Assembly: GCA_025200525.1 (NCBI GenBank)
Contig: CM045761.1
Location: 75,297,551-75,361,550, forward strand
Length of the DNA: 64,000 nucleotides
Direction: 5' to 3'
From: Camellia lanceoleosa
Lineage: Eukaryota; Streptophyta; Magnoliopsida; Ericales; Theaceae
Under the pieces are notes generated by a model that was not told the DNA's origin, made no database searches, and saw nothing but the letters and a program-made list of their open reading frames with translations. A program made the translations under genes and the position numbers. Positions within the stretch are counted from its first letter, which is position 1, and each line of letters begins with the position of its first letter. Of the stretch, positions 1-64,000 are shown piece after piece.

Positions 1-584
1 GCATCTGTTAAATCGATGCGCCGATTCGTTGGCGTGATCGGCCTGCATGTAATGAAATTTGAAGAAGCCGTGAGCCAGGGATCGGAGGGGTTACGACATT
101 TTTGCATTTTTAGACGATTGGGCTAGATAATTTTTTCCCTTGCGTAGTCTGTGCGCGTTTTAGCCAACCGTTGGGTTAACTAGGTCATGGAGAATGTTGA
201 CCGACGCCTGTTTCGTGGGGTTCAGGGATTCGGGCCTCGAGATCGCGGCCATTACTGAGAATAAAAGCGGCAGGCGCCTCATGCGATCAAACATATTTGG
301 CTCACCAGCATTTATTGTGTGGGATGATCAAGAGTTCTCACCATCAGATGGTGATGACAATTGCAGGAGCTCAAATTCCGGCCGAACTTGGCGCCCAGAT
401 GGTTTGCGGCGGAGGATTCTCCGGTGTGGGAGGTGGACCGCTGAAAGGAGAAATTGGAAACACGTCAGCCTCCAAGTCGTTGAAGCAGATCGCCCCGAAA
501 GGAGACACAACGACCGCTGCCCCTAACCTCCCTTGTCTTGGATCTTGGCCTTGACATTGTCGATGGTGTCAGAGGCCCGGCGAC
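1..584. other. unassigned sequence without a supported gene
   Basis: Short open frames occur on both strands between about 194 and 554, but they overlap each other in different frames and I recognise no domain in any of them. Base composition is higher in GC than the AT-rich DNA that follows. The stretch could be a decayed tail of a transposon or host exon. I see no LTR matching the one at 4499, so I cannot show that this is the other end of the gag-protease element. Confidence 0.3.
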
Positions 585-585
585 A

Positions 586-721
586 TTCAAACGCGGATTG
601 CGTCTATGTAACAACTTTTTAATCAAATAAATTGATTTCTCTTAGAAGAGATAGATATTGTATTCTCTTAGAAGAGATAGATATTGTAATGTTCAAACGC
701 GGATTGCGTCTATGTAACAAC
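586..721. repeat. nested direct duplication
   Basis: A 30-bp sequence at 586-615 recurs at 692-721. Between them a 26-bp unit is present twice back to back (637-662 and 663-688). The 26-bp unit contains the hairpin-forming word TCTCTTAGAAGAGA. The arrangement suggests local slippage or template-switch duplication. No gene is associated. The stretch from 722 to 1076 is AT-rich, then moderately GC-rich, and holds nothing I can name. Confidence 0.8.
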
Positions 722-1076
722 CTTTTGATCAAATAAAAAGTGTTATTTCATATAGTTGAGTCTTACTCTCAAAATCTTTTGTTTAGCTGTGCCGGATGAA
801 TGTTCCTGATCCCAATTTTTAATGGTTAAGCACGTCATTTCGTATGATTTAATGGTTTGCTATTAGTTTGTTGACAGAACTTTTGTGTAACTTAAATATT
901 TTTCCTGTATTCAGGGATCGGCCCTTGCCTTAGGCGGGATGCGAGTTTAACCGGAAAGGGTCGTATTCGTGGGCCGGCTAAGGCACTCCCTGTCCGGCAA
1001 ACCATAGTGCTCATTCCGGCTTAATTAGTTGATTAAAACAGGGTCCGGATCGGATCCTGAGTTGCCATACAGACAA

Positions 1077-2330
1077 GGGGGCTCCGAATCCGGAGGCTTA
1101 TTCGGCCCTAAGGTGTCGTGCACCAAAGGGCGCTCCGAATCCGGAGACTTATTTTGGCCAATCGTGACATCCACGAAGGGCGCTCCGAATCCGGAGGCTT
1201 ATTCGGCCCTAAGGTGTCGTGCACCAAAGGGTGCTCCGAATTCGGAGACTTATTTTGGCCAATCGTGACATCCACGAAGGGCGCTCTAAATCCGGAGGCT
1301 TATTCGGCCCTAAGGTGTCGTGCACCAAAGGGCGCTCCGAATCCGGAGACTTATTTGGCCCTAAGGTGTCGTGCACCAAAGGTCGCTCTGAATCCGGAGA
1401 CTTATTTTGGCCAATCGTGACGTCCACAAAGGGCGCTCCGAATCCGGAGGCTTATTCGGCCCTAAGGTGTCGTGCACCAAAGGGGGCGCTTCGAATCCGG
1501 AGACTTATTCGGCCCTAAGGTGTCGTGCACCAAAGGACGCTCCGAATCCGGAGACTTATTTGGCCCTAAGGTGTCGTGCACCAAAGGTCGCTCCGAATCC
1601 GGAGACTTGTTTTGGCCAATCGTGACATCCACGAAGGGCGCTCCGAATCCGGAGGCTTATCCGGCCCTAAGGTGTCGTGCAGCAAAGGGCGCTCCGAATC
1701 CGGAGACTTATTCAGCCCTAAGGTGTCGTGCACCAAAGTGCGCTCCGAATCCGGAGACTTATTTTGGCCGATCGTGACATCCACGAAGGGCGCTCCGAAT
1801 CCGGAGGCTTATTCGGCCCTAAGGTGTCGTGTACCAAAGGGCGCTCCGAATCCGGAGACTTATTTTGGCCAATCGTGACATCCACGAAGGGCGCTCCGAA
1901 TCCGGAGGCTTATTCGGCCCTAAGGTGTCGTGCACTAAAGGGCGCTCCGAATCCGGAGGCTTATTCGGCCCTAAGGTGTCGTGCACCAAAGGGCGCTCTG
2001 AATCCGGAGACTTATTTGGCCCTAAGGTGTCGTGTACCAAAGGTCGCTCCGAATCCGGAGACTTATTTTGGCCAATCGTGAAATCAACGAAGGGCGCTCC
2101 GAATCCGGAGGCTTATCCGGCCCTAAGGTGTCGTGCACCAAAGGGCGCTCCGAATCCGGAGACTTATTTTGGCCAATCGTGACATCCACGAAGGGCGCTC
2201 CGAATCCGGAGGCTTATCCGGCCCTAAGGTGTCGTGCACCAAAGGGCGCTCCGAATCCGGAGAGTTATTTTGGCCAATCGTGACATCCACGAAGGGCGCT
2301 CCGAATCCGGAGGCTTATTCAGCCCTAAGA
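1077..2330. repeat. 25-unit tandem array of alternating 50/51-bp monomers
   Basis: By hand I count 25 monomers, the last one truncated. All share a first half containing CTCCGAATCCGGAG. The second half comes in two types: a 51-bp type ending in TAAGGTGTCGTGCACC and a 50-bp type ending in CCAATCGTGACATCC. The two types often alternate, giving a 101-bp higher-order unit. CTCCG-AATC-CGGAG can form a 5-bp stem with a 4-base loop. Many overlapping open frames on both strands are by-products of periodicity, not genes. The array lies downstream of the minus-strand gag-protease remnant, where Tat/Ogre-type elements often carry tandem repeats. That link is inference. Confidence 0.95.
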
Positions 2331-2434
2331 GGCTTGAAGAGGAGTGCCAAAGAAAGTTGATTTTCATTAAAACGTGGTACTAGTACAAGCATCAGATCCC
2401 ACAGGTCGGGTCCATAAATGGATCTTCATAAAGT

Positions 2435-4463
2435 CTACGTTCGCGCGGATTGCGGTGAGCCACAGATCTCTTCAATGCCACGATCTGTTGGGAAGCGCAT
2501 AAGCTGATGGTAGGTGCTTGGGACAGCCTTCATGACATGCAACCAGGGGCGCCCCATGATGGCATTATACGGCGATGGAAGCTTCACTACCAAGAATTCC
2601 ACGTCAACCGTTTTTGAGCCCGCTCGAACAGGTAGCACGATCCTCCCCAACGGGTATTCTGGATTTGTGTTGAAGCCGAACAGTGGCTTAGACGACGGTG
2701 ATAGGTCCGACTCGCTGAGGCCAAGTTCAACAAAAGTTCTGTAGTACAAGATTTCCGAAGCGCTTCCTGGGTCTATGAGAATGCGTTCAACGCTGAACCG
2801 ACGTACGCGTAATTTGACGACCAAAGGATCGACGTGGTCGGCCATTGTTCTGACGAGGTCGGAGTCATCGAACGTAATTGTCAGAGCTTCTCTGGGCCTG
2901 CCGGTTGACATGTTATGTTTTTGGGGAATTAGGTGCGATTGAATCGTATGCACGGTCGGGGATGCCGGCAGACCGTAGATTATGTGGATCACACCAAGCG
3001 GAGGTGAATCCTGTCTCAAGGCTAATGCTTTGGTTGGCCTTCCCTTGCGCACGTACTGCTGCAGTCGACCATCTTGCACCACTTCCTCCAGATGATCTTT
3101 TAGCACATAACAGTTCTCGGTTTCATGGCCGTGATCTTTGTGGTATTCGCATCGTCTGTCCCTCCTCCGTGTGTCGGGAGGCCCCACCATCTTCGATGGC
3201 CACTTGAAAAATGGAAGGTGCTGGACTTTGGTCATTATTGTCGCGATCGACTCTGTCAACTCTGTGTACTTCTTGTCGGTTCGCCTTGAGCGTCTGCTGT
3301 CGACTTGAAGTTGTTCGTTCGTTCGGTGGGAGCACTGATCGCTTGATCGGTGGGAATCCCGCCTTTTGTCTCGCTTGGTTCGCTGTCGGCTCGTGGCTTG
3401 GTGGCGACGGAGCTTATTGGTCGAGCAATTTCGGAGGGCCGCTTTTTGGAAATTTGTCCGGCTTTTATCCTCAGGGCATCATCTTCGACTTTAGAATATT
3501 CTTCAACTTTCTTCATCAATGCCCAGACTGTTTTGGGGGGCCTTCTGGTCAGGGAACTGCGTAGAGCACTGCCAGGAGGTAAGCCCATTCTGAAGGCGGT
3601 GATGGCCATGGAGTCGTTGCAAGCGTCGTCAACAAGGTTGGAGCACTCCCAAAGATCGCGTTTAGCACGCCTCTCCGGCCATTGATCTGCATTGCCCAGA
3701 GGGAGTCGGCTGTTTCGGTTGTACCTCGTTGGTGATGAACCTGGCCCTGAAGGATTTCTGCAGTTGGCGGAAGCTTTTAATCGTCGGCTCCAACTTGTAA
3801 TACCACCGACGGCTAGTGGACCTAGGTCGCTAGGGAATATTCGCACATGAGGGCTTCATTGTTCTGCGTCATGGCGTCTGCTTTGTAATGACGGATATGA
3901 TCAGTGGGGTCTAATTTTCCGTCGTAAAGAGTGAATGACGGAGCTTTGAATTTCTTGGGCAGGGACGCCCTTGCGATCCGTCAAACGAAAGGATCGTGCT
4001 GGTCTTCCTCCTTTGAGCTGCTTCTCCTGCGCTTGACCCTTGTTCGCAGATCCTTTTCGGAGAAGCTGGAGGTTTCGGATCGTCCCCTTGCGTCGAGCTC
4101 TGTGGATAATGAGTTGGAGTTGCTATCGGTATCCTTTGGTCGAGCCCGAGGTCTTTGCCCGTCTGTCCTCGGAGGTCGCTCTGGTTCCTGGCCCACAGCC
4201 TCTCTAGATTTTGTTACCTCCAGGGCCAACTCTTGACGGAGTCGTTCGTTCTCAGCAATCATGTTCTCGAGCCTTTGTTCGTTCTGCTTTGCTTGTTCTA
4301 TGATAGCCTGCATTGGTTCTTGTGTTGAAGTTGTTGGCGAATCGAAGTTCAAGGCGCGTCGTGCCGAGATAGTTTCTTTTCCGAGCATATTAGCTGGGGT
4401 GAGGTCGTCTCGCTGTGTGTTCTCGTCGGTGGCTCTCGAAGGATCTTCGGTCACGCCTTCCAT
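2435..4463 (-). pseudogene. Ty3/gypsy gag-protease remnant (Tat-type), no polymerase
   Basis: Read on the minus strand from 4463, the first about 160 codons hold a glutamine/glutamate-rich, coiled-coil-like stretch typical of gag N-termini. Gag core sequence follows between about 3980 and 3260, in more than one frame. Then comes a zinc-knuckle-like motif CEYHKDHGHETENC, and finally a retropepsin-like region with LIDPGSAS in the place of the catalytic D-S/T-G and a conserved MGRPWLH near the end. The in-frame stop near 3981 and several frame changes between 3850 and 3260 make it a pseudogene. The sequence ends near 2435 without any reverse transcriptase, RNase H or integrase and passes into a tandem array. 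It may be a gag-only non-autonomous element or a truncated Tat-type element. Confidence 0.85.
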
Positions 4464-4480
4464 GGATGTATTTGAGTATT

Positions 4481-4496
4481 CCCACAGACGGCGCCA
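4481..4496 (-). promoter_or_regulatory. primer binding site of the gag-protease element
   Basis: On the minus strand the sequence reads TGGCGCCGTCTGTGGG, starting two bases after the LTR end at 4499. This form of primer site is common in plant Ty3/gypsy elements. The gag reading frame opens about 20 bp further on (4463). The spacing and orientation fix the element as minus-strand. Confidence 0.75.
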
Positions 4497-4498
4497 AT

Positions 4499-4720
4499 TG
4501 TGGGGAAGTGGATTGGAAATACTCTTCAGATCCTGAAAGACGCCAATGATCCTCAGCTAGTCACCTGAAAAGATACGAACACTCCGGTCGGGGGTGCCGG
4601 AATTAGCACTCCGACAGACAAGTCAGTTCCTCTACTCAAGAAAGCTAGTTTACTAAGTTTTTAGAAGTGATTCTTACATACCTTTTCTAGTCCATTGCCA
4701 TTATATTTATACTCGTTTTT
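4499..4720 (-). repeat. LTR end of the gag-protease element with TATA box
   Basis: The LTR ends with CA on the minus strand at 4499, just before the primer site. A strong TATA-like word, TATAAATATAA, lies on the minus strand at about 4701-4712 and is the likely LTR promoter. The LTR surely extends further, but I could not fix its outer end. I found no matching second LTR near 1-1077, so the element is truncated or recombined. Confidence 0.6.
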
Positions 4721-5734
4721 TCTGATCCTCGGGACCAGGGCCTATTTTTTTTTAATCATTATCTTTCCCAATATTCGGCTCTAGGGATCCTCCCCTATTC
4801 GGCCTATTTGTCATATTTGGCCCTTTGTCCTTGCGGGGCATCTGCCGGATAGCGTCAAGCATCTGAAACATTCCTCCTTTCTCTTCACCAATTATTCGGC
4901 TACCACAGGAAAAAAAAAGGTAAACAATTTGTGCAAAAGGGGGAAACAAACGGATTTTGTATATGGGCAAAAATATTGGACTGCAGGAGATGTTACCTTC
5001 TACTTTAGAGGGGACGGGTTGAAATGGTGAAGATCTATTCAGCAGTGGTGCAGATTGGGACGCTGGCTGGTCTTTCCCATCTAGTACTGGTGATGCTATA
5101 AGAGGAGGTGGTGGCGGAGCTCCGATGTAAGCATCACGGACAATTGCGTGTTGGGACTACTTTAGTGATGCTATAAGGGGGAGGTTGTGGCGGAGCTCCG
5201 GCAGTCAATAGTGTGAGCGCTACAGACTGTCGCGGCATCAACGAGGAGTGTGTACACCTGTGTATGGAGAAAAAATGGAGATTTTGAGGTGAGAAGTTAT
5301 GTGAGGTGCGAAGTTATGTGCCCTAGCTATCTTTTAATTGTGTATTCTGCGAGGATCGGACAAAATAAGGGCAATTTATCTTTTTGCCTCTGAATAGTGA
5401 ACCTATTTTTCCCGCCTCTTGGATTTTGTGAATGGTGTTAACTTTTTTGCTTTTTTAGTAACTTTTTTACCTTTTTAGTAACTTTTTAGCTTTTTGTCTT
5501 TTATAGGGTATCCCAAACAAGCACTTAGTTTGATTTTTTTGATTACTTTAGCCAAAAAAAACCACTCATATCTATATTGGGTTGTGTCATATGCATATTT
5601 GATTATGACTTTTGTATTATTTAGTTATGATTTGTTATGATATTAGTTATAACTGATTGTGATGGTATTTATGATATTATTTTAGTTATAATTCAAGAGA
5701 TCTTTACATATACCTCATATGGTATTTCATTAAG
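4721..5734. other. probable remainder of LTR and AT-rich spacer
   Basis: No coding region is supported. A direct repeat of about 35 bp containing GGCGGAGCTCCG occurs at about 5091-5125 and again at 5166-5200. The stretch 5430-5500 holds three short repeats of a TAACTTTTTT-like word. From 5530 the sequence becomes strongly AT-rich with repeated GTTATGA words, which may belong to the foldback element that follows. Confidence 0.4.
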
Positions 5735-6105
5735 GACTTGGGTTCTCTCTAGGGTGTTGTTGGGCCTTCGAGGTGGGCCCACGAAGGCTGCATTAGTAAT
5801 TTGAACCATCAATATGTAGAATTCATTGAGTATTTCATCCATTCAAAAAAAATCACGTTGATTGAATATCGATAGCTACTTGATCATATCACATTTGTGT
5901 CAATAATTTATTTTTAAAACTATATTTACTGTGAACACAAATGTGATCTAATCAAATGGTTATCGATATTCCAGCAATGTGATTTTGTACAATGATGAAA
6001 TACTCAATGAGCACTACATATTAAATAGTCTGAATCATCGATGCGGATTCCGTAGTAGCCCATGAGGCCCACCAGTTCTCTTAATCCGATTTGGACTAGA
6101 GAGAA
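5735..6105. mobile_element. foldback/MITE-like long inverted repeat
   Basis: Two imperfect inverted arms of about 160 bp flank a loop of about 33 bp (5901-5933). Perfect anchor pairs include CATTGAGTATTTCATC at 5824-5839, whose complement is at 5994-6009, and a CACATTTGTGT-containing word at 5885-5900 that pairs with 5934-5952. Weaker pairing continues outward to the GTTATGA-rich flanks, so the true ends may lie further out. There is no coding capacity. I did not find a clear target duplication, so the superfamily is open. Confidence 0.7.
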
Positions 6106-6243
6106 ACCTCTCCCCTTTGGTTATAACTCATTTTTTAAAGTTATAACTCTCATATAACTGAGTGATGACATTTATGATAATCAAATCCAAAACTATCATA
6201 ACTTACATATATAACATTGCCTCTATAATATATATATATAGAG

Positions 6244-6604
6244 GTTTGGTTAACGAGTGTCCTAAGGACATTTGTTAACAATGTTTAAATTGATTGTACA
6301 TTACATATTGTGTGCACTCTCATACATTATGTACAATGTATGAGCTAGATTCTCTTATTAGAATATCTAATTGAATGGCATAGTCTAATCGACTATGGGC
6401 TCATTTTGAGATCATTTTAATAATTAAAATCATTTATTTTGTAGGTTATTTTAAGGATATCATGAATATTAAAAAGTAAATCGATCGAACATCAAGCCAC
6501 ACGATCGGATCATATATTTTTTTTTTAAAAAAAATTAGCGAATTACAAAATGAATAGTTTGGAATATTAAGACGGGCCTAAAATGAGCCCACGGTTAACC
6601 AAAC
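6244..6604. mobile_element. MITE with 11-bp perfect terminal inverted repeats
   Basis: GTTTGGTTAAC at 6244-6254 is matched by its exact complement at 6594-6604. Internal inverted similarity continues: GGGCTCATTTT near 6398 pairs with AAAATGAGCCC near 6580, and ATTTATTTTGTA near 6430 pairs with TACAAAATGAAT near 6545. The element is 361 bp and has no open frame of note. A TATATA-rich palindrome abuts the left end. No unambiguous target duplication was seen, so I do not assign a family. Confidence 0.65.
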
Positions 6605-6690
6605 TAGACTATCTAATTACATATTCTAATTGGAGATCATCTAATTCTATATATATATAAATATATAAAGCTATCACCTCTGTGAGTATA

Positions 6691-9600
6691 TGTCGTGACA
6701 CAAACGCGCCCCTATAGGTTTAGCGTCGTAACTGACCAGTAATCTAGGATTACCTTCGGCCTCAAAGACAAAATTTCAAAATATTTATAATCATATTGGG
6801 GCCTAAAGCGGAAGCAAAACAAAAACAACAATGTTCATTGAGCTTGTGCATACATGATGACTAAAATAATTAAAACATTTAAACACAATAATAATTTATA
6901 TACAAATCTTATATATCTCACACACATATATATTTAAGACTCAGCAAAATTCAAAGCTTTGACACAGCTAAGGACTGATTTTCTTGGCTCTACTCGAGCC
7001 TAACTTGCTCCATTCCGGAAGCTCTTCAAAAGGCTGACACGGGTACACCCCAAGGCTTTCTCTATCCTTGTTGCTTAGTTTGCTCACCTACATATACATA
7101 TAAATAGTGAGCTAAAGTTCAGCGAGTAATAACAGAATAAAGAGATTAAATAAATGAAGTTCGATAACATGGTACAAATACATGTCTTACAATTTTGGAA
7201 TGAATCTTAAATCATTTTCAAAATAAGGCATTTGCCATATTATATCAAATGTATAACAAAACATTTTCCATATCAAATCCCTTATCAAAACATATATTTC
7301 ATTTCCCCAAACAATGTATTTCAATATGCAAATCAATTCAATTAGCTATCATATCAATCCATTGCAATAATAAAACCATTGTTCGATAGCATTTTCAATA
7401 CAATTCCGATTTCAATTCAATTCTCAATGATCCATGTTATCCCAATAGAAATACTCATTCAATGACAATTTTCGTGGTACATCCAATAGAGTAACAATGT
7501 ATTAATAACAATGGGACCTCAACGGTCAATCAGCATATCATATCCAATTATTCAATGTGCCACGATATTGTTTTTCCTGGGCGAGGGTCGATGGGCCATG
7601 GTATTAATCTCCCCCAAGCAAAGGTCAATGGGTCATAATATTGTTTCCCCCAGGCAAGGGCCTCACTAAAGGATGCCACGAGTACAATTTTCAAAACAGA
7701 ACTTCATTCATTATGAGAAAATAATGTTTCAATAGACCATTCCATCAATCACCATAACATTTCAATAAACCATTCAATCAATTATATATCAATTTCGATA
7801 GCAATAAAATTTTCGAAAGTAAACGTAACTTGAACATATCTTTATAAAGTTATTACTCACAGTGGGTTAAGTCAATGTAAGGCCTCAGATGTCCACCTAT
7901 ACAATTCACACAACAAAGATACAATAGAAGCACCAGTCAATATTCATTTCATTTTAATTCAACTCTCTTTATGTGTTTCTAGTTTATTTTATGACTATGT
8001 GAGTCCAATCGCTGCCTAAGAATACTTAGAATGTCATGAGAATGCAAATATGCATTTAAAAGAGTTAGTCAAAATTGCTGAAAATAAGGTCACTGCTCGA
8101 GCGCAACTTCCTTCGCTCGAGCGGGGGCTCAAAAACAAAGGTGGTCGCTTGAGCGGAGCTTTCCTCGCTCGAGTGGACAACATGAATTCTGGAATTTCCA
8201 GAATTGTGTTTGAGCTTCAAGGTTCATATTCAAAGCCTCAAAACTTTTGTTTTTGGCACAAAAATATGGAGAACCATTGTATAATTTAGTAAACACTCTC
8301 AATTTGAAATCATTTATTGAAAATCATGCTCAAATTGTCCAAATTTAGATTTAACTCATTCTCTTTAGATCAAACCCACAATTTTAAAATATGAATTAGA
8401 CTTTCCAAACTCTTGAAGTTTCATGATGTATGTAAAAATAGAGCCCAATATTATTATTATTAACAAAAATCAACTTAATTATGAATTACACAAATCAATT
8501 TCCTAGAAATTCAACTTAACTCAATTTTTAACCAAAAACTAAATTTATAATCATAGATATTCTAAAATGTGTTTAAATTGAATAAAACTTTTAAATTAAA
8601 TTACATGCATGGATTAAAGATTAAAATCGAACAAATTCCTAATTTTCAAAGCTTTTCCTTTTTCTCTTCAAAATATGAGTTTGAATTAGTTCAAATTCTT
8701 CAAAATACATGATGCATGTACAATTAGAGTATTAAAACTTACAAAATTTGTTCATGCATGTAGAAATGGAACTTAAATTCATGCAAGACTACAAAAATCA
8801 AATTTAACATAATTGATTCTCAATTTAATTTCCATAAATTTGAGTTTAACTCCATTTATTCATCATCTTGCTAATTCCTTCTATTTATATGAAATTGAAC
8901 CCAAATTTAACAAATTTAAGGAATCATAACTCATATTCTTCAACCTAGCTTGATTTTACATGCAAACCCAAATTTTAACAATTTATATAATTGATCTTCA
9001 AATCTTCATTTTTAATCCTTTGAAAATCCATCTTGAATCAATTTATGTCTAAAATATTTAAACAACACTAGAAAGAGGATGAAATTTCTTATCCATTAGT
9101 CTTTAAGATAGAATTTGGTTGAGTTCTCCACTTTTCCTTTTCTTCTTCCTTTTCTTCCTTTCTTCCATTCTCACGGTTTGCTCCAGCAAGTTGTCTACAA
9201 TGTGTACATAAACAATGAAGCGCGCTCTCTCTCTCTCTCTCTCTCTCTGTTTCCAAAATGATTCCAGCAAAGTAAGGGCCTCATTCAGCTTCATTGATTC
9301 ATCTTTTCTTTTATTTATTTATTTATTTATTTATTGAGACACTTGTCTTTACTATATGAGCCCATGTGGTATTGTATTAATTCTTTTATTAACTAATTAA
9401 TCTTGCTTAGGATACTTAATTGAGATTAATCTTTGATTACAATTAGCTCAATTAATCACCCCTTAAAACTAATTAATCTTGATCATAATTTAATTAGTCA
9501 TAACTAATCACAAATCTCACATAATTTAATTAGTCTAAGTGACTTCAATTAAGGCCCGATTAATTATATTTAATCTTTACCATTCTGAATCAGATTTTTA

Positions 9601-10103
9601 ATCAAACTTTCAAAAAGCTCCAACTATCAACTTAAGTTTATTGACATCATCAATTTTTGTTTCTCAAATCATTTAGGCCTTCAATTTCTAATCAGACCCA
9701 AAATTTTTGTCAATAAATTACATATTCAAATTGGATATCTCAAAAATATATTTAATTTGTAATAATCACAATTCTCAATCCTCATAATTTAATTAACTTA
9801 ATTTCTTCCAATTTGGACCTAATTAATCGATTCTTAATTTTACAAAACTGAATCAAATATTTAATTAAACTCCCAAATGAGTCTGTAATTAAAATTAAAT
9901 TGACTCAATTTCTTAATTTCACTTCGTTAAGCCATTTGGACCCTTAATTTCTAATTCAAAAATAAATCTTCAATAGAATCATATACGAATCAAGTTCCAC
10001 AAATCTCATAAATTTCAAATTAAATTAGGATAACGACTAATTAAAATCCCAAATCTCCTTAATTGACTAAATATAAAATATTATACGTGGCAGGGTCGTC
10101 ACA
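6691..10103 (-). repeat. long LTR-like block, probably a solo LTR of a gypsy element
   Basis: On the minus strand the block starts TGTGACGACCC at 10103 and ends TGTCACGACA at 6691, which are typical LTR termini. The 5-bp flanks (GTATA and ATATA) agree at four of five positions, so the target duplication is weak. The inside is AT-rich and non-coding. It holds three degenerate copies of a 36-bp unit (about 7561-7660), a cluster of GCTCGAGCG words (8095-8176), a TC microsatellite near 9225-9249 and an ATTT microsatellite near 9312-9337. Small open frames at 8050 and 9103 match nothing known to me. The 3.4-kb length would fit Del/Tekay-type LTRs, but that assignment is inference. Confidence 0.4.
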
Positions 10104-10355
10104 ATATATATATTACAAAAGTAAAAATCAAAAATGTATTAAAAAATTGTGATTATCATAAACTGCTTCAATTATATTAAGGATTGTTTTCACAAGTTAA
10201 TTAACGATCTAGTTGGTGTAAATTTGACAAATTTTGAATTTTCCCAATCCAAAGTGCTTAACAATAATTAACAATAATTGTTATACTTTTCTTAACTTGA
10301 ATTTTCCCAATTCAAAATGGTTAACAATCCCTCTGAGAAAAAGTGTTCAGCAATA
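10104..10355. other. AT-rich spacer
   Basis: No gene or element is visible. The word TTAACAAT recurs several times and forms the sequence into which the CACTA-type element inserted. Confidence 0.5.
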
Positions 10356-10358
10356 ATT

Positions 10359-11052
10359 CACTACGCCAAAATTGGGCTTTAGCGGCGATTTTTTACCGCC
10401 GTTAAAGGCTGTAAAACCGCCGTTAAAGCCTTTAACGGCGGTTTCATTACCGCCGTTTATGCGCGTCTCGGAAAAAGTGAAACCGTCGTAAAAAGGCAAA
10501 TTACCGTCGTTAAAAGTCGACCAAAAACGGCGGTTTTTTAACGCCGTAAATAGGGTTCAAATTTTTCAAAAAATAATTCTTTCTTCTTGCACTCCCCAAG
10601 TTTTGAACCCAAGACCTCTCAACCACCCACACCAATCATTCTGCCACAGCCACTCTTCATGAAATATATTCCCTAAATAAATATTTAAACATTACTTTTA
10701 CTTTATTATAGATGGTTTCGCCGGAACTCGCCGGAGTTTCACGAGTTCGCGGGCAAAGACCGCCGTCATTAACGGCGGTAATGGTTGGGCATTAGCGGCG
10801 GTTTTGTTACCGCCGTTAAAAGTGGGCATTAGCGGCGGTTTTGTTACCGCCGTTAAAAGTGGGCATTAACGGCGGTTTCGTTACCGCCGTTAAAAGTGGG
10901 TTTCATTACCGTCGTTAAAGACACTTTTAGTGGCGGTTTTTTTAACGGCGGTAACGAAACCGCCGTTAATGATACATTAACGGCGGTATTAACGGCGGTT
11001 TTCGTTACCGCCGTTAAAAAAACGGCCGTTAATGCCCTGTTTTGGCGTAGTG
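10359..11052. mobile_element. non-autonomous CACTA-type DNA transposon
   Basis: The ends are CACTACGCCAAAA at 10359-10371 and its perfect complement at 11040-11052, with the 3-bp target duplication ATT on both sides (10356-10358 and 11053-11055). Both the CACTA terminus and the 3-bp duplication are diagnostic of the En/Spm superfamily. The subterminal regions are packed with both orientations of the word TAACGGCGGT, the kind of repeat to which a CACTA transposase-associated protein binds. The middle (about 10555-10740) is unrelated AT-rich sequence with GTTTTGAACCCAAGACCTC, which recalls a tRNA T-arm. There is no transposase gene, so it depends on a partner element. Confidence 0.92.
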
Positions 11053-11055
11053 ATT

Positions 11056-11144
11056 GTTAATACTTATCTTAAATTTCAAGCACTCGACCTCTAGTATGTA
11101 TATATTGAGCGAGATAGGCGGAGAAAGATAAGAGAGCAAGATAG

Positions 11145-11194
<50 letters not shown>

Positions 11195-11619
11195 CTGTAT
11201 TTGAGGTAGAAAGTGAAGATAGAAATGAGTTCAGGAGGAGAGATGAAAGAGGACTGTTATGTATGGGCGGCAAGAGATCTATCTGGATTGCTCTCTCTTT
11301 ACAAATTTGGCAGCATGTATATATCTATATGTGCATACACGTGCACTTATATTGATTATTCGAAATTGAAATTAATGAAGAGAATTGAAGCTACACATCA
11401 ATCCTTCATCAATCTCGTCATTGCTTAATTATAATTTATTTGCAGTGTTGAAGCCATATATGTTCAACCCTTCACACAATACCAAATCTACTGCCATGTT
11501 TTTTGTTTGAATTTTATTTTCTTTTTTTTTTCTCTTTTGGAAATAGGAATTCCAACCCCAAGTGGCTAGCATAAGGGTTTTTCGATCTTTTTTCTTTGAT
11601 TTTAGACAACCTTTTTTAA
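11056..11619. other. spacer with GA microsatellite
   Basis: A GA dinucleotide repeat of about 45 bp lies at 11148-11192. An open frame of 71 codons at 11213-11428 begins just after it, but it has no recognisable domain or homology signal, and I treat it as chance. Nothing else is supported. Confidence 0.6.
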
Positions 11620-11935
11620 GGGAAATTACACTTGCCTCCCTGAACTTTGAAGAAAAATACAATCATTTCTATTCTTTTGACATAATGACAAACGGTTGAA
11701 AATAATACAGATAATGGGCAAATACTCAAATCAACGAAGATAGATATTAATTATCGTAGAAAAAAAAATGACAACACTATTTTTTTATTTTTTTATATGC
11801 CTAACGAATTATTGATGAAAAATTACCTAACAATTATGTGAATTAAAACATCAAGGGAGACCAATGTAATTACGTCAAAAAGGTGGGGTTAACTCTATTT
11901 TCTCTAAACCTAAGGGGAGGGTAGTGTAATTTATC
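11620..11935. mobile_element. Mutator-like MITE with 9-bp target duplication
   Basis: The 316-bp element begins GGGAAATTACACTTGCCTCC and ends with the complement of GATAAATTACACTACCCTCC, giving imperfect inverted repeats of about 20 bp. The 9-bp word CTTTTTTAA occurs directly on both sides (11611-11619 and 11936-11944). A 9-bp duplication fits Mutator-type insertion. It has no coding capacity. Confidence 0.75.
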
Positions 11936-11944
11936 CTTTTTTAA

Positions 11945-12116
11945 TTCCTTGTTGGGTTAGACTTCTTTCAAGGTCAAATATGACCTTAAGAGAACTATGC
12001 AGGCCTGTAGGGCCGTGACCATTCTTGTTTCAATGATTTGAGATGAAAAAAATTAAGTTGCAAAAATTTTATGGGCACTCAGGCCATAAGTCCAATTTCA
12101 AAACTAATGAATCCTT

Positions 12117-12151
<35 letters not shown>

Positions 12152-12309
12152 TAAAAATAGTAATTTGTAAATATAGTAATTCATTAATTTGGCAACCGGC
12201 TACACGACAATAGGGTAAAAATAGGGGAAAAATCATTCAAAATAGTAATTTGTCCCTCTCATGAAACAATTTCATTAATCATGTTCTTATTATAAAAAAA
12301 GATCGATCC
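11945..12309. other. AT-rich spacer with poly-A run
   Basis: An uninterrupted run of 28 A residues lies at 12122-12149. It could be a slipped microsatellite or the tail of a decayed retroposon, but I recognise no SINE or LINE body in front of it. No gene is supported. Confidence 0.6.
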
Positions 12310-12314
12310 TTAGA

Positions 12315-12560
12315 TATAAGGTCCTGGTGTCCCAAATCGGGAATAGACGGGAGTTCTTGGGCAATAAAAGTAAAAACTTAGACTCTTATATAGCATCAAG
12401 GCATTTTCCCAAGTGGTGAAATCCCTAGCAGAACTCCTTAGTTAAGTGTGCTTAGGTTGGAGTAGTTCTGGGATGTGTGAACCACTAGAAAGAACAAATC
12501 CGTGTAGGCGTGGCCTAAAGCAGACAATATCGATGCAATGTGAAGGGTTGGGCCATTACA
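12315..12560 (+). repeat. Cassandra 5' LTR
   Basis: The 246-bp repeat carries the 5S-like part around 12429-12495 and ends GGCCATTACA just before the tRNA-Met primer site. It differs from the 3' LTR at many positions, including inside the 5S-like part, so the insertion is not recent. Confidence 0.92.
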
Positions 12561-12683
12561 AATGGTATCAGAGATGACTCTCCGAAGTACCGACTGTAGG
12601 CCCTGGCGTCTCTTGGTGCATGTGGCCGGCCTTGTGAGTTGGCAAGCTACTACACGGGGATGTACAGCCTTAAGGGGGTTGAT

Positions 12684-12930
12684 TGTAAGGTCCCGGTGTC
12701 CCACATCGGGAAAGGAGGGAGAGTTCTTGGGCTATAAAAGTAAAAACCTAGACTCTTATGTAGCATCAAGGCCTATTCCCAAGTCGTGAAATCCTTAGCA
12801 GAACTCCTTAGTTAAGCATGCTTAGGCTGGAGCAGTTTTGGGATGGGTGACCCATTGGGAAGAAAAAATCTGTGCGGGCGTGACCCAAAGCGGACAATAT
12901 CGATGACTTGTGAAAGGTTGGGGCATTACA
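12684..12930 (+). repeat. Cassandra 3' LTR
   Basis: The 247-bp repeat starts TGTAAGG and ends GGGCATTACA. It keeps the better 5S-like copy of the two. Its first bases (GGTCCCGGTGTCCCACATCG) are typical of Cassandra LTR starts. Confidence 0.92.
12799..12862 (+). promoter_or_regulatory. 5S rRNA-derived internal promoter block in Cassandra LTR
   Basis: The sequence CAGAACTCC followed by AGTTAAGCATGCTTAGG and GGGATGGGTGACC matches the middle and 3' part of plant 5S rRNA, including the A-box and C-box of its RNA polymerase III promoter. Several bases differ from functional 5S rRNA, and the 5' part of the rRNA is missing. This is therefore a promoter relic in an LTR, not a 5S gene. Confidence 0.88.
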
Positions 12931-12935
12931 TTAGA

Positions 12936-13466
12936 TCTAATGTCATATCCTCTCATATAAATGGACTTATCACCAATAAATCCTTATTTTATTGCGTTTG
13001 TCTCGAAAAAAGTAGATGGTTTATTTTAAAGAACACACTTGCCTTCCATTTTTTTGGAGACAGATGTCATAAAATGAAAAATTACGATTATCTGATGGAC
13101 CTAATGTTTTTTAATAGATGACATCATGGTTGTCAAGTTGCGAATCGAATCTTGAATCGTATTTCTAACAAATTGAATCATGAATCGAATCGAATCGTGA
13201 TTCACAATACTATATATATTTTTATAACAAATATATATACATATTTATATACATATAAAATCACAAATATAGTGCTTAAAATGAAAAAAATAACAGTCTA
13301 ATATAAATTTCATGCATCATTGTTTCATTGATTTAAGAGGAAGCTCCAAAAGTTTATAGATCAAAGTTCAAACTTCAAAAACTAGCTTTCGACAATATTC
13401 AAAATCCAAAATGACATCATTAGGCATAGTGGCATACAACGCCATAGACTATTGAACTTCTAATTT
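12936..13466. other. spacer without gene
   Basis: The stretch is AT-rich, with degenerate GAATCGAATC repeats around 13138-13205 and a TATATA-rich segment after it. I see no element ends or coding frame that I would support. Confidence 0.5.
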
Positions 13467-13784
13467 CTAAATATCAGTCCTATCATCATCATCATCATCA
13501 TCATCCAGAACATCGATAAATTCATCATCTTCACTTCCAACATCTACTTGCTCAATATTTTCTATCTCTTCTTCTTCATCAACATCATCATCATCAACTT
13601 CAACCACTTGTTTCCCTTTACTTGTCTTATTGAGATTTCTAGGCCGTACAAATAAGAGTAAGAAGTTTCGTGTTGTCATTTTGAACATACAGGCAGTAGT
13701 AGACCCATGAACTTTGAATGCATAAAAGTATATTACCTCTCTTCCTCTTTTTGCTACTCGATCCCACTTGAAAACATTCATCAA
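13467..13784 (-). pseudogene. acidic C-terminal-like reading frame, unidentified
   Basis: A 105-codon minus-strand frame has a mixed first half, then a short basic run (KTSKGK), then a long Asp/Glu-rich tail encoded partly by a GAT/ATC trinucleotide repeat at about 13480-13505. Such acidic tails end many plant hAT-type transposases and nuclear proteins, but no diagnostic residue is visible. It may be an exon remnant or a chance frame over a microsatellite. Function unknown. Confidence 0.2.
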
Positions 13785-13954
13785 TATCTAGACATGCAGT
13801 GTCCTCAAGTAGGGCAGGATCTTCTTTTTCAATTATCTACTTATCATCGAGTTCTGTTGGAAATTGGACTGGGTATTAGACCCGGATTTGGGTGCCTATA
13901 TGGCATGACCCATGACCCATTCTGAAAAATCTAGAAATCCCCTAGATATTGATT

Positions 13955-14800
13955 TGTGATGATGTATCAATTTTAAGTAGTAAATAACAATCCCAATCAA
14001 TCAATCAATTAAGACAAATCGACACAATGATTTTACGTAGAAAAACCACAATTGGAGCGTCTCCAATTGTGATAAAAAAATCACGGGCAAAAGTCACAAA
14101 ACAACCCACTAAGAAGGCATAAAGAAATTACAAAAGTATACTCTCAATTACCTAGCGAATCCACACCCAAATCGAACTAACCCCTATGTGACTCTTCCAA
14201 CCTCGTCGTCACCTTGGAATTGTCTTGCCCAATGTTGAATCCACAACATCGATGTCGAATCCATGATGATGAGCCACTCTGAAATTCACCAAAGCTTCAA
14301 GCCGGAATTCCACAGAATCCACCGAAGAACAATACTCTCTTTTGTATTAAACGAAACAAACAATCCTTTGATGTATACTTTTCAAACCAGATTTAAACTC
14401 AAACAAACATCAAAGAAACTAGCAAAGAAGCTCCAGATATAAACCCTAATATCCAAGAAGAAGATCTGGAAGCCGTAACCCTAAAATCTGACTGAACTGC
14501 AAATTTATAGAAAACAGAACCACGATCTCCGCTCGGGCACAAGAATGGCTGCTCGAGCGGACTGACGCTCGAGCGCAGGAAGTTCCACTTGAGCGCAAAA
14601 ACACAACTTCCAGCTTGATCGCCGACATAGTCAACGAAGTGGCAAACATGAAAGAATTAACTTCTGAAACAACTCTGCAAAGCACAATTCAGGTTGGATT
14701 CACGTTTAAAAACTCATAGCCTCATTGAAATAAAAGTTGAACAAAATTACAACTAAAAGGAGTTTTGTCAAACGGGATTGCCAAGAATAAAAACCTAACA
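13955..14800 (-). repeat. Ty1/copia-like LTR, probably solo or truncated
   Basis: On the minus strand the block starts TGTTAGGTTTTTATTC at 14800, has a TATA-like CTATAAATTTG around 14498-14510, includes TTTTTCTACGTAAAATCATTG near the end and stops at ATCATCACA (13955). These features are typical of plant copia LTRs. The 5-bp flanks do not match, so I cannot prove a solo LTR. A cluster of four GCTCGAGCG-like words lies at 14525-14605. A 12-bp palindrome pair (CACAATTGGAG and CTCCAATTGTG) lies near 14050-14070. Confidence 0.45.
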
Positions 14801-14814
14801 ATCTAATAAACCTC

Positions 14815-15135
14815 TCAAAAGGGTACCTTACCAAGACTACCTAATATACCTCTCACACCTAACACCAAGAAGTGAAAGGAGGATCAAGCGGTACAACGGT
14901 AGTCCAGATCCGAGGGTTGTGTTCCCATCATGGTAGATTCCATGACCGGTCATCCTTTTGCCAAGCTTTTTAGGCAAGCCTCTGGCAAACCGTCCAGGAA
15001 TAGCAGATGGCAAACACAGTGACTTAGGCGCACCAATGCAAATGCAATGCAAAGAAACATATAAGTGTAGATAAAATTTCACATCATGAAGTTCGAGTCA
15101 AGTTCTCTAATTTTCCCAGCAGAGTCACCAGAAAC
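14815..15135 (-). mobile_element. element F: truncated leader and primer site next to a shared LTR
   Basis: Read on the minus strand, the primer site TGGTGACTCTGCTGGGAA (15113-15130) follows the LTR end at 15136 by five bases. It resembles the tRNA-Arg-type site of D and B with one changed base. The leader that follows matches D's leader (58140-58440) up to about 14815 and then stops abruptly next to the copia-like LTR. No gag remains. It is therefore the 5' stub of an element whose 5' LTR is also the 3' LTR of E. Confidence 0.8.
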
Positions 15136-17682
15136 TGTAGCTCGACTTTTCGTCTCCTCTTTCGGAAGTAGAATAAGCCTTAGAGTATCGGACTCCCGCG
15201 GTTCTGAATCTGATCTCATAAGTGCAATGTGAAATAGTTAATCACCAAAGAGTCCAAATTCGGCAAATCGTTTGGAAAATCGATTTTGAATCAAATTGCC
15301 AAAAATGGATTGCTTTGCCAGATAGATACAAGACAAATAGATGCAAACATGGAGAATGCTAAATATAAGCAAGTAAATAAAAGGGAGAAAGACACAGGGT
15401 TGGAAAACATATACATTATTACAACATTGCGCCCTCACGAAGAAGAGTCCGAATGAACTAACTAGCTAACTAATTAAAGTTAAACTAATTAATTAACTAT
15501 TACAAAACAAAATGAATAAATAGCTAAACTACTTAACTAATTATTACAAACTGAATTAATTAACTAATCTAGCAAATTAAAATAATTACGACATGATACA
15601 AATTAGCTATTCTAACTAATTAATTACAAAGCCACTATTTTAATCACAACATTAATATAGACAACACGGATCCCGAGGATCGAAGGAGGGCTCATGCATG
15701 AATGCGGTTTCCACCTGAGAAAAGCATTGTTTCTGCTGCTGCATGTCTCTATTGCACAATAGAACACTTGCATTGATTTCCATCTCCAAACCAACTCTAT
15801 TCTGCTTCAAGAGAACACTGCTTGACTTTGCAATCGTCGGCTAACAAAGGGCCTCATCATCATCGATGATGGCTTGTCGCATCGATGATAGAACCTCCCT
15901 ACTGCAACAAAGAGCAAATAGAGCGGAGACAGTGTATTCTCGAGGGTTTGTTTGCACAATTTACCCTTCCTTATCATGAACAGATCAAAGGAGTAGTACG
16001 CTTGGTTCACAAACCATCAATCTATGCAATTTCATTACATGATGGCCTATGAACCAAAGTGTGCAAGTTCAATAAATACAACAAAATAAGACTCTCAAAA
16101 CCACCGTCCTATCATGAATGATCAAGGGAAGTAGTCAACAATGAATCTTGAACTGTTTTCATCACTAATGAGTATGAAACGACTCAAGACTCAAGGGTTC
16201 AATTAACGTTCGATTGAACCCAAACGAGTTATTATCTTGCACCCTTTTTTAGCCTCAATTTTATTACTCCATTTTAGATTACCATCCATTGTTTAATCAA
16301 TTAAGTCCAAAGGGTGAATTTAAGTCCTCTAATGGAAAGAGGGATCAACCAAGAGTTGTTTTAGGCATGAAAGAGACATCATACAGTTGGTAATGAACCC
16401 CCAAAAGGGATTAAACCATTAAGCATGACATCTCAATCTCATGCTTAAACACACAAGTAGTTTGAAACCACTTTCAAAGCAAAACAAAAGTCAAGAAAGG
16501 AGGGAGGTTGTAGAAGTGATTAAGAGTGATTACAAGTATGGAAAGCCATAAATAAATTCAATCAACTCAAATAAGGTGGTGTTTAATGCCTAAAAGACCA
16601 AACTCATGAGGACAATTACACTACAAGCATACAAAACAAAGCTTAAATGCAACAAATACTTAAAAACAGTCCTAAAACAATCTAAAAACAATCCTAAAAC
16701 ATGCTTGAATTAAGACAAAAATAGTTAGATTAATAAGCTAAAACATGAATCATGCTAGACTAGTAAGCAAAACACAAGGAGGGGAGGCTAACCCCTCCAA
16801 TTTTGGACTTCAAAACATGTTTATAGCCACTAAAATAACTCTGAAAATCAGTATTTAAAAGCTCAAAAAAGATAGTACAAAGGTGGGAAACACAAGGGTA
16901 AAGACCTTGAAAGCAAGGTGTAAAGAAGGGTGAGCCACCCCTCAACCTTTGTTGGCCTTAAAATCCAAGTTTCAGCTCAAAAATATAGAGTTTTTATGGC
17001 CCAAAAACAATTGGAAAATAGTAAGGAAAAGAGTAGATACAGCAAGTAAAGAGGCAAAGCTGTATACCTCTTTAAGAGGAAATTAATTCCAAGCAATAAA
17101 TCAAGGCAAACACACCGTTAAGAGCTCAAACAAGGCTCAAAGATACCTCAGCTCAAAGATGGAGAAGTTTGGTTAAGAGTGTATAGGCAAAAGTGAAGGA
17201 TATGTAAGCAAGGGTTAAGAAATTTGCAAGAGAAAAAGAGAGAGAAAGAGAATTGTAGAGAGCGGAAAAATTTTGCTCCAAAATTTTTCTGACCTCCAAA
17301 TATGAGAGGGAGGTCTCTTATATATAGAAAACATGAATTTCTCTCATAAACATCCAACCATACACGTGGGAGTAGATGCAAGCATATGTGCAAACAGCTA
17401 GCACAGCTGTCACAAAATATTTGCAAAAGACATTGGTGGCCAGCAACCAAGAGTGATGGCCGGCAGCCCAAAGAGGTGGCCGGCAGGCCACCAGAGGTTG
17501 CAAGCTTGAAGATCTCTATGTTTGGTCCAAAAATAAGGCAACAAGTGTGTAAAGTTTGAAAGGCTCAAAGCTATGGCACTCCACTGAGGACTTCGAGCAC
17601 TTCACTAGCATATAGACTCATCATTGGATGTGCAAGCGATAACGTCCAAGTCATAAAGGCCGTGAAAAATGGGTTGTCTACA
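15136..17682 (-). repeat. LTR shared by element E (3') and element F (5')
   Basis: On the minus strand the LTR begins TGTAGACAACCC at 17682 and ends CGAGCTACA at 15136. A polypurine tract lies directly upstream (17683-17698) and a primer site directly downstream (15113-15130), so the same LTR has retroelement interior on both sides. A TATA-like TATATATA lies at 17319-17326. A group of GGCCGGCAG-like words lies at about 17447-17490. At 2.5 kb it is shorter than the 3.7-kb LTRs of D and of B's 5' end. It is non-coding; short frames in it are chance. Confidence 0.85.
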
Positions 17683-17698
17683 GTTGCCCCTCTTTGAC
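17683..17698 (-). promoter_or_regulatory. polypurine tract of element E
   Basis: The minus strand reads GTCAAAGAGGGGCAAC immediately before the LTR start. The identical tract occurs in D (41921-41936), and B has the same tract on the plus strand at 37375-37390. About 100 bp upstream of it is also conserved in all three elements. Confidence 0.88.
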
Positions 17699-18059
17699 AG
17701 AACTAAAAGTCATGAAATGACGTGAGTGAATGTCAAAGCCCAAAGACGACCCATTTTGACAAGGCTGTAAGACTTGGACAAATAATCGAGTCAGAAATAA
17801 AATGGTTGTGCCCGTAGGCTACATACATATCCTTTTGCAATGAATCAAACCAGCGTAGTTCTGGGGCAAAATGCAAAATGACTTTGAAAGCTGTACTCAC
17901 ATGCTTCGCGAAGCCGGCTATTTTGAAAACTCATGATTATGCAAGATGGTGCAATAATCAATAACAGATGCAATAAGCACGAACAAGATAATCTACATAT
18001 GAATGAGCAGCTTCAAGCTTAAAACCGACACATGTTCCATGTAAAAAACACACTCTGAC

Positions 18060-18395
18060 CACGCCAAAACAAGAGACGAGGAAAGAAAACACCGCCCACG
18101 GTTGCGCCTCACGCATCCTGAGAAACTGAGAAACAAAAACCGCTCAGGGTCATGTTTCACACGTCTTGAGAACTAGAGGAACGAAAATCGCTCGGGATCA
18201 TGTTTCACACATGCCAAGAAACAAGAAAAACTGCTCCGGCTCGCACTTCACACACCATAAAAAATAAGAAAAACTGCTCGGGCTTGTGCTTCACGCGTCC
18301 TAAGATAAAACACACCCAGAGCTGAGCATCACGTGTCCTGAGATACAAGAGAAATCGCTCGGGCTCGCACTTCATGCATCCAGAGATAAAATAGA
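18060..18395. repeat. tandem array in E, about 50-bp units
   Basis: About seven degenerate copies share GCTCGGG-CTCG-CTTCAC-CGTCCTGAGA with variable spacers rich in A. It occupies the same place in E as the arrays at 42484-43470 in D and 34926-35497 in B, but its monomer shows no similarity to theirs by eye. Confidence 0.75.
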
Positions 18396-19003
18396 GAGGT
18401 GTGCAATAGATGCACAAAAGTGAACAAATGCGATAGATGCACAAAAGGAACGTGTGCGATAGATCCACAAAGTGAACAAGTCAATTCAGTGACAACGCAT
18501 ATTCTACGCAAGATGGGTAACTGACGTATGATGTTAATTGAAGTCATATTCTATGCAAAATTGATAGCGTGTTCTACGCACAAATCATAAATGATATAAG
18601 GCACGCATGCATCATACATATGTATGAAAGTGCATACTCTATGCAATGGAACAAGACGACTAAAACCAATATTCGATGATGACCTCTGATTTAACTCTCG
18701 GAGATGTTGCAACATGTTTGCAAAGGATACACCTCGTTCATGTTGGCAAGTGAGGAACATCATGTGCCAAAACACAGTTTTGAGCTCCCTTAGAAACAAT
18801 CTGGACCCAACAGTAAACTTTCCCTACACTTCTTGGGAAACAAAGACACAAAACAGCATTAGGACTCAGCTGAAGGCCACCGACCACTCATCGGCCACAA
18901 AGGGAGAGCGCCGGCCACCTGCCAGCCATTAAAGCACCTTGTCGGCCACCTGCCCGCCACCCGTGGCAGATTCGCGGCATTTTTGACTTTTCACCCGTGG
19001 GCC

Positions 19004-19013
19004 TTTAAATATA
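19004..19013 (+). promoter_or_regulatory. putative TATA box of E's antisense PMD gene
   Basis: TTTAAATATAC lies about 360 bp upstream of the expected start codon and just ahead of a pyrimidine-rich leader. D has CTTTAAAAAC at the same place, near 44208, and B has a TATAAAAT-like box at 34472-34485 on its minus strand. Confidence 0.5.
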
Positions 19014-19372
19014 CATCACAACACTTCATTTCTACACAACCCTAGGTTTGAAATTGCTCTCTCTCTCTCTAGACACTTTGTCTCTTTAGATTCATGTTTT
19101 ATACACGTTTTCCAACGCCCCACGCACACTTTTTTCGCAAAACCCTCTTAGTTCTCTTCATTTTGAACCAATTGGATTTTGATTTCATCACTTTTTCTTA
19201 AATTTTCACCACTTCAAGCTTGTTCCCCTCGAGTTTCTCTCGAGTTTCGTCAACTTTCTCGGGCTTCAACTTTTTCTTCCATTTTCTCTCTCCTAAGGTT
19301 GACTTTTTCCAAGTTTGCCCTCTTTTCTTCATTTTTCCATCACTTTTCACCTATTTTTCACCCATTTCCTAG

Positions 19373-22114
19373 ATAGCAGATGAGATTCCACACAACGGAG
19401 CTCCTCTAGAGGTTCTGCCTACATTTTCACCCGTTCCCGAGGTAGAGGAGCGGGTAGTGGTCGAGGCTGGCGAGGCATCTCAGGGCATTGAGGCCGACCT
19501 CGAGGCTGAGTTTGAGCCCGAGTTTAAGCCAGAGCCATTACCATTGAGAGTGCAGCATTTTGATCCGATGAGATATCATCCCTGCACACACATCTTGCCA
19601 CCTGGAGGCATTAGGCGCTTCAGGAACTTTGCTCGCAGCGTACTAGAAGACCTCCTGATGAGGGATCCGGCCTCCCACCTTTCATCCAACACTACTGAGG
19701 TATGAACTATGTTTTCATGCATTCCTACCTTTCTTTAATTACATTTCTTGCACTGCACTGCCTTTCATTTGATTCTACTTTTTCATCACTACCTGATCTA
19801 ATTCATTTGTTCTTTGCCACAGGGAGAGTCCCGTGCTTATAGGGGGTACGAAGCTACGACAGCAAGGAATTGGTATGACGAGCTCCCTGCTAGAGTCCAT
19901 GACATTGTTGATGAGACCGGCTTCAGCCTTTTCTACTCTGGCCTAACACGGGTCATTGCGAGTCGTCCTCCTTTAGGAGCGCTTGTGGAGAGATGGTAGG
20001 ACACCACGAACTCCTTCCACTTATCTACTACCAGGGAGATGACGATGACTCCCTACGACTTTGCCATGATCATAGGCTTAGGAGTAGGGGGTGATCTGAT
20101 CCCCTTTCACACCGATATGGGGGAGTGGGAAGTGGCCTAGATCAACTTGTTGGAAGCACGCCAACCCTTGTACCAGCCAGCTATGGTCAGATACAATTAG
20201 TTTGTCGAGTAGTTTTGAGGGAGTGAGCCTGAGACGTTAGAGGAGATGGAGCAGTATGCCCGAGGCTTCCTGATGTTTGTCCTCGGTACCACCTTGTTTT
20301 TGAACAGGTAGAACATCGTGGGCTTATATCTGTTGAGTGCCTTGGTGACCTTTCCCCGGGTACACTTCTACGACTAGAGCGGAGCTGGCCTCGCCACCCT
20401 GTACGGCTACAGCTGAGGGGAGAGCGGATCAGAGGCTACTGGCGAGCCTGGGAGGTATGCATTTTGGTTTCCCCCCTTTGCACTTTACATTTTCTGTTTT
20501 ACATTTTCTGCTTTATATCTATTCAACACTTGTGCGTTCTGCTTTGCACTTTCTACATCTGTTCATATCCTGTGCTTTCTGCTTTGCACTTTCTATATCT
20601 ATTCGTGCTCTGTTGATCACACATCACTGCACTTTCCTTGCAGCTATGGTTTTATGCATATTTTCTAGCCCTCGCCCCAGAGCCCATGGAGGAGCTTCCC
20701 CCGATGGTTCCCTACTCGAGGCGATATGATGGCCTATGCTAGTGATGGAGTCGCAAGTCGTTCGCTTTCTTCCGCTACTACTTTAATATTGTGGCCGCCC
20801 GCGAGGTAACCCGAAATGTAGTCATTTCTTCTTTACAACTATTCTAATTCACATTTTAGCAGCTGATGGCAACTAACAATTTGTACACTCTCTGTTTGCA
20901 GATCATGTAGCAGCCCTAGGCCATGATGCTAGCCGGGGTAAGGGACCAGTACACAGGTGCGTGGGCCACATCACGCTTTCAAATCCTACTGGAGGGACCA
21001 GTCTGCCGGACCTAGTTCTTGAGCAAGAGATTCGTTCACCAGACCATGGGCTTGCTAGATCTGGTTGTTCCGATGCCACCCCCGGAGTCTATGAGGTCAG
21101 CAAACAGCCTATCCGTTGATGTAGTTAGTCAGTTCATTTTGGGCTTGGACTCTGATTTCTTTAGAGGTGAGGCTGACTATGTGACCTTTATTCACACCTA
21201 CCCCATGCCACCTCTGACAGGCGCTCATGGAGGCGAGGGAGCGAGGGCTCCTGCGGCATGTGAGGTGGTTCAAGTGACTAGGGCCCATGCTAGAGGGGCT
21301 CTCCCTGTGGAGCAGACTATCTGCTGGCCAGAGCTTTCCACTGCTATCACATCTTAGAGGCTGACCAGGACTGCTTATCAAATCGCGATTAAGCCTGTAG
21401 AGGCTGGGCTCAAGCTTGTCAAAGTTCGAGGCTCGACACAGGTATGGACCACACTTTACCATTTGTACCCCACATTTCATTTCAGATACGTTTATTATAG
21501 ACATTGATCATCTAAATGCATTTGCAGGCATCCATAGAATACACAAGGAGCTGTCTCGAGTTGGTGGCCTCCTTGATGGGCATGGTGCAGAGGAGGGAGA
21601 CGCTGCTTGGTCTTCATGGTATCCAAGTAATTTTCTTCAGTTTGCGCTTCATGCTATCATCTTTCCACTGATACACTGGCATTTCAACTATGGTCTTTCC
21701 CAAACTGCACTGATACACTGCATTGGCACATTGCATTCACAAACTGTACTCATACTGTATCTGATTTATGTATACCACTTATTCTGCATACTATGCTTGT
21801 ATCTGATACACACACTGTAACTGATATGTTGACAACTATTTTTTTTTAGATTCCATCTGCACCAACGGTAGCAATAACACTAGCACTGGCAGTACCTTGT
21901 CCAGTAACAAGGAGTAGAGGCAGAGATAGGGGCACCCGAGACCAGAGTAGTCATTCAGAGCCCATCTTAAGCGATGATGATGCTGAGACTAGTGACTCGA
22001 AGGTGGCAGCGAGTTGGCATTATGATTTATCCGAGAGCGGAGACAATAATACTAGTTGGGGCTCTGAGAGCAGAAGGGTTGTCGAGGCGGGCTCTGAGGC
22101 AGAGAGCAGAGATG
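19373..22114 (+). pseudogene. PMD (plant mobile domain) gene of element E, split by element D
   Basis: Six exons can be traced with GT/AG borders: 19373-19699, 19823-20455, 20644-20805, 20902-21441, 21528-21626, and 21850 onward. The last is cut at 22114 by D and resumes at 62184. Exon 2 carries the PMD core, including an ERWW-D-TNSFH block, MTMTPYDFAM and the ARGFLMF-GTTLF segment. PMD proteins are plant-specific and linked to gene silencing, and many copies travel in transposons. The gene lies antisense to E. The start codon is ATA where D has ATG. Several in-frame TAG codons replace tryptophan or glutamine codons, so it is dead. The older label aminotransferase-like is not supported by any catalytic residue. 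Confidence 0.88.
22110..22114. repeat. left target-site duplication of element D (AGATG)
   Basis: AGATG stands immediately left of D's LTR terminus (TGTAGACTCG at 22115). The same five bases stand immediately right of D's other terminus at 62179-62183. Confidence 0.93.
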
Positions 22115-22158
22115 TGTAGACTCGACTTTCTTCGTGTGCCCCCTTTCGGAGAGGTGTG
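22115..22158 (-). repeat. terminal 44 bp of D's 3' LTR, cut off by element B
   Basis: The plus-strand sequence TGTAGACTCGACTTTC followed by CCCCCTTTCGGAGAGG matches the end of D's 5' LTR at 58467-58510. It is continuous in homology with 38204 onward once B is removed. The last five bases, GTGTG, are B's left target duplication. Confidence 0.9.
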
Positions 22159-25100
22159 TGTAGACACCCCATTTTTGACCGTCCTCAAGACTTGGACGTC
22201 ACCGCTTGAACACTTGGTGATTATCCATGTTCGTGTTTGTTTGGAGTTCCCGGAGTTCTCGGCTACGCGCCTTGCCTCAGGACCCCCGAACTTGACCGTT
22301 TTGTGTCTGGTTTTGCACCAAACACTTTTGTTTTGCCTTGGAGGGGCAGGGAATGTCTTGTGAGGCATCCCCACACACCATCGGCAGTGGCTAGAGGCCA
22401 CCGGCTGGTTGGTGTTGCCACCGGCACTATATTGTGCCGGTCGGCACTCTTTTGTGCCGGTCGGCAGTCAATTTTGTCAAAATGACAATTTTGCCTTACC
22501 GACTACTGTTCAGTTGCTTTTTGAGATATTTTGAAGCAGCTGTATAGCATTTGTTTCCCCTCCATACACGTGTATGGAGGGATGAGCCTTTGTTTTGCTT
22601 AGCTTGTAAGCTTTGTTGCCTATAAGAGAAGGCTCTCTTCTCTTGGCTCAAAGGTTGGAAGAATTAGACATTTTTAGAGAGAAAAGACAGAGAAGAAGCT
22701 CTGGTTCTAGGTTAGAAGTTTTGTATCTATCCTATCTCTCTTCTTCCCTCTTATTTGTACACTAGGTGTTTGTGACTTACTATTGCTCATCAACACCTAG
22801 TGTTTCACCTTCCTTGGCAACTGAGGTTCCAAGAGGTTGTCTTGGAGGTTTTTGGCTGGATTTGAGCTCAAGGAAGCAACAACATCAACTCTTGTGAAGG
22901 TGGTCAACAAGGGTGAGAAATTCCCCCTTTTTACCCCATTTTTGCACTCCATTTTTGCATAGCTTAGAACTGTTTTTGTGCTTAGTGATTAACACATAAA
23001 AGTTCTATTTTTTAGTCCTCTTTATTGTCTATTAAGAGTGTTTTGTGCTTTGGGGAGGTTTGACCACCCTTAGGCCTTGAAAAGGCCTCATTTTGTGCTA
23101 TTTTGTTGAGATCCGGGATTTTGGTGTTTGGGTCTCTTCACCACTGAAATCTTGAGGGATTTCAGTGGTGAAGATGATGCCTTAAAGTCCTAAGAAGGAG
23201 GGGTCACCCCTTCCTTGATGTCCTTGAAAAGGGCAAGTTTTGCCTCTTGAGAGCATTGTGCTTGAGTGTGTGTTGAGCATGTATGGACTGTTATTCATGC
23301 TTAGGATATCATGATTTAACATTGCTATGTGTTGGTTTTGGTCCCTTATGCATGCTTAGCATAGTTGCCATGTAATGCCTTGTATTGCCTTAACATGCCT
23401 TAGGTTGTTAGCCCTAATTTGAGCATGCTTTAGGCTTAGATTTGTGAATGTTTTGTGCTTATTTTGACATGTTTTAGCTCTGTCCATAGTCATTTGGGTT
23501 GATCTTGGCATGCATTATATAGCCCCTTTGCATTTTAGGCTTGCTAGCCTTTGAGCATGCATGTGTAGCATGTGTTGCTTACTTCATTTTGATGGTTTGG
23601 AATCATCTAGCATGTCATTTCAGTCCCTTTGGTGTGCTTATATGCTTGCCTTAGTTGCCTCTTTAATGCTTTAAAAGCATGTATTGAATGCTCCATGTTT
23701 TGGTCATTGTGCATGCCTTTGGTTTCAAGCCTCTTAGATGCCATCTAAATAGCCTTTTGGCTTTGTTTTAACATGCTAAAAACCTGTTTTTAGTTGTTTA
23801 ATGCATGCCATAATTGTCTTGCATAAGTATAGTTCAATGCCTCATTGACTTGCTTTAAGTTTTGGACCATTTGCATGCTTTGTTTGGTCTATTTTGAGTT
23901 GGTTTAGCACCACACTTTGACATGATTTTAGAGCTCATGTTGCATGCTAATCATCCATGTTATCTCCTTTCAAGTGTGCTTGAGAGTGGTTTGTTTAATG
24001 CCTAAGTTGTATGCCTTAACATGTGTACATGTGCATGTGTGTTTAGCCCTCATACTTAGCATTTTGGCTACTGATTTTGGGCTCATTTGGAATGGCCTAA
24101 GTCATGTTTGAGTTCACCCCATTGTTAGATTTGTATGATTACCTTGCATATGTGTTTGCATACTAGCATCCTCGCTTGAATTGCCATGTTACATGCCTAG
24201 TTAACATGCTTAGGGTTGCATTGCATTGGCATGCATGCTAGGCCTCTTGAGATAAACATGATAGAGGTTTGGCACCCTTGTTTGTTTATATGGTTTGCAT
24301 GCATTTGAAATTGAAATTGCACACTTGATCCTTTGGGCCATCATGCATGGGAATGCGTGATTGGTGGCCCGAGAATCGAGGCACATGCCCCTTTCAGTCA
24401 CAAATATGATAAGGGGCATGATTAGTGCATACATTGTTGGAATTACATTGCCATGCAAGTTTTGCCCTCTCTTCTTTGTGAGTTGCGGAGTTCTGAGACA
24501 TTGATGCCGGCGGCGATATTTAGTGCCGACCGATCTATTGATAGCCGATGAGTTCATTTTGTGCGGTGGCCACATATAGCGGCCGGTGGATGTTACATTT
24601 AGCGGTGGTGATCCCGGCATCCAAGGAAGATTACGAGACTCTGGCGATCTGAGGTGCAAAGTAGGAAAACAGAGGCAATCTAGGCATGGCAATTGCAATT
24701 AAGCGGCATCCAAGCGCGTGCATTGAGCCCCGCCCAAGGCGGTTCTTTATTTTCCTTAGATTAATTAATTTGTTAATTTAATTAATTTGTAATATTTAAT
24801 TAGCTTGCGTAGTTAATTATTTGTATTATTCTTTTGGTCCCTCCGAGTGAGGGCATAATTGTAATAAGTGTGCGTGGGTGTGTGCATGTCTTCCAACCCC
24901 CATTTCTTTCTTCCCTTTTATTTACCTGCTTTTGATGGTAGATTAGGGCACGTTTATTTTAGCATACCTTATGCAATGCATGCGTGCATCCATGCATTTG
25001 TTGACATGCATCGCGCTTGGTACATCATACAAACTGCATTGTATTTTCAATTCCAAATTGAATACGTGCATCGAATAAAGTGCATTTCACATGCCATCTT

Positions 25101-25882
25101 TAGGGTTAGCCGAGCCTACTCTAAATTGCATCTTCGCCTGTGTTGCATTAGCCATTTAACATGAACTAGGTCATGCATGTTTGCTAACTAGTTTCTTGTT
25201 TTTGGCATGGAGTACGATGTAAGTATTTATGCTTTAGCATATCGCATGCGTGTGAATGTTGGCATGACAGTATGACTACCATGTGGCTAAATGCTTATAT
25301 GAGATAAACTACCTGAATGCCTGTGGGTGGAGGTTGGATTACTTGAGTTGGAAAAGCTCATTGAAATCCGTATTTTAGCCTACTTGCGAGTAGTAAATTC
25401 CAAAGCATTTTCAAAACCAACGGATATGCAATGCTTATTTCCAAATTAGGCAATCTAGTCTATACTTGTTTGCTGTGCGCATAACATAGTAATTCTAGGC
25501 TAATAACCGGAATAAGAACGCATAAAGTTTTCAAAATTGGATATCATGGTTAGTAGAGGCCGGTCTTCGGATCGGGCGAAAGGGGGTGCTCATAGCTGAC
25601 CTTCCCCGATCGTACCCAAGCTCCCAAGCCAAGACCACTTTGGTGATGACGGACATGTGGCCTTCGGCACCGAGTCAGGGTTTCCTAAATTTCCCATTTT
25701 AAATATTTAGGTGGCGACTCTGTAATCTGGCAAAGCAGTCCATGTTTGGCACTACTTTTCAAAAAAAATCTGTTTTCTCAAACGATTTGCCAGAGTTGGA
25801 CTCTTTGGTTCAGATTGAGAACCGTAACAAACAAAAAGGGGAGTCCGAACTGTAGCATGAGGTCCCCCGCGAACGTGTTATA
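22159..25882 (+). repeat. 5' LTR of element B
   Basis: The LTR is 3724 bp, from TGTAGACACC to GTGTTATA (the 3' LTR has GTGTTACA, so the last CA is mutated here). A TATA-like TATAAGAG lies at 22621-22628. The middle is rich in GCATGC-type words, and the part around 24765-24830 is AT-rich. No coding frame is supported; a 162-codon minus-strand frame at 24210 is chance. A cluster of CCGGC-type words lies near 22395-22470. Confidence 0.93.
22621..22628 (+). promoter_or_regulatory. putative TATA box of B's 5' LTR
   Basis: TATAAGAG lies about 460 bp into the LTR, ahead of a CTCTTCTCTTGG stretch. It falls inside the segment that is missing from the 3' LTR, so the 3' LTR has no copy of this promoter. 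Confidence 0.5.
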
Positions 25883-25887
25883 GTTTC

Positions 25888-25905
25888 TGGCGACTCTGCT
25901 GGGGA
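25888..25905 (+). promoter_or_regulatory. primer binding site of element B
   Basis: TGGCGACTCTGCTGGGGA starts five bases after the LTR end. Its complement fits the 3' end of a plant tRNA-Arg including CCA with few mismatches, as is usual for Ogre-like elements. D has TGGCGACTCCGTTGGGGA at the equivalent place. Confidence 0.85.
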
Positions 25906-26589
25906 TTTTAGAGAGCTCGACTCGAACTCATGATATCCTGTTTTGACTACACTTATGTGTTTCTTTGCATTGCATATGCATTGGTGCGCCTAGGACACCG
26001 TGTTGGCCATCTGCTATTCCTGAGCGGTTTGTTGGAGGCTTGTCTTGTCAAGGCATGACTATAAAATTTGATTGCCGGGCTCTGCCAAGATGTGGGAACA
26101 CAAACCCCGGTTTTACCGGGGCACCCTTTTTGACCATTCGACCTAGTGCATATTCGGATCCATAGTGACCATTCCAAACTAGGACAGGTTGCTTACCCGA
26201 TGTTAGGTTGTTTGAAACCGCTGTGTGCGTAGTGAAACCCTAGCTCCTGACAAAATAGGACAGGGAAACCCTACCCCAACATAGGGGTGTATTGGCTCTC
26301 TTTTACCTGTTATGTGCTTTTAGAGTATATCTCTGCAGGGAACGCATATATCAGTTTGCAAGTTTGGGTATCCGGCCTGAGGGCACCAGTATCAGTGTTG
26401 TTGAGAATCAGCTGTGTCTGCGGGTGTTAGTTCAATTTTGAATAGTTATTCTGGGGAACAGTGTTCAGTAGTAGAGTGCAGTTGTCCGGCTACATCCGTG
26501 TTTGATCTATTTGGGGCTGAAATACTGCTTTGTTTTCCGTTTCAGTTCAGAGATTCAGAGGGTTGATCCAGGATAGCTAGTGTCTCAGC
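25906..26589 (+). other. leader of element B
   Basis: This non-coding leader contains two stretches, around 25960-26200 and 26180-26290, that match the leaders of D (57970-58440) and F in inverted orientation. No uninterrupted frame leads from here into gag. Confidence 0.7.
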
Positions 26590-27515
26590 ATGACGCAGAA
26601 TTCAGAAGAGATTGTGGTCATGGCAGCCGCGTTGGATCAAGGAATTACCCCACAGGATGAGACTACTGTTGACATGCCGCATCCACCTGTGCTTTGCTGC
26701 ACATCCAATTTGGATCCCTCAACTATATCAGGCTCGCGAGCCTACTACATTTGAACTAATGGGAATGATCGGTGATCTTCAAAGATCCGTGGCGGATCTC
26801 GCCTATGGGATGTCTGCTTCACCGCCAGTCGCACCATATGCCGGGAGCTTTGTACCTCAGGAGCCCCCGCTGTTGGGGCGAATTGTGATTGAACTGAGTC
26901 AACCGGAGATGGCCTCCAACCATGGCAATGATGCACCAATATCCACCCAAACCCTCAACCAGGCCGAGACCAGAAGTAAAGATATAGATGAAGGCAGATG
27001 CCGACCCTATCGAACAGCTGCTGTGGGCAGTCGAGGCTTTGAAAGCCGGGGGAATGAATAAGCAACAGGTATCTGCAGTTGTGACAAAAGCTGTGGAAGA
27101 CGCTTTCTCCACCACTTTGAGGCGATTCGATCAATCGAAGAACCGGGATAGGCCCCGTCATGCCAAAACAGTTCTTCCCGCTCCCAACCTCGCATCCGGG
27201 AAGGATCAGAAATCCAAGGCTGTGCCCGCCGATCCGTTCGCTAGTGCATCTAGCAAGAGTGCTCAGGCTCCGAAGTACCTGCCCCGTGGGCGCAGGGTCT
27301 TCCATCACCTCTACATGCCTTTGTCTAGGGCACTCCTGATCTTGGCCAAAAAGGGGCATCTTACACCTCTCGATCCTAGGCGCTCCCCAAACCCCTTCCG
27401 GAAGCCATGATGCCACTCAAGATCTTGTCGTACCATCGGACGGGCCACCCATCGATAATTGCTTCCGCCTCCGTCATGAGGTCTGAGTTTGATTGACAAC
27501 AAGGTTATCCTCCCG
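26590..27515 (+). pseudogene. gag remnant of element B
   Basis: A plausible start ATG at 26590 opens a frame that ends after about 55 codons; the homology then continues in other frames. Codons around 27270-27410 encode a stretch with LYMPLSRAL and GHLTPLDPR, which in Ogre-type Gag proteins lies just before the zinc knuckle. The knuckle itself survives only as YHRTGH and DNCFRLRHE in two frames at about 27440-27500. Compared with D, most of the central capsid-like domain is missing. The product would not be functional. Confidence 0.75.
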
Positions 27516-28600
27516 CCTACCTCGGCCGTCGGTCACTCTGAAATTCTTGGATTTTGAGGACACAGAATCTGAGGACACAGATACATGAGTGTGTGATTAG
27601 AAGGTGAACCGCTTGCGGGCAGTGTCTGGTACATTTTTGGGTGTAGCGTTTGGCACGCATTTTTGAGCATCGACCAATGCTAGTTTTGTAAATTCTGACT
27701 TGGGTGTCGAGTCAGTCTTGTTTTGTTTTGTTTTGAGTCTGTCTCTCTGTACTGAGTCAGTCTTTTTGCTTACAGGGTCTGTCTTGTTGTAATGAGTCAG
27801 TCCCTCTTGTATAGTATACCAGGTGATTTCGGGGTTTTCGTCTCAAAACACCATTTTGTCTTATAAACAGTTGTTTTTGCTTTTGAGTCTGTTTCTGCCG
27901 AGAAGCCAGTTATACCAACAAATCTGAATGAAATAGCTGTGGCTATCACGTTCCGTATTTTTTGCTATTTGAGTTAGCCGTGCGGGAAGATGTGAATGGA
28001 ACGACAGTGCATACCGCCTGTTCTCTTGTGCCTTGAACATCGTCGTAATGACCTAAGCTTTTCATAAAACCCCTTTTCAGACACTGCGGTGATGAAAACG
28101 AAGACGAAGTAATTCCTCGGGTTTTGTAAAATTTTGATCATTTTGAGAGAAAGAGAGGCCTGCTAAGCTTTTAATGAATAAAATCATGCTTGTCGGCGTG
28201 AATACTGAGAAGGATCCTGGTCCGATCCAGACTGGTTCCACACTATCTTCAAACGCGAATGATTTGTCGCTTTCTTAAAAACTTTCAAAAACGAAATATC
28301 TTGTGCAGTCTTGCGAAGACAGGTGTGGAACCGCTCTTGAGATTGTGCAGCCTAGGATCGCTCTCGGTCTCAAGTTTCAATTCATCTGTTGCAAACTGAA
28401 TCCGTTCAAAACGTTCAATACCATGAAACGCCTATGTGGCCCATTTTGAGGCAGCCCTCGAGCAAGAGGCGTCAAAGTTAGATCAAGGAGATCAGATCCC
28501 ACCAAGCAAAGCTCGAGAAGCAACCATGATGGACTTTTCCTGCAAATCAATACAACAGTCGCTCTCCTAGATACGGAGAGGCTTCAATCTCAAAACCATT
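27516..28600. other. non-coding segment in the place of pol in B
   Basis: No reverse transcriptase, RNase H or integrase motif can be read in any frame. The words GAGTCTGTCTC and GAGTCAGTCTT recur several times between 27700 and 27900. This segment replaces about 6 kb of coding sequence present in D. Confidence 0.6.
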
Positions 28601-29690
28601 TGGCATGGGTTGCTACACTTTTACCCTTTGAGAGGCTCGCTGGGCCGAAAACCCGGAAAGGCGGCCCAGGCAAAAGTTAGAGCAAAGAAAAAGAAAGCAA
28701 AAGAAAAAAATAAAATAAATACAAAAAGAAGCAAAAAAGGAAAAGAAAAGAATAAAGAATAGCAAAAGAAAAGAAAAACAAAAACATAGCTCGCAAGGTC
28801 GAAAACCTGCAACAGGCGCCTTGGCAAAAGTTAGAGCCTAAACGGTGAAGGTTAAAATACCCGAGTGTACCTTAACCGGAACTACGTAAGGCTTGATTCC
28901 CATGTTTGGGATATGTAGGCAACTTCATTTTGAAGTCCAGCCCCCAACGCTTCCATAGCGTCTTAGTCCATGTCGTGGTTTTGATCACTTTTTGCCTCCT
29001 CCGAATCCAATATCTTGATTACAGTAACCTGGAATTACGTGACCAACTTCATCTTGAAATCCAAACCACCAACACCTTCCAGGTGACTGTGTCCATATAT
29101 TGATTCAAACCGTCTTCGCCTCCTCCGCGCCCGAGGGTCCGATCGTCATCAGCGAGGACTGGCTCACAAAAATGCCGCGGCATCATCCAAACAAGGGGCA
29201 ACTTTCCGTTGCCATGCGTTGCCATAAGTTGCCCTGAGTTGCTGTCCAAACCAGGGGCAACTTTCCGTTGCCTTACCCCCCCTTGAGCCAGGGGCAATTT
29301 TCCATCGTCTCCGATCCGAGGTTGTATATCTCGAGGGTAAGTTCCGTGCTCGTTTGAGCATTGACTGTTTACAAAAATAGTTTTTGAAAATTTTCACTGA
29401 GGTTGACTTATTTTCTCGAAAACTGTTTCATTTTCAAAATTGGACCATGTTTGCACCCAAAAAGGAGAATTTTCAGTGCTCACAGCCTGACTTGCATGAT
29501 TTTCAAATCAAAAATTGAATAAGTGTGTTAATCCAACTCTTATTTTTTATCAAAGCTATTTTAGGAAGAAAACAAAAAAAATGGTCAAAGTGACGAACTA
29601 GGGGCACAGTTGAGTCAGGTCTTCTGTCCTTCCCCTGCCAACACACTTGCCCGAGAGGCACCCTATCTACCAGAAGAACTGGCTGCGAGC
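28601..29690 (+). other. post-integrase region of B, homologous to D
   Basis: The stretch GAGAGGCTCGCTGGGCCGAA and the following words match D's 50040-50085 in inverted orientation. GGGATATGTAGGCAACTTC at about 28907 matches the complement of D near 49875. The word GGGGCAACTTTCCGTTGCC is repeated two or three times near 29195-29310. There is no coding frame. Confidence 0.6.
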
Positions 29691-29890
29691 TAGCTGTATC
29701 GGGCATGAACCCGCAACCTCTCATTTATCCGACAACCATGCCTGGGGAGGGATTGAAAAATGAGAGAATAAAGAATAGAGAGGAGTAAGTTGAGAGAAAA
29801 GTAAGGAGAAGGGTTTTGTGAGAAAAACCGAGCTTGAGGGCCGAGTGATGTGAGTATCGCAAATCGGAAAGGGTGGGCATAATACCCGGA
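29690..29890 (-). pseudogene. remnant of the DUF7745-like gene in B
   Basis: On the minus strand a pyrimidine-rich segment, with CTTTTCTCTCAAC and a CCCTCCCCAG acceptor at about 29742, matches the single intron of the DUF7745-like gene in D (48776-48918) and its 3' splice site. The exon sequence on either side is largely unrecognisable, so this gene is essentially lost from B while its PMD neighbour remains. Confidence 0.5.
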
Positions 29891-30989
29891 GGAACTTGCT
29901 CCTCGAGATCTGAGGTCTTTGTAAACACGTCCGTGTGTCGTGTCTTCTGATTTGTCGGTCTTGCTTTTGGCTTCGAGTCTTTTCCGAGCATGTCTCGTTA
30001 TGTCAGGTCGTGTGCCTTTGTTTCTTTGTTTGAGTCTGTCTCGCCGTGTCCTGTGGTAGGCTCAATACCCCGGTCGTGAAACCCTTCCTTACTTCGAAAA
30101 GATCGTTTGTGCTCTGAATGCTGTGCCATTCTCTACATTCGTGTGAGGCAGGAGAAGGAAAGGGATGATTTGGGACATCCGGATGTGTTTCAACTATAAC
30201 TGTTTCTGCTTTCCTGGTCCGTCTTGTCAGATTGGGTTGTTGGTTCAGAATTTGTTGTATGCCGAATGGGCCGAATGCTGCGTTCCGGGTTGCGTACAGA
30301 TCAATCCCCAGCAGATTAGTCCCCAGCAGAGTATGGGCTGTGTATCCAGTTTTGAGCAGTGGTTCGTATGTGTTGTGTTGCTGTTTAGTTGGTTGGTTAT
30401 CTGATTATTACAGTGCAAGTGTTCAATTGTCAGACAACAAATCATTTTCATTTACATTTGAGGTGTAACATGATGCAATGCAGTGCAAAGTATGAAATAT
30501 GCAGATATATACAAATGTAACACTTTTTCAGACAAAAAGTTTGTTCCATTTCATATCATCTCTTTCAAGTACATAGTTTTGGGAACAAAAGTCTGCCTAC
30601 GGCAGTACAAAATACTCTATCTACCAACAAAAGAGAAAAGTACAAGAAAAGAAATAAAAAAAATAGCAAAAGTCTGGGTCATCAGCATCATCAATGGCCT
30701 CGCATCGGGGGATCTGTCCTCGCTTTCTTCCTGGGCAGAAGTCCAGGGGCATCACCAGAAGTGTCACTGTCTGAGCCCGAGCCGACCTCCTCCTCGGATG
30801 ACTCCGCCCCCTCCTCAGACTCGTCGTAAATGCTGGAGCCCAGGCTGTTGCTCGGCGTGTCGCCCTCCTCAGTGCGAGAATATCACGCCATCCCGGTAGA
30901 AATGGGAGGTCAGATGGGCGCCACCACCCTGGAGGAATCGGGAAGGGAGGCTGAAAAGCACAAAAGGCAAATGCATCAGTGTACATGAA

Positions 30990-31190
30990 GCAGTTTATCG
31001 GTCACGAGAATCGATGTATGAACACAGTATGAATGCCGTGAGCGGTTTATCGGTCGAGAATCACGATGTATGAACACAGAGTATGAATCTAGTGAGCGGT
31101 TTATCGGTCACGAGAATCACGATGTGTGTAATCTGATCTGTGAATCGTGGCGGTTTATCGATGTAGAATGCGATGTATGAGATTTGTTTT
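30990..31190. repeat. minisatellite in the last intron of B's PMD gene
   Basis: Four degenerate copies of a 50-60 bp unit share GCGGTTTATCGGTC, GAGAATCACGATG and TATGAACACAG. The equivalent introns of D and E show nothing of the kind. Confidence 0.8.
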
Positions 31191-33309
31191 AGAATGCCAT
31201 GAGCGGTTGAATCGAATACAAGATGCGATTAGATGTGAGTGTATCAAGTGTAGTGAAATTTGGGTATCAATGTTGTGTTATGCATCAGTTATGCGGCGCT
31301 TTGTGTATAGTTTGAAGCTATGATGAAGAGAACATCTGGGAAGGCGTAAAGGCTAATAACTCGAAGGTCCGCTGCAGCATCCCCGTCATGGAGGCATTCA
31401 TCTCCAATGACCGCCGGGTGTACTCAGAAGACGCCTGCAAGGGAATCAGATGCATCAATATTCTGTGGAATACCAAATAAACCGAAACGAAATAACTGTA
31501 CAGAAATGCAGTAACACATACCGGAGGTAAGTCGGGGACACCGACAAACTCGTGATCAGCCGGCGGAGGAGCGAAAAGGATCTGATAGGTCGCCCCGTCC
31601 GACCCCCGGAAAGACAGTGAAGAAGGCAAAGCGGGCCAACTGGCCTCTCGTCCTCTCTGGACTCCGCCCCTGCCGCGGACTCGAGCCCTCCTCGGCGCTC
31701 CTCCTCCTACTCCTGCTCCGGCCGCTGGCACCGCAGGTCTCTCTCTCTCAGCTCGGCGACCACCGCTCAGAGGCCGCATGATGAAGGTCCGGACGTACTC
31801 TGAGTAATCGCCCTCGCCTCTGTAGCCGTCTGTCTCCCAACCGATGGTGTAGTCCGCCATCTGCTTTCGTGGTGAACGCCGGTGTCCCTCATATGCTCGG
31901 GGGGTGCAGGACTATCTGCTCAGTACCCACGAGGTTTGGCAAGAAGCGCTCACCAGTACCAAGCCCGGCGGCCGGGCCCTCCAGCAAAATCGATGTAGCG
32001 AGGTCTCGACGGCGGCAAACAAGCCGATCCGCGTCATCATTGTGGCGAGTGCCCAAAGGCTGCCAGGTGATCTGAAATTGAAATACAGTTTGTTACCTAC
32101 TGGTATTGCAAATCTACAGTGGAAAAACGAAGCTTAAATGAACTGCAAGTAAAACATACCTCTGCGGGAGTGATGGTGTCGAAATAGCGGCGGAAAAAGC
32201 TGAATGTGTCGCGGGGCCGCCGAGTGCACCTCCCATCGTAGCGGCGCGAGAAGGGAACGACTAGAGGAGTCTCCGTCTCCGGCACTGGCTCCAATCTGGG
32301 GAAGTAGGCATAAACCCACAACTGCAAGGTGAATACCAGTACATTTATCAGATAAAGCAGAATACAGAGTAAAGCAGAAATAGCAGAGCCGTGTGTTGTG
32401 CAGTATATTTTGCAGAATGTACAATGTGGCGGTGCGGATCGATTAAAGCGAGTATGTGTGTGCCGTGTATGCGATTATCTGACAAGTGTAAGCGGACTAC
32501 GATTATGTGCAGTGTGCAGAATACAAAAAGTATAGAGCAGAAATGTAAAGCAGAGGAGAAGACGTACCTCCCAAGCTCGCCAGTAGCCTCCGAGCAACTA
32601 CCCGCTGCCACGGGAGACCGAGCTCATGTACCCGTAAAGAGTGGCCAGAGCGGCGCCACCCCATTCATAATGCAAGATGTGTCGGACGTCCACCAGTGCG
32701 CTGAGTAGGCAGAGAGGCACGGTGTTCGCCCGGTCGGCAAAGAGGGTCGTCCCTAGCAAAAACATCAAAAAGCCGCGCGCGTACTACTCTACGACCGCCT
32801 CGGTCATCGGAGCCGCCGCCACCAACGTCGGCTGCACTCTGAACTGCACCTCGAACCAGGAGTAGCGGACAAAGCCTAGACGAGCAAGAGGTGGCGCCTC
32901 GCCAAGCAAATAGATCTGAGCGGCGGTCCACTCGTCCATATCGGTGTCAAAGGGGATCGGATCACCCCCACCTCGATGCCTGTGAGCATCGAGAAGTCAT
33001 AGGGAGTCATCGTCATGTCTCCCGCCGCGGATAAGTGGAATGAATCGGTGGTGTCCCACCACCTCTCTGCCAGGGCAGCTAGAAGAGGCCTGCAGGCAGT
33101 AAGTCGGGTCAGCCCCCTGCAAAAAGCGCCGAAGCCGGCATGGTCCATGATACGTCGAACCGCCCCGGAAGCTCCGCGTACCAATCTCGAGCAGCGACGT
33201 TCCCATACCTGCGGATGGTATGGGAGTCTCCCTGTTTTCAAACAAATAGTTGAGAAGCAGTATGAAATGTACAGTTCTGAGGAAACATGTTAAAGTCGAT
33301 ACAAATCTA

Positions 33310-33800
33310 GCATGCGTGCAAGTTTTTCAAATTCAAACAGATACCGGGTGCCGGTGCGCCTACGGTGGACTACAGTGTTTGATGCCTCAGCGTGTTTTGA
33401 GTAAGTGCAATGTAAACATGGTGCACGTGTGCACATTTTTCGAATCAAGCAGAATATCGAGGTTTTGATGTACTACGGTTGACTACGGCCTGTGATGTGT
33501 CAGTGTGTTTGTGAGGATCAACATACAGATATGGTGCATGTGTGCACATTTTTTTTTTTTAGATTCAAGCAGATATCGGGTTACAGTGTGCTAGTAGGTG
33601 AAATACAACATATGATGCGTCAGCGCATTTTGTGTGGTTCAGTTTAAATACAGCATACAATATGTTTTCAGATTCAAATAAGTGCCGGGTGTCGGTAGAT
33701 TTGCAGTGAAGTACGGTGTGTGCCATGTGTTTGAGTGGTTTAAGGCTAGTGCAGTGTGTGTGCATGTGTCCGTCTTAAACAGATATCAGTTGCAAGTATG
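33310..33800. repeat. tandem repeats in intron 1 of B's PMD gene
   Basis: About four to five degenerate units of roughly 110 bp share GATTCAAGCAGATATCGGGT, TGCATGTGTGCACATTTT and a TGATG-GTCAG-G segment. They enlarge intron 1 to about 680 bp, compared with about 125-170 bp in E and D. Confidence 0.75.
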
Positions 33801-34471
33801 ATTGCGATCAACTTCGATGTCTGACATATCGAGCTAAGCAATTAAAGAACGAATTCACTATGGCGATTCGCAGTTCTACATTGCGAAAGTAAGCGAGAAA
33901 AAATGTTACCTCAGCGCGAAGGATAGGTGAGAAGGTCGGCTCGCGAGGAGAAGCTCGGGTCGGCCTTTCGGTCAAAGCCGCAGAAATGGCGAAGACCACC
34001 CGGAGGTAGGACGTGGATCATGGGCGATAGGTCGCCGGGTCGAAAGGGCCTTCGCTCAGCGGGAGAGCTCGACCGGGATCCATCTCGTGATCGGGAGTCG
34101 ATGTGGAACATCGTCAGCCATGGCAATGGTGGTGAGAAAATGGCCGAAAAAGCCGGAATGCGAAAAGTCAACCGAAAAAGTAAACCCCGAGCGGGCCGAA
34201 AATGACCGGGAAGGCCGGAAGATGGAAAGGCACGAAAATGAAGAGAAAATCGAGGGAAACAAGTCCCGAAAAAGTGGAAATAGCAAAGGATGCTCCGAAA
34301 CGGAATTTCAATCGGTGGAAAATGTCCGAAACGCGAAGAAAATCGCGAATCTGACGACGAAACGGACGTAAAACGCGAAGAAAACAAAGAAAAGAGGAAG
34401 AGAAAATGCTCTAGAGAGAGAGGGCAAGAGTTTTCGGCGGATAAGAAGTGAGAAAATAGGGTTTAGGAGCC

Positions 34472-34485
34472 CTATTTTATAAAAC
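34472..34485 (-). promoter_or_regulatory. putative TATA box of B's antisense PMD gene
   Basis: The minus strand reads GTTTTATAAAATAG about 350 bp upstream of the start codon. It is preceded by CCGGC-rich words (34525-34590) and followed by a CTCTCTCTCTAGAG leader. The layout parallels the E and D copies. Confidence 0.55.
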
Positions 34486-34925
34486 CCGAGGCAAATTGTC
34501 AAAACTGCCCCCGATCAGCAATTTTTGGCCGGTCGGCACTATTGTGCCGGTGGAGTTATTTTGCAATTGGCGGCCGGTGGATTCCTCTCGGTGGTGGTGT
34601 TCCTGACCTTGTTTAGGCCATTTGGGTAGTTTCTGGTCTTCATAGCTCAAGAAAGTGCAAGAAAGTGAATCCCCGATGCTCAACCGGCCTCCGTTTTGAC
34701 CTCGGACCGTGTCTTCTGTGCGTGGCACCCAGATCCAAGCAAAGATTGTATCCTTTTGTATCCTTTGTCTTTTACAAGATTCAAAATTGCCCCGTGTGCG
34801 TTGCGCGCATCCATCACATTGTCTGGTGCGTCGCATCGCGCCGTCTTGCACGTCCCTTGCGACTTGCACCATTTTGCATTTTCGTGTGGCATGCGTGTCA
34901 CACTTGCATTTCATTTTCCATTCAA

Positions 34926-35497
34926 ATGAGATATGCGTGCCTCATTTTGCATTTTCATCGCATCTCGAGGTACGCGTGCCTCGTTTTGCATTTCATTTTG
35001 CATTTCCATTGCATCTCGAGGTACGCGTGCCTCGTTTTGCATTTCATTTTCCATTCAATGAGGTACGTGTGCCTCATTTTGCATTTCCATTGCATCTCAA
35101 GGTACGCGTGCCTCGTTTTGCATTTTATTTTCCATTCAATGAGGTACGTGTGCCTCATTTTGCATTTCCATCGCATCTCGAGGTACGCGTGCCTCGTTTT
35201 GCATTTCATTTTCCATTCAATGAGGTACGTGTGCCTCATTTTGCATTTCCATTGCATCTCGAGGTACGCGTGCCACGTTTTGCATTTCATTTTCCATTCA
35301 ATGAGATACATATGCCTCATTTTGCATTTCCATTGCATCTCGAGGTACGCGTGCCTCGTTTTGCATTTCATTTTCCATTCAATGAGGTACGTGTGCCTCA
35401 TTTTACATTTCATTGCATCTCGAGGTACGCGTGCTTCGTTTTTGCATTTCATTTTCCGTCTAATGAGGTATGCGTGCCTCATCTTGCATCTCATTTT
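34926..35497. repeat. 81-bp tandem array in element B
   Basis: Six to seven units of 79-82 bp each consist of two similar halves built on GGTACGTGTGCCTCATTTTGC and GGTACGCGTGCCTCGTTTTG. Because 81 is a multiple of three and the unit lacks stops, two plus-strand frames (293 and 282 codons) and one minus-strand frame (183 codons) stay open through it. Overlapping openness in several frames argues against a protein. The array sits between the PMD promoter and the polypurine tract. Confidence 0.93.
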
Positions 35498-35539
35498 GCA
35501 TTTCATCGCGCTATTTTGCGCACCTCATTGTTGTCCCCG

Positions 35540-35617
35540 GGTCTAGCGAGACCTTAAACACGCACGGTCTGGCGAGACCTTAAACACGCACGATCTGGCG
35601 AGACCCTAAACCCGCTC
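35540..35617. repeat. 26-bp triplication in B
   Basis: Three consecutive copies of a unit starting GGTCTGGCGAGACCTTAAAC stand here, and a fourth, shorter relative occurs near 35780. There is no gene. Confidence 0.85.
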
Positions 35618-36129
35618 GTTTGCATTATTATGCATCTCAAAAGCAGCGCATGGTCGCACCTTTCGAAGTCATGCATCATACATTTCAATACATACGTCGC
35701 CTCGCGCGTCATTCGCATTGTCATGCATTTCAAAACACGTGCGTTGTTACATGCATTGTCATGCATACATTTTGCATCCCGGTCTCGGAGACCTTAAATC
35801 CTCTGAAGGTGCAACTCCTTCGGTGTTTGTCGTGCCTGAACGACTTCCGGTGGTCTGGTAAAGCCACCAGCCTGTGTTTTCGGTGAGTTCCTAGGAGACC
35901 AATGGGGACGGTGAAAGCTAGAGTTCGAATGGCTTATGCCTAGAACGCAAAGGTTCGGAATTTCCGAGACTAAAGTCTGGTTTAAATACCCAGGGGGGGT
36001 GCACCCTCGGCCTGAAATCTGTATGGAAGCCCCATAGGTTGAGGCGGCATGTCTACGCCTCAATTCTGGATACTGAACCAACCGAGCATATCGCCCTGTT
36101 GGGAGAATAGGGAAAACCGCAATCGCAGC

Positions 36130-36410
36130 CATTGCATCATACTGCATTGTCATGCATCATTAATACTATTGCATATGTCATGCATTTCACAAAATAAAAA
36201 TAAAAAAAGCGTACTGCATTGTCATGCATCATTCTAAATATTGCATATGTCATGCATCATGCACATTTCAAAACACAAAAAAACAAAAAAAAACATGCAT
36301 ATGTCATGCATCATCGTATATACTGCATATGTCATGCATTTCAAAAAAAACTTGCATATGTCATGCATCATCATTGTAGTATAGTGCATATGTCATGCAT
36401 CCTTTGTAAA
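36130..36410. repeat. interspersed TGCATATGTCATGCATCAT cluster in B
   Basis: About seven copies of TGCATATGTCATGCATCAT or close variants are separated by short A-rich spacers. The word contains the palindromes CATATG and ATGCAT. The rest of 35800-37370 is non-coding, with the last 100 bp conserved next to the polypurine tract. Confidence 0.75.
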
Positions 36411-37374
36411 CACATGCACATTCCATTGCATATTGCATATATTGCATTTTAGTTGCATGCATTCACTGCATCATCTTCCATCCATGGCTTGCACCTTTCC
36501 TTGTTGAGCTTGGTCTGGTATGTGTCCTTACTTTTCATGTTGAAGCACAGTTCTGCATGTGTACGCGCCTATTCCTTGATGAACTTGGTTTGAGGGTAGC
36601 GGCACCTTTTCTGTGTTAAACATGGCTTGTACGTGTACATGCCTTTCCTAGGCAAAATACGGTTTGGTCCGCGCGCCATAATCGCATATTACATTGTAGT
36701 ATAATTGTTGCATCCAGCATTAGGATCATCATTCTTTCCTCAGCGGGTTGTCACCCCACTTATGTCATTCCACCCAATACTTGTTCTTGTGTCCGTCTAC
36801 ATCACTCATAGTTCAGACATCGTTCTATGGTAGACGGACTCGTTACTTCCATCAACCTATTTGACATTTGTGTGGTTTCGAACCGCTCATGATTGAATCA
36901 TGTTTCAATTGCTTTGCATGTAGTTTGCATTGTTTCAATTGCATTGCATTATCATTTGCATTGTTTATATTTAGTTTTGTATATAATGCACATCATTTTG
37001 CATTCATCATCGCATTGTCATGCATATTGCTAACAATATTGTACCTATTAAGTTTGCTTTCTTTTCAGGCACGATATTGTATGTACGGTTCATTTGAGGC
37101 CGGTGCAACCGGACGAGCCTCTTACATCCTTTCTACATTGTAGTGTAGATTGGCGTATGCTAGCTTATAACTGTTGCATGTGTGCTTCATTACAGCTTTC
37201 TTTGCATGATCATAAGTTATGCTTGGCTTCTTGCATTATCTTGCATTTTGCCCCTGCCTTCGGGCGCATACCTTGTTTGTCTTGCATGTTTGTCCAAGTC
37301 TTCGGCCTTTTCAAAAATGGGTAGTCTCTGGGCTTTGACATTCACTCTCGTCATTGTTATGACTTCCGAGTTCT

Positions 37375-37390
37375 GTCAAAGAGGGGCAAC
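37375..37390 (+). promoter_or_regulatory. polypurine tract of element B
   Basis: GTCAAAGAGGGGCAAC lies directly before the 3' LTR start, identical to the tracts of D and E. It primes plus-strand DNA synthesis in LTR retrotransposons. Confidence 0.88.
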
Positions 37391-38198
37391 TGTAGACACC
37401 CCATTTTTGACCGTCCTCAAGACTTGGACGTCACCGCTTGAACACTTGGTGATTATCCATGTTCGTGTTCGTTTGGAGTTCCCGAAGTTCTTGGCTACGC
37501 GCCTTGCCTCAGGACCCCCGAACTTGACCGTTTTGTGTCTGGTTTTGCACCAAACATTTGTGTTTTGCCTTGGAGGGGCAGGGAATGTCTTGTGAGGCAT
37601 CCCCACACACCACCGGCAGTGGCTAGAGGCCACCGGCTGGTTGGTGTTGCCACCGGCAATATATTGTGCCGGTCGGCACTCTTTTGTGCCGGTCGGCAGT
37701 CAATTTTGTCAAAATGACAATTTTGCCCTGCCGACTACTGTTCAGTTGCTTTTTGAGATATTTTGAAGCAGCTGTATAGCATTTGTTTGCTGTGCGCATA
37801 ACATAGTAATTCTAGGCTAATAACCGGAATAAGAACGCATAAAGTTTTCAAAATTGGATATCACGGTTAGTAGAGGCCGGTCTTCGGACCGGGCGAAAGG
37901 GGGTGCTCATAGATGACCTTCCCCGATCGTACCCAAGCTCCCGAGCCAAGACCACTTTGGTGATGACGGACATGTGGCCTTCGGCACCGAGTCAGGGTTT
38001 CCTAAATTTCCCATTTTAAATATTTAGGTGGCGACTTTGTAATCTGGCAAAGCAGTCCATGTTTGGCACTACTTTTCAAAAAAATCTGTTTTCTCAAACG
38101 ATTTGCCAGAGTTGGACTCTTTGGTTCAGATTGAGAACCGCAACAAACAAAAAGGGGAGTCCGAACTGTAGCATGAGGTCCCCCGCGGATGTGTTACA
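37391..38198 (+). repeat. 3' LTR of element B with a 2.9-kb internal deletion
   Basis: The first 398 bp and the last 410 bp match the two ends of the 5' LTR, but the equivalent of 22557-25471 is absent. The breakpoint lies at TTGTTT (37783-37788), a word present at both edges of the missing segment in the 5' LTR. The missing part contains the TATA-like box. The LTR ends GTGTTACA, followed by the GTGTG duplication. Confidence 0.93.
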
Positions 38199-41100
38199 GT
38201 GTGAATTGGTCCTATAGTTCGGACTCCTGTCACAGTTCTGAATCTAATCTCACAAAGTGCAATGTGAGACTGATAAACACCAAAAAGTCCAATCTGGCAA
38301 ATCATTTTCGAAAATGGATTTTAAATCAAATAATGCCAAAATTAGACTGCTTTGCCAGATTATAAAGTCGCCACCTAAATATTTTATTTTTGAGAAATTT
38401 AGGAAACCCTGACTCATGCCAAAGGCCACGTGTCCGTTATCACAAAAGTTGCCTCAGCTCGGAAACTTGGGTATGAGAGGGGAAGGTTGTCTCATGAGCA
38501 CCCCTGCTCGCCCGATGAAAGGATCAGCCTCTACTAAGCATGATATGTTGTTTTATAAACCTCATGTGTTCTTATTCAGTTATTAGCTAACTTTACTATG
38601 TGACGCGCACATACAAGTATAGACTAAATCGTGAGAATTGGAACAAAACAACTCATGTTTGTTTTTCAAAATGGTTTGGAAGGTGCCACTCTCAAGTGGG
38701 CTAAAACGCGGATTTGCCACCTCAAGTGGGCTTAAAAACATGATTTTGCCACTTCGCAAAGTGGGTTTGAAACTTGCATTTATTGGATTATTCCAATTCA
38801 AGCAACCAAGCCTTCATCCACAGGCATTCATGCAGTTTAGCAAGTAAGCAAATAGCCTCATGGCAAGCATGCAAAACATGGCATCACTCACACTCATGCA
38901 ACTATGCTAAAGCGTAAAACTCACTGAGTACTCCAAGCCAAAACAAAAACTAGTTAGAAACCATGCATGATCCTAACTATATAAGATGCCTAATGCAACA
39001 CATACAATAATGCAATTAATAGGCTCGGCATATGATACAATTTCATAACATGCTTTTAAACACGTATTCAAAGAAGTGTATTGAAATTGCAAAGCAGTTT
39101 GAACGACGCACCGAGCCTCGGTGCATGCAAGACAAATAAATGATGCACGCACGCGAGCATAAGATATGCAAATTGAAAATGCCCCTAAACTAACCATCGA
39201 AAGCTGTTAAGTAAAAAGGAGAAAGACGTGGGGTTGGAAGACATACACACACACACGCACGTACACTTATTACAACATTGCGCCCTCGCGAAGGAGGGTC
39301 TGAATGAATAAACTAAGCTAATCTAACCTAAGCTAACCAACTAATCTAATTAAACTAATTAGATTAATTATTACAAAACAAAATAAAGAAATAACCAAGC
39401 TAAGCTACTTGATTATTACAACACTTAACTAATTAGCAAACTAATTAATTAAATTACAAAATCATGCTAACTAAACATGTAAAGCATTAACTACACTGCC
39501 TCAGCTCTGCTTTAGAACATGGAAGATGCATGCATTCAGTTTTCGCCCCAAAAAGCCCACCGGTTTGCTCTCGAGAGGCTTTGTTTGCAGGGTTGATCCA
39601 AGAACTTTCTGCTCCACCTTACTGATTCAATGCTGAGGAATGCACCAGTGGCCTGCTGGCCATCTGCCGGCCAAAGAGAGGCACTGCCGGCCAAAGATGT
39701 AGCATTGCCAGCCATCAGTGAGCCACTATCGGCCACTGGTGTGCTAAATCACCACACTGCAATAGAGCACAAACAGAGAAAAATGGAGGGTTTTCCAAGG
39801 ATATGTTTGTACTGTGCCCTTCCTTATCATCTCAAAACATCAAAGGAGTGGAACTCTTAGATCCAAAACCACTAATCAAGCATTTTCAATACATGATGAC
39901 CAAAGATCCAAGTTGTACACTTTCAATAAATGCTTAAAAACAAGACTCTAGACCACTACCTTATCATAGATGATCAAAGGCAATGGAAACAAAGGAGATT
40001 GGCTCATTTCATCACTTTGAATATGAAATGGACCAATGTTTCTTGTGTTCAATATAACGTCAGATTGAACACATGCAATGCAAACACAACATGCTTATCT
40101 TAGTCATGTTTTACTTGATTCATTTTGTTTACGCATTTTATATTACCAATTAATCCTTTAACCGATTAAGTCCAACATGAAAGTCCTCTAATTGGAGAGG
40201 GGTCAACCAAAAGATGGTTTAAGACATGAGAGAGATCATGCCCTTGGTTAGGAGGAGCCCTCAAAAGAGGGTTAAAACCATTGAGCACAAGCTGTATCTC
40301 AAGCTTAAACACAACCTTAAGGTTAACCAACCCTCAAAACAAATGGCAAAGTGAAGAAATGAGGGAGGTTGCAAAAATTTCTGTGTTGAAATGGCATGAA
40401 AAATGGCACTAAAGCATGCAAGCAACACATGCACAACATGTTCAAAAGCCAAAAGCATTAAACTAATGAAGAGCACTACACTAGAGGCATGCAATATCAA
40501 GTTCAAATGACCAAACTAGCTCAAAATAGAGCTAAAACATGCCAAATCAGAGGCTAAAATATGCTGAGATTGAAGCATAAAAGGCAAGAAAAACATGCTC
40601 ACATGTTAGGCTACAAACAAGGCTCAAGGCACAACTCACAAAAGTAATGAAAGAGTGAAATAAGTGAGAGTGTGACAGAGCTATATACACTAAAATCACA
40701 TGCTAAATGATGCTACAACATGCAAGCAACACATGCACAACATGTTAGAGGCCTTAAAACATTAAGCTAGTGAAGGCATTTGTACTATAGCTATACAAAA
40801 CAAGGCTCATATGACCAAGATAGCTCAAAACATAGCTAAATCATGCCAAATCAGAGCCTAAAACATGCTGAGATCAAGTCACAAAAAGGTAGAAACACAT
40901 GCTCACATGCTAGGCTATCTACACTTGCAAACAAGACACAAGGAGGGGAGGCCACCCCCTCCTATTTTGGACCTCAAAACTAAGTTTTTACCACTGAAAT
41001 TCCCCTTGGAATTCAGTGGTTAAAAGGCGAAAAAAAAAAAAAGGTTGTTTTAAAAGCTTGAAAAATGGCACAACACTTAACCAAAGAAACTACAAAAAGG

Positions 41101-41435
41101 GTGAAGCACCCTTAACTCCAAAACAAACCTCAAACCACCATTTTGAACCATAAAAACAGAGATTTCAGAGGTCAAAACCAGCCTCAAAATAGCATGCAAA
41201 GATAGCCAAACAAGTATTTAAATTAAGCTAAAAATACAAGAAGTTCTACCTCTTTGAAGAGAAGATGCTATATAGGCAACAAAGGCAAGCCAAACCAAGC
41301 TAAAACCCTCTTTTAGAGCTCAAATAGGACCTCAAGAAACCTCAACACAATGGTGATCAAGTTTGATCAAGGGCTCACAAGCAAAAGTGTAGAAAATTCA
41401 AGCTTTAAGGCAAAATATTTAGAGAGAGAGGACTC

Positions 41436-41468
<33 letters not shown>

Positions 41469-41920
41469 TTTTTTTCTTCAAAATTTCTAACCCTTTGCAT
41501 GCAAGAGGAAGACTTCTATATATAGAAGATATAAAATCCTCTCAAAAAGATCCAACCATCCACGTGCAAGCAGATGCTCCAATCTGTGCAAACAGCTAGC
41601 ACAAAATATCAAAAAATATCTACTGATGCACTGATGGCCAGCCGGCCATCAGTGATGGCCGGCAGGGCACAACAATGGTTGGCAGGCCAAAGTCCATGGC
41701 CGGCAATGGCCAAAAGTGGCCGGCAGTACTCCAAAAGCAACATGCTAAAAGCACCAAAACATGGTCCAAAAATGAGATAGAACTGATGCAGGGTTTGGAA
41801 AGCTCAAACCTGTGGTGCTTCGCTACAGAGTTCGAGCGCATGACGAGCAATCAAACTTGTCATTGGAGGAACCTACAAGAACATCCAAGTCTTGAGGATA
41901 GTCAAAATGGGGTGTCTACA
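38199..41920 (-). repeat. 3' LTR of element D (main part)
   Basis: On the minus strand the LTR starts TGTAGACACCCC at 41920 and continues to the B insertion, its last 44 bp lying at 22115-22158. It matches the 5' LTR at 58467-62178. Near the start I count about 15 differences in 137 bp, so D is clearly older than B. The palindromic TATA region CTTCTATATATAGAAG lies at 41513-41528. A GA repeat lies at about 41441-41464, and CCGGC-word clusters lie at 39640-39740 and 41636-41720. There is no gene. Confidence 0.92.
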
Positions 41921-41936
41921 GTTGCCCCTCTTTGAC
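41921..41936 (-). promoter_or_regulatory. polypurine tract of element D
   Basis: The minus strand reads GTCAAAGAGGGGCAAC directly before the 3' LTR start. The adjoining 100 bp is conserved with E (17699 onward) and B (before 37375). Confidence 0.88.
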
Positions 41937-42483
41937 AGAACTCAGAGTCACGAAGATGACGTGAGTGAATGTCAAAGCCCAAAGACGACCCATTTTGACA
42001 AGGCTGCAAGACTTAGACAGACATTCAAGATAACAACATAGATGCGCCCGCAGGCTAGGGCAAAATGCAAATGATATGCACGATGCAAAACATAACTTAT
42101 GATCATGCAATGAGGGCTGTAATGAAACATCTAGATGCAAATGTTATGCAAAGAAATGCTACAACAAACTCGTACATAAGCAAGTTAACACAAACCAAAC
42201 TACATTTCATGCGGAAAGGATGTAAGAAAATTATGCAATCTTAACTGCACCTCACGCAAAAAAGGTAAAGAACAACAACCGTCGGGCGCACCTGAGACGG
42301 CAAACAAGATTCCAACGCGTGGCACACACGAGGAAAAAAGCAGTGATAACAAGTGAAACACATCCAACTGTTATGCAACCAAAACAAAGAGCAGTATAAG
42401 CATCGAAATCCGTCCAGATGCATTTAACCAAAGTGTCCTAACGCGCTGTGCACGAGAGGGAAAAGAGAGCGGTTCAAACACTA

Positions 42484-43470
42484 GAGGGTGGTATAAACAT
42501 CGGAGCACGTCCCAATGTTTCTAACCAAAACAGAGTGGTATAAGTGTCGGGAGACGGTCCAAACGCTTCTAACCGGAAGGGTGGTATAAACACCAGGCAC
42601 ACGTCCCAAGTGTTTCTAACCAAAGGAGTGGTATAAACGTTAGGCACACGGTCCAAACACTTCTAACTAGAGGGGAGTGGTGTAAACATCGGGCACACAT
42701 CACAAGTGTTTCTAACCAAAGGGGTGGTATAAGCGTCGAACACATATCGCAAACGATTCTAACCGGGAGGGTGGTATAAACATTAGGTACGCAACCCAAT
42801 GCTTCTAACCAATAGGGTGGTATAAGCGTCAGACACACAACCCAAACACTTCCAACCGGGGGCTGGTATAAACATTGGGCACACGTCCCAAGTGTTTCTA
42901 ACCTACGGGGTGGTATAAGCGTTGGACACACATCCCAAACACTTCTAACCGGGGGGTGGTATAGACATCGGGCACATGTCCCAAGTGTTTCTAATCAACG
43001 GGGTAGTATAAGCGTCGGATACACATCCCAAACGCTTTTAACAAGGGGGTGGTATAAACATCCGGCACACATCCCAAGTGTTTCTAACCAACAGGGTGGT
43101 ATAAGCATCGGACACACATCCCAAACGCTTCTAACCAGGGGGTGGTATAAACATCGGCACACGTCCCAAGTGTTTTTAACCAAAGGGGGTAGTGTAAACA
43201 CTCGGCGTACCCGAGTGTTTCTAACCAACAAAGGTATGGTGTAAACATCGAGCGTACCCGACTGTTTCTAACCAACAAATGTGTAGTGTAAACACCGAGC
43301 ATACCCGAGTGTTTCTAACCAACAAAGGAGTGGTGTAAACACCAGGCGTACCTGAGTGTTTCTAACCAACAAAGGTGTGGTGTAAACACCGAGCATACCC
43401 GAGTGTTTCTAACCAACAAAGGGGTGGTGTAAACACCGGGCATACTCGAGTGTTTCTAACCAACAAAGGT
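42484..43470. repeat. 21-unit tandem array in element D, 46-48 bp
   Basis: By hand I count 21 units sharing GTGGTATAAACATCGG and GTGTTTCTAACCAA. In the first 15 units two variants, one with AAACGCTTCTAACC and one with AAGTGTTTCTAACC, alternate to make a dimer of about 94 bp. The last six units are homogeneous and of one type. Minus-strand open frames of 60-120 codons across it are periodicity artefacts. Two copies of a word containing GAATGAACCGTACATACAAT follow at about 43510-43570, where B has one copy (near 37080). Confidence 0.93.
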
Positions 43471-44199
43471 GTTCAAAGGACAGAAATGATCTTACTCGGA
43501 ATTCCTCTGAATGAACCGTACATACAATAACGTCTGGTTGCACTAGCTTTGAATGAACCGTACATACAATATCGTGCCTGCACAAGAAAGAAACTCAACA
43601 GGTACAATGCAACACAAATGCATATTCCATGCAAGATGAATAGCCTTGACACAAATGTTAGAGGCATGCTTCTATGCACAATATGCAAGAAACAAAACAA
43701 AGGCATATTCTATGCAAAATAATCAATGACGCATACTCAATGCAACATACATATTCTATACAAACATGATAATGCATGTTCTATACAACAATTCAAAATG
43801 TATGCTGCATGCAACGATAAAAGCAATTCGCATTCTATGCAACGACAAAAGCATGTTTGCTAAAGACGACTCAAAAGCAACTTTTGATTTACCTCTCGGA
43901 AGAGTTGCAATATGTTAAAAAGGATACACCTTGTTCATGTTGATGAGCAATGACCATTTTGCATTGGAAATGCGATTCTGAACTTCCATGGAGACATTTT
44001 GAGTCAAACACTGAGCATACCTTGCATTTCTCGGAAACCAAGGACACAAATCAAAGAAAAAGAGGAAGAGGAAGGTTATGGAAGCCCGGGCCATCGGAGA
44101 CGAAGCCGCCACCACGAAGCCACCAATATACAAGTGTCGGCCATCGATGTGCCACTGCCAGCCATCGATGGCAGATTTGGGCAACTCGGTCCTTTCACC

Positions 44200-44572
44200 C
44201 TTGGGTCTTTAAAAACAAGTGATGCCGCTTTATTTCCTCACAAACCCAAGTCCGAAATTCTTCTCCCTTGTTCTCTAGGTGCTCCTTCTCTCTAGATCCA
44301 CGCGTTCTATGCATTTTCCAACACCCTAAAAACATTTTCTTCGCTAAAACCCTCTAGTTCTCTTCATTTTGAACCGATCAGAATTTGATTTCGACGCTTC
44401 TTTCTTCATTTCCACCATTCTAGGCTCATTCCCCTTGAGTTTCTCCCAAGGTTAGTACACTTTTCCGGGCTTTGACTTTCTTTGACTTTTTCTCTCTCCT
44501 AGGGTTGACTTTTCAAAGTTTCACCCTTTCCCCTCATTTTCCTCATTTTCACTTCCCTTGCATCTATTTCAA
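44200..44572 (+). promoter_or_regulatory. putative promoter and 5' leader of D's PMD gene
   Basis: CTTTAAAAACAAG near 44208 stands in the position of the TATA box seen in E. A pyrimidine-rich leader with TTCTCTCTAGATCC near 44290 and the phrase GTTCTCTTCATTTTGAACC, also present in E, lead to the ATG at 44573. A CGGCCATCGATG-word cluster lies just upstream at 44138-44180. Confidence 0.5.
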
Positions 44573-47455
44573 ATGGCAGATGATATCCCACAGGACAAGG
44601 CTATCCCTGCGCTTCCTCCAGTAGAGTTTGAGGCAGACTTTGAGGCCGAGCCAAAGGCCGAGCTGGAGCCATTACTGCCGAGCATACGCCTCTTCGATCC
44701 AACAAGGTACCACCCTGAGACTCATATAGTGCCTACTGCATGAGGCATCAAGGCCTTCACCGACTTCGCAGAGGATGTGCCAGATGACCTTCTACTGAGT
44801 GAGCCAGCGTCTCACTTGTCAGCCATTGTCGTAGAGGTACGAACACTACTTTTCTGCAGTACTACCCTAAACTGTTTGCATTTCTTACATTGTTCTGATC
44901 TGATTGCATCTCATGCATTGTCTGATCTGACTATATCTCATACATTACTACTTTATATTCAACTGTATTTCATTGCTTGATTTGATTGCAGCTCATGCAT
45001 TACTGCAGGACGGGTGCCTCTCTTTCAGAGGCTACGGTACGACGACCGATCGAGACTGGTACGGTGAGCTCCTAGTTAGGGCTCACGACATTATTGACGA
45101 GACAGGCTTCGGTCTATTTTGCTCTAGCCTGACTCGGGTCGTAGCGAGCCGTCCTCTCTTAGGAGCTTTAGTGGAGAGGTGGTGGGACACCACTAACTCC
45201 TTCCATTTCGCCACCACGGGAAAGATGACGATGACTCCTTACGCTTCGCCATGATCACCGGCTTAGTCGTAGGGGGCGATCTGATCCCTCTCGACCCTGA
45301 TATGGGAGAGTGGGAGGCAGCATGAGCCGCACTGCTTGGGGCACACCGACCAACACTCCGGTTGGGCATGGTCCAGTATAGTTGGTTCGAGGAGTAGTTC
45401 AGAGGGACTGAGCCCGAGACAGTCGAGGAGACAAAGCAGTACGCCAGGGGCTTCCTCATGTTCCTTTTCGATACCACCTTGTTTTCGAACAGGTAGAATA
45501 CTGTGGGCCTGTATCTGCTAAGCACCTTAGTAGTACTCCATCGAGTTCAGTTCTATGACTGGAGCGGAGCTAGCCTCACCACTTTATATGGATACATGAG
45601 CTCAACTTCTCGCATGTGTGGGAGCTTGATCGGTGGCTACTGGCGGGCTTGGGAGGTACACAGCTTAGTTCCCTCTTTTCTCTTTACATCTTCTTCTTAG
45701 CATTTCTTGCTTTACATTTGTTCAACACATGTACTTTCTGCTTTGCATTTTCTGTATCTGCTCATAGACTACATGCTTTCTGCCTTGCATTTTCTATATT
45801 TGCTCATACACTGTATTGATCACATTTTCCTTGCAACTATGGGTGTACGCATACTTCCCAACTCTTGCTCCAGAGCCTACAGAGGAGACTCCGATGATAG
45901 TCTCATTTTCTCGGGTATACGACGGCCAGCTCTGCCGTAGGACCCGGGAAAACTTCATGTTTTTCCGCGAGTACTTTGATGTGGTTGCGGCGCACGAGCT
46001 AACCCAAAACAAAGTTATTCTGCTTTTCAATCAACTTGATACACCCATTAATCAATTGACGGTGACTAATCATATGTTCATTTTCTTATCTTCCAAATCA
46101 CATGGCAGCCGTGGGACGCGATACCATCGGGGCTCCAATCCCAGTATGGCACAGCTAGTGTCATCACTTGCCATCATATCCTTCTCGAGGGCCCGATCAG
46201 CCGCACCTAGTTCTTGGGTGAGCATTTTGTGTGCCAGACTTTAGGACTGCCTACCCCATACGTACCGATGGCACCTCCAGTGTCCACGAGAGAAACGCAC
46301 AAACTTTCTACTGAGAAAGTGATCCAGTTCATGGTAGGGCTAGAGAAGAATTACTTCCGTGTGGAGGGCGATTATGCGACCTTCATCTAGACATATCTGA
46401 TGCCGCCTCTGATCGAAGTTCGCAAAGGTGAGGGACCGAGAGCTCCATCTGCAAGAGAGAGAGGTAGAGGGGGCAGAGCGACCAGGTCCCGTGGCAGGAG
46501 AGATTCTAGGGAGAGACAGAGAGTGAGATGGCCAGAGCTGCCTACTTCCCTGACTTGCTGGGGAAGCTCTAGGGAGACCTATCAGATTCCCATTGAGCCT
46601 GCACCAGCTGGTCACGAGCTTGTTGGAGTTCAAGGCCCGACCCCGGTATGTTCCATACTTTACATTTTGCACATTCAATTCATTTCAATTATGCTTCATA
46701 GACCACTGATCATCTCAACACATTTACAGGCATCCATTGAGTACACCGAGCAGGCTCTCGAGCTAGTGGCTTCTCTAATAGGAATGGTTCAGACAAGCAT
46801 AAACCTAATCAGTCTCTATAGGATTCTAGTAAGTTTCCTTCAGTTTGCACTTCATGCCATGAAATTCTCTACTGACAGATTAGCATGTTAACTGTAACCT
46901 GCTCCAAACTACATTAATCTAATTCATTGCATCAAAACATTGCATAGATACTCTGATCCCATACACTGTATATATGTACTGCACCCATACACTGCATCTG
47001 ATATACATCGCAACTAATGTATTCTAACAAACTGCCCTTTTTAGATCCTTTTTCAGACTCTAGCTCCACTAGATGCCCCAGCAGGAGCCGCAATAGGACC
47101 TTCAGTACCTCCTCCACCAGCAGGGGGGAGAGGGATATAGGCTCCAACATGCAGCCGAGGTAGAGCTAGGGGCATTCGCAATGAGAGTGGCCCATCAGAG
47201 CCCATTCTGGGCGATGATGATGACGAGACGACCAAGGAAGAGGATGAGGCAGTGAGTCCACGGTCAGAGTCATCTGAAGATGGAGACAACGACGCCGGCT
47301 CAGATTCTGCTAGTGGTGAGGCTGGAGAGATAGAGGAGGGCTCCAGTTCAGATTCTAATTCTAATTCAGATAGCGGTGCCAATGGTGATAGTGCTTCAGA
47401 GTCCGCTCCGCCGAGAAAGAGGAGGAAGAGGAGGAAGAGGGCCTCTCGAGCTTGA
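44573..47455 (+). pseudogene. PMD (plant mobile domain) gene of element D, antisense
   Basis: Six exons align with the E and B copies: 44573-44836, 45009-45655, 45837-45998, about 46097-46645, 46730-46828 and 47045-47455. The ATG is intact and the first codons give MADDIPQ. Exon 2 holds the PMD core (ERWWDTTNSFH, MTMTPY, ARGFLMF). The last exon encodes a Ser/Asp/Glu-rich tail followed by the basic cluster PPRKRRKRRKR, a likely nuclear localisation signal. Damage includes a TGA in exon 1, a 1-bp deletion near 45240, several TAG codons, and mutated splice sites around exon 3 (acceptor AA instead of AG, donor CT instead of GT). It lies opposite to D's gag-pol. Confidence 0.88.
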
Positions 47456-48145
47456 CGTGGCTGGCGCCAATTTAGATGCTTTTTGCTTTGTTTTCTTTTT
47501 GCTGGTAGTGTTAGCACATTGTACAGCCTTAGGCAGTTTTATTTTCTTTGTAAAACTCGTACTCTTTTTGTAAAAACAAACCATGATTGGAATGAAAACT
47601 CAGTTTTTCATCTCAAAAGTGTTGCATTTTGCATTCTGATCATTGCATAACATCGCACTGCATGAAAAAAAGATTGATCGCCCTTGTAAACTACACATTC
47701 TAAGATATTGTCTTAATCAAGTAGTGAACCAACTAACAACTGAGAAAACAAAACAACTCGATAAACAACACAAGGCCTTGACAGACTAATTAATGTAAAT
47801 ACAACTCGATAAGCAAATTGCAACAACTCAATAAACAACATAAATACAACTCAATAAACAAAACCAGATGGTTACAACTTAAATAAACATGCCTAAGCCC
47901 CAAAAGGATCAAAAACATGACCTCAAAAGATGCCAATAAAATAATATAACTGCTAAAAACAACTGAATCTTCACAAAGGAGGTCAGTGAGCATAAGAGGG
48001 AGGCTGTTGGCCATGGAGGATGGCTTGTCGGCCATTGATGAGCAGAACCTCTAAAACGTTGACACCTGGCCTCCACTCACTACCTTATCTTCTACAAAAG
48101 TTCCAGCTTCTTGGTTTCTTCATTCCAGCTCTAGTTTTGCCCCAA
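47456..48145. other. interval between the two antisense genes of D
   Basis: It contains the 3' end of the PMD transcript unit and the upstream region of the DUF7745-like gene. GTTAGCACATTGTACAGCC near 47510 is shared with E at 62350. A TTGGCCATGGAGGATGGCTT-type CCGGC-related word cluster lies at 48000-48045. TTATCTTCTACAAAAG near 48092 could be a weak TATA region. There is no third gene. Confidence 0.55.
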
Positions 48146-49431
48146 ATGGAGCCATTCTTCACCGAAAAACTCTCCAATTGGATTACAACTTGAGATGGCT
48201 CAGAAAAGCTGAACTTTCAGGGTTTCGGGATAAATGCACTATTCTCGCTGAGCCGTACTCCGCTATGTTTTCCGTTCCTCCATGCCGCAGCTAGATGTTG
48301 GAACCCGGTTACGTATGTGTTTAGCTTCAGGGGACAAGAGATATGCCCCACAATCGAAGAATTCCAAGCTTTGATCGAATCCCAGCGCGATGAGGAGATC
48401 TTGCCTCAGTCTTGTTTTGGCCACATCCAGGCTTTGGGAAGGATGTGTGGGCTTACTTTACATGATGTTTGATCTTTAGTTCGCAACAGAGAACTTGACA
48501 TTCCCAATCTCATTCACCGATTTTCTGACGCCGGTAACTGTGGCGACCGTCTTTGGCAAAGTTTTCGGCAGCATGCCCTTTGCTTGTGCATGTTGGCTCA
48601 TTTCCTACTTGCCCCTGGCTTCAGAGGGTCTAGCATTCGCCTGATAGAAGTTGCCCAAGGCTTGAAGGAGGGCAAGAGCTGCATTGGCTTGACACTAGCC
48701 GAGACTTTGATGGGCTTGGATGCTTTCCATCGTCGGGAGACGACCAGGTTCGCAGGAAGTCCACTACTCTTACAGGTAATGTTTCCCACCCTTCTCACAT
48801 GCGTTTCTTATATCACTCGGCTCTCAGGCTTTGTTTTTCTCTCAAAACCCTTTCTTACCTTTTCTCTCCACGTACACCTCTCTATTCTTTAATCTCTCTT
48901 ATTTTTCATCCTCCCCAGGTATGGCTCATGGACAGGTTGAAAGTAGTGGCCTCTTGCCATGCATATTTAGCGCGCGACTATTTCTTTCACTTGCGGCTAG
49001 TTGATTTCCCGAACGAGGGGTGGTGGTGCCAATGGATGTGCAACAAATCCACTGTTGACATTGTTTGGCATTGCCCCTGGTTTGATCTACCTGAGATAAG
49101 CTACAGCATGTCTCGCTAACCTGGCATTCAGTTGATTGGCTTGACGCACTGTGTCTTCTATTTTCCATTCCAATTCAAGTGTCAGTTTGGATAGGGCCAG
49201 ACTTGCCCAAAAGGGGGGGTAGAGTACCCAACTTCATTTCTGATCTGAGGCTCACAGCTAGCTCGGTATTCCACTGCATGGAAGACAAGAGAACTTCTGG
49301 TCCCCACTCCCAATTTCAGTTGCGCCATTTTTGGTGAATGTATAGCTTGGCTTGAAGATAAGGCACAAATCGAGCCTACTTTGGCATCTGAAGCTTCCAC
49401 AAGCTCTAGGAGGGGACGCAGGAACACCTGA
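48146..49431 (+). pseudogene. DUF7745-like gene of element D, antisense
   Basis: Two exons, 48146-48775 and 48919-49431, are joined by a 143-bp intron with GT/AG borders. Exon 1 starts MEPFFTEKLS and carries ARCWNP-TYVF and QEICPTIEEFQALIES, then IRLIEVAQGLKEGKS. Exon 2 begins VWLMDRL, contains IVWHCPWFDLPE and GLTHCVFYFPF, and ends with a basic SSRRGRRNT. This order matches plant DUF7745 proteins, which are often found in retrotransposons and whose function is unknown. A polyadenylation-like AATAAA lies near 49491. In-frame TGA codons in exon 1 and TAA and TAG codons in exon 2 make it a pseudogene. The TAA after MSR is shared with E. Confidence 0.8.
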
Positions 49432-50083
49432 CACAACTATGCCCAAAGTTTATTACTTTAATCTGTACTTTCAAGTTTTCTTTTGAATGTAATAAAAAGC
49501 AACTTCAATTTGTATCAAGAGTTAGAGAACTCTGTATTGAAATCAATGAAATTGAAGGTTGTCGGTGCTGAAAATTTTCCTTTTGGTCCAAAAATGGTCT
49601 AAGTTATAAAAAGATTAATTTGAACAAAATCAACTTTTATTAAAACTTTTCAAAACCATTTTCAATAAGGATCACAACTGGACACACCCGAGATCTATCG
49701 CTGAGATGTACAACCCTGAATTCGATAATTGGGAAGTTGCCCCTTGTCTGAATAGCACTGCACTGGAGATCACAATCGAACTCTTGGATGCAGAAAAAGA
49801 CAAAGATGACCAAAACAATCACATGGACACAATTGATTTGGAAGTGTTTATTGCTGGACTTCAGAATGAAGTTGCCTACGTATCCCGAAGACAGGAATCA
49901 AGCCTTACATAGTTTGATGTGGGTTCACTCAAGTATTAACACTCTCCTTTTGCGCTCTAACTTTTGCCAAGGCCACCCTTTCTGGGTTTTCAACCGTGCG
50001 AGCTCAGTTTTTCTTATTTCAAGTTTTTTGTGCTCTAACTTTTGCCTAGGTCGCCCTTTTGGGTTTTCGGCCTAGCGAGCCTC
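49432..50083. other. interval between pol and the antisense genes in D
   Basis: Non-coding. It includes GCCTAGGTCGCCCTTTTGGG and GGGTTTTCGGCCTAGCGAGC just after integrase (about 50030-50085), and a near copy of the same phrase at about 49968-50010. Both correspond to B near 28630. Confidence 0.6.
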
Positions 50084-51275
50084 TCAAAGGTAGTATTTCT
50101 TCAACTTGTCCATGTTGATTGGTTGGGAGAATTCGAGGCCATCTAAGCCCATAAGAATGACAGCTGCACTGGACCAAATTGATTTGATGATGTAAAGACC
50201 AATCCAATTGGGTCTAAACTTGCCCTTGGGATCATGGATGGGAGCTCGGTTGTCTTTGAGCACCAAATCCCCTTATTTCAGATTCCTGGACTTAACTTTC
50301 TTGTTGAAAGCCATGGCAATCCTTTCGTTGATAACCTTGGATGTGGTACAGTGCTTTCAGCCTCCTCTCGTCGAACAGCATTAGTTCCTCAAACCTGCTC
50401 TGCTGCCAATCTGCTTCTGCTATCTGGTACTCAGCCATAACCCACAGCGATGGAACCTCAACTTCAATTGGAAGAACAGCCTCCATCCCATAAACCAGAG
50501 AATATAGAGTTGCCCCAGTAGATGTCTGAATTTATGTTCTGTAGCCCCAAAGAGCAACTGGTAGCTTATCTGGCCAGTCCCTGTAGGTTTCCACCATCTT
50601 CTGTAGAATGTGCTTGATGTTCTTATTGGTGGCTTCAACAGCTCCGTTGGTTTGAGGCCAATATATGGATGACTTAGAAAAAGCCACGTTGTATTTTTTC
50701 AACAAGTCGATCACTTCTTTCTTGAAGTGGGAACCATTGTCCGACATGATCTCATTCGGAACCCCATAACGACAAATGATATTATTCCTGATGAACTTGG
50801 CTACATGCAACGCTTTCAACACTACGTAGGATTGGACCTCGACCCACTTTGTAAAGTAGTCTATCGCCACCAGGATGTACTCATGCCCGTTTGACCCCTT
50901 CGGAGTAACTGCCCCAATAATATCAATTCCCCAAATTGAAAACAGCCACGGTGAAGTCATGTTGTACAACTTCGACGGCAGGATGTTCATGCGATTTGCA
51001 TGGATCTGGCATTTGTGGCATCGTCGAACAAAACCGATACAATCCTCCTCCATGGTTGACTAGTAGTAACTCTGTCTGAGAATCTTCCAAGCTAGCATCA
51101 CTCTGCTCATGTGCGATCCGCACTCTCCTCCATGGATGGCCTCCATTAGGTGCTTCGACTCTTCTTCATCAACACACAGTTTATGCATTCCTAGATGGCC
51201 CCATTTGTATAATTTACCCCCCGCAGATGATAAACTAAGCAGCCATTCATCGTATTGCCCTTTTATCTTTGGCAT
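50084..51275 (-). pseudogene. integrase region of element D
   Basis: The N-terminal zinc-binding part is visible from 51275 (GGECGSHMS, then RRCHKCQIH). The core catalytic motifs follow: GIDIIG for the first Asp, MSDNGSH for the second, and TNGAVEA for the Glu. A C-terminal part with RAPIHDPKGKFRPNW ends at 50084 with a stop after LKKYYL. This is the expected order and length for a Ty3/gypsy integrase. A TAG near 51061 replaces the usual tryptophan in a YYW motif. A stop near 50532 and frame changes around 50290 also break it. Confidence 0.92.
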
Positions 51276-51810
51276 TTACCCCTAGTGGATAAGCCTCCTT
51301 TTCTAAGAAGTTCCAGACGTCATGATACAAGGGGTTCTGATCTTGTACTTCGTCTATTGCGGCAATCAACTCATAGGCCGGCACATACCGCTGTTCAATA
51401 ATGATTGGACGCATTCGAACTCCAAGAGGGATGTCTATCATGGAAGATAGAGTTGATAAGGCATCAGCAAACCTATTGCTCTCTCTTAATAGATGTGTGA
51501 AGGTTAACTTCTCAAACTTGGGAATTAGAATGTCCAGGGTTTGGTGATAGATTTTCATCATTTCTTCTTTAACCTTCCAGTCTCCTTTCACTTGAGACAC
51601 AACTAGGTTCGAGTCCCCAACAACGTCCAACCGTTTTGCCCCTAGTTCTAGGGCGGCTTCTAAGCCAGCAATACATGCCTCGTATTCTGCTTTGTTGTTC
51701 GATACCTTGAACCGGAGTTTGAAAGCTAAGGGTATATGGGAATTGTCAGGTGCTATTAGCAACACCCTTATCCCATACTTGTACTGGTTAGATGCTCCGT
51801 CAAAGTACAT
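51247..51810 (-). pseudogene. second (Tat-type) RNase H domain of element D
   Basis: The frame starts MYFDGASN, then has NNKAEYEAC, GLEAALELGA, VVGDSNLVVSQVKGDW and RFADALS. These supply the Asp-Glu-Asp-Asp catalytic set of an RNase H that is separate from the one fused to reverse transcriptase. A second RNase H of this kind is the diagnostic acquisition of the Tat/Ogre clade. The 188-codon frame itself is intact. It is joined to integrase by a short overlap in another frame. Confidence 0.9.
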
Positions 51811-51876
51811 AGTCCAAATCTCTTCTTCAACCTATAGAATGGCCTCATCTGGGAATAGATACTCTACTGCTTCATC

Positions 51877-52500
51877 TCACTCCACTGGGTGATCGGCTAG
51901 GAATTCCGCTACCGCTCTTCCTTTCACAGACTTGCGAGTCATGTACTTCAAATCGAATTCGGAGAGAAGAAGCAACCAACGAGCTAGTCTACCCGTAAGT
52001 GCTGGTTTCTCAAAGAGATATTTGATGGGATCTGATCTCGAAACTAGAATTATAGAGTGAGCTAACAGGCAGTGCCTTAACTTCCGGGTAGCCCATACCA
52101 AGGCCAAACAAGCCTTCTCCAGCGGAGTGTAACGGGTCTCATATTCCAGCATCTTCTTGCTCAGGTAATAGCTGGCCTTCTCCACTCTATCCTTAGATTC
52201 CTGTGCAAGCATGCAGCCCATAGTCGCATCGGTTACTGACAGATACAAAATCAACGGTTTCCCTGGCTCTGGCAGTGACAACACGTGTGGGTTCTGTAGA
52301 TACTGTTTGATCTGCTCGAAAGCAACTTGGCATCGGTCATCCCATTGGAATTTCTGTCCTTTCTTCAGGAGACCAAATAGTGGTTCACAAGTCAAGGCTA
52401 ATTTTGCGATAAACCGTCTTATGAATTGCACTTTACCCAGAAAGCCTCGCACTTCCTTTTCAGTCCTTGGTAGTGTCATTTCTAAGATGGCCTAAATCTT
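51877..52500 (-). pseudogene. connection and first RNase H of element D
   Basis: The 200-codon frame begins MTLPRTEKEVRGFLG, the usual end of the reverse transcriptase thumb and connection in plant gypsy elements. It continues through FQWDDRCQVAFEQIK and LYLSVTDATMGCMLAQE to YTPLEKACLALVWA and LLLLSEFDLKYM, the RNase H-like part. A stop just upstream (near 52493) separates it from the reverse transcriptase core. Confidence 0.9.
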
Positions 52501-53451
52501 GGAATGATCGACCTCAATGCCCCTTTGTGTAATCAAGGACCCCAGCATTTTCCCTACTATGACACCCAAAGTACATTTCTAAGGATTCAGTCGCAACCGA
52601 TATTCCCTGATCCATTGAAAAAATTTCTTCAAGGCGGTATAGTGGCCTTCTCTTTCCTTGGACTTGACAATCATGTCGTCCACATATACCTCCACCTCTT
52701 TGTGGATCATATCGTGTAAGATCGTAGTTGCAGCCCGTTGATAAGTAGCCCCATCATTCTTCAGACCGAACGGCATCACCCTGTAGCAGTAAGTTACCTG
52801 TGGCATGGTGAAGGCAGTTTTCTCCCTATCCTTGAGTGCCATCAAGATCTGGTTGTACTTGGAAAACCCATCCATAAAGGAGAATAGCGCATGACCTGTG
52901 GTGAAGTCCACCAATTCGTCGACGTGCGGTAGAGGAAAGTCGTCCTTCGAACTAGCTTTGTTCAGATCTTTGAAATCGACATAGACTCGAATTCTGCCAT
53001 CTTTCTTCGGCGCCGGAACAATGCAGGCCAACCAAGTAGGATATTCAGATACTAACAGGAACCCTGCATCTATCTGCTTGGTGACCTCTTCTTTGATTTT
53101 CAGAGCCCAATCCGGCCGTATTCTCCGAAGCTTCTGCTTGACGGGTCAGGCCCCAGGGTCAAAAGGGATCCCGTGCTGTACAATCTCAGGATCAATTCCA
53201 GGCATGTCTTCGTAGAACCACGTGAAAACATCTTTGAAATCTTTTAATAAAGCGACTAAGCACTCGCGTTCCTCCGAAGACAACGTGGACCCGATCTGGA
53301 CTAGACGTGGATCCTTCTCAGTACCAACATTAATTGAAGTGATTTCATCAACCAAAGGTTTTACAAACCTCTCTTCCTCTTGATCAATCAAATGTTTCAA
53401 AACCGGAGGAATTTCTTCCTTGTTGTTTTTATCAAAGTTTTGAAAGTCCTA
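52501..53451 (-). pseudogene. reverse transcriptase of element D
   Basis: The first frame (53146-53400) holds the conserved lead-in DVFTWFYEDMPGIDPEIVQH. After a stop at about 53145 the core continues with KKDGRIRVYVDFKDLNKA, FSFMDGFSKYNQI, MPFGLKNDGATYQRA and the catalytic YVDDMIVKS, whose YVDD codons are at 52675-52686. These are the canonical palm and finger blocks of Ty3/gypsy reverse transcriptase. Only a few point lesions separate it from an open frame. Confidence 0.93.
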
Positions 53452-54447
53452 ATTAATGCAGTAAACAAGTGGCACAGAAAAGTAATCGGAAACAGCAGTG
53501 GTACCATTCTCATTCACAACTTCCAGTTCGTCCAATTGCTCAGTTACAACTGACTCAAAAGAAAATGAAAAAGACGACCTGGACAAAACAACAGCATCCG
53601 GGTTATCAACCCCAAGAATACCGAACTTTGACTCAGAAGAACTAGAATCTAATTCCGACTCCACAAACTCTCTGGAATCAGATTCCGATTTACTACCAGA
53701 CTCCGAACTGCTGGACAAAAAGCCTTCCTCGTACTGCCAAACGAGGAAGGGTACAATAGATGCACCCAAAATGCCGAAAGAAGGGCCCACAACCGATTGA
53801 TCTCCAATCATGGAAACAGAGAAGTCAGCCCCCAAGCTCTCCGGTGTGCTCTAAGGATCTGAAAGAAGACAAGCCAGCGCTGCTCCTATCTCAAGTTCTG
53901 TGCCATCGGACTCATCCTCTTTGCACTGTTCAGCATCAGCTGGTAGGTCAGTCTGCTCTTCTGTAACTTCATCCCCTTGCAACTGTAGGTCAAAAAAGAT
54001 CTCAAAGTCGGGCAAATGCCGCTTTTCAGAGTTCAACCATGGCTCAGGAAAGCCACAAAATGGGAAATCCTCCCCCTTCCAGACAAAGCGGCCGTTCAGG
54101 TTTCCTTGAATAGGTCTATGCACCAACTCATAGTGCTTCTCGGCTTGTTTAGCCTTGCCTCTTCCTGCCATCTCCTTTCCCTTTCTTACCCAATCCTCTT
54201 TGGTAGGCGTGTAACCTAGACCAAAGGTATGAGGGTTGTATAGCAATTCGGCCAATGCAGCGACGCCCTTCCGGCCGCTCCTTCCCAATCCCATTCCGGG
54301 TACATGTTGAAGCTTATTCATGAGGTAGACGGATTGTGCACAGACATACAGTCCCTCATCAACAGCAAGAATATCTTGCATTACTCGGGCCTCAGCCAAG
54401 GTGAACCTAGACAAAAAGACATCCTTCTCGCCGTGTACAATTTCCAA
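53452..54447 (-). pseudogene. protease-to-reverse-transcriptase linker of element D with G-patch-like stretch
   Basis: The first part (53851-54447) has MNKLQHVPGMGLGR, KGVAALAELL and TFGLGYTPT, a glycine-rich arrangement that resembles a G-patch, here placed directly after protease as in some retroviruses and Ogre-like elements. The second part (53449-53835) is Ser/Glu-rich and of low complexity. In Ogre elements this interval can contain an intron. I see no compelling splice pair here. Confidence 0.6.
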
Positions 54448-54535
54448 GATCAGTGTAATAACCTCCGGCGGTGGATGTATGGAAGAGTTCCCAAAAACAA
54501 TAGCTACCCCCTTCCCATTGGGGGTACTTTAGCAT

Positions 54536-55072
54536 CTAATGCAGAGTGGAAGAGACAGCTTTCACTTGGTGTAGCCACGACCGTACAAGGAGTAAATGAA
54601 AGGTGGCTGGAACATCTAGAGCATGAAACTCAATGTCTCGTTTTGCCGGGCCAACTTGAGTTCTGATCCGCACTGTCCCCATCACTTCTCGACTTGTATT
54701 GTTATAAGCCCGAATCACCTAGGCCATTGGTACGAAGTCTACGGGTTTTAAACCGATAGCATAGGCTGTACACGACGGGAACTCATTAATTGCAAATCCT
54801 GTATCAACCAAGACAACTGGTATCCACTTCTCTTTACATTCCACAGAGATGTATAATGGCTTTGTGTGCTCAGAGCCCTCGGGTGGCAATTCTTTATTTG
54901 TGAAGGTCAAAGTCGGTGAAGCGCCACCCGAGAAAACTAGTCCCACTAATTGCTCGGCGGTTGTGTCGATAGAGAGCTTAGCCTTATCCATTGCTGATAA
55001 GATAGCTTGTCTATGCACCCGTGAGGCCATGAGCAATCCCCAAATAGAGATGTCCGCTTGAATCTTTTTCAG
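54536..55072 (-). pseudogene. aspartic protease of element D
   Basis: The frame at 54719-55036 contains VVLVDTGFAINEFPSC, the retropepsin active-site loop with D-T-G, preceded by a beta-rich YISVECKEKW segment. The flap and C-terminal part continue in 54536-54718 (RDIEFHALDVPATFHLLL, RSWLHQVKAVSSTLH). A stop after MA at 54719 splits the two halves. Confidence 0.82.
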
Positions 55073-56130
55073 CTACTTCAGTACAGCTTCCTCCTCTAAC
55101 AGTTTATCTTTCTGTTTCTCTACTTCCTTATCTTTCCCTGATGCCCCTGGTTGGTCCAGATGTGGAGGCTTAAAGTACCGCCCACTCTGAGTCATGTGAT
55201 CGACTTCCTCAGTAGACCACATATCATTCGGCAGATTTTGTCCCCAATCCTCATCAGTATGGGCAAGACACAAATCATCGTCTTTCCACCACATTCCCTC
55301 GGCAACCGACAAACAACTGTCCGGTTCTACTGTAATCGTTCCCGTGTTCACAACACATTCTGTCCCCGCGGGGCCTTTGGCTTTTCTAGCCTTCTGATCA
55401 GTCTCAATTCTTTCTTGTTCGAACCGCTTCAACGCGGCCTCCTGTTCTGTATCAGCTGTACACAAGCTACCCAGTTCTTGAGCAAAATTCTTAGTACCGA
55501 TGCTCTCCGGCAACTTCCCTTCTTGTCGACCGTTCCGGCCGTTGCAGACGTTCCCACTTCCAGCTGTTCCTGGTTTGGTTGAGACCCTTCATCAACATCC
55601 GGCTCATCACTTACCCACCCTATATTATCTGTTGATCCGGTCACATCAAACCAACCGATCTGTACATTCTCCAGATCCTGTTCATCAAAGAACTGCAAAT
55701 TACTGATGTCCTCTTCAAGCTTAGCTAAATCATCCAGCCCCTGGCTTGGCCCGTCCTCCCGAACTACATTAACCTCCATCCTCATCGGCAATTCCACCCT
55801 CGGTCTGGCCTGGCTAATTGGCACAATGTAACAGCAAGGGTTGTACTCTTCTTCAATTAAGCTCACAGGGCCCTCAGGCATGCTTTCTTCTATCACAGCC
55901 ACCACCATGGGTTCGGGTTGGGATATGGACGCGCTCATCATGCACAAGTCTGTGCTTTCTGGGATGAACAGTGCCGGCTTAGGCAGGTGGGAAGGAGTGA
56001 TGTATATGCTAGGGTCGTATGGGACGGCCATTGTTTGGATAAGGTTTACTTGCCTGGGTGGATGATGGGGTTGGCTATGTGGTGGGAGAGGATTTGTGGT
56101 GACGTTAGGCTTCTCAGGAGGCGCTATCAC
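55073..56130 (-). pseudogene. Gag C-terminal extension of element D
   Basis: Just downstream of the zinc knuckle lies a long proline-rich and acidic region in two frames (55429-56130 and 55073-55513). It has no motif beyond clusters such as LAKLEEDISNLQFFDEQD. Ogre-like elements have a comparable long, poorly conserved spacer between the knuckle and protease, so I include it in gag-pro. Confidence 0.6.
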
Positions 56131-57852
56131 TTTGTTGTCAATGAGATCCTAAATCTCATGACGGAGTCTAAAGCATAGGTCGGTATCATGACCATACTGT
56201 TGGTGGAAGGCGCAATACTTGGCTGGGATGTGTGTAGAAGGAAGGGGATTAGGCAATGGGCATTGCTCTAGGGGCTTCAGATGCCCCTTTCTGATCAGGA
56301 CCCTCAAGGCCGCAAACAGAGACATTGAGTGGGTTGAAAACCCTCTGGCCCCGGGTTGAGTACTTTGCAGGTTGTGAGGTGGCTCCAGACATGCCAGTAA
56401 AGGGTGTAGCTATTTTTGGTGTGGTGGTGACCATACCAACGTCACAGTTCTTACAGCTGTATTGCTACTCATAGCGGCATTTGAACTGCGTGTAAACGCC
56501 CTCTTGGGCTACTCCTTTTCATGGTCAATCAGACCCTGTTTCATCGCATCCTCTATCTGTACCCCTATCTCCTGAAGATTAGAAAAGGTAGGTAGGGGTA
56601 AGACAATCATCTTCTGCAGCAGCTTCGGTTGCAGATTACGAACGACAATTCTTATCTGGTCTTTCTCAACTGGCCTAGTGGTCATCATGGAGACCTTGGC
56701 CCTCCACCGAGTGACGAAGTCGGAGAAGCCCTCCTTCAACTCTTGCCGAGTTACCTCAAGATCACGAGTTGTGACCTCGATTTGAGTGTTATAAGAATAT
56801 TAGACAATTAAGGCCTCGGCCATCTCTTCCGAGCTCCTTTTCACAGAATCTTCCAATTTAGCATACCAGATAGCCATAATACCCGACAAGATCCGGCCAA
56901 AGAGGGATAGCTTCTACAGTCTAGTCAGGCCCATCAGCCACAGAATATCTAAAAATAGCCTCAAATGGACCATGGGATCACCTGAGCCGTCGAAGCTGTC
57001 TATGTGAGGCATTTTAAATCTATCTGGCAATGTTACCACCAAATATGTGTAGCCATCCTCTATATCTGGGATTGAGTTGACTCCCTGAGTTCCTTTGAAA
57101 AGCTTCTCAAGCTTGCTCACTTTCAAGGCGGTAGGATCGACCTCAAACTCGAACGGTGCGTCTGTTGGGTAGGCCGGTGCTTTGGAAGTCTGAGGTGGGA
57201 CTGGCCCTGCTGGAATGTCCGTATTCTCCTGGACATTAGTAGTATCCCCGGGTATCGGAACCCTAGGTGGGGGTGGGTGCGAAGCAAAAGCTGCTGCTTG
57301 TTGTGGTTGTTGTTGCTATTGCTATTGAAGCCTAGCAATCACTTCAGCCTGCTGGGCTACAACCTCTGTTTGGCAAACGGTAACTTCCGCTTGACGAGCA
57401 GCATCCAGCTGCATGGCCTCGATAGTTTGTTGAAGTTGACGCATCATATCCTCCATACTGACTGAAGGGTGCTGCTCTGTCAGAACTGGTGTATACTCTC
57501 TTTCTGAGGTGGAAGCAGGAAATTGAGCCCAACTGCGCACAGGTGACATAGATAATGATCGCTGAATTGGCGACTGTTGAACCGGTGATCTATGCCCGAT
57601 CCTCGCCTCGTAATAGGAGTAGTGAAGCAAATACTGGTTGTCCTCCAATAAGATCCTCAGATCGGTAAATCCTCCTAACTCTGGTCCAGAGTGCTCGGAG
57701 GGTATCTGCCTCGTCAGAAACAATTGTGAAATACTACCTTGAAAAAAGAAAAATAAAGCAAAAAGGAAACAACAATCAGCAAATGCACAGCACCTCAGCT
57801 TAGATATAGACAACACACAGTTGAAATCATAAGCTGGACAATCTGTACTCAA
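56131..57852 (-). pseudogene. gag of element D
   Basis: A glutamine-rich, coiled-coil-like N-terminal part (57322-57852) with QLQQTIEAMQLDAARQ is followed by the gag core. The core has PHIDSFDGSGDPMVHLRLF near 56990, WYAKLEDSVK and the FVTRWRAKVSMM block near 56700, and ends with the knuckle CAFHQQYGHDTDLC at about 56190. At least five in-frame stops, several of them TAG in place of Gln or Trp codons, interrupt it. The true start codon is uncertain; I use the most upstream ATG in frame. Confidence 0.82.
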
Positions 57853-58443
57853 ACACTGATTTCTGCTCCCAAATTTTCTACCTCAAAACTGATATTCTCA
57901 AACTAATACCCAGACTTGCAACTGATACATACATTCCTATAGAGACACACCCTAACAGCACATATCAAGCAAGTGAGAGCCAAAACACCCCTATGGTGGG
58001 GTAGGGTTTCCTTGTCCTAGTTTCGTTAGGAACTAGGGGTTCACTATGCACGCATGCAGTTTTATACAATCCTGCATTCAGGTGAGCAACCTGTCCTAGT
58101 TTGGAAAGTCTGTAAGGTTTCCGATCTGCAACTAGGTCAATTGGTCAAAAAGGGTGCCTCAACAAGACCACCTAATATACCTCTCGCTCCTAACACCGAG
58201 AAGTGAAAGGACGATCAAACGGTACAACGGTAGTCCAGATCCAAGGTTTGTGTTCCCATTGTGGCAAAGCCCGCAACCGGTCAGCCTTATGGCATGCTTT
58301 TCCAAGCAAGCCTCCAGCAAAACGCTCAGGAATAGCAGATGGCAAACACTGTGACTTAGGTGCACCTATGCAAATGTAAATGCAAAGAAACACACAAATG
58401 TAGATAAAACAACATATCACAAGTTCGAGTCAAGTTCTCTAAA
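57853..58443 (-). other. leader of element D
   Basis: Non-coding leader between primer site and gag, matching F (14815-15110) and, inverted, B (25906-26300). The phrase GGTGGGGTAGGGTTTCC near 57995 is also in B (inverted, near 26270). Confidence 0.75.
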
Positions 58444-58461
58444 TCCCCAACGGAGTCGCCA
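58444..58461 (-). promoter_or_regulatory. primer binding site of element D
   Basis: The minus strand reads TGGCGACTCCGTTGGGGA five bases after the 5' LTR end. It is complementary to a tRNA-Arg-like 3' end, as in B. Confidence 0.87.
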
Positions 58462-58466
58462 GAAAC

Positions 58467-61400
58467 TGTGGACTCAACTTTCTTTGCGCGCCCCCCTTTC
58501 AGAGAGGCGCGAATTGGTCCTACAGTTCGGACTTCTGTCACGGTTCTGAATCTAATCTCACAAAGTGCAATGTGAGACTGATAAACACTAAAGAGTCCAA
58601 TCCGGCAAATCATTTTGGAAAATTGATTTTAAATCAAATAATGCAAAAATTGGACTGCTTTGCTAGATTACAGAGTTGCCACCTAAATATTTTGTTTTTG
58701 GGAAATTTAGAAAACCTTGACTCGTGCCAAAGGCCACGAGTCCGTTATCACCAAAGTTGCCTCGACTCGTGAACTTGGGTACGAGAGGGGAAGGTCATGT
58801 AATGAGCACCCCCGCTCGCCCGATCAAAGGATCGGCCTCTACTAAGCATGATATGTTGTTTTATAATCCTCATGTGTTCTTATCCAGTTATTAACTAACT
58901 TTACTATGTGACGTGCACATACAAGTATAGACTAAATCGCGAGAATTGGAACAAAACAACTCATGTTTGTTTTCGAAAATGGTTTGGAAGGTACCACTCT
59001 CAACTGGGCTTAAAAACATGATTTTACCACTTCGCAAAGTGGGCTTAAAACTCACATTTATCGAATTGTTCCAATTCAAGCAACCAAACCTTCAACCACA
59101 GGCATTCATGCAGTTTAGCAAGTAAGCAAATAGCCTCATGGCAAGCATGCAAAACATGCCATCACTCACACTCATGCAAGTATGCTAAAGCGTAAAACTT
59201 ACCGAGTACTCCAAGCCAAAACAAAAACCAGTTAGAAACAATGCATGATCCTAACTATACAAGATGCCTAGTGCAACACATGCAATAATGCAATTAATAG
59301 GCTCGGTTACGAATATAGTATGTGATACAATTTGATAACATGCTTTTAAACACGCATTCAAAGAAGTGTATTGAAATTGCAATACAATTTGAATGATGCG
59401 CCGAGCCTTGGTGCATGCAAGACAAATGAATGATGCACGCATGCGAGCATAAGGTATGCTAATTGAAAATGCCCCTAAACTAACCAGCGAAAGCTGTTAA
59501 GTAAAAGGGAGAAAGACGTGGGATTTGAAGACATGCACACACACACGCACAGTTATTACAACATTGCGCTCTCGCGAAGGAGGGTCCGAATGAATAAGCT
59601 AAGCTAATCTAAGCTAAGCTAACCAACTAATCTAATTAAACTAATTAGATTAATTATTATAAAACAAAATAAAGAAATAACTAAGCTAAGCTACTTAATT
59701 ATTACAACACTTAACTAATTAGCAAACTAATTAACTAAATTACAAAACCATGCTAACTAAACATGTAAAGCATTAACTACATTGCCTCAACTCTGCTTTA
59801 GAACATAGAAGATGCATGCATTCGGTTTTCGCCCCGAAAAGCCCACTGGTTTGCTCTCGAGAGGCTCTGTTTCCAGGGTTGCTCCAAGAACTTTCTGCTC
59901 CACCTTACCAATTCAATGCTGAGAAATGCACCAGTGGCCTGCTGGCCATGAGTGCTTGCTGCCGGCCAAAGAGAGGCACTGCCGGCCAAAGATGTAGCAC
60001 TGCTAGCCATCAGTGAGCCACTATCGGCCACTGGTGTGCTGAATCACCACACTGCAACAGAGCACAAACAGAGGAAAATTGAGGGTTTTCCAAGGGAATG
60101 TTTGTACTATGCCCCTCCTTATCATCTCAAAACATCAAAGGAGTGGCACTCTTGGATCCAAAACCACCAATCAAGCATTTTCAATGCATGATGGCCAAAG
60201 ATCCAAGTTGTACACTTTCAATAAATGCTAAAAAAAATAAGACTCCAGACCACTACCTTATCATGGATGATCAAAGGCAATGGAGACAAAGGAGATTGGC
60301 TCATTTCATCACTTTGAGTATGAAATGGACCAATCTTCCTTGTGGTGAATATAACGTCCGATTGAACACATGCAATGCAAACACAAGATGCTTATCTTAG
60401 TCATGTTTTACTTGATTCATTTTGTTTACACATTTTATACTACCGATTAATCCTTTAACCGATTAAGTCCAATGTGAAAGTCACCTAATTGGAGAGGAGT
60501 CAACCAAAAGATGGTTTAAGACATGAGAGAGATCATGCCTTGAACCCTCAAAAGAGGGTTAAAACCATTGAGCACAAGTTGTATCTCAAGCTTAAACACA
60601 ACCTTAAGGTTAACCAACCCTCAAAACAAATGGAAAAGTGAAGAAATGAGGGAAGTTGTAGAAATTTCAGTGCTGAAATGGCATGAAAAATGGCACTAAA
60701 CCATGCAAGCAACACATGCACAACATGTTCAAAAGCCAAAAGCATTAAACTAGTGAAGAGCACTACACTAGAGGCATGCAATATCAAGTTCAAATGACCA
60801 AACCAACTCAAAATAGAGCTAAAACATGCCAAATCAGAGGCTAAAATATGCTGAGATTGAAGCATAAAAGGCAAGAAAAACATGCTCACATGTTAGGCTA
60901 CAAACAAGGCTCAAGGCACAACTCTCAAAAGCAATGAAAGAGTGAAATAAGTGAGAGTGTGAAAGAGCTATATACACTGAAATAACATGCTAAATGATGC
61001 TACAACATGCAAGCAACACATGCACAACATGTTAGAGGCCTTAAAACATTAAGCTAGTGAAGGCATTTGAACTATAGCTATACAAAACAAGGCTCATATG
61101 ACCAAGACAGCCCAAAACAGAGCTAAATCATGCCAAATTAGAGCCTAAAACATGCTGAGATCAAGTCACAAAAAGGTACAAAAACATGCTCACATGCTAG
61201 GCTATCTACACTTGCAAACAAGACACAAGGAGGGGAGGCCACCCCCTCCTATTTTGGACCTCAAAACCAAGTTTTTACCACTGAAATTCCCCTTGGAATT
61301 CAGTGGTTAAAAGGCCAAAAAAAAAAAAGGTTGTTTTAAAAGCTTGAAAAGTAGAATAACACTTAACCAAACAAACTACAAAAAGCATGAAGCACCCCTA

Positions 61401-61720
61401 ACTCCAAACAAACCTCAAACCACCATTTTAAATCATAAAAACAGAAATTTCAGAGGTCAAAACCAGCCTCAAAATAGCATGCAAAGATGGCCAAACAAGT
61501 ATTTAAATTAAGGTAAAAATATAAGAAGTTCTACCTCTTTGAAGAGAAGATGCTATATAGGCAACAAAGGCAAGCCAAACCAAGCTAAAACCCTCTTTTA
61601 AAGCTCAAATAGGACCTCAAACAACCTCAACACAATGGTGATCAAGTTTGATCAAGGGCTCACAAGCAAAAGTGTAGAGAATTCAAGCTTTAAGACAAAA
61701 TATTTAGAGAGAGAGGATTC

Positions 61721-61753
<33 letters not shown>

Positions 61754-62178
61754 TTTTTGTCTTCAAAATTTCTAACCCTTTGCATGCAAGAGGAAGACTT
61801 CTATATATAGAAGATACAAAAACCTCTCAAAAAGATCCAACCATCCACGTGCAAGCAGATGCTCCAATCTGTGCAAACAGCTGGCACAAAATGTCAGAAA
61901 ATATCTACTGATGCACTGGAGGGGGCTCATTAATGGACGGCAGGCCAAAGTCCATGGCTGGCAATGGCCAAAAGTGGCTGGTAGTGCTCCAAAAGAAACA
62001 TCCTAAAAGCACCAAAACATGGTCAAAAAATGATATAGAACTGATGCAGGGTTTGGAAAGCTCAAACTTGTGGTGCTTTGCCTCGGAGTTCGAGCACTCG
62101 ACGAGTAATCAAACTTGTCACTGGAGGTACCTGCAAGAACATCCAAGTCTTGCGGACGGTCAAAATGGGGTGTCTACA
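58467..62178 (-). repeat. 5' LTR of element D
   Basis: The LTR is 3712 bp, from TGTAGACACCCC at 62178 to GAGTCCACA at 58467. It carries a TATATATAG box at about 61801-61809 and a GA repeat at about 61722-61751. Compared with the 3' LTR it lacks a CCGGC-word segment near 61915-61935, where GGAGGGGGCTCATTAATGG stands instead. No gene is present. Confidence 0.93.
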
Positions 62179-62183
62179 AGATG
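62179..62183. repeat. right target-site duplication of element D (AGATG)
   Basis: AGATG follows D's terminus at 62178 directly and equals 22110-22114. The two copies, about 40 kb apart, prove that D is one insertion. Confidence 0.93.
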
Positions 62184-62296
62184 ATACCAGCTCGGGTTCT
62201 AGTTCAGAAACTGGTTCGAACAGCGGTGCCGATGGAGATAGTGCCCCCGAGTCTTCCCCTCCGAGGAAGAGGATGAGGAGGGCCTATCGGGCCTGA
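62184..62296 (+). pseudogene. 3' end of E's PMD gene, beyond element D
   Basis: This is the rest of the last exon that begins at 21850. It encodes a Ser/Gly/Asp-rich acidic stretch and ends with SPPRKRMRRAYRA and a TGA at 62294-62296. The tail matches D's copy (APPRKRRKRRKRASRA) in order and position. Confidence 0.88.
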
Positions 62297-62954
62297 GGTG
62301 ACTAGCGCTAATTTTTTTGTAATTTTTTTCTCAATTCATTTTTGTTTGGTAGCATTAGCACATGTATAGCTTCAGATACATTTATTTTGCTTTTGAAACT
62401 TGTACTCCTCTTTTGTAAAGCCCATGATTGAAATAAAACTTCACAGTTTTTATAGGAAGTGTTGTCATTTTTGCATCATGAGCACCATATTTGCATCGAA
62501 TGGACATGGAATCAAATTTGCAACTGAAATCTGAACACTTGTATTGGCACGACATTCTTAATCGGGTAATGAGCCGACCAACAACCAAAATACAAAATAT
62601 AACTCAATAAACAAAGTAAAAATAACTCAAATACAAAATAAACAAACTTGCTAAAACCAAAAAGACTCAAAACAAGACCTTGAAACACTCAAAGATCAAG
62701 ACAAAACACATGCTCCCAGCACTGCCCATCACACAAGTGGATAGCAGGCTAGAAAAGAAAACTGCCGGCCATCAAGTGAAGTTGCCGGCCAGAGGGGGTG
62801 GCCTATCGGCCACCAAAGTAGCCTGCCAGCCACCAATGTGAGGAACTCCCAGATTGTTGACAACTGGCTTCCACTCACAGCATTATCTTCTATACAAGGT
62901 TCAACTTCGTGATTTCTCTTCAGAACCTCATTTCAGCTATAATTTCTTCTACAA
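62297..62954. other. interval between the two antisense genes of E
   Basis: It matches D's 47456-48145: GTAGCATTAGCACATG near 62348 and the unusual AACTCAATAAACAAAG words near 62600-62620. A cluster of GCCGGCCA-type words lies at 62760-62840, and TTATCTTCTATACAAGG near 62883 may be a weak TATA region. There is no further gene. Confidence 0.55.
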
Positions 62955-63990
62955 ATGGAGCCATTTTTTTCCAAAAAGCTCTCGGATTGGATTGCGACTT
63001 TAGACGGCACAAAAAAGGTAAATTTCTGGGGTTCCGGCATAAATGCACTTTTTTCGTTGAGTTGTACTCCATTTTATTTTTCGTTCCTTCATGATGCGGC
63101 CCGATGCTGGGACCCATTTACACACGTCTTTCACTTCGACGGACAAGAAATATGCCCGACAATTGAAAAATTTCAAGCACTAATGGAATCCCGATGCGAT
63201 GAGGAAATCGTAGGCCATGCCCAAGCTTTGGGACGGATGTGTGGGCTCACTCTGCATAAGGCTCAATCTTTGGCCCACAACGGAGAGCTAGACATACCTA
63301 GCTTGATTCATCGATTTTCCGACATTGGTGAGAAAGGTGACCTTCTCCGGCGAGGTTTTCAGCAACATGCCCTCTACTTATATATGCTTGCTCATTTGTT
63401 TCTTGCCCCTAGCTTTGGTGGGTCTAACATTCGGTTGATCGAAGTGGCCCAAGGTCTGAAAGAAGGCAAAAGTTGCATTGGCTTGGTGCTGGCCAAGATC
63501 TTGATGGGCTTAGACGTCTTTCATCAGTGAGAGACTACCAAATTCGCGGGGAGTCCATTATTTCTTCAGGTATTGTTTCCCACCCTTTCTCATATGTGTT
63601 TCTCACATCACTCGGCACTCATGCTCTATTTTTCTCTCAAAGCCCTTTTCTCACTTTTCTCTCAACATACATCTCCCTATTCTTTAATCTCTCTTTTCTT
63701 TCATCCCTTTCCAGGTGTGGTTTATGGATAAGCTGAAGGTAGTGGACTCTTGCCCTGAGTACTTAACCCGAGGTTATTTCTTCTGCCACCGACTAGTGGA
63801 TTTCCTGAATGAGAGATAGTGGTGCAACTGGATGTGTAACAGGTCTGCTGCTGACATAGCTTGGTGTTGCATCTGGCTTAATCTGACTGAGATGAGTTAT
63901 AGCATGGCTGGGTAACCTGGCATATAGTTGATTAGCCTCACGCACTGTGTGTTCTACTTTCCTTTCCAGTTCAAACGTCAGTTCAGGCAT
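62955..63990 (+). pseudogene. DUF7745-like gene of element E, antisense and probably cut by the window edge
   Basis: Exon 1 (62955-63569) starts MEPFFSKKLSDW and has ARCWDPFTHVFHF, EICPTIEKFQALMES and IRLIEVAQGLKEGK, close to D's copy. A TGA near 63528 replaces an Arg codon (CGT in D's copy). The 145-bp intron has GT/AG borders. Exon 2 from 63715 starts VWFMDKLKVV and reaches SLTHCVFYFPFQFK, with TAG and TAA stops on the way. The frame and the expected C-terminal part continue to the window edge. Its position next to the PMD gene and opposite to E's reading direction equals that in D. Confidence 0.78.
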
Positions 63991-64000
63991 GATTAAACCC

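Follow-up and report, generated by a model that had tools for sequence, protein, structure and literature searches.

The window, a stretch of 64,000 nucleotides from Camellia lanceoleosa, holds a nest of three LTR retrotransposons of the Tat type (D, E and B), members of three related families of large retrotransposons. Each carries an antisense gene, of predicted multi-intron structure, for a plant mobile domain (PMD) protein, and a DUF7745-like gene or its remains lies beside it (Table 1). The Pfam scan finds RT, RT_RNaseH, RVT_3 and rve in that order in D, all on the minus strand, and tblastn finds the same order RT-RH-aRH-INT in E, across or just outside the right edge of the window and on the strand opposite to its PMD and DUF7745-like genes. 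The additional RNase H between RH and INT, found in D with Pfam and in E with tblastn, places both elements in the Tat clade; they are probably Ogre-like, the pointers being an LTR length of ~3.7-3.9 kb and the PMD content only. In the gag region of D, another four ORFs on the minus strand have no match in the Pfam scan. B is an internally deleted element without the region from RT to INT, and it is younger than D, its two LTRs being more alike (97.6-97.7% identity over 817 columns vs 91.5%). At the junction of B and D, both LTR ends are missing.

Table 1. Coordinates of the features of D, E and B in the window
Feature	Position	Strand	Remark
E, stretches matching the LTR of D (3' LTR side of E)	14817..17821	-	sequence match
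E PMD, exons 1-5 and start of tail	19373..22114	+	antisense to E; ~12 stops
E PMD, end of acidic/basic tail	62179..62296	+	...PPRKRMRRAYRA stop; severed by B+D block
E DUF7745-like exon 1	62955..63575	+	
E DUF7745-like exon 2	63733..64000	+	continues to about window position 64239 in L029
B 5' LTR	22159..26106	+	right edge approximate
B DUF7745-like scrap	29673..29891	-	largest of those kept
B PMD acidic/basic tail	30694..30882	-	
B PMD exons 1-5	31348..34095	-	antisense to B; 2 stops, 5 frame changes within exons
B tandem array, 81 bp x 6.1	34993..35489	.	~0.9-1.4 kb upstream of PMD start
B 3' LTR	37391..38200	+	internally deleted, cut at junction with D; LTR-LTR comparison
D 3' LTR	38203..41920	-	91.5% identical to D 5' LTR
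D tandem array, 47/93 bp	42486..43472	.	~1.1-2.1 kb upstream of PMD start
D PMD exon 1	44573..44836	+	
D PMD exon 2 (core)	45009..45655	+	
D PMD exon 3	45837..45998	+	
D PMD exon 4	46097..46645	+	
D PMD exon 5	46730..46837	+	right edge approximate
D PMD exon 6	47141..47455	+	acidic stretch, then basic NLS-like tail, stop; left edge provisional
D DUF7745-like gene, two exons	48146..49431	+	
D integrase (rve)	50535..51053	-	Pfam
D additional RNase H (RVT_3)	51250..51810	-	Pfam
D RNase H of RT	51880..52479	-	Pfam
D reverse transcriptase	52582..53031	-	Pfam
D 5' LTR, as matched to 3' LTR	58511..62178	-	inner edge probably near 58245

The PMD genes were mapped with spliced Camellia proteins above the PF10536 cut-off, such as P0048 (E=1.3e-30), and the protein matches are colinear in D (+, 44573-46837), E (+, 19373-21641) and B (-, 34095-31348), in agreement with the preliminary description, which had placed an antisense PMD gene in all three elements. 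Membership of the PMD family is established through the relatives, 5 of 8 of which exceed the cut-off of 34.9 bits when scanned (107 bits for P0048); of seven single exons tried from the window copies, two score 23.7-25.6 bits and the rest give no match. The position of the gene next to pol holds for D and E, which have their own RT-INT on the other strand, but for B it follows from colinearity with D only. The end of the tail in E at 62296 stands, but the gene resumes at 62179 and not at 62184 as had been given. The acidic/basic tails, described as conserved, are seen in all three elements, and 33 of the 36 acidic-tailed PMD proteins have a basic cluster within their final 40 residues. Upstream of the gene there are blocks conserved among D, E and B; D and E are 73% identical over the ~450 bp upstream of PMD and 67% over the gene itself. 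The DUF7745-like gene that had been noticed beside PMD in D and E, with a scrap in B, is matched at 48146-49428 in D, from 62955 in E and at 29673-29891 in B, and in D and E it is on the same strand as PMD.

Layout, selection and splice sites

The arrangement of the genes recurs in other copies of the families. Among the matches listed, D included, PMD and the DUF7745-like gene are on the same strand with a gap of 659-746 bp in 4/4 co-located pairs, and the DUF7745-like gene and the integrase are on opposite strands with a gap of 1,098-1,124 bp in 8/8; as a whole, the D-like coordinate lists, with D counted each time, give near-constant gaps in 4/4, 4/4 and 8/8 co-located pairs. PMD and integrase are on opposite strands in all eight co-located pairs among the matches listed for the E family. 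In the fetched copies, PMD and the DUF7745-like gene share one strand in 9/9 and the integrase is on the opposite one in 8/9. Strand, order and spacing of the genes are fixed in the copies covered. D, E and the family copies have the arrangement of an antisense aORF-3R, between pol and the 3' LTR and opposite to gag-pol; B has no pol for such a comparison. Each scored list holds 40 of 8,738-12,685 candidates, and the 29 of 40 scored D-like integrases without a partner in these lists are not evidence of absence.

It is very improbable that the PMD genes are unrelated insertions into retroelements, for instance from PMD-bearing MULE transposons. A MULE transposase does lie near PMD in the Camellia genome, in two (L009, L016) of the three PF10536-found stretches examined with Pfam, but the order and spacing relative to the integrase are near-constant, and the PMDs found with PF10536 are distant from those of the elements (no match, or 27-57% identity over short stretches). 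The PMDs from the whole-genome PF10536 search, considered as relatives of the elements, were rejected as another group; the 20 stretches that carry them (L009-L028) have no D-type pol.

Between families, the dN/dS of PMD is 0.18 for D-E, 0.24 for D-B and 0.21 for E-B, and that of the DUF7745-like gene is 0.15-0.20 for D-E, with dS saturated at 1.2-2.6. Four of the five control frames of the same pairs (f1, f2, r0 and r1) give 0.81-1.50. By these ratios, both genes have been under purifying selection between the families. Within the D family, selection is weakly shown, since PMD reaches only 0.36-0.59 (28 pairs) and the reverse control frame r2 comes close with 0.42-0.64 (7 pairs). Splice sites of PMD, checked for 4 of the five implied introns, are kept in 65 of 80 cases over ten copies; E keeps 8/8, and B keeps 7/8 even though its introns are only 46% alike to those of D. 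The pair keeps its position and strand in two families; with the kept splice sites and the low between-family dN/dS, this implies a long-term component of the elements and not a chance insertion, as had been concluded from the window.

The DUF7745-like partner and the decay of the copies

The PF24924 cut-off of 26 bits is exceeded by all seven scanned relatives of the DUF7745-like gene (27.5-43.2 bits) and by one among 10 shorter relatives; the ORF in the window stays under it with 13.1 bits. The gene is probably a distant paralogue of PMD, judging from profile matches, in which case the unit would be a pair of related proteins. PF10536 matches four of the seven scanned proteins in colinear fashion, under its cut-off (E 1.1e-5 to 1.6e-4), and the best nine non-fused matches listed of the DUF7745-like profile to PMD proteins, each weak (E 0.11-0.65), all fall on one profile stretch, approximately positions 16-79. 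That the pair consists of two unrelated genes is somewhat unlikely; it would fit the weakness of those nine matches, the finding of a single non-fused DUF7745-like protein by the PMD profile (P0025, E 4.7e-4), and the hhalign comparison of the two profiles, whose score of 22.6 is not above the best of 30 shuffled controls (24.4). The predicted structures of the PMD and DUF7745-like proteins are poor, with mean pLDDT of 41 and 35, respectively.

All copies examined are decayed. The reading frames hold stops in 10/10 PMD and 9/9 DUF7745-like copies, and no intact copy is among them. The PMD copies of D, E and B have 5, 12 and 2 stops, counts that are approximate as some matches run into introns, and the HSP frames of B change five times within exons. 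The stops lie mostly at C-to-T-prone codons: another copy keeps CAG, CAA, CGA or TGG at 31 of 41 stop positions in PMD and 20 of 23 in the DUF7745-like gene. Shared stops appear to be mostly separate hits. An ancestral break was considered for those shared by D and E (e.g. P0048 residues 182, 206, 245 and 390) and was rejected, as the relatives of D mostly keep the sense codon. The PMD of B was probably broken before B inserted; as B moved without RT-INT and with a PMD probably already broken, its insertion did not depend on a PMD supplied in cis. In its original wording, the description of the pair as a stable cargo is not supported, given that B, the younger element, has neither RT-INT nor most of the DUF7745-like gene and that all copies examined carry stops.

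The stops in all copies examined, together with the probable break of PMD in B before insertion, would also be expected if a host PMD gene pair had been captured once and had since been a passive, decaying passenger, its low dN/dS reflecting an older history in the host. The introns have the look of ordinary gene introns, and within the D family identity to D is not higher in exons than in introns (83-86% vs 84-90%; in E 65% vs 67%). Such a passenger is nevertheless quite unlikely, because many copies in families separated by dS >1 still have the gene at the same site and on the same strand, where a passenger would be expected to be lost, and because the shared stops resemble recurrent independent hits more than an inherited break.

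Possible function and known systems

Host MAIN and MAIL1 repress transposons, and Gypsy elements carry PMD relatives. The favored reading, to which a probability of about 0.5 is given, is that the antisense unit encodes nuclear PMD-superfamily proteins that benefit the element, most probably through interference with MAIN/MAIL1-PP7L silencing. A promoter of its own would likely drive transcription of the cassette, which lies antisense to gag-pol within Tat-type (probably Ogre-like) retrotransposons, and its transcripts would be spliced and translated into these proteins. These predicted products are likely to act in the nucleus, possibly against the PMD-based silencing of the host, which the cassette may thereby alter. 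The introns would survive the RNA stage because the genomic RNA is the strand opposite to the antisense genes. An extended form of this proposal, in which the cassette encodes two PMD paralogues that jam MAIN/MAIL1-PP7L, the host turns its transcripts into phased siRNAs, and the antisense placement let introns persist over family splits, is doubtful.

The main effect of the unit could instead lie in RNA, with spliced antisense transcripts pairing, along the exons they share, with the sense genomic RNA and feeding 21-nt siRNAs that damp the element or are used by the host. Both genes lie wholly inside the span of the sense transcript, dsRNA from antisense ORFs is proposed in the portion of a review consulted (PMC7264820), and the 175 PHAS loci reported at PMD genes in the available text of a study on tea (PMC10673657) would, if they belong to such elements, fit dsRNA formation by the cassette. 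However, between-family dN/dS near 0.2 and the kept splice sites imply that protein sequence was selected, making RNA as the main effect fairly unlikely.

Extra ORFs behind pol, sense and antisense, had been called known in Tat/Ogre elements, and publications indeed describe PMD in Ogre elements as well as antisense ORFs in the Tat clade. The available text of the Ogre survey (Neumann 2019, PMC6317226) reports PMD (pfam10536) extra ORFs in 57% of the elements, which are, like those in Camellia, large members of the Tat clade with long LTRs and an aRH between RH and INT. That text names a single intron position, separating gag-protease from RT, with none in the extra ORF, and no DUF7745-like partner, unlike D and E. 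The survey took ORFs of at least 250 codons (PMC6317226), whereas the Camellia PMD is split by introns, so ORF-based surveys could miss or shorten such genes. The antisense ORFs of Retand and Grande (PMC11963269) have the position and strand of those in Camellia, and that of Grande is reported in the text at hand to be nuclear and to be driven by a promoter of its own; those of Retand are mostly Transposase_28 (TRP28) as opposed to PMD. The words 'intron', 'PMD' and 'mobile domain' are absent from the main texts, so far as available, on the Retand and Grande ORFs. The PMD-A1/A2 clades, whose PMDs occur in Gypsy elements alone (Ikeda 2017, PMC5418596), are comparable as TE-borne PMDs related to MAIN/MAIL1; the part of that source consulted says nothing of strand, introns or a partner gene. 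The literature searched yielded no report of an antisense gene pair with multiple introns. The VANC proteins of VANDAL elements, which counteract silencing, belong to a protein family other than PMD. They resemble the proposal in the idea of a TE-encoded accessory protein against silencing, and in repeats near the gene; VANDAL elements are DNA transposons, a class unlike the Camellia retroelements (PMC6419827, as far as available).

A PMD gene borne by a transposable element can thus be an intron-bearing gene, selected between families and placed antisense at near-constant spacing with a second, probably related gene. The elements provide an example of how an element copied through RNA can carry introns, by antisense placement, and the phasiRNA loci described at PMD genes of tea may derive from such elements. 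PMD proteins occur on the host side as well as on the transposon side of the contest over silencing, and the idea that those of transposable elements act as decoys of the host pathway becomes testable.

Nested elements and their antisense genes

All three nested Tat-type LTR retrotransposons of the window (D, E and B) carry a plant mobile domain (PMD, PF10536) gene antisense to gag-pol, and a second antisense gene is DUF7745-like (PF24924). In D, Pfam matches give the order reverse transcriptase (RT), RNase H (RH), additional RNase H (aRH) and integrase (INT), which is the order that Neumann 2019 (PMC6317226) gives for Ogre and Retand. No Pfam match was obtained for four ORFs in the gag region of D. 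The D LTRs are 91.5% identical over 3.7 kb and those of B 97.6-97.7% over 817 compared columns, giving ages of ~6.9 and ~1.8 My at a substitution rate of 6.5e-9 per site per year. In B, everything that would match D at ~53.17-50.09 kb (the RT-INT segment) is missing, as is most of the DUF7745-like gene, while its PMD gene is complete in extent. In E, the PMD remainder is followed by the DUF7745-like gene and then, beyond the window in fetched stretch L029, by RT-RH-aRH-INT on the opposite strand. The 3' LTR of B lacks its inner 2.9 kb, both 3' LTR ends at the B/D junction are short by ~220-270 bp, and no target site duplication joining 22158 to 62179 was seen by eye. At the left of the window, long ORFs adjoin a tandem array in GC-rich sequence; at E 0.1, Pfam gives nothing for the ORF at 2438-3259.

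Features of the nested cluster (window positions)
Feature	Position	Strand	Basis or remark
D element	~38203-62178	minus	LTR comparison
E, LTR-like stretches	14.8-17.8 kb	oriented like D	LTR match
E PMD, first part	19373-22114		inserted B+D block follows; PMD remainder from 62179
B element	22159-38200	plus	colinear with D
B/D junction	38150-38260		
Array upstream of E PMD	18119-18210		tandem repeats
Array upstream of B PMD	34993-35489		tandem repeats
Array upstream of D PMD	42486-43472		tandem repeats
Left array	948-2363		period ~51 bp
Long ORFs	2435-4463	minus	

Taken singly, the PMD exons of the window copies give weak PF10536 matches or none. The joined query, scored only among the 7,994 candidates with the most words in common, found at least 136 relatives; the 120 listed, all carrying a Camellia name (3 species), are 279-846 aa in length. 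Five of eight scanned relatives pass the PF10536 cut-off, and the long ones map colinearly onto D, E and B. Across four introns in D, E, B and seven fetched copies, GT is kept at 35/40 donors and AG at 30/40 acceptors. D keeps 5/8 sites, E 8/8 and B 7/8, although the intron sequence of B is only 46% alike to D. The C-terminus has an acidic stretch and a basic cluster in all three window copies; the basic cluster, NLS-like by appearance, recurs in 33 of 36 relatives with an acidic tail. Elsewhere in the genome, a distinct group of PMDs has a MULE transposase nearby on the same strand (L009, 4433-6085 and 8973-9992; L016, 369-2102 and 3970-4734).

The DUF7745-like ORF of E found 47 relatives and a profile 107, all of those with an organism name being Camellia; some from C. 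sinensis are named 'Aminotransferase-like plant mobile' proteins. All seven relatives scanned in one set pass the DUF7745 cut-off (27.5-43.2 bits), and PF10536 matches four of them colinearly at E 1.1e-5 to 1.6e-4 and one at 0.28, with no match in two. Among ten shorter relatives, one passes DUF7745 and four match PMD at E 0.002-0.05. The PF10536 matches suggest an old PMD paralogue; this kinship is kept at probable because profile-profile comparison was not above shuffled controls and a profile from these PMDs reached only one non-fused DUF7745-like protein. In a second species, C. sinensis, the same-strand neighbourhood is supported by two gene models (P0136 and P0181) that fuse PMD with a portion of the DUF7745-like gene; they may reflect splicing that reads through both genes or an artefact of gene prediction.

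Position and strand across copies

For D, 40 places each were scored among 8,738 (PMD), 12,051 (DUF7745) and 12,685 (INT) candidates; for E, 40 among 7,968 (PMD) and 12,496 (INT). The B family has at least 40 PMD places (40 of 8,186 candidates scored). Among scored places, D included, D-like PMD and DUF7745 share a strand in 4/4 pairs (gap 659-746 bp), and INT is opposite to PMD in 4/4 (3,075-3,165 bp) and to DUF7745 in 8/8 (1,098-1,124 bp). INT is likewise opposite and downstream of E-like PMD in 8/8, three gaps being 3,181-3,207 bp and five, which look as if insertion-bearing, 7.9-11.5 kb. Both genes share a strand in all seven PMD-anchored copies, with an opposite integrase within 6.8 kb in six and none in L030. 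The two DUF7745-anchored copies agree in both respects, and one (L037) is also among the eight DUF7745-INT pairs. Having been chosen through the accessory genes or their joint presence among scored places, these copies inform on position and strand, not on how frequent elements without the pair are. One DUF7745-INT pair (C4:74.41 Mb) probably lies in a segmental duplicate of the window. At G000:C4:74397483-74415858, integrases of D-like (95%) and E-like (96%) type lie 14.8 kb apart in inverted order, as they do in the window (14.8 kb); this probably reflects segmental duplication of the nested cluster ~0.9 Mb away rather than independent transpositions.

Decay and selection

Stops occur in every copy examined (PMD 10/10, DUF7745 9/9). 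Of the distinct stop positions, 27 of 41 in PMD and 18 of 23 in DUF7745 coincide with W, Q or R in the reference, residues that together form ~15% of it; at 31/41 and 20/23, a codon that a single C-to-T change would turn into a stop (CAG, CAA, CGA or TGG) survives in another copy. Copies with a common stop position often have different stop codons. This looks like repeated decay of copies, presumably methylated, rather than an inherited break. The B PMD has five frame changes inside exons (alignment frames) and two stops, and the two B LTRs show a single gap in 817 columns, so that the gene was probably broken before the last move of B, for which another element would have provided pol. PMD would thus not be required in cis for every insertion. 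The preliminary description called the pair a stable cargo of the family; fixed position and strand favour a long-term component over a chance insertion, whereas the losses in B, its probably pre-broken PMD and the stops in all copies examined do not support a simple stable cargo.

Between families, dN/dS for PMD is 0.18 (D-E), 0.24 (D-B) and 0.21 (E-B), and for DUF7745 0.15-0.20 (D-E), with dS saturated at 1.2-2.6. Control frames of both genes (+1, +2 and two of three reverse) give 0.81-1.50; the third reverse frame gives 0.23-0.51, ascribed to third positions in common. D-E values are 0.04 for INT and 0.11 for RH and aRH. Within the D family (28 pairs), PMD gives 0.36-0.59 and DUF7745 0.23-0.41, against 0.59-1.27 for four control frames (7 pairs per gene); the third reverse frame lies only slightly above the coding one (0.42-0.64 and 0.36-0.49). 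Likeness to D is 83-86% in exons versus 84-90% in introns of D-family copies and 65% versus 67% in E, exons exceeding introns, as expected, only in B (57% versus 46%). This parity is read as exons being rich in decay-prone sites, but it argues against selection having been strong since the D burst.

Possible role of the antisense unit

Lying between pol and the 3' LTR, the unit reads against gag-pol and ends toward the integrase. Sense introns of retrotransposons are lost at the RNA stage, and antisense introns are kept because their splice signals sit on the other strand. Earlier publications already describe PMD in Ogre elements, PMD clades confined to Gypsy elements and antisense ORFs in Tat elements; neither a multi-intron antisense gene nor pairing with a DUF7745-like gene was found in the openly available literature searched, mostly at listing level. 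Each of the three elements has a tandem array, with differing units, ~1 kb ahead of where PMD starts; VANC frequently has its binding sites within repeats (PMC6419827), and by analogy the arrays could, speculatively, be candidate binding sites.

The unit may act through RNA rather than protein, a real alternative, as in tea 175 PHAS loci have been reported at PMD genes (PMC10673657), with a putative link to these elements. On the other side, a promoter of its own and a nuclear product have been reported for the antisense gene of maize Grande (PMC7264820), and MAIN and MAIL1, PMD proteins of the host, silence transposable elements independently of DNA methylation and siRNA (PMC5418596), acting with PP7L (PMC7156037). 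These precedents favour a nuclear accessory protein that would compete with the host PMD pathway, taken as a whole the most likely reading at a probability of about 0.5. That the unit is an accessory gene is highly probable in itself; that its protein would target host silencing is a tentative and rather unlikely extension.
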